Of a stretch of 64,000 nt of DNA, positions 1 to 64,000 are shown piece by piece (within the stretch, counting starts at the first letter, position 1; the number at the start of each line of letters is the position of its first letter). The stretch comes from Ulota crispa (Eukaryota; Streptophyta; Bryopsida; Orthotrichales; Orthotrichaceae), in contig OY987244.1 of NCBI GenBank assembly GCA_963920765.1, forward strand, positions 12,650,501-12,714,500, in the 5' to 3' direction. The translations under genes were made by a program, and so were the position numbers. Under the pieces are notes generated by a model. The model was not told the DNA's origin and did no database searches. It worked only from the letters and a program-made list of their open reading frames with translations.

Positions 1-364
1 TTTTTAGATCATAAAATTTGTGCTTTGAATCAGGATTATCTGGACACTACTTTAATGCGTACCAACTTAACCCGTCAAGGACGAAGGAACCATGGATTGA
101 AACTGACCAATTTGAATGATTATAATGAAAACAAATCACTTCAAATAGGGCCAAACATTATCAACACAAGTAAAGAAAATCGCATATGCTGCTTATAAAA
201 ACAAACATTACTGGAGAAAAGTAATTTCACATGTTACCGACTCAAAAGTAGGAAAAGTCTACTTCAAGAACAAAAACTGCTGGTACATATGGCAAGTGAA
301 AATGCAGATAATTTGAACAATCCGAAAGAAATCCAAGCACAAGGAAGAGGTGAAGGTCACGTAC
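1..364. other. Intron or 3' part of the rhodanese-like gene
   Basis: This AT-rich stretch follows the donor site of the last visible exon. I see no exon for the rhodanese C-terminus and no repeat. It is most likely intron sequence running out of the window. Confidence 0.5.
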
Positions 365-2854
365 AGCAGCTAGAAGTTCAGCTGCAGCCATCATCGATCG
401 GCGACCACTCTTGCAACCCTGAAATTGCAATATCCACGTTTCTGTTCAAAACCTCTGATTGGGATTCTCACACTAGCAATCTCAACAAACTCATTGATCA
501 TTGATATGACTAAACTACCTAGAGACAGTAGATATTGGCCAGAACAATGCAGTAAGCTGTTGTAAAATCCTGCAACAAAACGAGAGAGAATCTTTTTATC
601 TTGAAACAGTCTCTAAAGAGCAGAGTACTGTGTTAAAGGATGTAAAATCAACTCCATATTCCAGGATTAGGTCTGAATCGTTGCTCATAGTAACTGAGTC
701 AGAATCCAACTCAAGCATCTGACACTCACCACAATTATTTCGTCATGCTTGCCAAACTCTGCAGACACCTCCTGTAAAAATTTGTGATTCTTGCTCATGC
801 CTGAAAAACAAAATAACGTGGGAGCCGATAAGATTTATCTCTAGAGAAAACGACACATCTACGTAATAACTCAGAGTCAATACTTGTTTGTTATGCAGGT
901 TAGAACAGATTGCTGCTAATTTTTCATTTTGATACGTAACACTTACAGAGCAAAGATTCATGGTTTTAGAATGACCCATTCAATAGACCGTATTGTGAAA
1001 AATATGATCCAAACAAGATTGAATTCCTATCACTAATAGCAGTGTAAAACATTGAAAGCGTTTGTAAGAAAATCAATATTTCAACAAGAAAAGTCCTTAT
1101 ACGACCTACTCAAGACTGCTAAACAAACATGAATCTCACGCGTGGGCTTCTTGGTCCTTTAAGGATTAGGAGATAACAGCAAGAGTTCCCAGCAAAGATC
1201 CAAACCTAAGCCCTAGCTCTCCACATAAAAGGTCTACACTATTCATTGATCACACTTAATCAGAAAAAACCTAACACGGCCAGATTATTTGCTAGAGAGC
1301 CCGGAGATAAATTACTTACCAGGTCCACACTTCACGAGATAGGGAATATTTAAAGCACCTCTCACATGTCCAGCATTGAATTCTTCTACGGTCCTGTTCA
1401 AGTCCAATGCTGTTAACGTTAAATTCACATAACACCAGCTTCGCCAGTAACTATATAATCAGTTATATAAAGGATTGGGAAATCCTGGGACTCATTGAGA
1501 AACTTTCTGTCAAATATCGATCTTCACGCAAGTGTGTAGGTAAAACTGACCTGACATCCAAGCAGTGGTGACCCGCATTGATCAGCTCATGGGCAACTTG
1601 CACTGGAACGCTCCGAATTGCATGCTCACCGTGTCGTGCTGACACTTGCAATCTGGATTACATTACAAAACGTTGAACCACCCCTTTTAGAAAACTCTTC
1701 GAGCGTTTCGACGTCGTCAGATGCTAATTGGAACATAAAATACACGTCAAACTGGGGGTCATCAACTAATTGAATAATACAGGGTTTGCCTTCCTAAAGC
1801 TCATCAGGATATGCAATTTAATTACACGCGTGTGAACCTCAATATGCCAGGCAGGAATAATACCACAAGTACACAGAATCAAGAAACCCTCCATTTAAAA
1901 ATACAAAGCATGTCGTCTGTTTTACGAATCGTCCAGAGCATGAGAAAAGCAGCATATTAAATACGCCGTATACTGTGAACCTCAGGAATACGAGAGACCA
2001 AACTGATGTACATTTTTCAAATTGACGTGGTGCTTCTGACCCCTTGGAAGCTGAAAATTAGCTTACAAAAAAATTACTGCAGTGCACATTAATTTTTCAC
2101 CAATGCAATTGAACACCCACAGTTAATGGTACGTTTAGTGTACCAGAAGCCACATGCAAACACGCGATCACGGTTCATACTCGCAAGCTCAAATCTCTAC
2201 TGGATTTCAAGCATCAAATGTTTACAGCAACAGCGAACAAGAAAATTGCCTGTGGAAGGGCATTGCTATGGAACACATGGAGCTCATCTGAAGAACCGCG
2301 ATCAACACAATCAAAAGACATGAATCCACTATACTCCGTTTCAACTTCGATGACCATCCCCCCGGAGTCAGCAGAGCCCTAAAATATATCTTAACCAGAA
2401 ATCACACCCTCACAGAAAACAACGTGCCAGACCTAAACATTAACAAACTCGTTGACCTCACATTGGCTTGTCATCTTTCAAAATATCCTACACTCCAAAA
2501 AGAAGGGCATCGGTAGATGCCAGAAACTACAACACAGCAATGCTTGTGAAGATCGTGAAGTCACCTACATCCGTAGAAGCCCTCTAATTCAAGTAATTCC
2601 ACCTTCACCATCCATCGACAAAGATTTGGAAAGACAGAGCAGCATCAATACAGAGATCAAACACACCTTGAGACTCGATCGAACTTATACTGAACCGACG
2701 CTTTCTTGAAAGAATCAATCGCACTCCTTCGGAAAAAATTCGCACGCGCCGCGGCTTTAGGGAACGCATCCTCGGGAGCGCAAAGACGTGACGAAGTCGA
2801 CGCCTCGTTTTGGACTGCCAACGGCGGTCGGATGCTAGCGCTTAAGAGCGACAT
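365..2854 (-). CDS. Rhodanese-like domain sulfurtransferase, plastid-targeted type (3' end outside window)
   Basis: Five exons can be joined in frame on the minus strand: 2854-2691, 1652-1551, 1393-1320, 800-730 and 418-365, each with GT-AG borders. They give 155 residues. Residues 1-55 are rich in Ser, Ala and Arg with few acids (begins MSLLSASIRPPLAVQ), like a chloroplast transit peptide. The rhodanese domain follows: VPVQVAHELINAGHHCLDVR, then EEFNAGHVRGALNIPY, and the active-site loop CKSGRR (Cys139), which fits CxxGxR. Family knowledge: these proteins carry sulfur as a persulfide on that Cys; plant single-domain members include the senescence/dark-induced STR proteins. The usual C-terminal stretch with a glycine pair and a tryptophan is not in bases 1-364, so one or more exons lie beyond the window start. 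The start Met is the first in an exon whose phase fits exon 2. Physiological substrate is unknown. Confidence 0.88.
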
Positions 2855-2977
2855 ACTTGGACGACGCGATTCAAGCTATATAACTCAGAAAGAACTGCAT
2901 GTACAAAAAAACAAACAATTAAAAAAAATAAGCACCAAATTAATTCCAGTCCAAAGACTTGTGCTAGAAATTCTCCT

Positions 2978-3297
2978 CCAGTGCGAACAAACAAAATCTC
3001 AAAAACAATGAAACCAATAAAAACTCCACTCTCACAACCAAATCATCTCCAGCAAGCCAATCAACCCTCACAGATTGCAAAACAAAACTCCAGAATCAAA
3101 AAAACAGGCAAGCAAGAGCTCAATACTCAAGGCCTCCAGTGCAAACACAGAAAAACTCAAAAACAATGAAAAACCGAAAAAAATCCTCTCTCACAACCAA
3201 ATCATCTCCAGCAAGCCAATCAATCCTCACAGTTTGCAAATTAAAACTTCATAATCAAAGTACAGGCAAGCAAGAGCTCAATACTGACGGCCTCCAG
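2978..3297. repeat. Two tandem copies of a 160-bp repeat upstream of the rhodanese gene
   Basis: Copies at about 2978-3138 and 3139-3297 share a CAAATCATCTCCAGCAAGCC core and both end at GGCCTCCA. They are A- and C-rich on the plus strand. They lie 120-440 bp upstream of the rhodanese start codon, so they may sit in its promoter or 5' UTR. Confidence 0.75.
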
Positions 3298-3720
3298 TAA
3301 AGCAAACATAAGTAAGTTAAGCCGCAAAGAGAAGTTCAAAAGCGCAGAAGCTCAAATTAAATCGTCAGGACACCAATAGCACCAGAAAAACGCCGATGAA
3401 GCTCGAGGAGACGCCGTTTTCAGAAGCGCCTGGATTGAAGCAAAGCTAAAGATATTTCCGAAGAGCTTACGAGATGGATCAGTAGAAGGAAAGGCGTGAT
3501 CAGGCCTCCAGTAAAGCGAACACAAGTAAGTTAAGCCGCAAAGAGAAGTTCGAAAAGTTCAAAAGCTCAAGAGTTCAAATTATACCGTCTGGACACCAAA
3601 AAGCACCAGAAAAACGCCGTTCAAGCTCGAGGAGACGTCGTTTTCACAAGCGCCTGGATAGAAGCAAAGCTAAAGAGATTCCGAAGAGCTTGCGAGATGG
3701 ATCAGTAGAAGCTAAGGCGA
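3298..3720 (+). repeat. Two tandem copies of a 210-bp unit carrying a conserved open frame
   Basis: Units at about 3298-3510 and 3511-3720 start GTAAAGC(A/G)AACA(T/C)AAGTAAG and contain a peptide frame with the core VVFTSAWIEAKLKRF (second copy) or AVFRSAWIEAKLKIF (first copy). The second copy is open from about 3532 to 3690; the first carries a one-base shift in the upstream half. A third copy lies at 21275-21450 upstream of the HAM gene. I do not recognise the peptide. It could be an ancient gene fragment or an upstream exon spread by duplication. Confidence 0.6.
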
Positions 3721-3959
3721 GAAAGAGAGCAAAAAGGTGCGCGGAATATATGAGAACCTCGGTGCTCCGCAAAGTAATGCTACAGCAAGGGTTTCATTCG
3801 GAAGAGATGGTCGAGACGGTCCATAAATTTTTCTTTACTTTCGGGCAGGTGCCCGAAACGGTCGACAACTTTTTCTTTCATTTCAGGCAGGTGCCCGAGA
3901 CGATCGATAACTTTTTCTCCTGCCCGAGGATGGTACGTAAACGGCAGATGGATAAATAG
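3690..3959 (+). CDS. Unrecognised 89-codon open frame, possible gene fragment
   Basis: The frame continues the tandem unit before it. Its N-terminal 35 residues are very basic (KARKRAKRCAEYMR). Its second half is built from a DNA repeat of about 55 bp (3810-3940) that gives three versions of a peptide such as GQVPETVDNFFF. The basic half aligns by eye with a frame at 21420-21500 (RRYLRIRKLRK against CAEYMRTSVLRK). No start context, splice partner or known domain was found, so it may be a decayed gene. Confidence 0.3.
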   Translation: MRDGSVEAKARKRAKRCAEYMRTSVLRKVMLQQGFHSEEMVETVHKFFFTFGQVPETVDNFFFHFRQVPETIDNFFSCPRMVRKRQMDK

Positions 3960-4251
3960 GACAGTACCGAGTGAGGGGCGGGACTGCCATGTCAGCTACT
4001 GGGAGAGAGCGAGCGGCAGGTGTGTCAGAGTGGGTTGGCGTTATCCATGATACCTTTACGGGATGCTGACATGGACTATTCTATCCCACCTTTTCAGGGG
4101 AGGGCCCTGACTACATTCAATGAGCTTGATTGAATGAAAGGTGACTGGGACTTGGGAGCGGTGGTTCATTCAAGAGGCCCGGGAACCAGTCCGGGAAGTA
4201 CCGGCCATAGCCCGGGAAGTTTTTTTAAGCTTAACCCCAAAAGGGCCCTCG
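3960..4251. other. GC-richer spacer, no gene seen
   Basis: A short, more GC-rich stretch between the tandem units and the first TTAA element. It includes a TTAACCCCAAAAGGG motif at about 4228 that may be a remnant end of another TTAA element. No open frame of note. Confidence 0.4.
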
Positions 4252-5563
4252 GTCGACCCCTAATCCCGAAAGGACCAACTGTCCCTTTGAGGGACAAATG
4301 GATTTTAAATGGATTTTGGGTATGTACCTATAGCTAATTTGCTTTTTGTGATTTTTTGAAACTTTTAATGTAGGTGGGGAATTCAAAAACCTACGTGTGC
4401 ATTTAATTTTTTCTTCATTCCGACATTTATTGAAGAAGTTATGCATGAATTTCTGAAAAAGGGGAAGGGCGTGCAGCCCAAAAAAAAATCAAAATTGCAA
4501 GTTTTAAAATAAAAATTTGAAATTGGTTCTTTGGATTTATACAAATGTGAAAATCTTTGAATCATTCAATTTTGATTGATGAGATAAAAGTTATGAGAAG
4601 TTTTAGTTTGCGGGTAGGTATGAGACTCCCAAACCTCCATTCTTTTTGCCCCTTGTAAAATTTGTTACTTTACTTTTTTGAGCTCTTTGTGTATTTATTT
4701 ATTTGACTTTTTTTTTTCCAAGTTGTGGTAGACTAAGATTCCTTGGATTTTACCATTTGGATACAAGTAATTCAGATTTCTCAATTTTACATAAATCCTT
4801 CAATTTAGCCTAGTGTGAGGTAGAAGGCTTGAAAACCGTCCAAGCTCTAAAATTGCTCACCCTCCAAAGTGTTCTCACTCTGTACATATATTTTTCATAG
4901 ATTTCTAAAATGTACAAGGGGTGTACATTTAAGGAGGTGAATGGATATAGAGCCCTATGCTGCTTCAGCTTCAAATTTTCATAACTAATTCTACAAAACT
5001 CCAAAAAATATGAAACAACTTGGGTTAGATGTCAATTCTTCTTATCTTTTAAGGAAATTTTACTAAAAAATGTTTTCAGAAGTTCTACCTCCCCAAAATT
5101 CAATTTCAGCCCTTAGATGGTTAGTTTTCGAGCCTTCTACCTTATATGCAAATTTCATGGCCTTACGGCATTGCAAGATTTTACAAAGTATGATTCACAC
5201 CTCTACGGCTCTACTTCATTTGAAAATTCTCCCACATTTACCTAATTTGATCTTCTACATGAGAAAAATGAACCTCAACTTTGCGTAGAGCAATTTTTTT
5301 GATATAGGAGCCATCAAAGGCTTCTAAAATTTTTGGGTAGTAGGGAAAAAAACTTTTGTTTTCACTTCAGATGTCAATATCTCACTCATCTACTTCTAGA
5401 ATGTGATGAAATTTTTCCCACTAGTACCTCCCATAGTCTAGAGCAAGATCTTATAGTTGAATTTTCAAAAAAACTTTTTTTCCTACCTTTCTATGCATTC
5501 CCCCAAAAGTGACAACTTTCAATGATTTTCAAAGAAAAAAGGGCTTGGCTCTTTAGGGGCTAA
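4252..5563. mobile_element. TTAA element T1 (piggyBac-like non-autonomous, about 1.3 kb)
   Basis: The left end reads ACCCCTAATCCCGAAAGGACC and the right end GGCTCTTTAGGGGCTAA, a decayed version of the family ends. The interior matches T20 (61215-62341) closely, including GAGAAGTTTTAGTTTGCGGG. A family L MITE is nested at about 4803-5143. No transposase frame was seen. Confidence 0.65.
4803..5143. mobile_element. Family L MITE nested in T1
   Basis: Ends are GAGGTAGAAGGCTTGAAAAC and, inverted, TAGTTTTCGAGCCTTCTACC. The related element T20 lacks this insert at the same place. Two relatives lie near 12560-12960 and 35335-35590, recognised by the shared CAGTTTCAGCCCTTAGATG segment. Confidence 0.65.
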
Positions 5564-5791
5564 GAGAGAAAAAGGAGAACATTCTTTATTTTTATAGGCC
5601 TAGTCGAGAGTATACTCTACACAACCAGTTGGCCCAAGAGAATGTAGGATATTAGCCGATTAAGCTAAAAAAAACTCTCAAGACTGTAAGCAGGCCAAGC
5701 TATGCAGACCATAGAAATGGGGGGTGGTAGGTCTATGGAGTCAATATGGCAATGCGTGACGTCATAAGGGCAAGGCAAGGTGTCACCACTC
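5564..5791. other. Spacer between T1 and T2, nothing recognised
   Basis: About 230 bp with no open frame or repeat that I can place. Confidence 0.4.
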
Positions 5792-7459
5792 TTAACCCCT
5801 CAAGGCCCAAGCAACGTATTTTGAGCTGTCTGGTGATTTTGGGCAGGTCACAACAAATGGATTTAGCATTTTTATTTTATTTTGTTTTCACACATGAAGT
5901 ACCCAAGGAGTAGCTTTTAGGCCAAACAATTTTCAAAACTTTTGACTACATGGTTCAAAAGTTATTGCATGATTTGTTGTTTTCTTTGCTTCTCAAGGCA
6001 GCCCGGGCAACTCAAAAACTTCTTTAAAAATGACTTTTCAAGTTTGTTTGTTTGTTTTTAAATTGGTTCTTTAGACCTACATATAGGTGGGAAGTTTTGA
6101 ATCATTCAATTTCCACTAATGAGATGAAAGTTATGAGAAGTTTTAGTTTGCGAGTAGATTGACTCCATACCTACCCGCAAACTAAAACTTCTCATAACTT
6201 TCATCTCATTAGTGGAAATTGAATGATTCAAAGCTTCCCACCTATATGTAGGTCTAAAGAACCAATTTAAAAACAAACAAACAAACTTGTAAAGTCATTT
6301 TTAAAGAAGTTTTTGAGCTGCCCGGGCTGCATTGACAAGCAAAAAAAACAACAAATCATGCAATAACTTTCGAACCATGTAGTCAAAAGTTATAAAAATT
6401 GTTGGGCCTTAACCCCTAAAGGACCATGGCCTTTATTTTGTCAAAAGACACTTAGAACTACCACTTCTACGGCAAAGAGTAAAAAAGTTTGAAAATTGGT
6501 CTTTTTGCATAATTGACCGTAGGATCTTCTACTAGATTTGTATAAGAATGTGTCATCCAAAACTTAAAAACCTAACTAGCATAGATTGCAAGATATTTGC
6601 ATTTAAAGTATAAAAAACAAATTTTTTTGTACCTTGCACGACTAGATTATTTGACTTTAGACTTTTTCAATTTAATTTTTTGCACCATGGAGTTTTGAGG
6701 TTTATTTTTTTATGCTGGGGAATTGAATTGAGAATCTTTGGAAAAAAACCAAAACAAAAATTACTTAATTTTCATTCTTTAAAAAAACCTTAGGTAGAAG
6801 AAGGTATGAGATTGAACAAAAACTTAAATTGCTAATAACCTTGCAATGGAATTGAAACTCAATAATTCCAATGGTGAGGTTGTTCTAGGAAGAAAACTTC
6901 ACCTTCTCCAACAACTTTTTTTGAAAAAGTGTTAAGCTTCCATTCCAAAATGAACTGTATAAGTTATTTTTTCAAGAGGATGCTTGAATTACCCAAAAAC
7001 AAGATTGTCCATAACTTTCTCATAACTAGTCCAAATGGAATGAATCAAAGCTTCAAATGTAAACGAAGATATAATCTACAAGGGGAAAAAAATTTAATTA
7101 AATTTTTGTAATTTTTTTTTGCTGCCTGGACCCCCAAATTTTACTTATTTGGGTATAACTTTTGCTCCTTGGCATTGATTGGAATAAAAATTATATTCCC
7201 CAAAAGCTAATGTGTTTTTCTATCTTTAAAAAAAGTTTCAAAAAATTAGGACAAAAAATGAGGCCGTAGGTACTTGCCCAAAATCTCATTTGTCCCCTGA
7301 ACAAACAATGGTCCTTTAGGGGTTAGAGCTACTCCTTGGGTACTTCATGTGTGAAAATAAAATAAAAACAAATGCAAAATCCATTTATTGTGACCTGCCC
7401 AAGATCACTAGACAGCTGTCACAGCTCAAGATATGCTCTGTGGACCTTGAGAAGGTTAA
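5792..7459. mobile_element. TTAA foldback element T2, interrupted by T3
   Basis: Begins TTAACCCCTCAAGGCCCAAG and ends CCTTGAGAAGGTTAA. Apart from the insertion at 6409-7326, it is a giant inverted repeat: the left arm (5792 to about 6160) is mirrored by 6170-6408 plus 7327-7459, with a centre near 6165. Arms are about 370 nt and nearly identical by eye (for example TTCTCATAACTTTCATCTCA in the right arm). The inner parts of both arms match one end region of T1 and T20, so both halves seem to descend from the same end of such an element. Confidence 0.85.
6409..7326. mobile_element. TTAA element T3 nested in T2
   Basis: Starts TTAACCCCTAAAGGACCATG and ends GGTCCTTTAGGGGTTAG. It splits the right arm of T2 at a TTAA; the left arm and the paralog T4 show the unfilled site (CCTTAAAGCTACTCC on the matching strand). 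The 918-bp body is shared, in inverted orientation, with T17 (53410-54333), including AGACACTTAGAACTACCACT near the left end. No transposase. Confidence 0.9.
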
Positions 7460-7461
7460 AG

Positions 7462-7893
7462 CAGGCCTCTTTAATTTATGTTTTTTCATAAATTAACAAA
7501 TTAGCCTAATGTATGCACATCATGAAAGTTAATTTGTGTATTGTCATAAATTAACAAACTTATTTTTCATATTTGCATATTTGATATCATATTAATTGTG
7601 ACAAAACACCAAATTGTTTGCATTGCGACACCCCTTCAAGTGAGAGGTTAGTTAGCAATTTACAATGCTCATTTTTTTGAAAGTTTAAGAATAGAGAAGT
7701 AAAATTCAACTCTGGCCATGCTAAGGAACATGGTGACCTTGCTGCCACAAAAATTGTAAAGTGACTACAATGTGACATATGCCAAGTGCAAACTTTTTTT
7801 TATAGAGAAGTGGGCTTAAGTTATGCACATTGTCAAGGGTTAATTTGTTAGTTTGTGCATTTATTTTTAGAAAACGTAAATTAAAGAGGCCTG
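7462..7893. mobile_element. hAT-like MITE with perfect 8-bp duplication
   Basis: Terminal inverted repeats are CAGGCCTCTTTAATTTA and its exact complement. The element is flanked on both sides by GGTTAAAG (7454-7461 and 7894-7901). An 8-bp duplication with CAGG-type ends is typical of hAT elements. It landed on the terminal TTAA of T2. Length 432 bp, no coding capacity. Confidence 0.92.
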
Positions 7894-7930
7894 GGTTAAA
7901 GACTCGCCCAAATTTGGCCTGGCTCTTCAA

Positions 7931-8120
7931 GGTCGGTAATTAGGTTTTCTGGGTTGGTGATTGATTATCCAAGGTTGGTAATTGGTTATCCAAGGTTGGT
8001 AATTGGTTATCCAAGTTTGGTAATTGGTTATCCAAGTTTGGTAATTGGTTATCCAAGGTTGGTAATTGGTTCTCCAGGTTGCTGATTGGTTCTTTAGTGT
8101 TGCTAATCGGTATACCAAGG
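7931..8120. repeat. 21-bp minisatellite, about nine units
   Basis: Head-to-tail units with the consensus GGTTGGTAATTGGTTATCC plus AA. The central units are nearly identical; those at the edges are diverged (GGTTCTTTAG and the like). Confidence 0.9.
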
Positions 8121-8216
8121 ATTTAATTACTGGTCACTTTCATGTGAGTAGGGAGAAAACATGTGAAAAAGTAGCTTAGCATTTATATTGATTATCTCTT
8201 CCACTAGTCAGAGAGG

Positions 8217-8487
8217 TTTTTTATTTTTTATTTTTTTTATTTTTTTATTTTTTTATTTTTTTATTTTTTTATTTTTTTATTTTTTTATTTTTTTATTTTT
8301 TTATTTTTTTATTTTTTTATTTTTTTATTTTTTTATTTTTTTATTTTTTTATTTTTTTATTTTTTTATTTTTTTATTTTTTTATTTTTTTATTTTTTTAT
8401 TTTTTTATTTTTTTATTTTTTTATTTTTTTATTTTTTTATTTTTTTATTTTTTTATTTTTTTATTTTTTTATTTTTTTATTTTTTTA

Positions 8488-8531
<44 letters not shown>

Positions 8532-8540
8532 ATTTTTTGT
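8217..8540. repeat. Heptamer microsatellite (TTTTTTA)n
   Basis: About 40 nearly perfect TTTTTTA units, then alternating TTTTTA and TTTTTTA units from about 8485. The 118-codon open frame across it (FIFLFFY repeats) is an artefact of the seven-base period. Confidence 0.97.
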
Positions 8541-8569
8541 CTAATTGTTGTTCTTATTTTTTAATGCTT

Positions 8570-9321
8570 TTAACCCCTAAAGGCCCAAGCAATATTTTTT
8601 GGCAACATAGCAATTTTGGGCAGCTCACTACAAATGGGATTTTCATTTTTTTCTTTGAAATTTTCACACATGATGTGCTAGAGGAGTAGCTTTAAGGTTC
8701 AACAATTTTCATAACTTTTGACTACATGACTTAGAAGTTGTTGCATGATATGTTGTTTTCTTTGCTCAGCGGGCAATCTGGGCAAATCAAAAAACTTCTT
8801 TAAAAATTACATTTTTTTGAATTTTTTTTGAAATTGGTTCTTTAGATTTATATATATATATATATATGAAAAATTTTGAATCATACAATTCCAATTTATG
8901 AGGTGAAAGTTATGAGAAGTTTTAGATTGTGAGTAGGTGTGGTTTTTAGAGAGACTCCATACCTACCCACAAACTAAAACTTCTCATTACTTTCACCTCA
9001 TAAATCAAAATTGAATGATTCAAAGCCTCTCACATATACATAAATCTAAAGAACTAATTTCAAAACAAAAATAAAAAAAGTATAATTTTTAAAGAAATTT
9101 TTTAATCTACCTCGAGTGCCCGTCAAACAAAGAAAACAACATATCATGCAACAACTTTTGAGCCATGTAGTCAAAAGTTGTGAAAATTGTTGAACTTTAA
9201 AGCTACTCCTTGGACACATCATGTGTCGAAATTTCAAAGAAAAAAATGAAAACTCCAGCTATAGTGAGCTACTCAAAATTGCTATGTTGCCAAAAAACAC
9301 TACTTGGGCCTTTAGGGTTAA
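8570..9321. mobile_element. TTAA foldback element T4, paralog of T2
   Basis: Starts TTAACCCCTAAAGGCCCAAG and ends TTGGGCCTTTAGGGTTAA. The two halves are inverted copies meeting near 8946, with about 360-nt arms. Arm content matches T2 at lower identity. It carries no insert, so it supplies the empty-site reference for T3. A (TA)n tract sits in the left arm near 8850. Confidence 0.9.
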
Positions 9322-10889
9322 CTACAAGGGAACCCTGTCAATTTGGACATTTTCATATATTCAAACATGCCAATTAGGATGTTTTTTTATTTATTAATTT
9401 GGACATCTTTTTGTCAATTTGAACACATTTAGTCAATTTGAACATGACAATTTAGACAATTTTTGTTGTAGTTCATTTCTTTTACTTCTTCTTTGCATTT
9501 TTTCATCCTATAATTGTAAATGTATGCATGAAAACCAATTGCAACGACAGTAAGGCATTTGACAATTGTCTCCACTATATTGTTGATTGTGTATTTTGAT
9601 TGTTTCAAGCGCTATCAATTATATGCGTTGTTTGATCAAGATACAACACAAATATTAAACTTCAAGCTTACAACTATTTGAAATAAAATTGATATTAATA
9701 ATAATTTAATGAAGTGGATTAAAATTTTCAGAGTATTTAAAATTTGGAAATTTCAAGGATCCTAGGAACAATATGCAATTCTGCTTGTGCTTATGCAATT
9801 GAGTATTAATTATACTGTGGCTGTTGGCGTAGCGACTTTTGTTAATGAAGATTCCTATGATTATGCAAGGCAACCACTTCTAGTAACATCCAAATTTACC
9901 ATGATTTTGATTCTGAAAATGTCTTAATTTTGTTGGCTCTTGTTGGAAAATGAAAGATCTCAAATTTTTGGCATGTGTTTTGTGAACATTGAGTGTATCA
10001 ACAATGAATGTTGAACAGGTTAATAGGTGTATTACAAACCAGCTCTACACAGTACTTTCAAAAAAAAGTATGGGTCTAGTGTACTTATTTTTATATTTAC
10101 ATGGAAGCTCACTTCAAGAAGAGTTATGTTGCACAATTTATGATTAGATAAGTTGCAAAAAGTTAATAAGCATAATTAGTATAAAAGGGAGGACCACTTT
10201 ACACTAAAATTTACTTGAGATCAAGGAAACTCATTAATTGAGCAATCTTGATAGTGAAGAGTCAAAAATTGATCCTAAGAGCTTTAAATTAGGAAGTGGG
10301 ATCAACAATATAAAAATGACATAGAGTCTTCATAGTGCCACTTTGGCACCAAATTTTTATGATCCCAAGTTTCTCATCCCAATAAAATACTCCTCTCATT
10401 TCCTCAAACCAAACCTCCATCTTGGAACCAAGTGTATCTTAACCCCTCATTGCCTAAGCCAACACTTTTGTCCCCAACTCCTGTCTTATTTGAGAATCAC
10501 AACAACAAAATAAAATATATTTTGAACATTCTCATTGGTGAAGAAAGTTCATTGAAGTTGAAAAAGAACTTGATGTTTGGAATGTATCTGATTTAGGATA
10601 ATGTCCAAATACATTCCGAATACCAAGTACCTTTTAAATTTCATAAATTCAAAATTCTCTACTTTTTCCTCCTTCCCTCCTATTTGCTTGTTTTCCCATT
10701 TTCTCTCTTTTCCTCTCCTTTGTTGGATGCTTTAAGAGTGTCCCACTTTTAGGACTACATTTACTTGCTTCTTGTAAAGTTGTTTCAAGACTTTCTAAAA
10801 AAATTGCAACATTCAAATTGAACTTATAATTAGTTCCAAATCCTTGTAACTAGGTCTAGGAGGCAAAATCAACATACATAATAATATAT
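9322..10889. other. AT-rich intergenic DNA, no gene
   Basis: Contains a cluster of short repeats built on AATTTGGACAT and AATTTGAACA at about 9340-9460. No credible open frame, no element ends that I could pair. Confidence 0.5.
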
Positions 10890-11048
10890 GGGGAAATTAT
10901 AAATAGGGGCACTAAAATGAAAAATATTACAAATAGGGTCATAATTTTAAAATTATTTGTAAATTGCTCCCCTATTTGTAATTATTTTGAAACTATGCCC
11001 CTATTTGTAGTATTTTTCATTTTCATGCCCCTACTTGTAATTTCCCCC
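10890..11048. mobile_element. Foldback MITE (family H) with 8-bp duplication
   Basis: Inverted arms start GGGGAAATTA and include AATAGGGGCA and TGAAAAATA; the right arm reads TAATTTCCCCC. TAATATAT flanks both sides (10882-10889 and 11049-11056), which suits a hAT-like MITE, though the duplication is AT-only and could be chance. Confidence 0.75.
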
Positions 11049-11813
11049 TAATATATTGATATTACCTATGGTCCAATAGTGGTTCAATATGGAGTTTTTG
11101 GAACCCACTTGTATGGTGTAGAATCTTAGTGTGAAGTACCCCTAATTGTATCTAGCTGATTCCAAAAAACTACCACATCTTGTAAAAGAAGAATATTTTC
11201 AAGCAAAATCCATGATATATCTTATCTTATTTCTATAATAGTCTTATCTCTATTAGTTGGGTAGTTGCAAGCAAAGTATGATTTAAAAATTCATGATTGG
11301 CCAAGGGCCAAGAGGCAAAATGAAAAATTTGTGATTAGGCGAGGGCCAAGGAGCAAAGTGATGAACATGGGTGTTGTGTGTGAAAGGACATCGTTGGTGG
11401 AACCCATTGAATCTTTTCCAACTTGAAATTGGAATTCACATATAAAGGGGTGGAGAGGGAGATGAAGAGGCAAATTGATTTGAATCTGAAATTGAATTTG
11501 AGTTTATATTATCCCATGAAATATTTTTTGTGAGCATGAGGGTGACCCAATAACCTTACTCCAGAACGGTGGGTGCACAAGTCAACTAGTAGTAGATAAA
11601 CTTGTTTTGAAAGAAAATGAAATCTATGGAATTTTTTGCCTAGTCTTTCTCACAATAATTTGAGTCGAGACAAAAAGAAGCAATCCACCCTTAAACTCTT
11701 CCCATTCCTTCAGTTCTTCATCAAATCTAGAAGGGACCATGTATCTAAAAAGCCTAAAAAGAGGACAAAAATGCTATAAAATTTAAAGAGTAGAGTATTC
11801 TCAATCCACGCCT
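11049..11813. other. Intergenic DNA, nothing recognised
   Basis: No exon-like frame and no repeat shared with the rest of the window was seen. Confidence 0.4.
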
Positions 11814-12047
11814 TTAACCCTTAAAGGACTTTAGGACATAGTATATGCGCTACCGTATAATCAGTATTTGCTATTAGTAAGAAGTTTTAATTTGGGATCT
11901 CAAGTAGTTCACTAGAACTGCTTTGATCTATTCTCCAATTTCTTTGTTGATCTCAAATGTAGTAGAGGTGTGGATCCATTCCAAATACAAGAAACATATC
12001 CTATATTGTATTGGTCACAATGGCACGCTTTGTCCTTTACGGATTAA
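11814..12047. mobile_element. TTAA MITE T5 (230-bp subfamily C)
   Basis: Starts TTAACCCTTAAAGGACTTTA and ends TTTGTCCTTTACGGATTAA. Interior ATTTGGAATG-type and TTGAGATC-type segments are shared with T6, T11 and T19, but T5 is in the opposite orientation. Confidence 0.85.
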
Positions 12048-12050
12048 CCT

Positions 12051-12285
12051 TTAAACATCTAAGCCCCCCGTAGTCAGCAATACAATCTAATGTATTTTTC
12101 TTGTATTTGGAATGCATCCACATCATTACTACATTTGAGATCAACAAAGAAGTTAGAATATAGATCAATGTTGTTCTAGTGAGGTACTCAAGATTCCAAT
12201 TTAAAACTTTTTGTTAGTAGCAAATGCTAGTTATATAGCAAAGTACATATTATGTCTTTGGGTTGCTTGGTTGTTTAAGGGTTAA
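12051..12285. mobile_element. TTAA MITE T6 (subfamily C), 3 bp from T5
   Basis: Starts TTAAACATCTAAGCC and ends TTGTTTAAGGGTTAA. It holds CTTGTATTTGGAATG and TTTGAGATCAACAAAGAAG as in T11 and T19. T5 and T6 form a head-to-head pair separated by three bases. Confidence 0.8.
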
Positions 12286-12559
12286 TCCATATCAAATGTA
12301 ATTTTGCACAAATACAAATGTCAAATCCATCAATATTCATCAACACCATCAACTCCTTTCTGGCTTTTAATTGCTTTTTAGCATTTCAAATTGCCTCAAC
12401 TCAAGCAAGCCTCTTGTAAGTTGAGAACAAATTGAGAACATATTGGTGATAAATTGGTGATAGACTAATAGTGGTTTCAAGAGCATTTAAATCATGTTTT
12501 GATGTTTTTTTTTCTAAACTCCTCCATGATAAATCTATGTTAAATTTTAATGTAGTTTG

Positions 12560-12960
12560 TCCATCTTTATATGCTTTTCAAGTAAGTGGGAGGGACGTGG
12601 AAGTGAAGACTACAACCTTTTGTCTCCAACTCTATATAAGATAAGCTTAGGAGGTTCTAAAAGCATGCAAGCTCTAAAATGGTGCACCTCCTCAAATGTT
12701 GTTTTTCATAACCCTTCCACAATACACAAACAATGTACATTTGAGGTGCACCATTTTAGAGCCCTATGCCATTTCAACTTCAATTTCATAATTAATTTCA
12801 CAAAACTTCAAAAAGTATGAAACAACTTGAATTAGACGCCACTTCTTCTTGTTTTTCAAGAAAAACTTACTGAAAAATATTTCAAGAAGTTTTCACCTCC
12901 GCAAAATTCAGTTTCAGCCCTTAGATGCTTCATTCATGAGCGTTCTCCCTTAGCACTAAA
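12560..12960. mobile_element. Family L MITE remnant
   Basis: Shares with the nested copy in T1 the stretches CAAGCTCTAAAATGGTGCAC, AAAGTATGAAACAACTTG and CAGTTTCAGCCCTTAGATG. It contains an internal inverted repeat around GGTGCACC. Boundaries are approximate and no duplication was found. Confidence 0.5.
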
Positions 12961-13219
12961 TTTCTGAGTCTATAATAACTGCACAAATTTCTTTGCTATC
13001 CTGTAGTTTCATACATTGGAGGGACTATTTTGTATCGAATAATCCCCCAAAAGCCCTCAGAAACAGCACTTGTCAAAATACATTTTTACCCTATGTCGTT
13101 TTCAACACCATTATCAAAATAGTTTAATATTGAAACTTGAATTTTACGGAAATATCGTATTCCAATTTCCAAACTTCGGAAATTTGGGAAAATTACTAAT
13201 GCTGAAATTTCAAAATTTA

Positions 13220-13255
13220 TAAGCCCCGGAACGAGTGCACTCGTTCCGGGGCTTA
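13220..13255. repeat. 36-bp perfect GC-rich palindrome
   Basis: The left half reads TAAGCCCCGGAACGAGTG, followed at once by its exact complement, with GTGCAC at the centre. It stands in very AT-rich DNA. A B-box-like GTTCGATTCCC lies 35 bp downstream, so a decayed tRNA-derived element is possible. Confidence 0.95.
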
Positions 13256-13455
13256 AACCAGCGTTAAGCCGTGCCGTGCGTGAGTTCGATTCCCCTGCGA
13301 TTCTTTCTGCAAGAGTAGTTTAACAGTCCAATGCACTATTAAAGATTTAATGGTGCAATACATGGGAGGAAGCGAGGCAGGACTTAACGAAGATTTAGAA
13401 ACCTTTAAAAAAAAAGACACTTTACATTTTGAAAATTAGTCTACAAATCTATCAA

Positions 13456-13918
13456 GGGAATTGATATGTACCACACCCTTTCAATTACTGTACCACATCC
13501 CAAAGTAAAATTTAGATTTCTACTAACAAAAAGTTGAATTTGAGAATTTGAAATTTAGATTTGAACTCAGAGACCATGATTTAGTATAGAACCATAAAAA
13601 AAGTTACAATTCAACAACACCCAATGAAAAAGTTTAGCTAGGAAGAAAAGTGTTACTTTTACTTTTGTTTGTAAAAAAAAAAAGCTGTTTCATTGGGTGT
13701 TGTTAAATTGCAACTTTTTTTGTGATTTTAGACTAAATCATGGTCTCTAAGTCCAAATCTGAATTCCAAATTCTGAAACTCAGTTGTTTGATGGTAGAAA
13801 TCTAAATTTTACCCTGAATTCCAAATTCTCAAACTCAGGTGTTTGATGGTAGAAATCTAAATTTTACTCTGGGTGTGGTACAGTAATTGAAAGGGTGCGG
13901 TACACATATCAATTCCTA
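13456..13918. mobile_element. Family F foldback MITE, copy 1
   Basis: Outer arms are GGGAATTGATATGTACCACA and the inverted GTACACATATCAATTCC, with a second matching pair around ATTTAGATTTCTACC. TCTATCAAGG occurs just outside both ends. The relative at 52306-52704 has the same arms and the shared core CATTGGGTGTTGTT. Confidence 0.85.
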
Positions 13919-14556
13919 TCTATCAAGGTTTTGCTTAATTATTAAAAAAAAGACTCACACGTAGAATACCCTCCTTTATCTCCTTAGTTTTCAAAAAGAC
14001 AGCACTGCATTGCAAATATGCGCCTGAGAAGCAGCAAAGTCCCCCCTCAAATTCAGCAAATTTTCCCACTTTCAGAAATTGGAGAATCAAACTCCAATGA
14101 ACCCTAACTTCTCCCAGTACATCGATGCGAGCACCTCAGGTTTCTCTTCTAGTTCTTTTTTGTCCATGTACTGGCAGGTTTGATATATGCATCACAAACC
14201 ATATCATTTAAAAGTTTGAGTAATATTACCGTACCAGGGATACCATCCGGTTATCACAAAACAAGGTAAACATGCCGTACAACATCAAATCTCACAATAT
14301 TAACCGATCGAATTCTAAAACTTACCTGCTCTACTTGATACCATCTACTGACAACAGCAGAAAAACATTTGCAAATCTAAACGGAAGACTCTGTTCAAAG
14401 TAAAAAAAAAGACGATGGAAGACCTCGAAAGAGATTTAACAGTAAACTTCACCCATATCTCATATCAAGCAATATGTCCATACCAAAGTTTAAAAGGATA
14501 GCCACAAGAATAGTCCTTCCTCTTGAACAATAACAGCAGTTCCACGGTGCATGTAT
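13919..14556. other. 3' flank of the HAM gene
   Basis: No other gene was seen. Because the HAM gene runs on the minus strand, its 3' UTR and polyadenylation site should lie here. No clear poly(A) signal could be chosen. Confidence 0.4.
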
Positions 14557-21170
<6,614 letters not shown>

Positions 21171-21274
21171 AGCTCGGCAATAAGTGCACGCAGCCAATCC
21201 TGACAATTGTAAAACGACTAAAAGAAAATGCACGTAAGAAGAGCTCCCGAATTTAAAGCTTCCGCCAAAATAAA
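21171..21274. promoter_or_regulatory. 5' UTR / proximal promoter of the HAM gene
   Basis: This stretch lies directly upstream of the HAM start codon (21170) on the minus strand. No TATA box is evident; the region is GC-richer than the intergenic DNA. The extent is inferred from position only. Confidence 0.35.
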
Positions 21275-21500
21275 CGTGAGCGCACCGCAAATGAAAAATC
21301 CGCGAGCTCAAAAGCTTGAACTACGCCGTCCGAGCACCGAAATGCACCAAATAAAGGCCATTTCAGGTCGAGGAAACGCCGTTTTCTCAAGTGCGTGGAT
21401 CAATGCGAAGCTTAAGAGATTTCCGGAGTGCTTACGAGAGTGATCGAGAGACGGCGAAGCGAGAGTGTGATCAGGTTGTGCGTCGTTATTTGCGTATCCG
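21275..21500 (+). repeat. Third copy of the SAWI peptide module, upstream of HAM
   Basis: On the plus strand an open frame reads RAQKLELRRPSTEMHQ, then AVFSSAWINAKLKRFPECLR. It aligns codon for codon with the copy at 3532-3690 and, apart from one shift, with the copy at 3310-3490. Against the first copy, several differences in the core are silent third-base changes (AGC/AGT, GCC/GCG, ATT/ATC, GCA/GCG, CTA/CTT). A second frame downstream (RRYLRIRKLRK) resembles the 3690-3959 frame. It begins about 100 bp upstream of the HAM start and points away from it. Confidence 0.6.
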
Positions 21501-21697
21501 GAAGCTCCGGAAGAGCAACAGCCAGGGTTCGGAAGTCGGGACGGTCGGTAAGTCATCCTTTCTTTTCGGGCTGCCCGACTGGGTTTTAGATAAGTACGTG
21601 GCAGAATCAGCGCACTGGCTCTAAGTGGATTTTTCATAATTAATGGCCCTTTCACACCCGGTGTTATGGAGCAAACTAGTCAAAAACGTGCTATAGG

Positions 21698-22148
21698 GCG
21701 TGCCACCATAAACCAACAAATTATAGAAAGTGGCCAAATTCATGTATAATTTGTTGTATTTGTTTTTAATTATGATCTACTCCACTATTAAGATGACACT
21801 TTATGGACTTGTCATGATGGACATAAATGCATTGACTAAGTAACCCGATTCACTTTGGATTTTTATCAATTTAGTTAATCAACTTGTCAATTTCATGCAA
21901 ATCAATTATTAATATTAAGGCAATGAGTGCTAGGGTGGCCAATTCTTTGTTCTCTTAGTGTAAAATGTCCAACAATTACCATTTTTGAATGATGATAACT
22001 TTTTTTTGGCAAACAATAATTCCAATTTCTCTTCGTAACTTTTTTTCTAACATCTCATTGCTTGTAGTTACAAAAAGATATAAATTTTTAGGGTTGCTAT
22101 AAATAATTAATATGATTGTTGCATCTTTGTTGGTTTATGGTGGCACGC
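21698..22148. mobile_element. MITE with 23-bp inverted repeats (family M)
   Basis: The ends begin GCGTGCCACCATAAACCAAC; the complement closes the element. The 8-bp flanks GCTATAGG and ACTATATG agree at six positions, which hints at an 8-bp duplication and a hAT-like origin. Confidence 0.8.
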
Positions 22149-22274
22149 ACTATATGAGCCTTAGCATTCACATTTGGAGTACTATGGAGCACTAAAAATG
22201 ATGTGGAGTTCACGGTGGCATCTTTAAACACTCGCAATTGTTGAGTGTTAGCAACAATACAGTATTATAACAAC

Positions 22275-22513
22275 TTAACCTGTAAGCGCCACAACAGGAT
22301 CCTATTATTGGAGATACCAAGTTTGTCTCACTTTTTCTCTCAATAAGTACTGTGAAAAAAGTTGTGGCTAGTCCCCATCAGCAAAGAAGGTGGTCATTTT
22401 TCAAATCCTACGGTCACTTTTTTTGGATGTACATAATTTTCTAAGCTGTGGTGGCCATTAAACCCTCCATTTTCTCCTAAACCCTAAAACAACTCCAGGC
22501 GCTCAGGGGTTAA
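22275..22513. mobile_element. TTAA MITE T7
   Basis: Starts TTAACCTGTAAGCGCC and ends GGCGCTCAGGGGTTAA. The GCGCC-type inner end resembles T18 more than the other TTAA elements. Length about 240 bp, no frame. Confidence 0.85.
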
Positions 22514-22777
22514 TAAAACATACATTTTAGGATTGTTGAGGGAGTGTCATGGAGGTGAGGAGGAGTCACATAGTTAAGTTAGCTATTAACATTGGTATTG
22601 CTTTATGTAAAACTCTAGTGTGAACCTAAAACAAAAAATCTTTCAAAATATTTAGTTTCAAAATCAAAACTATGTGAATACAAATTGGGTTTTTTAAGCC
22701 CACCAATACTGGTGTTGCATTTTATATGGTGCTGGGTGCAAAAGGGCTTAAGTAGCGCAGATAACTTATTGTAACTT

Positions 22778-23410
22778 CACTAAATATTGCATTTAGGTTG
22801 CCCCACTCTATTTTCTCTACATTTTACACTATGTAAATACTTACCGGCACTACAATTTCATCAATAACTAAGTTAGCGGTTGGCGCCTGTTATACTACGC
22901 ATTTACCTATAGACTTTTATTAAGATTTTTAGATAAAATACAAAGGATTTTTTTGGTAAGTCAATGTGGTGTTACAAAGGTCACTGTGATTGTATCTATA
23001 GTACCACAAAGGTTGGAGATTTTATATTACAAAGGGCAAGATATGATATAACAAAGGTTAAGATATGATACAACAAGGGTCAAGATATGATACAACAAGG
23101 GTCAAGATATGATATAACAAAGGTCATTGTGAGGTATGATATATATAGAGTGAATATGTGATATTACAGAGGTCAAGGTGCAATATTAAAGATGGCCTTG
23201 TGATTTTAGTAGTATGATTATTGCAATAAATGTATTTTGAAGGTTTTGGCAATAACAATGAAAATGCTGAAAAATAAACTAGCAATGTTGAGGTTGTAAA
23301 CCATGTGAAATCCTAATATTAAAAGAGTTGCATGGGTCTCTAGGTGGCTAAGTAACTTTTCAAGGTAAGGCAACCTAATTTTTAAGGCAATCTAAATGCA
23401 ATATTTAGTG
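22778..23410. mobile_element. Family D MITE, copy 1
   Basis: Ends are CACTAAATATTGCATTTAGG and the inverted TCTAAATGCAATATTTAGTG. It includes about five 22-bp units based on AAGATATGATATAACAAAGG at 23030-23130. Related copies lie at 32114-32343, 56571-58173 and 58459-58760. No clear target duplication, so its superfamily is open. Confidence 0.8.
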
Positions 23411-23683
23411 TACACAAAATTATTTCAATTAGTGTGAAAGGGTGGCATGTCTCCTCCTAAGTATAATATAATTTTATGGCCATGATCATTTGTTCTTTTG
23501 GAAGAAATGATTTGGAAGTTCATGTAATGTTGCAACTTGCATGCATTTTTTAGTTCAGGTGCATGGTCAGATAATATTTTCAAGATTAAATCACATTGTT
23601 TGAGGTTGTTTTAAAACATTATTGCATGCCCAAATTCTAATGTATTCATCTAAATTACTCTCAAATATCTTATAAGTGCACTT

Positions 23684-23961
23684 CACTAGTAGAAAACGGT
23701 GTTGAAGTCAACATAAGCTACGTGATGTTTTCATGCTTCTACCGCAAATTTCTATGTTAGAAACATGAAAACATCATGTAGTTTATGTTAACTTCAACAC
23801 CGTTTTCTCTAATAAAAAATTGCGTTAGAATTTCTGTTTTCATGTAGTGTAATTTCTGTTGGGTTCCTTGTTTCCAATGTAAAATTTGTGTTGGAAACAA
23901 GGAACTCAACAAAAACTACACTACATAAAAACATAAATTCTAATGCGATTTTCTACTAGTG
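23684..23961. mobile_element. CACTA-type MITE made of two hairpins
   Basis: Ends are CACTAGTAGAAAA and its complement TTTTCTACTAGTG, the classic plant CACTA terminus. Inside are two separate hairpins, one around GTGTTGAAGTCAACATAAG and one around GGAAACAAGGAACTCAAC. The 3-bp flanks CTT and TTA do not match. Confidence 0.85.
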
Positions 23962-23970
23962 TTAGGCAAA

Positions 23971-24656
23971 TCTATACTAATAATAGATATGGCATTGTTT
24001 ATTATAAACATGGATTCAAATTTGTCTGTCGGTTTGACACAGGTATGTGGCACTCCACCAATGCTCTGACTTTTTTTATATTAAAAACCTGAAGTAAACC
24101 AACTACATGGGTTGGGTTTAATGCGTGGGTAATAATTAAAAATTAAAAAATAATAACGTGAATGATTACTATGTGGGTAAACCTTGAGGAGTAAAATGTT
24201 TGTGTAGGTGAACAACACATAATATTTTTATGTGTACATGTAATAGATTAGGTTGTTTGTCGGTTTGTATTAGTTGCAACATAATGAAAACTTATGGGTA
24301 AAAAATCTTGCATATGAAAATACTTGCTTATGGAAAAACTTGCCACATAAGTAAAAAATTGCATGAGTAAAAAATGGCATGTATAAAAAAATTGCTTGGG
24401 TAAAAAACAATAAGTATAAATTTTTTTTGAATGATTATTATGTGGGTAAAATTTTTGTGTAGGTAAAAAATAAACAATATTTTTATGTGTGAGAAGACAA
24501 TGATGTTCCTTTTACTATGTGGGTAATTTTTTTTGTGGGTACAAAACAAATAATGCTTTAATGCAAGGAAATGTTTGTTAAAAAAAGACAAATATTTTAT
24601 TGCATTTAATGGGTTATTTTCTAAAGTGTGTCCATAGCACACATAGGTCATACTAG
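23971..24656. mobile_element. Non-autonomous Helitron-like element
   Basis: Begins TCTATACTAATAATAG after an A and ends CATACTAG before a T. A short hairpin (GTGTG-CACAC) lies about 14 bases before the end. TC start, CTAG end, 3' hairpin and insertion between A and T are Helitron hallmarks. The AT-rich interior carries degenerate GGGTAAAAAATTG repeats and no Rep/helicase frame. Confidence 0.7.
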
Positions 24657-25441
24657 TTCACTTATATTTTGTGAATTAATGTGAGAATAATGTTAGTGCA
24701 AGATGCAAAAATAGTAGTAACTTGTGTACATGCTTGTGTACCAACCCTTGTAAAATAATAAGCTAACACTTCAAATTCAACACCCTAGTGTGTATAATTT
24801 TGTAACGATACAAAAAATTGGTTGAAGTCTTTATTACAATTAGCAACATTTGTGAACATTAGTTGGTCAAGAGGACTTTGATGGCAACATTTGTGAACAC
24901 TAAGGTAAACTATCCTATTGTGGACAATTCTTCCATTGAAAACAACATGAATACAACCCTTTTTTGATCAATACAACGTGTTCAAAAAATTTGGAGGAAG
25001 AAAAATTAGGGCTCAAATTTTGACATGTTTGATCTAGAATGAGAGTCATTTTGACCATTTATGGACTCATAATTGTTACATTGTAATAAATCATTTGTTT
25101 TAAATGGGCATCAATGTTTCTATGTTGACATGGTTGCATTGGCCAATGCAACATCTATAAAAGGATTCCCACTTGGACACAATGAATAAACAAAATAACC
25201 AGTTTAAATTGTTAGAAGTGTCTTCACTAACCATTCGTATTGTTCATTATGAGTATTCACAAGTACAACCAGAAGTAATGGTATGGCACTAATGAGGCAC
25301 CTAATGTCCCTTATGAGTCACATCCAACACTTTTCCAATTTATCAAACAATATAATGCACTTTTAACTGTATTTCACCTCTCCCACATGTTGAATGGATT
25401 TTTTCTAACTACCGTATTTATCTCAAGCTTTATACTTTGGA
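24657..25441. other. Intergenic DNA, no gene
   Basis: AT-rich, without an element end or exon that I can support. Confidence 0.4.
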
Positions 25442-27329
25442 TTAACCCTTAAATGACCCAGAGTGCCGCTGTGGCCAATACGCTGGGTTTATCACGTATT
25501 TGTAAGATCTGTGGGTATTGACTTTTGCTTGCGTTTGGGGAGGATTGTACTAGCTTGTTTGCGGTTGATTCAAGATGTTTGGCAACTGCATGCAATTGTT
25601 TTGCAAAGAGTTGCAGAAGATTATATGTCAAACAGTCTATGGTTACGTATTTATGGGCAAGGTGTACACCCGGAGCAAGGTCAGGTGTTGAGATGTAGAC
25701 GTGGACCCCTTATTCCTGAGGTGGCAAGTGTGGTGGGGATATGGAGGGAGTATGGAATTTGGGCCGTTAGTTACGTACGTGCGGCGGTTTGAATGGCGGC
25801 TCGTCAAAATGTTCCAAAATGGGTGTGTGACGGTTTTTTTTTGGGTCCGTGTTTGCGGGTCCAAGCCCGGAGATACAGTGAGGTGATTCCCAATATTGAG
25901 GGGGATGCCGCTTGCGGAATGAAGAAGTGTAGAAGAAGTTTTTCTGCGATGAATTTGTTGTTGTGGTGGTTCATTTTGTGCATGGATAATGTGGAGAAGG
26001 TGGTGGTTGACTAGTCGGTTAAATTTCCTTCTTCCGGGAGCACTTCACAGTAGCCGGGAGAAATTGTGAACCGGTCTCAATTGGCCTTTGCACCTTACTG
26101 TTGTTTGCAGTGGGCTCCAGCCCCCAGTAGAATTGCCGGAACATTGTGTAAGGTGCAAACAGTATGCCTGAAGCAGTAGATTTTGTCAACTTGAAAACCA
26201 CACTACCCCCTTTGCTTCTCACTACTGAGATTATAATTCTGACATACTTTGAGTAATTTTGGACAGAGACTAGCCCACCTTCGATCAAAACCCAACTCAG
26301 ACAACGCTTTCCAAGTTCAGAGCTTGAGATATGGCGAAGCACACCATATTATATATGCAGCAGCAATCTTGCAATTCCCACCAAGCTCTGCCTTATTGTG
26401 GGAGGACTTGTAGGATGTGAATTCTTGTAGGCATCCCAACACATTACTAGGATGTTTTCAAACGTGTGTTGTGTTGGAATTGATACATAGGAACCTGCAT
26501 GAAATTTGAATGACAAAAACTTCGCTACACCAAGGAATATCAACCTTTTTGGAGCGGCTAAGAGAGTGCCAAATAAAATTTGTCTCCTTGACTGGGGTAT
26601 TCTTTGTACCAGGAATGCAAGCTTTGGAGAACCGTGTGTGTTGTGGTCAAACCACTCCGTAGGCAATGGCATCAATACTTGTAATTCTAGAAACGGCAAA
26701 TGAGGCAAACACCATTACTTAATGCCAGTGAACCACTGGGTCGCAAAATCAAAGTCATTGGGAAATCTAGGGCAACGAAACACAAAAATCCCACACTTCA
26801 ACAAAAGAAACACTAGCAAAAGACAATGCCCAACTTGAATCTGTACGGCAAGGCCACCTACTGTCCGTGACCGTTCTCCTAGGAAGAATATTAACCAGCA
26901 TTTACTAGTACAATTGTCTGCTCATGAAACTGCACGTTTGGGGCTTCAAATTCAATGACCAGCTGAGCACATGTTCTATCCATTCATTGCAACCAACGAA
27001 AATAATCTGTACGATCAAACTCCCTCCACCCTCGTGGAAGTGTATCCAGCCAGACGTGGCAAGCACCGTGGCAAGTATAGCGCCCTCGCCTCTATCCATC
27101 TTTGGGTCACCTGCCGCATCGTAGCAAGTGAAGTGCATCCGCAAATTTGGAAACCCCGCGGTGGATCTTCACAGGAAATTTGCAACCGTAGCGCAATACC
27201 AAACCAATTGCATCGAACCACCCCAATTACTAAACCATTGCTTGCATTGCACCCTAGCACCCCCATTTTCACCGTATGTATACTATATAGCCCAAGTGCT
27301 ACGGAGCCTTGTGGTTGTTTAAGGGTTAA
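25442..27329. mobile_element. TTAA element T8 (1.9 kb) with gene-like interior
   Basis: Starts TTAACCCTTAAATGACCCAG and ends GTTGTTTAAGGGTTAA. Unlike its neighbours, the interior is GC-richer and holds overlapping open frames on both strands: 25463-25792 plus (109 codons), 25793-26014 plus (73), 26349-26708 minus (119) and 27015-27272 minus (85). None shows a recognisable transposase motif. It may be a captured host gene piece or the decayed coding region of a larger relative. A 12-bp inverted repeat TTTGCACCTTAC lies at 26092 and 26148. Confidence 0.7.
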
Positions 27330-27694
27330 CCCCTAAATGTTGAAGGAGATGATTATCTTCCTTTTGGTGCAAAAAAAATAGTTTGGAGGTTAGGAAAAAA
27401 GCTTTTTTAATTCAATTTTTTTTCAAAAGCAGTCATTGCAAGATTCTTCACCACGGAGTGCCAAAATTGGATTGATTGAAAGTCCTTATGTTTTTCAAAA
27501 CTAAAATTTGTGAGAATATTCACAACCATGGTTGTAAGTCCCCTCCTACCCTTTATACAAATTTCATGTGGGCAGCATACACTATTGATTTTTCACACTT
27601 TTTGAAGCAATACTATAGGCTGGGCATAGCCTAAGCATTATAGCTCTACAGTATAGGGAGATCATGATTAGGGGCCCTGGCATTTAAGGGTTAA
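27326..27694. mobile_element. TTAA MITE T9, abutting T8
   Basis: Starts TTAACCCCTAAATGTTGAAGG and ends CTGGCATTTAAGGGTTAA. Its first TTAA is also the last TTAA of T8. Confidence 0.85.
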
Positions 27695-27790
27695 CATGTG
27701 AAACCACCAATTGTGTCCACCATGGGGTACTTTACCTAGAGCTTCTCCACTGCAAAGCCTAAAGAGACCCGCAATATTGAGCTTCACATA

Positions 27791-28705
27791 TTAACCCCTA
27801 AATGCCCAAGGCACCAGATTTTGGTGTCCAAAATTTTTTAGGAAACTTTGAAACCATGTTGAAGTTGTAGATTTTATTGTTTTGAGGTTATTTTTGTGGA
27901 AAAGTTGCGCGTTGAAGTTAGCTTTGCTGTTCAAATTCAACTTCTTCCATATCTTATTCCAATTGATTTTGGTGGAAGGTTAATTGCAAGCATACATTTT
28001 GTGTCTTGAATAGTGCCATGAAAAGTGTCATGAATAGTGTCATGAATAATGTCACAGAGCCTATGAGAAGTTGCTACATTGAAAAGATGGGCATCAAGTT
28101 GAGCAAAAGGTGAAAATTTCTCTTGGGCACTCCCTTGGGCAATAAGAGCCTTTTTACTGAAATTTTGACATCTAACAAAATCTAAAAATGCTTTTGGACT
28201 AATTTCACTTGGAATGTCTTTGTTATAAAAATTAGGATCCTTTCACCATTGAATTTTCTTTCATTCATAATGATTTTTGGTCTATAATTGAAGTTGAAAA
28301 TTTCTTTGTATTAGACAGTTGCGTTTTGACAGTTGCGTTGCAAACTCATTTGTGAAATTGTGGTCGTGGATTTGGAAGAAGGGCCATTGGTTTTGAAGTA
28401 ACAACAATAAACATTAAAGCATCCTAAGTGGTTGTCTCCCAATTTTGTATGCAAAAGTTGCCAATTTCCATTAGAAGTTTCAAGCAGCTAAAAAAAAAGC
28501 AAAAAATTCCATACTCATCATCATTCAATCACAAATATCTTAAAATCCGCGTGGCCATTTTGGATTCTTTTTGGATAATGCCATTTAGAGACCTTGAAGT
28601 TCAAGATTCAATGATTACTATTTTATTTTGATGTTTAATAATGATCTTACAAGGACAATTCAAAAACTTCAAAATTACCTACACCCTTGGACATTTAGAG
28701 GCTAA
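27791..28705. mobile_element. TTAA element T10
   Basis: Starts TTAACCCCTAAATGCCCAAG and ends CTTGGACATTTAGAGGCTAA. A short direct repeat, AGTGTCATGAATA, occurs about four times at 28005-28055. The left end resembles T15. No transposase. Confidence 0.8.
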
Positions 28706-29377
28706 GTACCATCAGATCTCTCATGGCCCTTAATATGTGAAGCTCGGTATTGCCGGTCTCTTAACTCTCTTTACGTTCTGCAGTGGAGAAACTCTTATAT
28801 ACTGCCATACTCACTTGCAGTAGCTATAGAAGAGCTTTAGGGTTTAGGGGTTCTAGAACGTTCACCCTCTCTTATTGCACACACTCTGTTTATCTTTACC
28901 ATCTCTCACGTTGTGTACAAATCCCTTCTCCACGCCAGAAAATCAGAGTGCATTGAGAAGCCCGTGTATTGGAGAGGATAGACAGTAAACCTGGAAGAGT
29001 AATCAAATCTGATAAGAGAGCAATTCTCTGATAACGCATCATTCCAAACCCCATTAGGATTTATCGAGCCCTCCTCTCGTCTCCGGTACTGCTTTGCAGA
29101 AAGATTCTTAACTTTCAGTAGTTCTCAAAGCAGACTAAAATCCTTCTCCTACAGACATCACTGCAGAAAAAATCCGCAAACTCTGCTAGAAAGTACTAGA
29201 GCAAAAGCAAGGAGGCGATCTACATAATCTAATTTCAACTCTTACAAGGGGCCTAATATTTTGAGCAGAAATTCAGACACTGCAAAGGTCTAAACAAGCG
29301 ACACTCTCTCGGAGTGCAATCCCTATTGTTTCCAGAATCGATTGTAGCTTTTTTGCCTTTTGATTCTGCCAGGAGCT
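28706..29377 (+). promoter_or_regulatory. Promoter and 5' UTR of the AlaX-type gene, with a telo-box
   Basis: TTAGGGTTT at 28837-28845 is the complement of the telo-box AAACCCTAA. In plants that motif is enriched upstream of translation-related genes, which suits a tRNA editing factor. CTTATATACT near 28790 could act as a TATA box. The transcription start cannot be read from sequence. Confidence 0.45.
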
Positions 29378-32300
29378 ATGGAGTCTGCAGCTGCTGCTGA
29401 TGGTGCTCTTCCTCCCACCCAGTTGACCTACTTCGACCACATGCAGAAGCTGCAATCGACCGCTACTGTGCTCGGTGTCATCACGGTGCTGCTCTCGCGA
29501 TTACTAGCTCTTATGTTTTGAATTTCGCTTATGTTTTTTAATAGTTCTCTTCGGACTTGGCTGGTTGTTGTCAGTGCATGCCTCTGCTCGGAGCTGGTCG
29601 CTTTGCTGGTGAAAGCAATTGTAGTTTCCTGCGATGTAGTGAATTAGGGTTAGGGTTAGGGTTAGGGTTTAGAAATAGCAGATTTCGTATGTCGGTAGCC
29701 TGTTTATTAGAAGGGAAAATTTCATGGATACCCCTGAAGTTTGCAATAATTACAAAGATACCCCTGCTTTTTCAGAAATTTCACAAATACCCTTTGACCA
29801 AAATTTTCAGGCGTTTGTTTTGTTGTGCATGCCACTTCCCTTCTTCCTTTGTGCGTATGTTGCTTCTTTTCTGTTTCATTACATTCCCTTCTTCAACATT
29901 GGTCATGAAGAAAGTACAAGCACAACAAATAAATGCCTAAGAGTTTTGGTCCAAGGGTATTTGTGTAGTTTCTGAAAAAGCAGGGGTGTCTATGATAATA
30001 TTGCAAACTTCAGGTGTATCCATGAAATTTTCCCTTGTTACTTCTAGGGCTTGGAAGGAGAAACACCGGGATTTTTTAGGATAATTCTTTTGTGTGAGCC
30101 AGGATTTTTTGTGCATCAGCGAAGTTCTTCTTGTTTGGTATCGTGATTTTGTTGCTTTTTCTCTGGGTTGTGTTCCTTGTAGACAGGAAGGAGAGCGGGT
30201 GGCAGTGGTACTGGATCAAACGATTTTGTATCCTCAAGGCGGAGGGCAACCATTTGACACGGGCTCTATTGAAACATCAGACGGGACCATCAAGTTCTGG
30301 GTCACTGACGTTCGTGCAAAATCCGGGGTGGTAAGCTTTCAACCTTCACTGATGATGTGAATGCTTCGTAAGACTGCGAATGGTACTTTTGACATGCATC
30401 CAAAAAACTTGATCCTTCCGTATATTAATTCGGCACCTAATTTGCAAGACCTGATTGTAGGTTCTTGGAGAGTACCGTAATATCTATTGCTACCATCTTG
30501 AAATAAATTGGTGCTGATTCTAAGTTAAGTATGCTAAAGAATCTTAACAATCAAAATTCAATACTGTACTCTGATATAAACAAATGGGAAAATTTCATGG
30601 ATAACCCTGAAGTTTGCAATTTTCACATAGATACCCCTGCTTTTTCAGAAATTACACAAATACCCTTGGACCAAACTTTTAAGGCATTTTTCCATTTTTC
30701 ATGTCACTTCCTTCTTCCTTTATGCGCACATTACTTCTTCTTGTTATGCGTGCGCACAAAGGGAGAAGGGAAGTGGCATGCGCAACAAAACAAATGCCTG
30801 AAAATTTCGGTCCAAGGGTATTTGTGTAATTCCTGAAGAAGCAGGGGTATCTATTTAAATATTGCAAACTTCAGGGGTATCCGTGAAATTTTCCCTAAAA
30901 AAATTGTACATGACAGCATGGGTTGCCTGTCTTCTTCTAAACCAGATCAGTATCAATTGAGAAGGGCTGTAGTAACATTTGTTATGAGTTCTAAACTGTT
31001 CCGATGTTTGTGCTCCGCAGGTATACCACTATGGAAATTATAATGGTACAACCGGGGCGGAGGCAACTGGCTTCAAACCTGGAGATGGAGTCAAAGTTTT
31101 CGTAGACGGTGTCCGGCGATCACTAAACTCTAGGTTTATTACTCATCGACCCAATTCTTTGTGGCGATGGAATGTAGTGCAGAATTCCCGGGAATTTTTT
31201 TGCTGTTCATTTTGTTGTGAAGTGTGATCATGTTTCTGGAGCTTCTTTCCAAAAAATCTTATTTTGAAAATATCTTGACTTGTTAGTTATTGGTGATTCT
31301 TGGGAAGGGCAGACTGCATACAGCTGGTCATCTCCTTGATGCCTGTTTGAGCTTTGTCGGACTTGGATCACTGGAGCCAGGAAAAGGCCATCATTTTCCT
31401 GAAAGGTATGCTTTGTCTGTAAGAAATTGTACCGTACGTGTTTCAAAATTTACTTTTTTTTCACTATTCGCTTCCAAAGTGGGACCCTCTAATTTTAGCT
31501 TGAGTTGTCTTAAACTGTAATTGCTTCTGCAGTTGGTGGTGTTTATAGTTGCTTATTTTTGTGATGCCTAAATTCTTCAATGATGTGAGGTTTCTGTGCC
31601 AGCCCTTTTGTAGAGTACAAGGGAGTAATACCATCAAAAGAGTTAGAGAACAAGCGGGCTGCTTTGGAAACTGAAGCAAATCGACAAGTATTGTTGGGCG
31701 GTCAGGTACATAGAACAGCAAGGCTTGGATTTTACTGCACTTGTCTCCAGATAAATCTTCTGTGAGTTGCCAAGGAATGAACACTTTTCTCCGGAAACCT
31801 TTGCAGGTACGAGCGATGATTGCATCCTATTCGGACGCTGCAGCTTTATGTGGTGGAAGTTTGCCTGCCTACATTGCCAAGGTTTGTCATATTTTTTCAA
31901 GGGAATGTGATATATTCCAGAATTTGCAAAACGATCATAAAACGTCGTTGTTGAGATTGAAGCTGATTCTTAAGGTCTAAACGGTGCAGGACAGTTGCCC
32001 ACGGATTGTTTGCTTGGGTGAAAACCCGGGGTGCCCTTGTGGAGGAACTCATGTTTCTGACATTTCCGAAGTCGGAGAAGTCAAGGTATGCTCCATTCTT
32101 TTTCCATATTGAAAAAAAATCTTAAGTTGCCCCACAGCAGTTTCTTTGACATCTTACACTAAAAAAATATTTACTGGTACCACAATAATTTTCGTCGACA
32201 ATTACTGCAATAAACAAATCTTAACAATAAGCGGCGTCCAAGCCTTAAACCATGTGAAATCCTAGTATCCAGAGAGTCCAAGCAATGATTCATGAGATAA

Positions 32301-32536
32301 CTTTACAGGGTAAGGCAACCTAAATGCATTATTTTTTAGTGTAGCCATTATTCATTATTTTAATCTTAGCAGTGTGAGTGGCTGTTTGCTTAGAAATAAT
32401 ACACTGCTTTTCTTGAGGGGGTTATGTATGATTGTTGGAATTTGATAACGTTCTGATCTTGATGCAGGTCACTCAAATTCGTGTGAAAAAGGGAGTCTCC
32501 AAGGTAAGCTACAATCTGGCAAAGAGCGTGGCATAA
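29378..32536 (+). CDS. AlaX-type alanyl-tRNA editing protein (trans-editing deacylase)
   Basis: Eight exons join in frame: 29378-29485, 30187-30330, 31021-31133, 31313-31405, 31603-31705, 31807-31881, 31990-32085 and 32468-32536 (801 nt, 266 aa). The N-terminus carries the glycine-rich YPQGGGQPFDTG loop of the AlaRS-like beta-barrel. The zinc-binding editing site of the second additional domain is intact: H124-TAG-H128 and C229-GGT-H233 within CPCGGTHVSD. Family role: hydrolyses Ser or Gly wrongly attached to tRNA-Ala, acting in trans. No catalytic aminoacylation domain is present, so this is a free-standing editor. Exon 1 uses a weak donor (ACG|GTGCTG), the one doubtful junction. Introns 1 and 2 each hold a family E MITE, intron 1 also a short TTAGGG run, and intron 7 a family D MITE. 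Confidence 0.95.
29644..29671. repeat. Four TTAGGG units plus TTTAG in AlaX intron 1
   Basis: A short interstitial telomere-like run of the six-base type. The plant norm is TTTAGGG, so this is more likely a chance or replication-slip array than a former chromosome end. Confidence 0.9.
29713..30034. mobile_element. Family E foldback MITE, copy 1 (AlaX intron 1)
   Basis: Arms of about 110 bp begin GGGAAAATTTCATGGATACC and mirror at the other end. The core has TTCACAAATACCCTTTGACC and its complement. Copies 2 and 3 lie at 30586-30895 and 51773-52094. Confidence 0.9.
30586..30895. mobile_element. Family E foldback MITE, copy 2 (AlaX intron 2)
   Basis: Same arms as copy 1. The 9-bp flanks TAAACAAAT (30577-30585) and TAAAAAAAT (30896-30904) differ at one base, suggesting a 9-bp target duplication as in Mutator-like elements. 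Confidence 0.9.
32114..32343. mobile_element. Family D MITE, copy 2 (AlaX intron 7)
   Basis: The right end reads GGCAACCTAAATGCATTA and then TTTTTTAGTG. The left end (AAGTTGCCCC) is decayed. The interior TTACTGCAATAAAC and AACCATGTGAAATCCTAG match copies 1 and 3. Confidence 0.75.
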
Positions 32537-33330
32537 AAACTTTAATGCAAGAATGGGGCTTGAACCCTAGTTGCTCTGTGTTGAGGAATTCACAGCCTTC
32601 TCAAATGGAAATGGTTATGAGTGATTGTCCAGATTTCAATATTTACAGTTACTTTTATGAAACATTTATATTTTAGTACATGTTCTTAGGTTAACAATAC
32701 TCACGAATACGGTAGTGCCCTCCTCTTCAACTATTTACTACAGCTGTTTGGATTACAGCAGTTTATGAAATAGGTCTGAGAAACTGTATAGTCCTGGCAA
32801 ACATCATAGTAACCATATTCGAAAATCTGGCATTTCCTTGTATGGCGAGTTCTAGTCTCGATCTCCTATAAGCTTAAACCTTAATTTGTTTCGTCAGACT
32901 GAGTTTGCTCGCTCTTTGCGTCACTTTTAAGCATTTTTCTATGATTAGGGGTGACTTTGTGGAAATGTATAGAGAGATTCGGAGAGATCTTGACATATAA
33001 GAGCCATGTTTTGTTGAGATAATTTTTTTCAGTACCGTTTATGAATTTTTTTGTGCAATTTCAAAGTGGGAGGTTCAATCCAACCAATCGCATGAATGCC
33101 AGTATTTGAATCCTTGTTTGTAAAAAGGTCAGTGTAAGAGATATTAGATCAGGTCCCTTGTTTTAGAGTCTACCATCTTAACCCTTGAACATCACAAATT
33201 TTCAAAAGACACTGAACAATTAAGTTGAGGGGTTTGGTGTGATGTTTAAGGAGTAACTTCTCAAACACGAATTCAGTGGTCACATACCCAACTATCATTC
33301 TCAAGTTTAACTTGTACTTTAATATTATAT
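32537..33330. other. 3' flank of the AlaX gene, no other gene
   Basis: Should hold the AlaX 3' UTR. No further exon or repeat was recognised. Confidence 0.4.
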
Positions 33331-33562
33331 TTAACCCCTAAACGTCTGAGCGTGCTGTTGCAACTAGTGCAATACAAGATGTTTACCTTGTATTTGGAAT
33401 AGATTCACACCTTTCTTTCATTTGAGATTATCAAAGAAGTTGGAGAATAGGTCAAAGTGGTTCTAGTGAGCTACTTGAGATCCCAAATTAAAACTTTTTA
33501 TTAATAGCAAATGCCAATTATATGGCAGTGTATACTATGCCCTATGGTCATTGAAGGGTTAA
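33331..33562. mobile_element. TTAA MITE T11 (subfamily C)
   Basis: Starts TTAACCCCTAAACGTCTGAG and ends GGTCATTGAAGGGTTAA. The interior carries CTTGTATTTGGAATAG, GGTTCTAGTGAGCTACTTG and AGCAAATGCCAATTATATGG, as in T6 and T19. Confidence 0.9.
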
Positions 33563-34574
33563 GTTTCAATTTTGTATTTTTTGTAGATGAGATTATAATA
33601 TATAATATACGGATGTAGGAAATATCAATTAATTTCAAGATAAAATGTGATTGTTGTAGTTTTATGACACAATATTAAAAAATTTGATAAATGTGACAAA
33701 AAAAACTAATTAGTTGACAATTGATACTAGTAATAAATATATCTTATAATTAGTTATAAGTTTGAAGTCAAATTAAGTAAAAAAAACCACTATTAATATA
33801 AAAACAACCTTTGTATAAGCACTTACACTTATTGTTGATAGATTGTAGTACTTTTGATGGAAAATGAAATAATTCTAATTGTGATTTATAAGTGTAAACC
33901 ATAAACACCACTTTATTAATTAGAAAAGTTTATAATGGTTTCAAAAAGTTTACCAAAATTAAGGTTCAAGTCATAAGCAATCATTGACATTTTTTTTTTT
34001 AAAACCAAGAAGGACAAGAAAGAAAATCAACGGTTTGAAATTTTGATTCAAACACTTTTAGTTTGCAATTGTAGAAATTAATGAAATTTTGGAACTTAAC
34101 AAATCTTGAAAAATGAATAAAAATTTAGTATCAAGCTTTACTTTTGCAACTAAATTTCATCAAGGTGTAATCAAGGTCTTTTTGAGGATGTTAAGGTCTT
34201 TAGTGGTTAATCCTAATGTGACCAAACAAACTCCGCAATTGCTTAATCATATCATTTCATATGACTAAGCTCACCTGTATACATTGTACTTTGCAACAAT
34301 TTCAATCCAAAGTTAAGGTAGAAGGTGCTAAAGTGTTCTTCTCTAAAAACTACGTGTAACACAAAAACATACATAGAACTCCCAATATGTTAATGGCAAA
34401 GCAAACTCTTCTTGAGCCATATATATTTCTAACTTTTGAAATTTATAAATAAATCTCACAAAATCTAAACAAGGATGGATGAACAGTACCATCTAATAAA
34501 AATAGGTACGTACCTATTTTGCAAGTAAAAGAACTTGCATAATATAGAGCATAGTTAGTATTTTCTTGTCTTAG
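33563..34574. other. Very AT-rich intergenic DNA
   Basis: No open frame, RNA gene or paired repeat ends were seen. Confidence 0.4.
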
Positions 34575-35275
34575 CATCTTAGTTGTGTAATTCTTGTGCA
34601 ATTCCAATCAAGCTTACTATATTGTAGTTCAAAAAACCCTAAATATCATATTTGATTAATTACTTTGTACTAAATCCATGATTTTACATGATAAATGATT
34701 GACAAACATTGTTGATGAATTTTTAAGATTTGATTGCATGAGTATGTAGGAAACTTCCATATGCACATCTTCTATGATAAAAACATCTTCAAAAGCTTTT
34801 GAATTCCTTCAATAGCAATTTTAATGTTGGAATGTTCATGATCAAATTTAGAAAAACAAATATATCAAATTTTTTAATTAGCTTTTGGCAAAATAAATAC
34901 ACCATCATGCTCAAAGGTACAAACCCAATCATAATGTATGGGTTAAATAACAAAATATAATTTCCATAAAGAGATGTTTATTTTTTTTAATTTGGTCATG
35001 ATCACCTCAACATTCAAATCTTTATTAAAGGAACTCTGAACTTTTTGAAGATGTAAGATGTTTGTTAAATGGAAAGATGTGTGTGGATGTTTCCTACATA
35101 TTTGTGCAATCAAATCTCAAAAACTCATCACCAATGTTTTGTAATCAATTTTCATGTAAAACCATGAATTTTAATTAAAGTAACTCGCCAAAAATAAGAT
35201 TTTGGTTTTTAGTATCTGAAATTTGGTATGCTTGATTGGGATTGTATAAGAATCAAATACCAAAAATATGAGTGA
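34575..35275. mobile_element. Foldback element (family N), about 0.7 kb
   Basis: The left arm (34575-34770) holds CCAATCAAGCTTACTATATT and GATTTGATTGCATGAGTATG. The right arm (about 35085-35275) is its inverted, diverged copy (CATACTTGTGCAATC-type sequence, then GCTTGATTGGGATTG). Arms of about 190 bp, no coding frame, no clear duplication. Confidence 0.7.
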
Positions 35276-35334
35276 GAATTAAATGCCATTTATATTTTTT
35301 ATGATACAAATTTCTTTGGAATGCCAAAAATGGA

Positions 35335-35590
35335 CCTATGTAACTGTACTTCTGGATTTTGTACATTTGAAGAGGTCATTAGAAAGCCCTACGCCATTTC
35401 AACTTCAAAATTTTATAACTAATTCCACAATGCTCCAAATAATATGAAACAACTTAGGTCAGATGCCAATTCCCCTGATCTTTGAAATTGAAAATTTACT
35501 GAAAAACATTTCAAAAAGTTTCACCTTCCCAAAATTCAGTTTCAGCCCTTAGATGATCCAATAATGAGCCGCTCCTACCTTAGATGACAT
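35335..35590. mobile_element. Family L MITE, third copy
   Basis: Shares CATTTCAACTTCAAAATTTT, TATGAAACAACTTAGGTCAG and CAGTTTCAGCCCTTAGATGA with the copies at 4803 and 12560. It ends about 120 bp from the 3' end of the WRKY coding region, so it may lie in its 3' UTR. Confidence 0.6.
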
Positions 35591-35710
35591 TGTGCCAAAT
35601 TTTGGATTCAACAAACCTGTAGATTGAAACAGCGAAAGGTGTTCAAATCACTTCATATTAGACAGTTCAACTAGAATGATTGCTTCATCGAAAAGCTCGA
35701 AGATTTTATG

Positions 35711-38700
35711 TCATAGATGATCTTTTCGGGCCAATCCAAGGTCCAATTCAAGCGACGTCGTCACGACTGTTTTTTCTACAGAATGCGGCAACAGTCGTCT
35801 CTCCGAATTCAAATCAAAAAGATTTGTATGACAGGAGTTGCTACGAGCAACAGGCGCATCAGTACCACTGCTGTTATGATTGTCTTTGGAGATGATGGAG
35901 TTGATGGCTGCTGCCAACGCCGCAGTGAACTTCGGATCGTCGGTGATGGCGGCACTAACAGAGCCAACTTTCATAACTCCGGGACTCAAAAATGACGCCA
36001 TCTTCGCAGACAACTCCTGCTGCACCTGTTGCTGCCTCGCATGACTGATTTCTAAGCTCGGCATTGAAATAACTTGGGTGGTAGAAGAAGAATGGGGTCT
36101 GAGAAAAGCAGGTCGAGGGGCAGACACGTGGAGATCCATGGTCATCCTGGTTGCTGAGGTGTGTTCGTTGTTGTTACCAGGCCAGGATGCGAACTGGTTT
36201 TGAGTTGCAGGTGAGCTTGTCGACGATCCCAAGCGGAGGCTGAGCTGGGTGGTGGGGTCGCGTGTGAAGTCCAACGTGATGGTGGGGAACGAGGTTGAAG
36301 TTGCGAATGTGGAAGAGTTTTCAGAGCCGAGTGCCTGAGGCTTCTGGTCGAGGTAATGCTCTGGCACGCCAGCCATGCGCGCCACCTCGCTGGTGGTGGA
36401 GCCGGAGAGAAGCATGCTGGCGGCGGCGGAGGTCGTGGACGCCATGGCCTCCGCTGCGTCGGGAAGCGGGTGGTTGTGTGCTCCCTCGTAGGTTGTTATC
36501 AATATCGATGCGTCATTGGCGCATCTCTGAACCTGCATTAACCGAAACCTCAAATTATCATTCTCACATTCATAGTTTCGTACCCATTAATAGTCATGAC
36601 CAATCTTCAATACTAGAAAAACGCCATATTTCTTAAATTGGGAAAAACAGTACACTTTGGGATTTTTGAAATATTAAGGTGGTCACCTTAATCGAAACTT
36701 TGGCGTTTTTTTGGTACATGTGTCCTCATCGGAGAGGAGAAATTTGCGAGGGAAAAAATCTTAGTGGCTCAGACTAAATCTGATACCTTTGAATATGGTT
36801 TAAGGTAGCTTTTTGGGTTTAAGGTGGAGTACAAAATGGTACCTTTGTTTATCCCAATTTAACAAATATAGCGTTGAAAGCTTTTGCCAGTTTCAACTTA
36901 TACCAAAGGTGCTAACCCGGTTCAGACCAAAACATCTAGAGGCACTGGATAAAAGCCTAAGCATTCTCATTCGTCAATCCTAAGGTGCAATATAGCATTC
37001 ACATTGGATGCAGGAGGGACGTAACGTGATATTAGTTAATTTGGGAAAAACAAGGGTCCCACTTTGTTTTCCCCTCAAATCCAAAAAGTTACTTTAAAAC
37101 TAGATTGGAAAGTATCAGATTCAATCTGAGCCACTAAGATTTTTTCCCTTGCAAATCCCTCCTCTCAGGTGAGGGCACGTGTTGGTTTGAGGTGATCACT
37201 TCAAACTTCCTGACTCACATCTTGAAAGTCCCAAAATGTACCATTTTTCCTAAATTAACAAATATCCCGTTACGTCCGCGTTACGTCCACTTGACTATGA
37301 GTTCATGTCATCAACCATTGTCACAATTGGAGAGGGGTTCACTTGTAGTGCACAAAATTTGAGGTCACTTTGGGAGGTGACTCCAAATCTTGTTCATTGG
37401 ATAAAACACTTCCTCTCACTTCATGTGAGGCAAAAATAAAACCATGTCAAGTGAGAATAGAAGGAATAAAACTACACCTCCATTGAACATCTTATTTCAG
37501 TGTAAAACTAGACAGACAAACAAATCTATGAGGACATAACAATTTTCCTCCAAACTCCACCAGATGAAACATTGACAAGGGCTTTTGTCCGCTGGCTCTG
37601 GACGTCCTGGTCTGTACCGGGCCTAAGTACGACACTTTTGTGACATTACTATACACCACGCCCTAACTAACGACGTATCAATGCTGTTCTCGATCGTTAC
37701 ACAGACTTTTATGCCTGTCCTTGATAACGTCGTTTCAACTAGTTACAATCACAATTGTCTTACGACATCCCAGACAACCAGTGTCATTCCAGATATCGAA
37801 CGTTCTAAGTTGCTCTCTCCACTGGTGACGAGGTTGTAAGCGCCAGCCAAGAAATATAATGGATGGTATCAATCTTTATTCACACTTCTTCATGAAGTGC
37901 AAGTGAACATACCTGCTTCCGAACAGGACATCCCCGAAGTACTGTGCAGCGATAGTACGCCCTCGGGCAGGGATTTCCCTTCGCCGTTTTCTGACCGTAT
38001 TTTCGCCACTGGCAGCCATCACCCATCTGCACCATTAATTGTCGATCACCACCAAATTAAGCGCCACAATTAGGATCGTGAGAAGACCCGTTAGACCTTC
38101 AACATTGCCATTCTGCAAGGTATATTCATTTCGAAAACCTCGGCCGGGTGATCTTTATGAATCTTGAGTGGCAGCAATTGCACTGGTGTAAATCCCATTT
38201 TTACAACAAGTTTTGAAGAGATTTACACAGCATTTTTCCGACCTCTAGGTTGGAAGAACAGTTAGTATCTCATTGCTGTATTTTTTATGGTGTTTCTGAC
38301 TAAGGGCGATACGTTGCCAAATGCCAAGCAGTAATTAAGCTTACCGTGGTGGAATCGGAACGGGTTCGAACGGACACACGGGGCTTGCGCACGGGTGCAT
38401 GATCCTCGGTATCCAGTTTGGAGATGTTCTCAGAAGAGCTACATACTGCAGCAGGGACTTTCTGATAGTGCCGCTGCTTCTTTGGTGGTGGGGCTGCTGC
38501 TGCGGCGGCAGATGTTGTCGGGTCTTCAACTTGAGACCTTTTGGAGCCAAATGCAATTAATGCCGGGTCACCATCGTCTCCTTCTGAAAACGACAGTTGC
38601 CTATGCAATTCTTCTCCAGTGTTGTTGCGAGCTCCCGATTCGTCCACTTCCACAGCAGCCATGGCCGTCGACTCATCCTCACGACCAGGTTGTGACTCGG

Positions 38701-41028
38701 ACGATCTTTCGAAAAATTCTTCCGTTTCCTGCTACAGGTTCGGTCGCAACGCAGCCAACTTAATTAAGGAGAGCAAGGGCGAGCAAAAAACTCAAAAATC
38801 TGTGATTTTTGAGAACACTCAAACTGTGCAAATCTCTTGAGAGTTGAGACTGAGGTACTTGTTACTGCAACAGCGGGTTTCAGATTACTGTACGAGTGAA
38901 ATAACTGTCAATTTTGAATGAATCCTGCCAGCAATTCCAATACTGGAACGGGAGGAGCTACGGGACCGTGCTTAATCTGTAATCCTATCTTCACTCAACT
39001 TGCAACTTGTCAATCCAGGAATTTGAGTCTCCACTTTTGGAAAAATGAAGATAAAATCTCCGATTGCAAAGCATGAAGATGGCGCGTGATCCGTGCATAG
39101 GTGGATTCCAGAATAGCCAGATCCGTTGATGGAGGTCTCATCGTTGGACAGAACTTGCTTTGTGGCACAGCTGCATTCTTGCAAAATCTTTCTCATGGTG
39201 AAGTTGTCGGTCATGCATGAGCATTCAACTTGATCCCTTTGAGCTCGAAGGCTCGTTTACGTGATTGGTTTCAACAGCTGAGTTTATCTTCCTCCATTAG
39301 AAACTGGAGGGACGATGCGTTCCGAAAAGTGTCCTCTATTCGCCTATATTTGCCTCACTTTTCGGTCTCCTTGGCCAATGTTGGAATCACTCGTTTTGAA
39401 GATTGTTCGTTCCATAAACTACTGTAAATCCTGCCCTTGGAATGGTTGGAAGTGCGCCACATGGCAATTTCTTTCCAACAATGAGAACCTCCAACTCCAG
39501 AATTGGCTATTTTGAAACCCAATATTACTGATCAGGCCAAAGTTCGGATTTTCTGTTACCTGAAATGCTGTTGACGTCCGCGGCTGAATTCGCGAATCCA
39601 CGAGTGCGAGGGCATGATTATGCTTCTCCTTCCGAAGAGAAGCAAGCTCGCTCTTCAGTTTCTTGTTCTCTTCACTCAACCAACTGAACTCCGAATGCGA
39701 GACCAACAGCTGCTGCTGCAAAGACACAGACATCATCAGACATTCAAACTATATCGAAGAAAACTTTGGTCAACCCCAGTCACCTCACCAATAACTAGTA
39801 AGTGACAACTAAAGATAAGACACAGTAGACCCAATTTCAGCAAGTATGGGACGGTATGTATTCCGCAAAGCAGGTCTAGGATTCTAACTAAAATGCTAAC
39901 GTACCTGGCCACTCTCATACACCAGGCTGGCAGCAGATTCATGAAGCTCCTCACTCGTCGACGCCGGTTGGAGTTGATCATGTCGCAAAATCTCCTCGGA
40001 GACATTTCTCCCGCTCTGCGTCAAGTTCCACTATGTCAATGCAGTGGTGCTAAGTGCTTGAACAAGGTCAACACTTCGGGCTGGAAAAAAATGTTAACCG
40101 GATCCAAACATTGCTTATAAACCAGCATTCCGTTCGCATTACTCCCCGTAGTTGTAGTGATTGCAACTCTAAAAATTAATGCTTTCCCACCAATGGCACC
40201 TGTCTAGTTGATTCGTCAGATTGGGCGTTGATGAAAAGCAAATGTTATCATTCACAAACACCAAACACTTGAACTTAACCAAACTCATAATACACATTTT
40301 AGGCAAAAGGGGAGTGAGATTGTGATCTTATCAAATCATTTCACAGATAAAACTTTTCTCGATTCTCACTGGGAATCGCTGAGAATCGAGTTTTCTTGTG
40401 TCAGTTATAAAGGTTGGACGTTAACCAAGCACCACTTGTATAACACCCCCAAACTTGAGGAACTTGTAAACTGGCAACGTCAAGGTTCACTAAATTACAA
40501 CAGTTGCGCGAGTAATTTGAAGTTGACAGCGGCGTGTATCGAGGTTGCGATCGAAACTGTGAGTCCTGAACAATAGTAGCACTTCACGATACTAGAAGTA
40601 TCTTATCTAGAGTGTGGTGATCCTACCATATCAGATTGTCTGTGTCTCATAAAATCCGGTTCGCAAAACGATGATGATGCTTTCCGGCGGGGGCTTGGTT
40701 GACGATCTGCCAGTAACCACGGCACTGTTGAGCTTCCGGCCAGCAAAGACTGGTGGTGCGATTGAACTTCTTCTCTCAGGCTTGCATTAACCTCGGCTTC
40801 TCCGTCCCTGTCTGAGTCCCTGTCAGAGAACGGTGCTTCTAGAATTCGGCAGTCCCGTGTGAGAGTTGTTTCGTCCAGGCTAAGAGCAAGGTTGGGCTCT
40901 GCGGAACAGGCTGGATCCGTTTCGGTGGCTTCAATCTGAGTTGTCGACAGCGGCCGCTCCTGAAACGATACTACATACCTAGTCCCGCTTTTGTCACCTA
41001 CAATATCTAGTATGCTAATTGGAGCCAT
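35711..41028 (-). CDS. WRKY: WRKY transcription factor, group IIb
   Basis: Six exons, every intron phase 0: 41028-40627, 40015-39905, 39715-39560, 38731-38345, 38026-37913 and 36532-35711 (1992 nt, 663 aa). Exon 3 encodes a coiled coil ([19 protein letters not shown]), the leucine-zipper region typical of groups IIa and IIb. PPPKKQR in exon 4 is a likely nuclear signal. The WRKY domain has WRKYGQK (359-365) and zinc ligands C379-x5-C385-x23-H409-x1-H411. The intron directly before VQRC is the V-type intron that marks groups IIa/IIb. After it come [14 protein letters not shown] and [13 protein letters not shown], both IIb signatures. LxLxL motifs occur at residues 47-51 (LALSL), about 489 (LSLRL) and near the C-terminus (LELDLGL). 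Family role: binds W-boxes in defence, senescence and nutrient genes. TTGACC W-boxes in introns 1 and 2 (40066, 39768) and TTGACT at 41805 would allow self-regulation. Confidence 0.97.
36634..37275. mobile_element. Two family I MITE copies in inverted orientation (WRKY intron 5)
   Basis: Copy a (36634-36868) runs from AAATTGGGAAAAACAGTACA to TTTATCCCAATTTAAC. Copy b (about 37038-37272) is inverted and runs from TTAATTTGGGAAAAACAAGG to CATTTTTCCTAAATTAAC. Both carry the segment CTTAGTGGCTCAGA or its complement. They account for half of the 1.4-kb intron that splits the WRKY domain. Confidence 0.7.
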
Positions 41029-41494
41029 TTTTATGGCCTAATCACGTACGAGAGGAGCGATTTAATAACCTTCCAATACTGCACCAAACCCCAAACTGAT
41101 TAGATCAGCTTCACAGTTTCAAACTGGTGATTCAAACCGAACTTCCTCCAATTGAACCTCCATGATAACTTAACGCCAAGGGACGTTAGCAAGTCTAGTA
41201 CTTGTTGAACTCTTGCATACTACAATCTGTGCACACTGGCAATCCCAAGGACGCCCTTGAATCCAAGCTGTGCGATCTAGTACGAGTTGAATGACTACCG
41301 AATTGCCCGGAGTTCAGACATGCACTGAAAAATCGTATCGAACACGCAAATCGGCGACCGAGTTGGGTTGGGGGACAGCATATGCGCTCCAGTCCAGTCT
41401 CTCCCCCACGAGGTGGTGCGGTGGTGCCGACGTCGGAGTCGACCGGGAGGTAGCAACTTGCCCCAGATAGGCAGGCATAACATCATATTCATTA
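41029..41494 (-). promoter_or_regulatory. 5' flank and likely promoter of the WRKY gene
   Basis: Moderate GC, no gene. The first repeat upstream starts near 41495. No confident TATA box was picked. Confidence 0.35.
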
Positions 41495-41750
41495 AGAGGG
41501 GAAAAGCATGGGTCCCATTTGTTTTTCACCTGAATCCAGAAAGTCCGGCTTAATTCAATTAAGGAGGTAACCTAAAACCTACTTAATGAACTTATGTCCA
41601 AAATTCTAGACTTTCTATCCAAATATCACATTTCATTGGAAAATAGTCATTGGATTTCAGTTCAATGAATATGACATTCTCGGAAGAAAAAATAAAAAAC
41701 AGAAGTCCCAATTTGTAAGAGTTGTCCCTTTTTTAGTGAATATGACGTTG
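41495..41750. mobile_element. Family I MITE, unfilled copy
   Basis: Read on the minus strand it matches 43748-43925 plus 44733-44845: CATATTCATTGAA, TTTTCCAATGAAAT, ATTTTGGACATAAGTTCATT. It lacks the insert J and so shows the empty target site. Confidence 0.65.
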
Positions 41751-42106
41751 CATCGAGTAGTGCAAGGGGTACCTTTTCCGGAGCTTGTGTCCATCAGGGA
41801 AACTAGTCAACGCAAACCTGCATTGTATATTGGCTAGAAAATTCATTCGTCAGGAAATCTCAACAGTCGGCCTAGTTTCTAACTATTATTTTCGGGTCAG
41901 CGAAGGATCATCATGATGTGTGCAAAGCTCCGGCGAGCACGAGGAACAATGCAGGCCATTGTTTTAGCAACGCCAATTACCACGGGGAGTTCCTGGTGAC
42001 CAAACATGACGCACTCTAAATGTGTAGGTCCGTCCTTACCAGTGAAAACGTTTTGTGCTAATTATCGCTTTTTTGCTACATCAAAATTGGTGTGCCTAAT
42101 TGTTCT

Positions 42107-42508
42107 AGGGACCGACTAGGTGGACACCCCCAATTGCTACGCGGACATCTCATAGTCAAATTTATTATATTTGAGATTATTATTACACTGAAATATGAAA
42201 TAAATCAAAGCAATACTTTAGTGTACATTTGCATTTACAAGTGATGCAAACACACAACAAATTTGCCTCATTTGTGACGCAGTTAGGAGTTAAACCAATT
42301 GCTCCCTTCATTTATTGGTTTGACTCTTGACTGTGTCACAAATGAGGCAGGTTTGTTGTATATTTGGAGCCCTTGTAAATACAAGTGTATGCTAAACTAT
42401 TACTTTGATTTTATTTCATATTTTAGCGTAATAATAATCTCAAATTTAATAAATTTGGCTAAGGGGGTGTCTGCGTAGCAATTGGGGGGTGTCCACCTAG
42501 TTGGTCCC
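42107..42508. mobile_element. Foldback MITE (family G), about 400 bp
   Basis: Ends are AGGGACCGACTAGGTGGACA and the inverted GTGTCCACCTAGTTGGTCCC. Pairing continues inward through CAATTGCTACGC and TTTGCCTCATTTGTGACGC, so nearly the whole element folds on itself. Confidence 0.9.
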
Positions 42509-42750
42509 TTCTTCTATAGTATTTTTTTGAGAAAATGTAAAATATTTAACCAACTTTTATACACAGGTTTGGGAGTAGGATCTCGGATTTCAGGGTTCCA
42601 CTTGATATCGCCTCATCTTAATAGTGCAATATTTGAATTTCTCACAAAACTAGCATGAGATTTAACTTTGATGAAAGGTTGAAAGCATTCAACATTACAT
42701 CAAATATATAAAAAAAATGTAGCCATCCTTGCTACTCAACCATTTTTTGG

Positions 42751-43015
42751 TTAGAAAAAAAAAGCTGAGGCCACTTCACCCAAAACATTTTCACTGGTCC
42801 TTACACTTGCAGGTTTGAAGCTTGCTACAGTACGGCCAAGCTTGTGATACTTGACGTCATTAAAATCGCCATACTTACGTCTACTGGTGAATTGGTGATC
42901 TGATATGTACGCCAGTCTGTAGTTCTTTACGCCACAGTCAAGATCTAGTCTGAAGTTTTGACTTTTGAGGATAACATCTTCGGATGCATTGATTTTCATC
43001 GTTGGGGCCTTTAAG
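42751..43015 (-). CDS. Unidentified open frame, possible gene remnant
   Basis: A frame of about 107 codons runs on the minus strand from near 43071 to 42751, with Met at 42999. Its residue mix is protein-like (SQNFRLDLDCGVKNYRLAY) and less low-complexity than other frames in the repeat zone. I do not recognise a family, and no splice partner was found. Confidence 0.25.
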
Positions 43016-43071
43016 TTAGGAGGCTTGAATTCAGAGCGGTCATTTTGAACCGATCATGCAGACTGAACCTC

Positions 43072-43747
43072 CAGTGCACAAAGATTTTTAAATGGGTCAC
43101 ATTTTTTATGTTCAGAAATTGTAAGTGACATGAGCCATGATTGAGTGTGCATATTGGTCATAATTGAGTACAGATTTTTCTTTCAATAAAATATAAATAC
43201 ATGTCATACTAAAATAAATGAAAATATGTTCTCAATCATGATTTGAGCATTAGAATATGGAATAGGTGCTTGCACGCTTTAAGAACCTTATTGGAGCATT
43301 CTTGGTTTTGTAATGGTTGCTTTTAAGACTCATGTGCTCCATTTACATGTCGCTTTTGCATCATGAATGGTACCACCTATGATCAAGAATGGTTACATAT
43401 GCACCTTTTACTTTGATAAATTCTAGTTAATTCATACTAACTCAAAAGAAATCAAATTAATTGTCCACACAACCGTCACTCTCTTCTTTAACTTTCTACC
43501 AAAAATATTTCCATTTACCAAGCTGCCCTGATTTTTCCACATAATCGCACTTTCCCTTAGATGGTCCATTCACAAACCTCCTACCCTAGGCACATGATTT
43601 TTGTCGGGAGATTCACAATTTATAATGCTAGCTTCCAGAACGTGGATGATGGATGACTTTGATTGTTTCGGGAAGGAGTTGAATGAAACATCTGAAATTC
43701 ATCCGGAGAGGAATTTTTGTCTATTCTTCAACTACCTATGTAAAACG
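43072..43747. other. Intergenic DNA, nothing recognised
   Basis: No exon, RNA or paired element ends. Confidence 0.4.
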
Positions 43748-44845
43748 TGTTATTTATTAATTTGGTAAAAGACGTACAAAGTGAGATTTTTGGCTTTTTT
43801 TTCAGAGATTGCCATATTCATTGAATTGGGAATTTGTTAATTGTTTTCCAATGAAATAAGATATATATCATTTAGAAATACGCTCTTTTTGGACAAAAAG
43901 TCAAAATTTTGGACATAATTCATTAGGGTGATGGCACAATTAGGATAACCAAAAAGGATTGCTTAGGTCTAATTTGGCCATACCCATGATACTTTTGCTA
44001 TTTATTACATTTTACTAGATAGTGCTTTGTTGTTTATTTTTTGGCAAAAAGTTGCTTATACTTGTAGATTAGTAGAAAAAAAAACTTTTTCAAATGATGA
44101 ATGTTATCGTGTCCAAATGAGCAATTTTGTGAGAAGTTCCAGAACTGTCTCATTTCATCAAAATGAAGTAAAGGACCCATCCAAACTACAAATTTGGTTA
44201 GTAGGAATTAAGTTAATGCATTTATAGTTGTGCAAGCTTCTGTGGTCCATGAATTTAAAGTGTATTAGTACATACATTATTATAATTAAATGTTATGAAT
44301 TATTTTAGGGACAATTTCATGCAAATTTTTCCACTTCCAATAAATAACATTAAAAATTTGTAATTTCTATTTTTAAAATGGCAAAAGCATGCACATATAC
44401 TTGTTTCTAAGTGCACATATGGTCAAAATTATTAAAATGTTAATAATTCATTTTAGGAAGCCATTATAAGTAAAAAAATGTCCTAATCAAGACATTTGGG
44501 TTCTAATCACTTTTATGGTGTGAAAAAAAATCAAGAAGTCCTTTTGATGAAAGGAACAATTTCTAAATGAATGTTGTAATGTAAGGAAAGCTTAAGAAAA
44601 ATGACTCATCACTTGCAAGTTCAACTTTTTTGCTAAACAAAAATTATCAAGACTCACTAGTGCAAGTGAAATAATAGTCCTGTCCGGAGGTCCGGCAGGA
44701 CCTTTTAGGGTACCTTGATTGTGCCATCACCCATTATCAAAGTTTTCAAGTGATCTCCTGAATTCAAATTTAGGAGGCCTTTTCAAATTCAAGTGAGGTA
44801 CAAAATGGTACTCATGTTTTTACCAAATTATCAAATAACGGGTTG
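43748..44845. mobile_element. Family I MITE split by element J
   Basis: The outer ends TTATTTATTAATTTGGTAAA and (inverted) TTTACCAAATTATCAAATAA form the terminal repeats. The middle is replaced by J at 43926-44732. The related unfilled copy lies at 41495-41750. Confidence 0.75.
43926..44732. mobile_element. Element J (807 bp) nested in family I
   Basis: Inverted ends GGGTGATGGCACAATTAGG and CTTGATTGTGCCATCACCC. ATTA occurs on both sides (43922-43925 and 44733-44736) but once in the unfilled copy at 41.6 kb. Its superfamily is unclear; the 66-codon frame inside shows no domain. Confidence 0.8.
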
Positions 44846-45145
44846 TAACTAATTTTTTGAATAGGTGCTTCATGACTTTGGCACAAGGCTCTACATGAGT
44901 TCAAGTTTAGTTGGAAGAAAAAACGGATTTGCGGAACTGAAGATTATATTCCTAGCATCCTTTTAGGCGTTTATTGTTTTTAAGTTTTAACCCATATTTT
45001 GTTTTGCTGTGAAGTTTCCAAATCTACATGCTAAGCACTCGGAGCTACGCTCTTACTGATTAAAAAGTCCTTCCTAATGGCTATTACAGCATAATTCAAT
45101 GACTATAAGTAACATTTGAGGAGAAACTTATGCTTTAGACTAAGG

Positions 45146-46456
45146 TTAACCCCTAAAACATAAGCATTTGTTTTAATTGTCTAATAGTAAGATAAAGTAA
45201 AGAGTAAAGAGAGGTTGCTTCATATTTCTTTGTTATAGCAAGTCTTTCAAATTACCGTCTCAGATCTAAAACTAAGTCAGTGTGAATGGATACACTGCAA
45301 TGAATTTATAGTTTATATTCCAAACAAGATGCTTTGTGTTAGGTCCATTAGGATGTTTTAGTCATAGACATGCAAAGATTATTAGAGTATATTATATGGT
45401 TTTGATTTTTTGAGTATATTGATTGGTCAATTCAGGTATCTATCACAATCCAAAGTTGAAACCCTTTGTTGTATGATTTCAAATAAGTGATTAGATGGAC
45501 ATCACAGAGGCTTCTAGGTTGGGTCATAACAATGGTGCATTGTTATGTTTCATAGATGTTTGCAATTTTGCCTTGAGTGGCTATGTAACTCTATAGTCCT
45601 TCTACATAGCATTTGTGTGCAATAAGGAGCAAGAGCTCCAATTTTAAGGAACCCTTTCAACAACTAGTGGTTTACTTTGGAGGATAATATGGGTAAAAAG
45701 AAAATTTTGCTCAAAAAAAAATGAAACCATAAAAACACTTTATATGACCATCTAAACACTTTTTTAGAAGGGTTGATCTAGCCAAACCATATCAGCACTT
45801 GATTTTATGGTGTAGTGTGAACATTTATATCAAATAAAGTAAGTATCCAATGTAAGCACAAATTGCCAAGGTTTGAAATCTTTATCAAACATGTACTAGG
45901 TGCATGTCTAGAGCATGCTTGGGTGATGTGAAATTGGGGAATGCTATACTGTGAGCGGGGATTTGTGAGCCATGAGTTGTGAGTTTTTTTTGTTTGTATG
46001 TCAGAGTGCTAAATTTTACTAATTATGTACATAGGGCCCTATAACTGTTCATTTTTTATTTTCATCTTTAAAAAACTTGCTCTCTTTTTAAGTTTTTCAT
46101 TGATTTTGAGTTCAAGATCATTTCTAGCTCAAAGAATCTTGGCTCACTGCTCATGGCTCTCTATTTTACACCCCTGAATTGACCAGTCAAAATACTCAAA
46201 AAATCAAAACCATATAATATACTCTAATAATCTTTGCATGTCTATGACTAAAACATCCTAATGGACCTAACACAAAACATCCTGTTTGAAATATGAATTA
46301 TAAATTCATTAGAGTGTATCCATCACATTGACTTAGTTTTAGATCTGAGACTGTAATTTGAAAGACTTGATGTAACAAAGAAATATGAAGCAACTTCTCT
46401 TTACTCTTATTTTATCTTACTATTAGACAATTAAAACAAATGCTTATGTTTTACAA
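45146..46456. mobile_element. Element O with about 290-bp inverted arms
   Basis: The left arm (45153-45440) includes CATAAGCATTTGTTTTAATT and GGTCCATTAGGATGTTTTAG. The right arm (46185-46456) is its inverted copy. The left edge starts TTAACCCCTAAAACATAAGC, as in TTAA elements, but the right edge ends GTTTTACAAATGG, so that border is decayed or the element is of another type. About 740 bp lies between the arms with no coding frame. Confidence 0.75.
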
Positions 46457-47423
46457 ATGGTACAAACTCATCGCAACTAGAGGCACAAATATGTCACGCC
46501 GGACTGCTTAGCTTTCTTTGTGTGGCAAAAATTAAGATAAAATTAAAGTCCAAAAATAAAATAAGCAAAAATAAATAAGTAGCTATGTTATGAGAAGCTT
46601 TATCCATGCTGTAGCTTGCTTATCAAGTAAGGTTTCTACTCAAAGTTCCTTGAGGTAGATTCCCTTTCGGTTTAGGGAGAAGTTTCTGCTTCACCGAATT
46701 ATTCCCAACATTTTTCATTGTCAACCAAATTTTCATGAGCATGGATAGGACCTTTTTCTATATTCATATTGTAATGTATTACAATTAGATTTTGCAACTT
46801 CTTTTTTATTCTGTACTTTCAAATTTCAAACAACTCTTTTATTTTCCATTTCAACCGGCTGACTGTGAAAGCCGGATTTCCTCGAACATTGGTTTCTAGT
46901 CATGTAAAGCCTCAGTCTTCCCTGTGGTGCAAAGTCTGCAAGAGCATTCGCACCATTACATGCTCATGATTTGACACATGTAATACTTGAATGATAAGTG
47001 CTCAAAAAAAATTTGACACTCAAACCACTGCATTTTTTCTGTTTGCCAAATTTTTGTAGTCCACATTTCATTTGTTAATAAATGGAAGGACTAGCCACCA
47101 TTGGTGCAAATCTGTCAAACTTGTTGTCAACCTAGTTCCAATTTGACACAAAAAATGCTATAACTCAAACCAAATGTGTCAAGCAAAGGCCCTTGAAATC
47201 ACTATTCATCCTAAGTTTAGTGAGCTTTATCTTATATTTCACTTGATGATTGGTCAATTGACTGTTTATGCGGCACACTTGAAGAGCAAAGGTGAGGGTC
47301 AAGAATTTGAGAGCTAAGGTAGGCGCACCCTTCTCCGCTTAGCTCCTAATGCCGCCCCTTCTATACTAGGCATGTTCATTTCAGAAATGAAATGAAAATC
47401 TCAAGTACAGAGAGTCATAATTC
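46457..47423. other. Decayed repeat DNA, no gene
   Basis: Shares short stretches (for example GTAATGTATTACAATTAGAT) with 54.8 and 59.4 kb, so it is probably an old transposon body. No open frame over 60 codons. Confidence 0.35.
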
Positions 47424-48340
47424 TTAACCCCTAAAATTCTTTTGTGTTTAGAGGCCCCAAAACTGCTTCAAAATACTAGTCCCCAAACCAAGGTCAAAAT
47501 CTTCATTGAAACTTAATATTTATCAAATCCAACCGTAGGATCCTTTGGTTGACTTGCAGAAGTACATTGTCCCAAAATTTCAAATTGAATATCCCCACCA
47601 ATTGCAACATCAATGTGCCTAAACTTCAAAATGTAGGCTTTTTTAGTCCTTCCAAAAGTTGAAATTTATTTTTCAAACTTTTTAGAGAAAAACAAGTATT
47701 TTGTATTTCTTGTGCAATTTTGGCAATATGCTGGAAAAGGGGTTGAAAGTATACATAAAAAAATTTAGACCAAAAAGAATTTTGGATTCATTTTTACAAA
47801 AATTGTAAAGTGAAAGGTATTGATGAATAAGATATAACTATATGCTAATAAGTTTTGGAAGAATTTGAAAATTGGTAATCCCAATGGTGAGAATGCTCTA
47901 ACAGAAAAAAACTTTAATTTTCATTTTCATTTGTAATTTTTCAAAATTGAGAGTAAAAGATAACTTTATATGTTTTTCTACCCTCTTCCTATCTTCATTG
48001 CCCGCAAAAGAAAACTCCTTGTAACTCTTACCTCATTATTTGGAATTGAGTGATTCAACTTTTTTTTGAGTAGGTATCAATCTATAAAATTCTATAAAAA
48101 TTAAAAATTAAAAATTAAAAATTAAAAAAAATTTGCTGCTCGATTTGACATTGAAATTGAAAAAACCTTATAACTTTTGCATTACTTATCGGAACAAAAT
48201 GAAATAAAACTTTACACGTAGATTATGATGAGTAGCATCCATCCTAAAAATTTCATGAAAATTTTTTAAATTATGAAGTCAAGAGAGCCTACCCGAGTTC
48301 TCATAAAGCCCAAAGTGGGCTCCTTGGGCCTTTAGGTTAA
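47424..48340. mobile_element. TTAA element T13
   Basis: Starts TTAACCCCTAAAATTCTTTT and ends CTTGGGCCTTTAGGTTAA. The body resembles T3 and T17 in layout (acid-poor, AT-rich, no frame). Confidence 0.8.
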
Positions 48341-48394
48341 TTACTTTGAGAGAGTTGAGTATGCTTTTAATTTTAATATTTTTTAACATGGCAG

Positions 48395-48793
48395 TGTACT
48401 ATTATTCCTTGGTTTTGACTGTTTAGATTAGTGAAATTTGATTTTTCAAATTCTACACAATTCTTCCAATTTTAACTAATGTATTTTTAAATTTCAAGAC
48501 CTTTGGCATTGCAAGATTATACAAAGTATGATTCACACCTCCAGTTCATCAAAAAATTCTCCTACGCTTACCTAATTTGGTTTTCTACATGAATAAAATA
48601 AACCTCAACTTTGTGTAGAGCAATTTTTCTATTGTAAGAGTGGTCAAAGGCTTTTGAAATTTTTGGGCAACACGGGGAAAACAAAAATTGCACTTCTAAT
48701 GTCAATATCTCACTTGTTTACATTTAGAATGAGTTGATTTTTTTCCCACAAATACCTCCCATAGTCTAGGGCAAGATCTTATGGTTGGATTTC

Positions 48794-48829
<36 letters not shown>

Positions 48830-48901
48830 CTACTCGTTCCCCCAAAGTGGCAATTTTCAATGATTTTCACAAAAAAAAGGGCTTGATCCTTTAGGGGTTA
48901 A
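48395..48901. mobile_element. TTAA element T14, left-truncated
   Basis: Its right end reads TTGATCCTTTAGGGGTTAA. The body matches the right half of T1 and T20 (GCATTGCAAGATTATACAAAG, CTCCCATAGTCTAGGGCAAG). The left half is missing. It holds neither the L nor the CACTA insert, so it gives the empty-site sequence for both. A 30-base poly(A) run lies at 48795-48824. Confidence 0.75.
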
Positions 48902-49459
48902 AGAAGAATGGTGTCGGTGAAATTGACCATTACGTTGGATGAAAATTGTTGCCACCCACTGACTCAAGTACTTGTCATGGATACCCAAAACTTTTCATCA
49001 CTTTTAACTACCTTTTGAGATGCTTTCAAAAGCTCTCGGAAATGTTACAACATTACCAACTTAGGGGTTTGATGTTCACAAAAATTTATCTTTGCACAAG
49101 AGTACCACTTAGTTGTAATACATAGGGCAAGGGTCTTTCAATTTAGCACGCTTGCAAATCATCTATTGTACTTATTTGCAATTTCAAATTCTTTCATGTT
49201 TGATTGCAACGCGTGCATAAGAGGCTTGAAACATCAATTAATTCTTGCTCAAGTTTTCAATTGATTCTAGTTGTGTGAATTATTATTGTGATTGTTCATG
49301 CATGCATGCCCAACGTATTTGTTTGTTTTTTTGTTGTGTATGTAATTCTTGGGCTGCTCCACCAAGACCTACAATGTTGTTTAAGGGTCAAAGTGACGTT
49401 TTTCTAGCTAAGTAAGGGGTGTGGTTGAATATGGTATTTGTAATTAAAAAAATAGTTCT
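48902..49459. other. Intergenic DNA, nothing recognised
   Basis: No exon or paired ends. Confidence 0.35.
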
Positions 49460-50532
49460 TTAAACTCCTAAATGCCCAAGCGATCAGATTTGGGTCTTTA
49501 CAAAACTTTGGAGATGAATAAAACCTTATCAATTCATGGTTTTTAGTATTGATTTTTTCAATATAAATTTGTTTGAAGTCTATTTGTAACATCCAAAATC
49601 TAGTCTTGAAAATGAACGTTGATGATTTTTCTACTCAAGATTTTGTACAAGGGTGTCCACTGCAATCTTGAAATTTCTAGTGTTGGAAGATCTTGAAAAT
49701 GAGCCTCAAGTACACTTTATATAGCAAAATTATGAACCCCCAACAAGGCGTCAAGGCCCTTAAGAAGTCTCAAAAAGGATAAAAAAGGACCCCAACATTG
49801 TATTTATTGCAACGAACAAATCACTAATCCCCTATTTCCACTTGTCCTTTGCATTCAATGAGTGAAGTACTTGGGTAGTGACTAAAGAGCGCGTTTACAT
49901 ATTTTATCAATGCAATACCTTTTTGCAGTGTTTTAGATTGTGCATGTGGATAAGGTCCTTCATACAAGGACTAGATTATCATTTTCTATATATGATTTTT
50001 GTGATGTATAATAGGAAAGCCATATCACGTAGAGCCACTTTACGCACTTTCTAATGTAACCGGCATAGGCTCAATAAATATTAAGAGTGTCAAATCTTAA
50101 GGGCCTTGTTGGGGTTCATAATTTTGCTCTAGGCTAGAGCAAGGAGAAAAATTCACATTAGAAATTCATTCAAAAAAGATGTAGGAGTAGATTTTGAAAG
50201 CCGTAAATCGATTAAAGTTAGACATGTAATGATCTTAAACCATATATTTTTTTGGTGAACAACTTTTTAAATTTGACATGTGAAATGAGGATTAGAAGAC
50301 TTCAAATCAATGTTGCAGTTTTAACACCCTCATGTTCAAACATTATAATTTTTCAAACTATAAGTGATAGTGTTGTATTTTCTTTTCCTATGTAATCTCT
50401 AACATGTTTAATTTAAATTTGTATAGTTACAATTGGAAAAAACTTGAGGAAAGTTATGAAGAATTTAGTTGATTGTTCAGTTCCATGGAAATTTGAAGAA
50501 GCTCAGATAGGCCTTGGGCATTTAGGGGTTGA
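49460..50532. mobile_element. TTAA element T15
   Basis: Starts TTAAACTCCTAAATGCCCAAG and ends CCTTGGGCATTTAGGGGTTGA. The left third matches T21 and contains the unfilled site GCCTCAAGTACACTTTATAT for the Tc1-like insert there. Confidence 0.8.
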
Positions 50533-50634
50533 GGCATTTGGTCAAATTGAACAACAACACATTTTATGGAAGTTATTTTTATTAATATTAAGTTATTTTC
50601 AAGTTGAATTAGGAATTGTTAGAAGTATTGGACC

Positions 50635-51658
50635 TTAACCCTTTAGGGCCAAGGGCGCCCCTGGCTCAGGGTCACTGTGAGCACTGCAATCTTTAAACTA
50701 GTTAAATTAGTGAGATTGCTACCAAAAAAAATATGCAGCTAATTTTTTTTTAAATTTTGCAATGTTAAATTTGTAAATTTTTACTTTTGAGTAGTGTTTT
50801 TAGCAACTTAAGGTAAAAGAAAAAATCATATTTGAGATCACTAGGTAGCATCCTTTTTCCATATTTTCTCATTAAATGCTCAGATCTTATTGAGATCTTC
50901 CCGTATAGATGGAATACATACTACTGAATCTACTACTTGGTCAAATCTTGCAAGCGTAGCCTAAATGACCGGAAAGATTATAACACATCCATGCCAAGTT
51001 GAGGGTGTTATTATTTCCAAAATCATATACAATGTTGTGAGGTCAAATTTGTGTTTTTTTAGAGCCCAAATGTGAATTTGAGAAATTGCAATGTGGTAGG
51101 TGACCTTTATACCAAGCAAATGAAAATCATTTCAGTTGAATCTAAGTTTGGACAAGAATTTCAAGCATTGCAAAGTGAGGGGGTCTTTGTACAGTTTTTA
51201 CTCACAATTCTTGAGCTTGACTTACTTCAATCCAAGCTTTTGGATTCAATATAAATCCAATAACAATGTACATAGGCTTGCTTGATCAGAAATTCCCGTG
51301 CCCTCCAACTTTGTTCCCATGTCAATTGCAATTGCGTCATTCTTCAAATGTTATTTCAAATAAACGGCTTAAAACAACCAAAATCATTACAAGGGATTTG
51401 GACCCAAAAATGGGCCCCTTTCCCAAAACCATGGGAACTTTGGGCCCATTCCCCCAAAACATGGGAACACTTCCACATGGGCAAGCTGACCTGGTCAAAG
51501 CTTGACCACGTGAGATGTTACGAGTAATTTTTATTTTTTTATTTAAAAATAAATAAATTATACTCAGCTGGTTCTCAGCATTGAGAACAACCAAACTTGC
51601 AGCCCCTTGAAGGGCTCAAATTCCTCCTAATGTGGCACTCCCGGCCCTAGAGGATTAA
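50635..51658. mobile_element. TTAA element T16
   Basis: Starts TTAACCCTTTAGGGCCAAGG and ends CCGGCCCTAGAGGATTAA. It includes a two-fold repeat of about 30 bp around CCCAAAACCATGGGAACTTT at 51410-51470. Confidence 0.8.
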
Positions 51659-51772
51659 ATTTCAACTTACAGTCAGGCAACCATTATGCAATCAAAAGAT
51701 GAATTGATTCTATTCTCTAGATTTTAAAATTTTGTTGAATTATCACATGGGTGTTTGTCTTTTTTGCTCAAA

Positions 51773-52094
51773 GGAAAAATTTCATGGATACCCCTGAAGT
51801 TTGCAATTTTTACAAAGCTTACCCTTGCTTTTTTAGAAATTTCACAAATACTATTGGACCAAAAAATGTAGGCATTTATTTGATGTGCTTGTAATTTCTT
51901 CATGACAAATGCTGAAGAAGGGAAAGTAATGAAACAATAAAGAAGCAACATGTGCACAAAAAAAGAAGGAAAGTGACATGCATAACAAAACAAATGCCTA
52001 AAAATTATGGTCAAGGGTATTTGTGTAATTTTTGAAAAAGCAAGGGTATCTATGTAAATATTGCAAACTTCAAGGGTATCCATGAAATTTTCCC
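51773..52094. mobile_element. Family E foldback MITE, copy 3
   Basis: Arms begin GGAAAAATTTCATGGATACC and mirror at CATGAAATTTTCCC. Copies 1 and 2 sit in AlaX introns 20 kb away. Confidence 0.9.
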
Positions 52095-52305
52095 TTACTT
52101 CACAAAATGGAGAAGCTAAAATACAACCTTTCTTTCTTTTGTCATTTTCTCCAATCACATCTTTCTTATCCAAATGATCCTCATGCAAATACAATAAATA
52201 AGTGTGAATACAAAACAGACTTTTCTTTGAATAAGAAAACTCATTGCACTTATGATCTATCTATATATGTAAATATATATAATTATATATAATATATTTT
52301 ATATA

Positions 52306-52704
52306 GGGAATTGATATGTGCACACCCAGGGGTTGATATTTGCACACCCCCATGGGAGGTAAATTATAGATTTCTACAATTGAAAAGTTGAATTTAGATT
52401 TAGACTTAAAGACCATGATTTTGTCCAAAGCCATAAAAAAATGTTGCAATTGCACAACATCCAATGAAAAAGCTTACTTAGGGAGAAAAGTGTTATATTG
52501 ACTTTTGTTTGTAAAAAAAAATAAGTTTTTTCATTGGGTGTTGTTCAATTGCAATTTTTTTATGGTTCTAGACTAAATCATGGTCTCTTAGTCCAAATCT
52601 TAATTCAAAATTCTCAAATTTAGCTTTTTGATGGTAGAAATCTATAATTTACCTCACAGGGGGGTGTGCAAATATCAACCCTTGGGGTGCACATATCAAT
52701 TCCC
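52306..52704. mobile_element. Family F foldback MITE, copy 2
   Basis: Ends GGGAATTGATATGTGCACAC and GTGCACATATCAATTCCC, flanked by TATATA on both sides. The core CATTGGGTGTTGTTCAATTG matches copy 1. Confidence 0.9.
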
Positions 52705-52716
52705 TATATATATGTA

Positions 52717-52760
<44 letters not shown>
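52705..52760. repeat. (TA)n microsatellite
   Basis: About 25 TA units with a few G interruptions, directly next to the family F element. Confidence 0.97.
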
Positions 52761-52763
<3 letters not shown>

Positions 52764-52859
52764 CAAAATTGTCCGTGGTGGTTGTCCTTAACAATTTAGT
52801 AACTAAGGATAACAATTTTGTAACCAAATTATAAGGATGGGAGTGCATGGGGTTTTGTA

Positions 52860-53005
52860 AGAATTATGATGGGGGGCAAGGGACAAGAGGCACGGGATGG
52901 AGCAAGGGCATGGGGGGCACAAGTATGTGGGGCACATGGTGAGGGGCATAGGGATGGAGGGAGGCACGAGGATGGGGGGAGGCACAAAGATGGGGGAGTC
53001 ATGGA
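52860..53005. repeat. G-rich, purine-biased degenerate minisatellite
   Basis: Degenerate units such as GGGGGGCA(C/A)AAG and GGCACGAGGATGGGG repeat about ten times. Several runs of three or more G lie within 30 bases, enough for G-quadruplexes. The cysteine- and proline-rich minus-strand frames are side effects. Confidence 0.85.
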
Positions 53006-53409
53006 GCATGGAAGTGAAAATTTGCTTGAATCATAAAAAGTTATTAGAATTGAAAAACATATAGAATTTCTCAAATTCCATATAAGAAAACATTATGAAT
53101 TTGAGGTTTTCAACATTGGCATTGGGTGTCTTTATGTTTTTCATTTTTTGAAATTCAAAAACAAGGGAGGGAAAGGAATAGGTTAGGAAAGAAGGTGAAC
53201 TTGTGTGGAGGTCCATTTTTTAAACTCATGCATCACCCCATCGGTTTGACGAGTATAGATCAAGGACTAGTTTAATATGAATGAAACTCATAAGCAACTA
53301 TCAATCCTAGAGTGGCCAGCCAAGTCTTCAAGGGTCAAATTCCACCTTAGAATGTGGTTTGGAAATTGGTACTCTCTTTTTCTAACATAATCATCCTTTT
53401 GAGTTGCAT

Positions 53410-54333
53410 TTAACTCCTATATAAAGGACCATTGTCCGTTTAGGGACAAATGAGATTTTGGGCAAGTATCTACAACCTCAATTTTTGTCTTGATTTTTTG
53501 AAACTTTTTTTGGAGATAGAAAAACACATTAGCTTTTGAGGAATATAATTTTTATTCCAATCTATGCCTAGGAGCAAAAGTTATGCCCAAATAAGCACAA
53601 ATTTGGGAGTTTGGGCAACAATTTTTTTTACAAAAACGTGATTTAGAAAATAAATAAATTCTCATAGATTATATATTTGTCTATATTTAAAGCTTTGATT
53701 CATTCCATTTGGACTAGTTATGAGAATTTTATGGACAATTTTGTTTTTTAGGCAATTTAAGCATCTTCTTGAAAAAATAATCTTTAAAGTTCATTTTTGA
53801 ATGCAAGCTTAACATTTTTTTCAAAAAAAAAAATTGTTGGAAAGGGTGAAGTTTGCTTTCTAGAACAATCTCACCATTGAAATAATTGTGTTTCAAGTCC
53901 ATGGGAGGGTATTAACCATTTAAGTTTTTGTTCAATCTCATACCTTCTTCTACCTAATTTTTTTTAAGAATGAAAATTCAATCATTTTTGTTTTAGTTTC
54001 TTTCCAAAAATTATCATTTCAATTTACTACCATAAATATTTAAACTTCTAAACTCTATGGTGCAAAAATTTTAAGTTATGAAAGTTCAAAGTCAAAAAAT
54101 CTAATCATGCAAGGTGCAAAAAAGTTTGTTGTTTACACTTTAAACGCAAATTATTGCAATATGTGCGGTCAAAGGTTTTGAGTTTTTTTTCCACATTCTT
54201 AAACTATTCTAATACAAGATCCTATGCTTGTATATGCAAAAGACAAATTTCAAACTCTTTTACTCTTTGCCATAAAAATGGCAGTTTTGAGTGTCTTTAG
54301 ACAAAATAAAGGGTGCAGTCCTTTAGGGGTTAA
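53410..54333. mobile_element. TTAA element T17, inverted relative of T3
   Basis: Starts TTAACTCCTATATAAAGGACC and ends TGCAGTCCTTTAGGGGTTAA. The 0.9-kb body is collinear with T3 read on the other strand (TTTTACTCTTTGCC and TTTAGACAAAATAAAGGG near the end). The repeated length shows one conserved subfamily. Confidence 0.9.
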
Positions 54334-55429
54334 ACCTTAGTCTTCTTGTGCAATGAAATCAAGAGAGTATGGAAGGAAGACAAGAATCATAAACCAAAAA
54401 GTCCACTCTAAAAGAAAGTGACTTGTCTGGTCCCGCCTTGTCATGGACAATGGGGAAAACCCAACAGCTAGTTCAAAGTTAGATGGTGGAATTAGGAAAA
54501 AAATTGATTGTATCTTGACATTGTTAAAAAAAAAAGTATATTTTACTACAAGATCAAAATATAGTATATCATAGCATAAGTTTAGAAACATATCCAGCAC
54601 AATTTGGCAAAAGACCGCTGGAATATGAAAAATGCATGATTTTAGCTGGTGAAGTCCAAAAAAATTCCCTAACACTGCCTTCACTTGAAGGATTGGACTT
54701 GAATGAGACTTGGATCCAAGTAGCATTTGTGGGAAAATTTTGCCTTCACCTACTAAACTCCAACATTTTCCATTTTTAAATAGTTTTTTCAAATGATTGT
54801 ACTGGATATTTTTCATAATTACACTGCAATGTACTACAATCAGTTTTTTGTATAATTGGACCAATTTTTAGCTAGCAATTTCAATTCAACTGACTTTTCT
54901 ACAATTTGAACTCGCTGAGAATGCATTAATTGCCGAATCTCTCAAGACATTGAATCTTAATTTCATTTTCTTGGCAATTTTTTTTGCCTAAATCTTACCT
55001 CAATTTGACATTGATTATCATTACACTAAAAACATGGATTATCATTACACTAAAAATATTGGATGAAAAGGTGGATGAAATTGTCTAATTCCTCCCTAGC
55101 AAAGATAAAGTTAGCCAAAATTTGATGGAAATAACTAATATTGGTTATTTTATGGATGACGATGTACACATCGTTCATTGTATCCAATTTTACAGAAATT
55201 TTCTTTATATGTTTGAATTCTTGGGTGCCGGTTGCTCTACCTTGACCAAAACAAAAAATGAACTCTCCAATGAACCTTGGTTAGATCTCCTTCACAAAGA
55301 GGCCATGTACTGGACACAATCCAGCGGTGAGGTTATTTCATTAAACCCACGGCTAGTCTCCATCTTTTCCAAATTTCTTCTTTTCCTCCAAGTTGACATC
55401 AGGGTGAAAATTTTCAGAAATCTCCCTTA
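54334..55429. repeat. Decayed repeat region with family K copy 1
   Basis: The stretch at about 54975-55230 (CCTAAATCTTACCTCAATTTG, TTGGATGAAAAGGTGGATGA) recurs at 60190-60430 and 60735-60985. A 175-codon minus-strand frame (54337-54864) and a 102-codon plus frame (55122-55430) are open, but neither shows a domain; they are probably old transposon coding remnants. Confidence 0.5.
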
Positions 55430-55839
55430 GAGTATCTCCACCGGTCAGGCGAGATTGGCACGGGAGGAGAGCAAGTGAGAGGGCACGGGGGAGAAATTAT
55501 ATGTGGCAAGGTTGCGAAATCCATTGGTTGCGCTCAAGAAACAACTCGCCACCCCACTTTCAAGAAACATGTGTCTTAGGGTTTATGAAGGGGCTGCCCC
55601 ATCTAGGGTTGGGGCCTGCAACAAGATCACAAGCATTGCAGGAGTGTATATATAGATGAAGCCCCGCAAACTCAAGTCACTCAAAATTTGTTTGACGTCA
55701 GTAGCTAAACGTCCTTGGAGTTCTGGAGCAAGCCCGCTCTAACTTTTTCTCCCCTCATGTCACTGGTGGAAATATGGGATGGGCAAAGAGCCTTCGACCA
55801 CACTGTCCTCCCGTTTTTTGTCAACTGGTAAAGATGCTC
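55430..55839. mobile_element. PIF/Harbinger-like (Tourist) MITE
   Basis: Ends GAGTATCTCCACCGGTCA and the inverted TCAACTGGTAAAGATGCTC, each flanked by TTA (55427-55429, 55840-55842). A 3-bp TTA duplication and GAGCATCTCCA-type ends are typical of plant Tourist elements. It is GC-richer than its surroundings. Confidence 0.85.
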
Positions 55840-55842
55840 TTA

Positions 55843-56570
55843 GAAAAAATGTTGGAATTGAAAAGCCGACAACTTAAGCTAAATTTGGAAATTCTGAATT
55901 CATAATTGAATTTCACAAACCTTCGTTCGGTTTGTTGTAGATAAACCAAGTAATTTTGAAACCCTGCAAAGTAGGAACACAGTCAACTTGTTAAAATGAC
56001 AAAAAAATAAAAACCAGTTGAAATTTGAACCACCAAATAAAAGCCGGTAAGGTTTTCCAAAATCATAATTATAATATATGAGAGTAGAAGAGATCTCTAT
56101 TTGACCTCAAAAAATTTATCATTAGGAAACACAATGTTTTTTGTGTCTTTTGTTTTCGGTGTTGATCACTTGTTTCTCCCACTTGTCCAACTCAATAAAT
56201 TCACTTCCAACCAATAACAGGTCTCTTTGTTTGAAAAGCAATTAGATTCTCCATCATTATCTACCCAATTTGATTTTGTTGAAGAAAAACTATTACTTAA
56301 AGGAGTAAGTTGTTGGACATTGGTAGATAATGCAAATTTTACCATGCAAAGGAGAAGACAGATCCATGTAGTGATTGCTCCCTTTTCATCCAAAAGTCTC
56401 CCTAATGTAGTTTTTCACAATACAAGTAGAGATGCTCTAAGTATAGAAAATTTCCAATACATGTCCAGGAAAGCCTAGTTAAAATGAGAAAGGTTAAAAT
56501 CTAGCTCTTGAAGCTAAAATAATCTTCCCAAAAATTGATTTGGGGAAAGATGGAGGTTGGCTGTGTATAA
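55843..56570. other. Decayed repeat DNA, no gene
   Basis: The 83-codon frame at 56227-56478 has no recognisable domain. A GATGCTCTAAG motif near 56432 resembles a Harbinger-type end, so an older element may close here. Confidence 0.35.
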
Positions 56571-58173
56571 CACTAAATATTGCATTCAAATTTTCCCACA
56601 TTAATTTCTTAATATTTTACACTACATAATTATTTAGTGTTACTACATTAAATTTCAACTATAATTACTGCAGTAAACATTTTTTAAAGGACCAAACAAC
56701 AATAAATCATGTAAAATCTTAATTTTTAGAGAGTTGCATGCTCCTCTAAGTGGTCTAGGGATGAATCACAAGGTAAGATTTTCATGGTAAGGCAACTTAA
56801 CCCCTGAGCACCCGAGCGCCTCATATATCACCTTCCAGGATTTCAAAGCCTTGTTTTGAGGTATTGAATCTAACTTTTTGATCTTGCTATAAACTACAAT
56901 TAGAGATGGGGACACAAAGATCCATTCTTCAATCAAACCCCTCCCACACCATTAATACTTCACTAAATCTAAAATTTAAAATTATATATGTTTAAAGCTC
57001 TAATAATGAGATGAGAAGGTATTGGTTTAGACTGATGGTGGACTTGTAATGATTTTAAAAGAATTTTAATCATAATTTGATGCTTTTTCTAAATAAAGTT
57101 TTATTAACACTTCTCCTAATTTGGTTCATGTCAAATTTTAGTGCATTGTGTCTCTCTTTCTATTTGCAAGTGGTTTGCTTGAGTTGAGGCAATTTCAAGC
57201 TCTAAAAGGTGGTCAAAAGCTAAAAAAATTGTTGGTGGAAGACTAAAAGTTGATGAACACAACATACTTGATAGTGCAAAATTGCACTTGGCATGGGTTA
57301 AAGGCATGGAGTTGGAATACTCCACTTTTCAAAATTTAATACATATTTTCTCCCCTTATAGGCTTTTAAAATACGTAATTGGTTTTAGATCTGGTGAAGA
57401 ATTGATTACTTCGATAAGGTTTGAGTGAGGAATGGATCTTTTTGTCCACATCTCTATGAAGGCATTCAAGTTGTCCATACCAATGGAGTAATGGTGAGGA
57501 AAGCCAAATATTGTACAAGTGTTGCAAGAGATTTGATTGGGTGAAACACCGTACGAGGCAACAAAGGCGTGGTGGCAAGCAGTGTTTTACATGCTGCAAC
57601 CGGTTAATATCCCTTGCAAGCTTCATAATATGTGCTTTGTGGTAGCGGAAAGTTGTTGGCAAGGGTTCAATCATGTTCTAGACCTTTATTATGGCAACAG
57701 TCACCAACTATGCTAATCACTGTTTTCCATGCAATAGCGATTTGAAACCCTGAAACTTGACATAAAAAGAAGTGCAATCTTCCATAATTTACAAGTGTGT
57801 GCATTCACGTCTAATCTTGTTGCCCACAAAATTTAAGATGAATCGGATGCTTATAGAATTTTGTAAAAATCATTAAATAGCAGCTACCTACCAAAAATTG
57901 AGATTTTACCATCACAAGTTGTTTGATCAAATGTTATAATCTCCCATCTCCCATCTCCCACGATCAAACGTTCCCAAAATTTGCAAGCCTTCTTTTAAGT
58001 AGGTGTTCCATTATTTTCAATGGTTATTTTTTGTGAATCATCCGATTGATTGAGATACAATGCATTAAAGTCGACAGTCACCAAAAACTCTACTTTTGGT
58101 GAAATCAGCTTGGGCGCTCGGGGGTTGATTGTCAAGGCAACCTAAATGCAATATTGCAATACTGTATTCAGTG
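56571..58173. mobile_element. Family D MITE, copy 3, split by T18
   Basis: Left end CACTAAATATTGCATTCAAA, right end CAACCTAAATGCAATATTGC then TTCAGTG. The inside matches copy 1 up to 56796 and resumes at 58129. Confidence 0.8.
56797..58128. mobile_element. TTAA element T18 nested in family D
   Basis: Starts TTAACCCCTGAGCACCCGAG and ends CTTGGGCGCTCGGGGGTTGA. It interrupts the GGCAAC-CTAAATGC junction of the D element. A 102-codon minus frame (57366-57674) lies within, without a known domain. Confidence 0.85.
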
Positions 58174-58458
58174 TTGAATCAACTCACCTCCGAACAGCTT
58201 ATATTCCGCGGCCAGAAAGCGGCTTGGCTTCAACTTGGGATGCACGTGTATTGCATGGACTTTATCTGGTGAGCAAAGCGTAGAAAGGTATGATGTCAAG
58301 ATGGCGCACGCGTTCAATTTCCATTTTAATTTTTTTCGAAATAAACGTGTTAAAGTGGTGAATTTCTGGAAGGATGCGGTAGATGACGGTGAAGTGACGT
58401 TGCCGATGAGGTCAGCTGATAGACCACGTTTCGGAATTGGTCTTTTTTTTTTTTGCTA
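58174..58458. other. GC-richer island between two family D copies
   Basis: An 80-codon plus-strand frame (58235-58477, MGCTCIAWTLSGEQSVERYD...) fills most of it. I recognise no domain. It could be a captured exon or a gene relic that survives between repeats. Confidence 0.3.
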
Positions 58459-58760
58459 TACTGAATGTTGCATTTAGGTTCCCTTGACAATGAAGTTGCC
58501 TTCTATGAAAAAGTTACCTTGGGATTCATTCTTGGCCACTTGGAGGAGCACCCAACTCTTTAGATACTTGAATTTTACATAGTCTATGACTTGGAAGCTG
58601 TCGATTTGTTTTTTTATAGTTTCAATGTTGTAATCAGGCACTTTAAAAGTGGTTCGTTGTAGTAATTTTTGATGAAACTACTCCTACAGTAATATTTATA
58701 TAGTGTAAGATGTTAAGAAATTAATGTGGGGCAACCTAAACACAATATTCAATGTAGGGG
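58459..58760. mobile_element. Family D MITE, copy 4
   Basis: Ends CTGAATGTTGCATTTAGGTT and the inverted GGGGCAACCTAAACACAATA then TTCAATGTAG. About 300 bp. Confidence 0.75.
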
Positions 58761-60189
58761 AACTTGAAATTGTTGTTCTTACTCAAATCACTTGTTTTAA
58801 TTCTTAAAAAACAAGCTGGTCACAGTGCCTATCCTCTACAATGGTGCTATAATGGTGTGGCAAAGTGTTTACAAAATTTAATATTATTACCAAAAAGTTA
58901 GTTGAGTCAATATGTAATATTGTTTTCATGAAAACTGTAAAAAGAATAGCATAGGGTCTAACATTATTTTTATGAATCTTTTCTCAAATTGGAGTAACTA
59001 TTTCATTGAGTTTTGTTTTTTCCTTCCACGATGGACCATGTCTTCTTTATTTTTTTTATTTTTTTAATGAATGAAAAGTGAAAGTGACTTCTTACATCTA
59101 ACCTACTATCCTTTTGTCATCTTCATGGACCAAAAACGTCTGCATTAGCGTTTAAGAGTTAATCAAGGTCACTAAATTACCAAAAATAAGCTTGTTGTGT
59201 TGCACATAAGGTAAAGCACCCCATTGTGGACGCAATTGTTGATTTGACATGCTAGACTGCAATACAAAACAAGAGACAACTTTGGTAGCAGAATAATCCA
59301 TTTGATGCATGGAAGAGGTGAAAGTAATACAAAATACGCATTTCACCAATACTTGAGGAGGAATTTTGTATTTGTCTAATATAATCTGACATTTCTCATT
59401 TTCAATAGCTTTTCCACAAGCATGCACAGGCTTCTTTTTTTGCAAAACTCTTATATTTAATCTATAATATACTATAATTAGTGTATTTTTTGAAAAAACT
59501 GGCCAATTTTGGTTATCTCAAGTTTCAACTAATTTTTTGCAATATCAATTGGATAACAGTACACAAACTGCTAACTCTCCCGGATCATGCATTACACCAC
59601 TTGTTAAAAATTGTGAAAGTGTTTGAGTTCATGTGGCTCATGGAGGATATTGAGTGGCCCTCAATGCCATAAAAATACATATAGCAATGCTTGTGAATGC
59701 CTCATAATGAACAATACCAATGTTGGGTACGGATCCTACTAACGATTTGACTTGGCCAATTTCTTTGACCATTGTGTCCAAGTGGAAATCCTTTTGCACA
59801 AAATGTGTTAACCCAAAGCAACCACACCAAATCAAAAACATTATTGCCTCTTTAAAACATATAATTTCCTCCAATGTACCAGTTATTAGTTCCCAAATGG
59901 TCAAAGCAATTCTCATTTGGAACAAAATATTTTTGAAGTTGGACTTTGGTTTCCTTTTCTAAGGTTTTTTATTGGGCACATTGAGAATGGAGCCATATTC
60001 TCACTACCCACAATGGAAGATGGGTCCACAGTATGATACGTTATCTTAGGTGTCTGTGGGACCAAGGTGAAAAAGTACAAGTTTTCATAGCAAAGATAAA
60101 AGTAAAAAATTGCCCCTCTTTTGTACTTGGTCGATTTTATTTCCTTCTATCATTCCAAATACAGCGTTTAATAAGTTGGCAAATTTTCG
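58761..60189. other. Decayed repeat DNA, no gene
   Basis: Short similarities to 46.7 and 54.8 kb suggest an old transposon body. Frames at 59152-59445 minus and 59638-59925 minus show no domain. Confidence 0.35.
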
Positions 60190-60985
60190 CCTAAATCTTA
60201 CCTCAAATTTTAGGTGGCTATTGGTACACTAAGATTAATATGTGAAAAGTTGGATGAAATTGCCAAATTCCTTCTAGAGCAAGATCTAATTCACCAGATT
60301 TTGGATGAAAATAGCTTATATTAGCAATTTTTTGGATGAACGTCTATATATCATTCATTTCTTCCAATTTTAGCTAAAATTTCCCTACCTGCATGTATTT
60401 TGGGGTGTGGGTCGCTTTACCCCGCCAAAAACAAAAATTAAACCCTGTCCAAATACTGTAATCCAAATTAAATCAGGGTCTTTGAAATAATATGAAATCA
60501 AAATTCCCAAATTCAATCTCACAGTTGCATAAACGGTACGTTTTCTGCCAGGTGGAAAAGCTGAGCTTTTCCACCTTGGCCCCAAAAACACGTCTGTGCA
60601 AACGTGCAGGTCACCAAGCTGCCAAAGAACGGCCCCACATAGCCAGGCTTTTTCTGGCCACTTTTCGAAGTTTGCACATTCTGGCTGTGAGCCTACGCCA
60701 AAGGGCATCTGCAACAGCGTTTAAAAAGCTGGCTATTTTCGCCAAAATCTTACCTCGATTTGTGGCTGGCTACCATAAAACTGGAATAATCGGGTGAAAA
60801 AAATGGATGGAATCGTCAAAGTCCTCCCCAAGCTAGTACTAGGTTTGTCTGTTTTTGGATGAAACTACTAAATATTAGTAAATTTGATGGATAAACGCAC
60901 ACACTTTGTTGACTCTGTTCACTTCTATCCAACATTTTCTTACTTGCTTGCATCGATGGGTGCCTATCGCATGACCAATGAAAAA
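60190..60985. repeat. Family K copies 2 and 3 in tandem
   Basis: Units at about 60190-60430 and 60735-60985 share TTTTCGCC(T/A)AAATCTTACC and TTTTGGATGAAA(A/C)TA. The second is preceded by GGGCATCTGCAACAGCG, which resembles Harbinger-type ends. Confidence 0.6.
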
Positions 60986-60992
60986 ACCAATT

Positions 60993-61218
60993 TTAACCCC
61001 CTAAGGACTAAGTGTGCTGATGCAACCAGTACAATACGGGGTATTTTCTTGTATTTGGAATGGATCCACACCTCTACCACATTTGAGATCAATAAAGAAG
61101 TTGGAGAATATATCAAAACGGTTCTAGTGAGCTACTTGAGATCCCAAATTAAAACTTCTTATTGGTAGCAAATATTGATTATACGGCAATGTATATACTA
61201 TGCCCTATGGTCCTTTAA
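60993..61218. mobile_element. TTAA MITE T19 (subfamily C)
   Basis: Starts TTAACCCCCTAAGGACTAAG and ends CCCTATGGTCCTTTAA. The interior is very close to T11. Its last TTAA is the first TTAA of T20. Confidence 0.9.
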
Positions 61219-62341
61219 CCCCTAAAGGATCAATTGCCCCTCGAGGGACACTTGGGATTTTGGGCATGTACTTACAACTAGACTACTTTGTATGATTTTT
61301 TTAAACTTTTATGGACGATGACAAATTCAAATATCTACATGGGCATCTAATTTTTTCTTCATTCCGAGATTTATTGAAGAAATTATGCATGAATTTATGA
61401 AGAACATGGGAGATTGGGCAGCCAAAATTTTTTCTAAAAATAACATTTTTTCAAAATAAAAATCTGAAATTGATTCTTTTAATTTATACACATGTGGGGA
61501 GCTTTGATTCATTCAATTTTGATTTATGAGTGAAAAGTTTTAGTTTGCGGGCAGGTACGGAACTCCCATACCTCCATTCCTTTTGCCTTTGGTGCTTTAT
61601 TTTTTTGTGCTATTTGTGAATTTGTTTTTTCACTTCTTTTTTTCCCCATATTGTAGTAGACTAAGATTCCTTGGTTTTTACCATTTGGATAAAAGTAATT
61701 CACATTTCTGAATTTTACATAAATCCTCCAATTTTGCATAGTCACTAGAAGAAAAACATGCCATAAACAACTACCACATATTGCCAATCATGGTCCACAA
61801 TAACTGCCTTACAAATGCACAAACAACTGCACAATAATTGCATAACAATTGCACAATAACTACATAACAACTGCACGACTAGGCAATTTGTGGTAGTCAT
61901 TTATGGTTGTTTTTCTTCTAGTGAGTATATATGCAAATTTCATGACCTTACGGCATTGTAAGATTTTACAAAGTATGATTCACACCTCCAATTCATTTGA
62001 AAATTCTCCCACACTTACCTAACTTGATTTTCTACATGGAAAAAATAAACCTCAAACTTTTGTAGAGCAATTTTTTTGATTTAGAGGCAATCAAAGGCTT
62101 CTAAAATTTTTGGGGAGCAGGAAAAGAAACTTTTTTTTTTTCACATCAGAAGTCAATATCTCACTCTTGTACATCTAGAATGAGTTGATTTTTTCCACAA
62201 GTACCTCCCATAGTCTAGGGCAAGATCTTACGGTTGGATTTCCAAAAAGAATTATTTTTCCTACCTTTCTACTCATTCCCCCAAAAGTGGCAGTTTTCAG
62301 TAACTTTCACTAAAAAAAGAGCTTGGTCCTTTAGGGGTTAG
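61215..62341. mobile_element. TTAA element T20 carrying a CACTA MITE
   Basis: Starts TTAACCCCTAAAGGATCAAT and ends TTGGTCCTTTAGGGGTTAG. Close relative of T1. The nested CACTA MITE sits at 61743-61923. It shares its border tetranucleotides with T19 on the left and T21 on the right. Confidence 0.9.
61743..61923. mobile_element. CACTA-type MITE with AGT duplication
   Basis: Ends CACTAGAAGAAAAACA and TGTTTTTCTTCTAGTG, flanked on both sides by AGT (61740-61742 and 61924-61926), the 3-bp duplication expected of CACTA elements. The middle is a run of CACAATAACTGCATAACAA-like units. Confidence 0.93.
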
Positions 62342-64000
62342 CCCCTCACCGCCCAAGGGGACCAAATTGGGCTTCTTTGAATTTTATTCAGAGATGCTCA
62401 ACCTTTCTACAAGATTTTTTTTTAGTGAATATTATTATTTTTAAGCTCTTATTGTAGTCTAGTTTCAGCATTAGGATTCTGATTTTGAAGATGAATTAAA
62501 GTGATTTGTCTATTCAAGATTTTGTGCGAAGGTGTTCATAGCAAATCTCCAATTTCTAGTGTTGAAGGCTCTTGGAAATGAGCTTCAAGTATAGTTGGGT
62601 ACAGTAATCTTACAAATTTTTTTGCAGTGAAATTTTAGCCAATAGTTCAGCAACTTTAAGAAGCCATATCTTCCGTCAAAAATTATTTGTTTTTGAAACC
62701 AAAAATTGTGTTGGAATACTGCTGAAGGGTACTACATGATTTGATAAAAAAAATCTGAAATTTTATGAATGATAAAAAAAGTTTGGCTACTTCCTATATT
62801 GTGTCTACCATCTAGTACTTCCACCTCTTGCAGAAATCACTGCTTGAATTGATTGGGCATACTTGTAATAAGAGTTTTTAGTTGCTCCATGGATACCTCA
62901 TCCCATACTCTTTGAATGATGTGTATCATTTCTTGCTTGTTCTTCGGCTGATGGTGGTGGCGTAGCTCAATCAAATTCAAGCAATGATTTTGGCAAAAGG
63001 TGGAAGTACACTATGTAGGAAGTAGCCCAATTTTTTTTATCATTAAAAAAAATTTCAGATTTTTTTACTCCAAATCATGTAATGCCCTTCAATAGTATTC
63101 CAACACAATTTTTGGTTTCAAAAACGGACAATTTTTTAGGAAGTTATGGCCTTCGGAAGGTCTTGAAGTTGACTGAAGTTGTACTGCGAAAAAAATTCAT
63201 AAGTTTACTGTACCCGACTGTACACATGAAACATATGAATACATTTGTATAAATCAAAGTTAAATTCACAAACTTGACTTGGGGAGTAAAACCTGGGTCA
63301 TAAAAATCTTGCTCAACACAAGAGTCAATTCCACCCACCCCAATTGAATTCGTAATTGTTTTTATGAAAAAATTCCAATACAAATTACTTGCTGCCATGA
63401 TAGAAACAAAATTTTACTCTTCGGCACCGCGCCTGTTCCTTGCGTTGTGCCAATGCTTGATTGCATCTTAGTAACGGAAAATCTCATTAGCATAGAATGG
63501 TTGTAAAAGCAATCTGATGTAATGGGTTGGTGCCCAAGGATGCGACCTCAGTGGCCACCTTCGGTTCAAGCGTGACAACTCACCATGCAACCTTCTAAAC
63601 TCATTAGCAGCAATTGAGCTTAGCTCACAGATGATTCATGAGGTTTCCCTTTTCATGAACAGTAGCTTGCAACCACATGTCCCCTTTCCCTTGAGAGCAA
63701 GAGAGCAAGAACCTGAGCAGGCTCGAGTAGGAACCCGTGTGCACCTCAAGCTAGTTTCTTGTCAAATTCACTCTTTGCATTCTAGCATCAAGTGCTCTCA
63801 AAGCTAGCTTCTTACATTTGACTCAAGTGTCCAAATATTTGCCTAAGCGGTTTTGGAGTTTTGACTTCACAAAAATCAAATCGGAGAAACTTTGCTTGTC
63901 TTCAACACTAGTTGTAATAGTAGTGTTGGCCAATTCAAAGAACTTAGATAATTGGCTTACTGTCAAGGGGTTTTGCTTCTGCTTTCTACCAAGCTTGATA
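62338..64000. mobile_element. TTAA element T21 (right end not found in window)
   Basis: Starts TTAGCCCCTCACCGCCCAAG where T20 ends. Its first 250 bp match T15. It is interrupted by the Tc1-like element at 62592-63220. No TTAGGGG-TTA right end was found before 64000, so it is truncated or runs on. Beyond about 63400 the DNA is unassigned and no gene is evident. Confidence 0.6.
62592..63220. mobile_element. Tc1/mariner-like foldback element built from two copies of one transposon end
   Basis: Ends TAGTTGGGTACAGTAA and (inverted) TTTACTGTACCCGACTG, each flanked by TA (62590-62591, 63221-63222). The unfilled site CAAGTACAC is seen in T15. Both arms encode the last part of a Tc1-type transposase pointing outward: on the minus strand RHHHQPKNKQEMIHIIQRVW, then after a one-base shift IQAVISARGGST; on the plus strand QIQAMILAKGGST. 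The DDE core is absent. It is a defective, fold-back derivative of a Tc1-like transposon. Confidence 0.85.

Follow-up and report, generated by a model that had tools for sequence, protein, structure and literature searches.

The 64-kb stretch of moss DNA analysed here (hereafter, the window) harbors a swarm of TTAA-bounded elements, which are very probably non-autonomous piggyBac transposons, i.e., MITEs and longer derivatives, presumably moved via piggyBac elements lying elsewhere in the genome. Plastid proteins likewise indicate a moss as the source. The window holds 19 such elements with both ends and two with a single end (Table 1), for a total of 16.1 kb, corresponding to 25% of its length. 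An earlier note on the same DNA had counted 21 TTAA elements: 18 of them proved to be two-ended and two (starting there at 48395 and 62338) have one end, while the element at 67–1169 had been overlooked. Its element at 45146 was left unsupported: one of its inverted arms (94%) starts within the motif, at 45154, TTAA is missing from the other, and of 39 genome matches elsewhere not one starts at that point. Among its start coordinates, 4252, 12051, and 49460 are shifted to 4260 (decayed), 12044, and 49461, respectively; 5792 and 6409, given as neighbors, are instead a host element and its insert. The flanks of this insert, once joined, align with the other arm of 5792–7459 itself, with 8570–9321, and with other copies.

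Table 1. TTAA-bounded elements and partial elements of the window. Matching end bases are out of 16; first-look candidates are unverified counts.
Feature	Positions	Strand	Remarks
TTAA-type element	67..1169		both ends; right end decayed (CTAA); 12/16
TTAACCCCTAAAGG family, L035-related	4260..5563	+	both ends decayed, both aligning with L035 ends; 10/16 ungapped
Palindromic (long-inverted-repeat) TTAA element	5792..7459		interrupted by 6409–7326; 8/16 ungapped
TTAA element nested in 5792–7459	6409..7326	-	82% identity to 53422–54333; 15/16
Palindromic TTAA MITE	8570..9321		family of 5792–7459
MITE of ~232-bp family	11814..12047	-	right TTAA common with 12044–12285
MITE of ~232-bp family	12044..12285	+	
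239-bp MITE	22275..22513		ends L031-like by eye
Low-copy TTAA element, 1888 bp	25442..27329		left end L032-like
TTAA element, 369 bp	27326..27694		TTAA common with 25442–27329
TTAA element	27791..28705		2317 first-look candidates in genome
MITE, 232 bp	33331..33562	+	3297 first-look candidates in genome
TTAA element	47424..48340		2-base deletion in right end by eye; 7/16 ungapped
Right half of L035-related element	48365..48901	+	left part missing; right end 83% to L035 right end
TTAA element	49461..50532		target bases decayed (TAAA/TCAA); 14/16
TTAA element	50635..51658		14/16
TTAA element	53410..54333	+	homologue of 6409–7326, opposite orientation; 11/16
TTAA element	56797..58128		ends L031-like by eye; 13/16
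MITE of ~232-bp family	60993..61218	+	right end truncated; 7/16 ungapped
MITE, L035-related family	61215..62341	+	carries a 181-bp insert nested in it; both ends align with L035; 9385 first-look candidates in genome
Left end only, L034-type by eye	62338..62376	+	one end

The swarm in the window was confirmed as real. The strict end-pair test took TTAA[CT]CC[CTG][TC] ends lying 150–2600 bp apart and called for a match at 12 or more of 16 bases. It retrieved nine pairings from the window, whereas 50 second-order Markov controls averaged 0.04 and never exceeded 1; strict ends taken singly numbered 27 in the window, the controls averaging 5.4 (maximum 12). Five of the nine pairings are elements of Table 1 (11814–12047, 25442–27329, 27326–27694, 33331–33562, and 50635–51658), the remaining four being composite or alternative pairings of those ends. 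This test was used instead of an earlier 20-base end profile, out of register by one base after position 12, whose 50 window matches were poorly separated from the 13–27 obtained in ten first-order controls. Fourteen of the 19 two-ended elements have at least 12 of 16 end bases matching without gaps; the others (4260, 5792, 47424, 53410, and 60993) match at 7–11 and were assigned via gapped ends or homologous copies. The right end of 56797 was first placed near 57304–57310, a position abandoned in favor of 58128; a partner end was sought for 62338–62376 and none was found. At 62837–63010 a tail resembling Tc1 was noted by eye, for which Pfam gave no support, and scanning the window for tRNA and Rfam families gave no matches.

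The elements possess the features of MITEs, being short, devoid of a transposase, present in many copies, and bounded by defined ends, with 25442–27329 being low copy. In the genome searches the best 40 places were scored for each DNA query. All 39 other top-scored copies of 33331–33562 span from base 1–5 to base 226–232 of 232, with 85–88% identity; those of 61215–62341 (85–91%) match bases 1–528 in all 39 cases and also bases 710–1126 in 38. The 39 other scored copies of 27791–28705 (89–93%) have the left edge in common and mostly end near base 890 of 915, the right edge being reached in two. Lastly, 25442–27329, which gave no transposase match, has 15 other matches in the genome, nine starting at base 1–3 and three ending at 1887–1888.

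The target of these elements is TTAA. CCC-type inverted ends beside TTAA are a trait of the piggyBac superfamily, and inverted ends starting with CCC beside TTAA are present here. A 17-base end has TTAA directly outside in 600 of its 731 copies genome-wide; among ends picked without that motif, TTAA was found in 27 out of 34, with six off by one base and one by two. The four bases outside the ends are conserved in 56, 57, 58, and 58 of 59 cases, respectively. These values bear on the extremely unlikely case of PIF/Harbinger (Tourist-like) MITEs, which are frequent in plants and have TTA/TAA targets too (PMC10004981), and whose 3-bp duplication might mimic TTAA through a neighboring base: such a duplication was not found, all four outside bases being kept (TTAA also in 27 of the 34 unselected ends), and the transposase frames found between such ends, in searches made for piggyBac, are all DDE_Tnp_1_7.

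The empty sites of three insertions show a single intact TTAA in 11 of 18 alignments, the other seven being without an exact TTAA; the non-TTAA target that the earlier note had contemplated was thus not what they revealed. The duplication is of the piggyBac type, though a TA duplication within TTAA would leave an identical empty site. This point favors a Tc1/mariner (Stowaway) element with TA duplicated and A...T outermost, just as the target favors Sola3, which also inserts at TTAA. Nevertheless, the outer T hardly varies (nor does the outer A), a piggyBac transposase was found between these very ends, and none of the transposase frames examined belongs to those families; we hold another TTAA- or TA-targeting kind of this sort to be highly improbable.

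The driver of the swarm had been predicted to lie elsewhere in the genome. At least 120 matches to DDE_Tnp_1_7, the piggyBac transposase family, were indeed retrieved there (best E 1e-73, with 116 of 528 candidates scored), and none from 14 control genomes. Stops occur in 110 of the 120 transposase rows, and no complete transposase gene was demonstrated among the matches listed; in the loci fetched first, the long open frames were not transposase-like by eye. Nine open frames have DDE_Tnp_1_7 as their sole Pfam match (E up to 0.001), and two of the nine matched in the PDB only piggyBac (6x67/6x68) and piggyBat (9c0f) (E up to 0.01). In the alignment of L035 with 6x67, the three catalytic aspartates of piggyBac are aligned, while the structure-sequence alignment of L030 covers the first two only. 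Cysteines and a histidine were seen by eye in L035, with no Pfam match to a C-terminal cysteine-rich zinc domain. Moreover, eight out of ten fetched transposase copies sit between candidate TTAA ends and fall into about five divergent lineages (25–45% identity between groups).

The short and the transposase-bearing elements have their ends in common, the DDE_Tnp_1_7 transposase lying between matching ends in the larger relatives and being absent from the window copies. L035 with L042 constitutes an 8033-bp element carrying a transposase gene, and L036 one of 5230 bp; in both the ends match at 17 of 18 bases, with TTAA on both sides. The ends of the 8.03-kb element are those of the commonest family in the window, with 58–83% identity over 44–370 bp. 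According to these data, the piggyBac-like nature and the several subfamilies proposed in the earlier note are supported, piggyBac-family transposases lying between ends of the same kinds, and the partner transposases found are not those of another superfamily.

It might be argued that the transposase loci are old piggyBac genes flanked by MITEs by chance rather than parents, the genome being dense in these MITEs and weak end pairs arising by chance in 10-kb stretches. The end matches of L030, L031, and L033 are weak alone (13–14 of 18, a value of 14 being reached also by chance pairs in L030), and the ends of L029 and L038 were not assigned. In L035, however, the left-end half lies on the left and the right-end half on the right, in the proper orientation, and its outermost 590–650 bp recur to the same last base: a search with the 1138 bp of its right terminus gave 39 best-scored other places, of which 38 stop at base 1136–1138 and 36 begin at base 485 or 547–553, none of them within 53 kb of any listed transposase match. 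On the left, 37 of the 39 best-scored other places start at base 1–3 of a 511-bp query (with a 1001-bp query, matches to a palindromic repeat nested there had dominated). Furthermore, L033 and L037, whose transposases are 55% identical, have 390–400 bp in common at both ends, and the 17 of 18 bases of L036 point the same way. Chance flanking is therefore very unlikely. As the identity between L035 and the window elements is about 60% over longer stretches, L035 itself is not their direct parent.

The TTAA target and the piggyBac transposases between like ends thus identify these as piggyBac elements, and the following scenario can be depicted. Outside the window, the genome has 5–8-kb elements with a piggyBac transposase gene, by now mostly damaged, whose enzyme would have recognized the common ends TTAACCC[CT]TAAAGG..., together with about 50 bp inside them. 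By cut-and-paste chemistry, an element would be cut out at TTAA and inserted into another TTAA; copies that had presumably lost their interior by deletion and kept their ends would be carried along and multiplied. Judging from the sequences, the transposases found here may well have mobilized the window copies.

The piggyBac transposon is a leading footprint-free gene-delivery transposon, and accounts of its natural history among land plants are sparse. The moss copies of several lineages, with thousands of candidate derivatives, represent plant-native ends and transposases; with them one can ask if land plants have had the superfamily since ancient times or acquired it by horizontal transfer, and they give a reason to include TTAA elements in the annotation of moss repeats. 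In flowering plants, the piggyBac superfamily is minor. Mosses, unlike these, could be a long-standing home of piggyBac, with at least five lineages having their own TTAA ends and short derivatives and forming a major part of the dispersed DNA; we regard this view as about as likely as not.

The ends of piggyBac (IFP2) from Trichoplusia ni are of the CCC type, as in the moss elements, and its transposase (6x67/6x68) is homologous to theirs (E 4e-20 and 2e-17). The TTAA target is also in common (PMC7351741). piggyBac is, however, an animal element, to which the moss ones, 5–8 kb long, mostly damaged, and accompanied by thousands of candidate short derivatives, are distant; the moss frames are also homologous to the transposase of the mammalian piggyBat (Myotis lucifugus, 9c0f), which they match more weakly than piggyBac. 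As for plants, a piggyBac set of this richness has been little described from mosses: no description of native moss piggyBac elements is present among the literature matches listed, and in the matching text of a moss genome paper (PMC10619864) the word match is only "piggybacking". The superfamily is known, also from plants, and, judging by the literature search, the families of the moss appear to be new. The system is hence not undescribed, as had been suggested, PiggyBac being already included among the angiosperm MITE superfamilies (PMC10004981). By superfamily name, those MITEs are likewise non-autonomous TTAA plant elements; they appear in the relevant text of that source as a name in a list, to which the moss case adds transposase-bearing relatives. 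Another non-seed plant with PiggyBac repeats annotated in its own genome is the fern Ceratopteris richardii, in which 1230 copies (122 kb) account for 0.00% of the assembly (PMC6890710), as against one quarter of the moss window.

A strict search for inverted pairs of TTAA plus CCCCTAAA-type ends retrieved 9 pairings in the window, against a mean of 0.04 and a maximum of 1 in 50 second-order Markov controls; five correspond to elements as drawn, whereas in the other four these ends are combined differently, as composite or alternative pairings. With decayed ends allowed, 18 of the 21 elements listed in the earlier note have both ends, two have one and that at 45146 fails, while an additional pair (67-1169) was absent from that list. 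The ungapped end match reaches at least 12 of 16 bases in 14 of the 19 pairs, and the remaining five are supported by gapped ends or homologous copies. Together with a right half at 48365-48901, the 19 pairs cover 16,093 bp (25% of the window). Element 5792-7459 contains 6409-7326 as a nested element, and neighbouring elements have one TTAA in common in three places (12044-12047, 27326-27329, and 61215-61218), as expected where one element inserts into the target duplication of another.

The analysis of the whole genome (275 Mb, 157 contigs, the window lying on a 34-Mb contig) pointed to TTAA as the target site. A 21-base end including TTAA has 600 exact copies (312 + 288 by strand), and its reversed control none; the inner 17 bases of that end have 731 copies (383 + 348), 82% of which carry an exact TTAA outside them. 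At 59 ends found via an inner anchor, many from loci picked by the TTAA motif, the four positions were T, T, A, and A in 56, 57, 58, and 58 cases, respectively, with no strong preference beyond. To allow for this choice of loci, the 28 ends of the picked 17-mer were taken out; the 34 ends left comprise 27 TTAA, six with one base changed, and one (GAAA) with two. Lastly, for three insertions within repeats (table), the joined flanks were compared with insert-free copies; all 18 alignments are continuous through the junction, with TTAA in 11 and a one- or two-base variant in seven.

The prediction that the driver lies elsewhere in the genome was supported by transposase matches between TTAA-type ends at other loci. 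The profile PF13843 (DDE_Tnp_1_7), a family that includes the piggyBac transposase, gave 120 genome matches (best 1.3e-73) from 116 scored of 528 first-look candidates, and no match in any of 14 control genomes. Ten copies were examined at sequence level, seven of them being extended; candidate end pairs surround the transposase in eight of the ten (table), the other two copies being L029 and L038. The end counts of L030, L033, and L031 are weak alone: a score of 14 is also attained by chance pairs in L030. The left end of L030 was found again in L006, a locus from elsewhere in the genome, from the first base (397 bp, 80%), and both ends are common to L033 and L037 (390-400 bp, 71-72%). DDE_Tnp_1_7 was the sole family matched by nine open frames from eight loci (E up to 0.001); two frames searched against the PDB gave, with E up to 0.01, matches to piggyBac and piggyBat alone, and the C-terminal zinc domain of piggyBac gave no Pfam match. 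Stops are present in 110 of the 120 match rows, so that the transposase sequences offer no proof of present activity.

Transposase-bearing elements, empty-site insertions, and other repeats (bare coordinates, window; prefixed coordinates, locus)
Feature	Position	Length	Ends	Remark
L036 element		5230 bp	17/18	TTAA both sides
L035 + L042 element		8033 bp	17/18	
L034 + L044 element		5027 bp	16/18	
L032 + L041 element		7495 bp	15/18	
L037 element			15/18	
L030 element			14/18	one-base slip; weak alone
L033 element			14/18	right TTAA decayed; weak alone
L031 element			13/18	weak alone
Palindromic repeat	L042:1922-2295			nested in left part of L035 element; 4006 first-look candidates
Empty-site insertion	L020:4752-5679			
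Empty-site insertion	L028:7748-8675			
Empty-site insertion	L024:6938-7170			
Tandem low-complexity tract	8167-8689			open frames of repeated IFLFFYFF; adjoins element 8570 on its left and runs into it
Palindromic repeat family	29711-30036, 30579-30896, 51771-52096	~325 bp		mutual matches in both orientations; recurs in loci from elsewhere in the genome
High-copy repeat	45931-46171			unrelated to the 45154-46453 arms
Inverted repeat	62589-63223	~270 bp		

The several subfamilies proposed from the window sequence found a counterpart in divergent transposase groups (L030/L033/L037; L031/L034; L036; L035; L032). Identity is 25-45% between groups (pairwise comparison of frames), 55-62% inside the first and 50% between the L031 and L034 frames, figures that are rough because the frames are partial. 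The window holds ends of different lineages: the 25442 end resembles that of L032 (65 bp, 69%, E 9e-5), and of 15 other genome matches to this element nine start in its first three bases and three end in its last two. By eye, 22275 and 56797 have ends like L031, and 62338 like L034.

The link to the window was followed in most detail for L035. Its right end is the window's commonest end, TTAACCCCTAAAGGCCCAAGC, and alignments of its two ends to window elements span 44 to 370 bp, with 58-83% identity. Its right-terminal 1138 bp matched 39 other scored genome places (72-76%); 38 of these matches finish at base 1136-1138, the extreme edge of the element, and 36 start at base 485 (12) or 547-553 (24). 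Among the matches listed, no PF13843 match lies within 53 kb of these places, on the basis of the 116 scored candidates out of 528. The left 511 bp likewise matched 39 other places, 37 from base 1-3, and short 52-53-base matches at the outer left edge are 92-96% identical. This edge-anchored pattern, read from match coordinates, is the one expected of internally deleted derivatives, which would keep the parts needed by the transposase.

Regarding copy number, the elements at 61215-62341, 33331-33562, and 27791-28705 gave 9385, 3297, and 2317 first-look candidates, respectively, which are no verified copy counts; scored copies are 85-91%, 85-88%, and 89-93% identical to the window copy (best 40 places per element, query included, secondary rows in the same places omitted). 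The closest relatives thus being several per cent away, a very recent insertion of these three window copies appears disfavoured.

Other features were also observed. The candidate at 45146 was rejected as a TTAA element, as the motif already includes the start of its palindromic arms and no hit, of 39 others in the genome, begins at that point; the palindrome (45154-46453) has two inverted arms of 283 bp, 94% identical, without TTAA borders, and among the scored genome matches each arm is matched only by the other. A by-eye resemblance of 62837-63010 (minus strand) to a Tc1-type transposase end was unsupported by Pfam. The MITE 61215-62341 carries a 181-bp insert (61743-61923) with inverted ends CACTAGAAGAAAAAC and 3-bp AGT flanks (61740-61742 and 61924-61926), as is typical of CACTA MITEs. 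A WRKY-like exon (35711-36586) scored 20.1 bits, just under the Pfam cut-off of 21, and is in keeping with a plant. Beyond the window, 46 of 48 PsaA/PsaB matches fall outside the 112.5-kb plastid contig C157, on contigs C1-C10; judging from sequence matches, the nuclear contigs hold many plastid-derived fragments. The PsaB encoded on the plastid contig scores highest against PDB chains 8htu, 6l35, and 7ksq (1710-1714 bits), followed by 9lut (1676), 7wfd (1632), and others; for a partial PsaA the top chains are 6l35 and 8htu (1012 bits), ahead of 9lut (983). As 8htu, 6l35, and 7ksq come from the moss Physcomitrium patens, a moss is very probable as the host.

By their TTAA target and CCC ends, and by the PF13843 transposase of the larger elements elsewhere in the genome, the window elements are classified as piggyBac, in agreement with the earlier note. 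As for the system being undescribed, no description of a native moss piggyBac was found among the matches listed from the open-licence literature, where one may exist. Two reviews already list PiggyBac, one with the MITE superfamilies of angiosperms (PMC10004981) and the other with the DNA-transposon superfamilies of plants (PMC10794571); piggyBac-like elements in plants are mentioned in a passage of PMC8086355, a fern repeat table includes PiggyBac (PMC6890710), and insect piggyBac was considered in a 2017 paper as a tool that had yet to be tried in Physcomitrella (PMC5505980). The superfamily was already known, and the families in this genome look new within it; their host is unusual and so, for this 64-kb window, is their local density.
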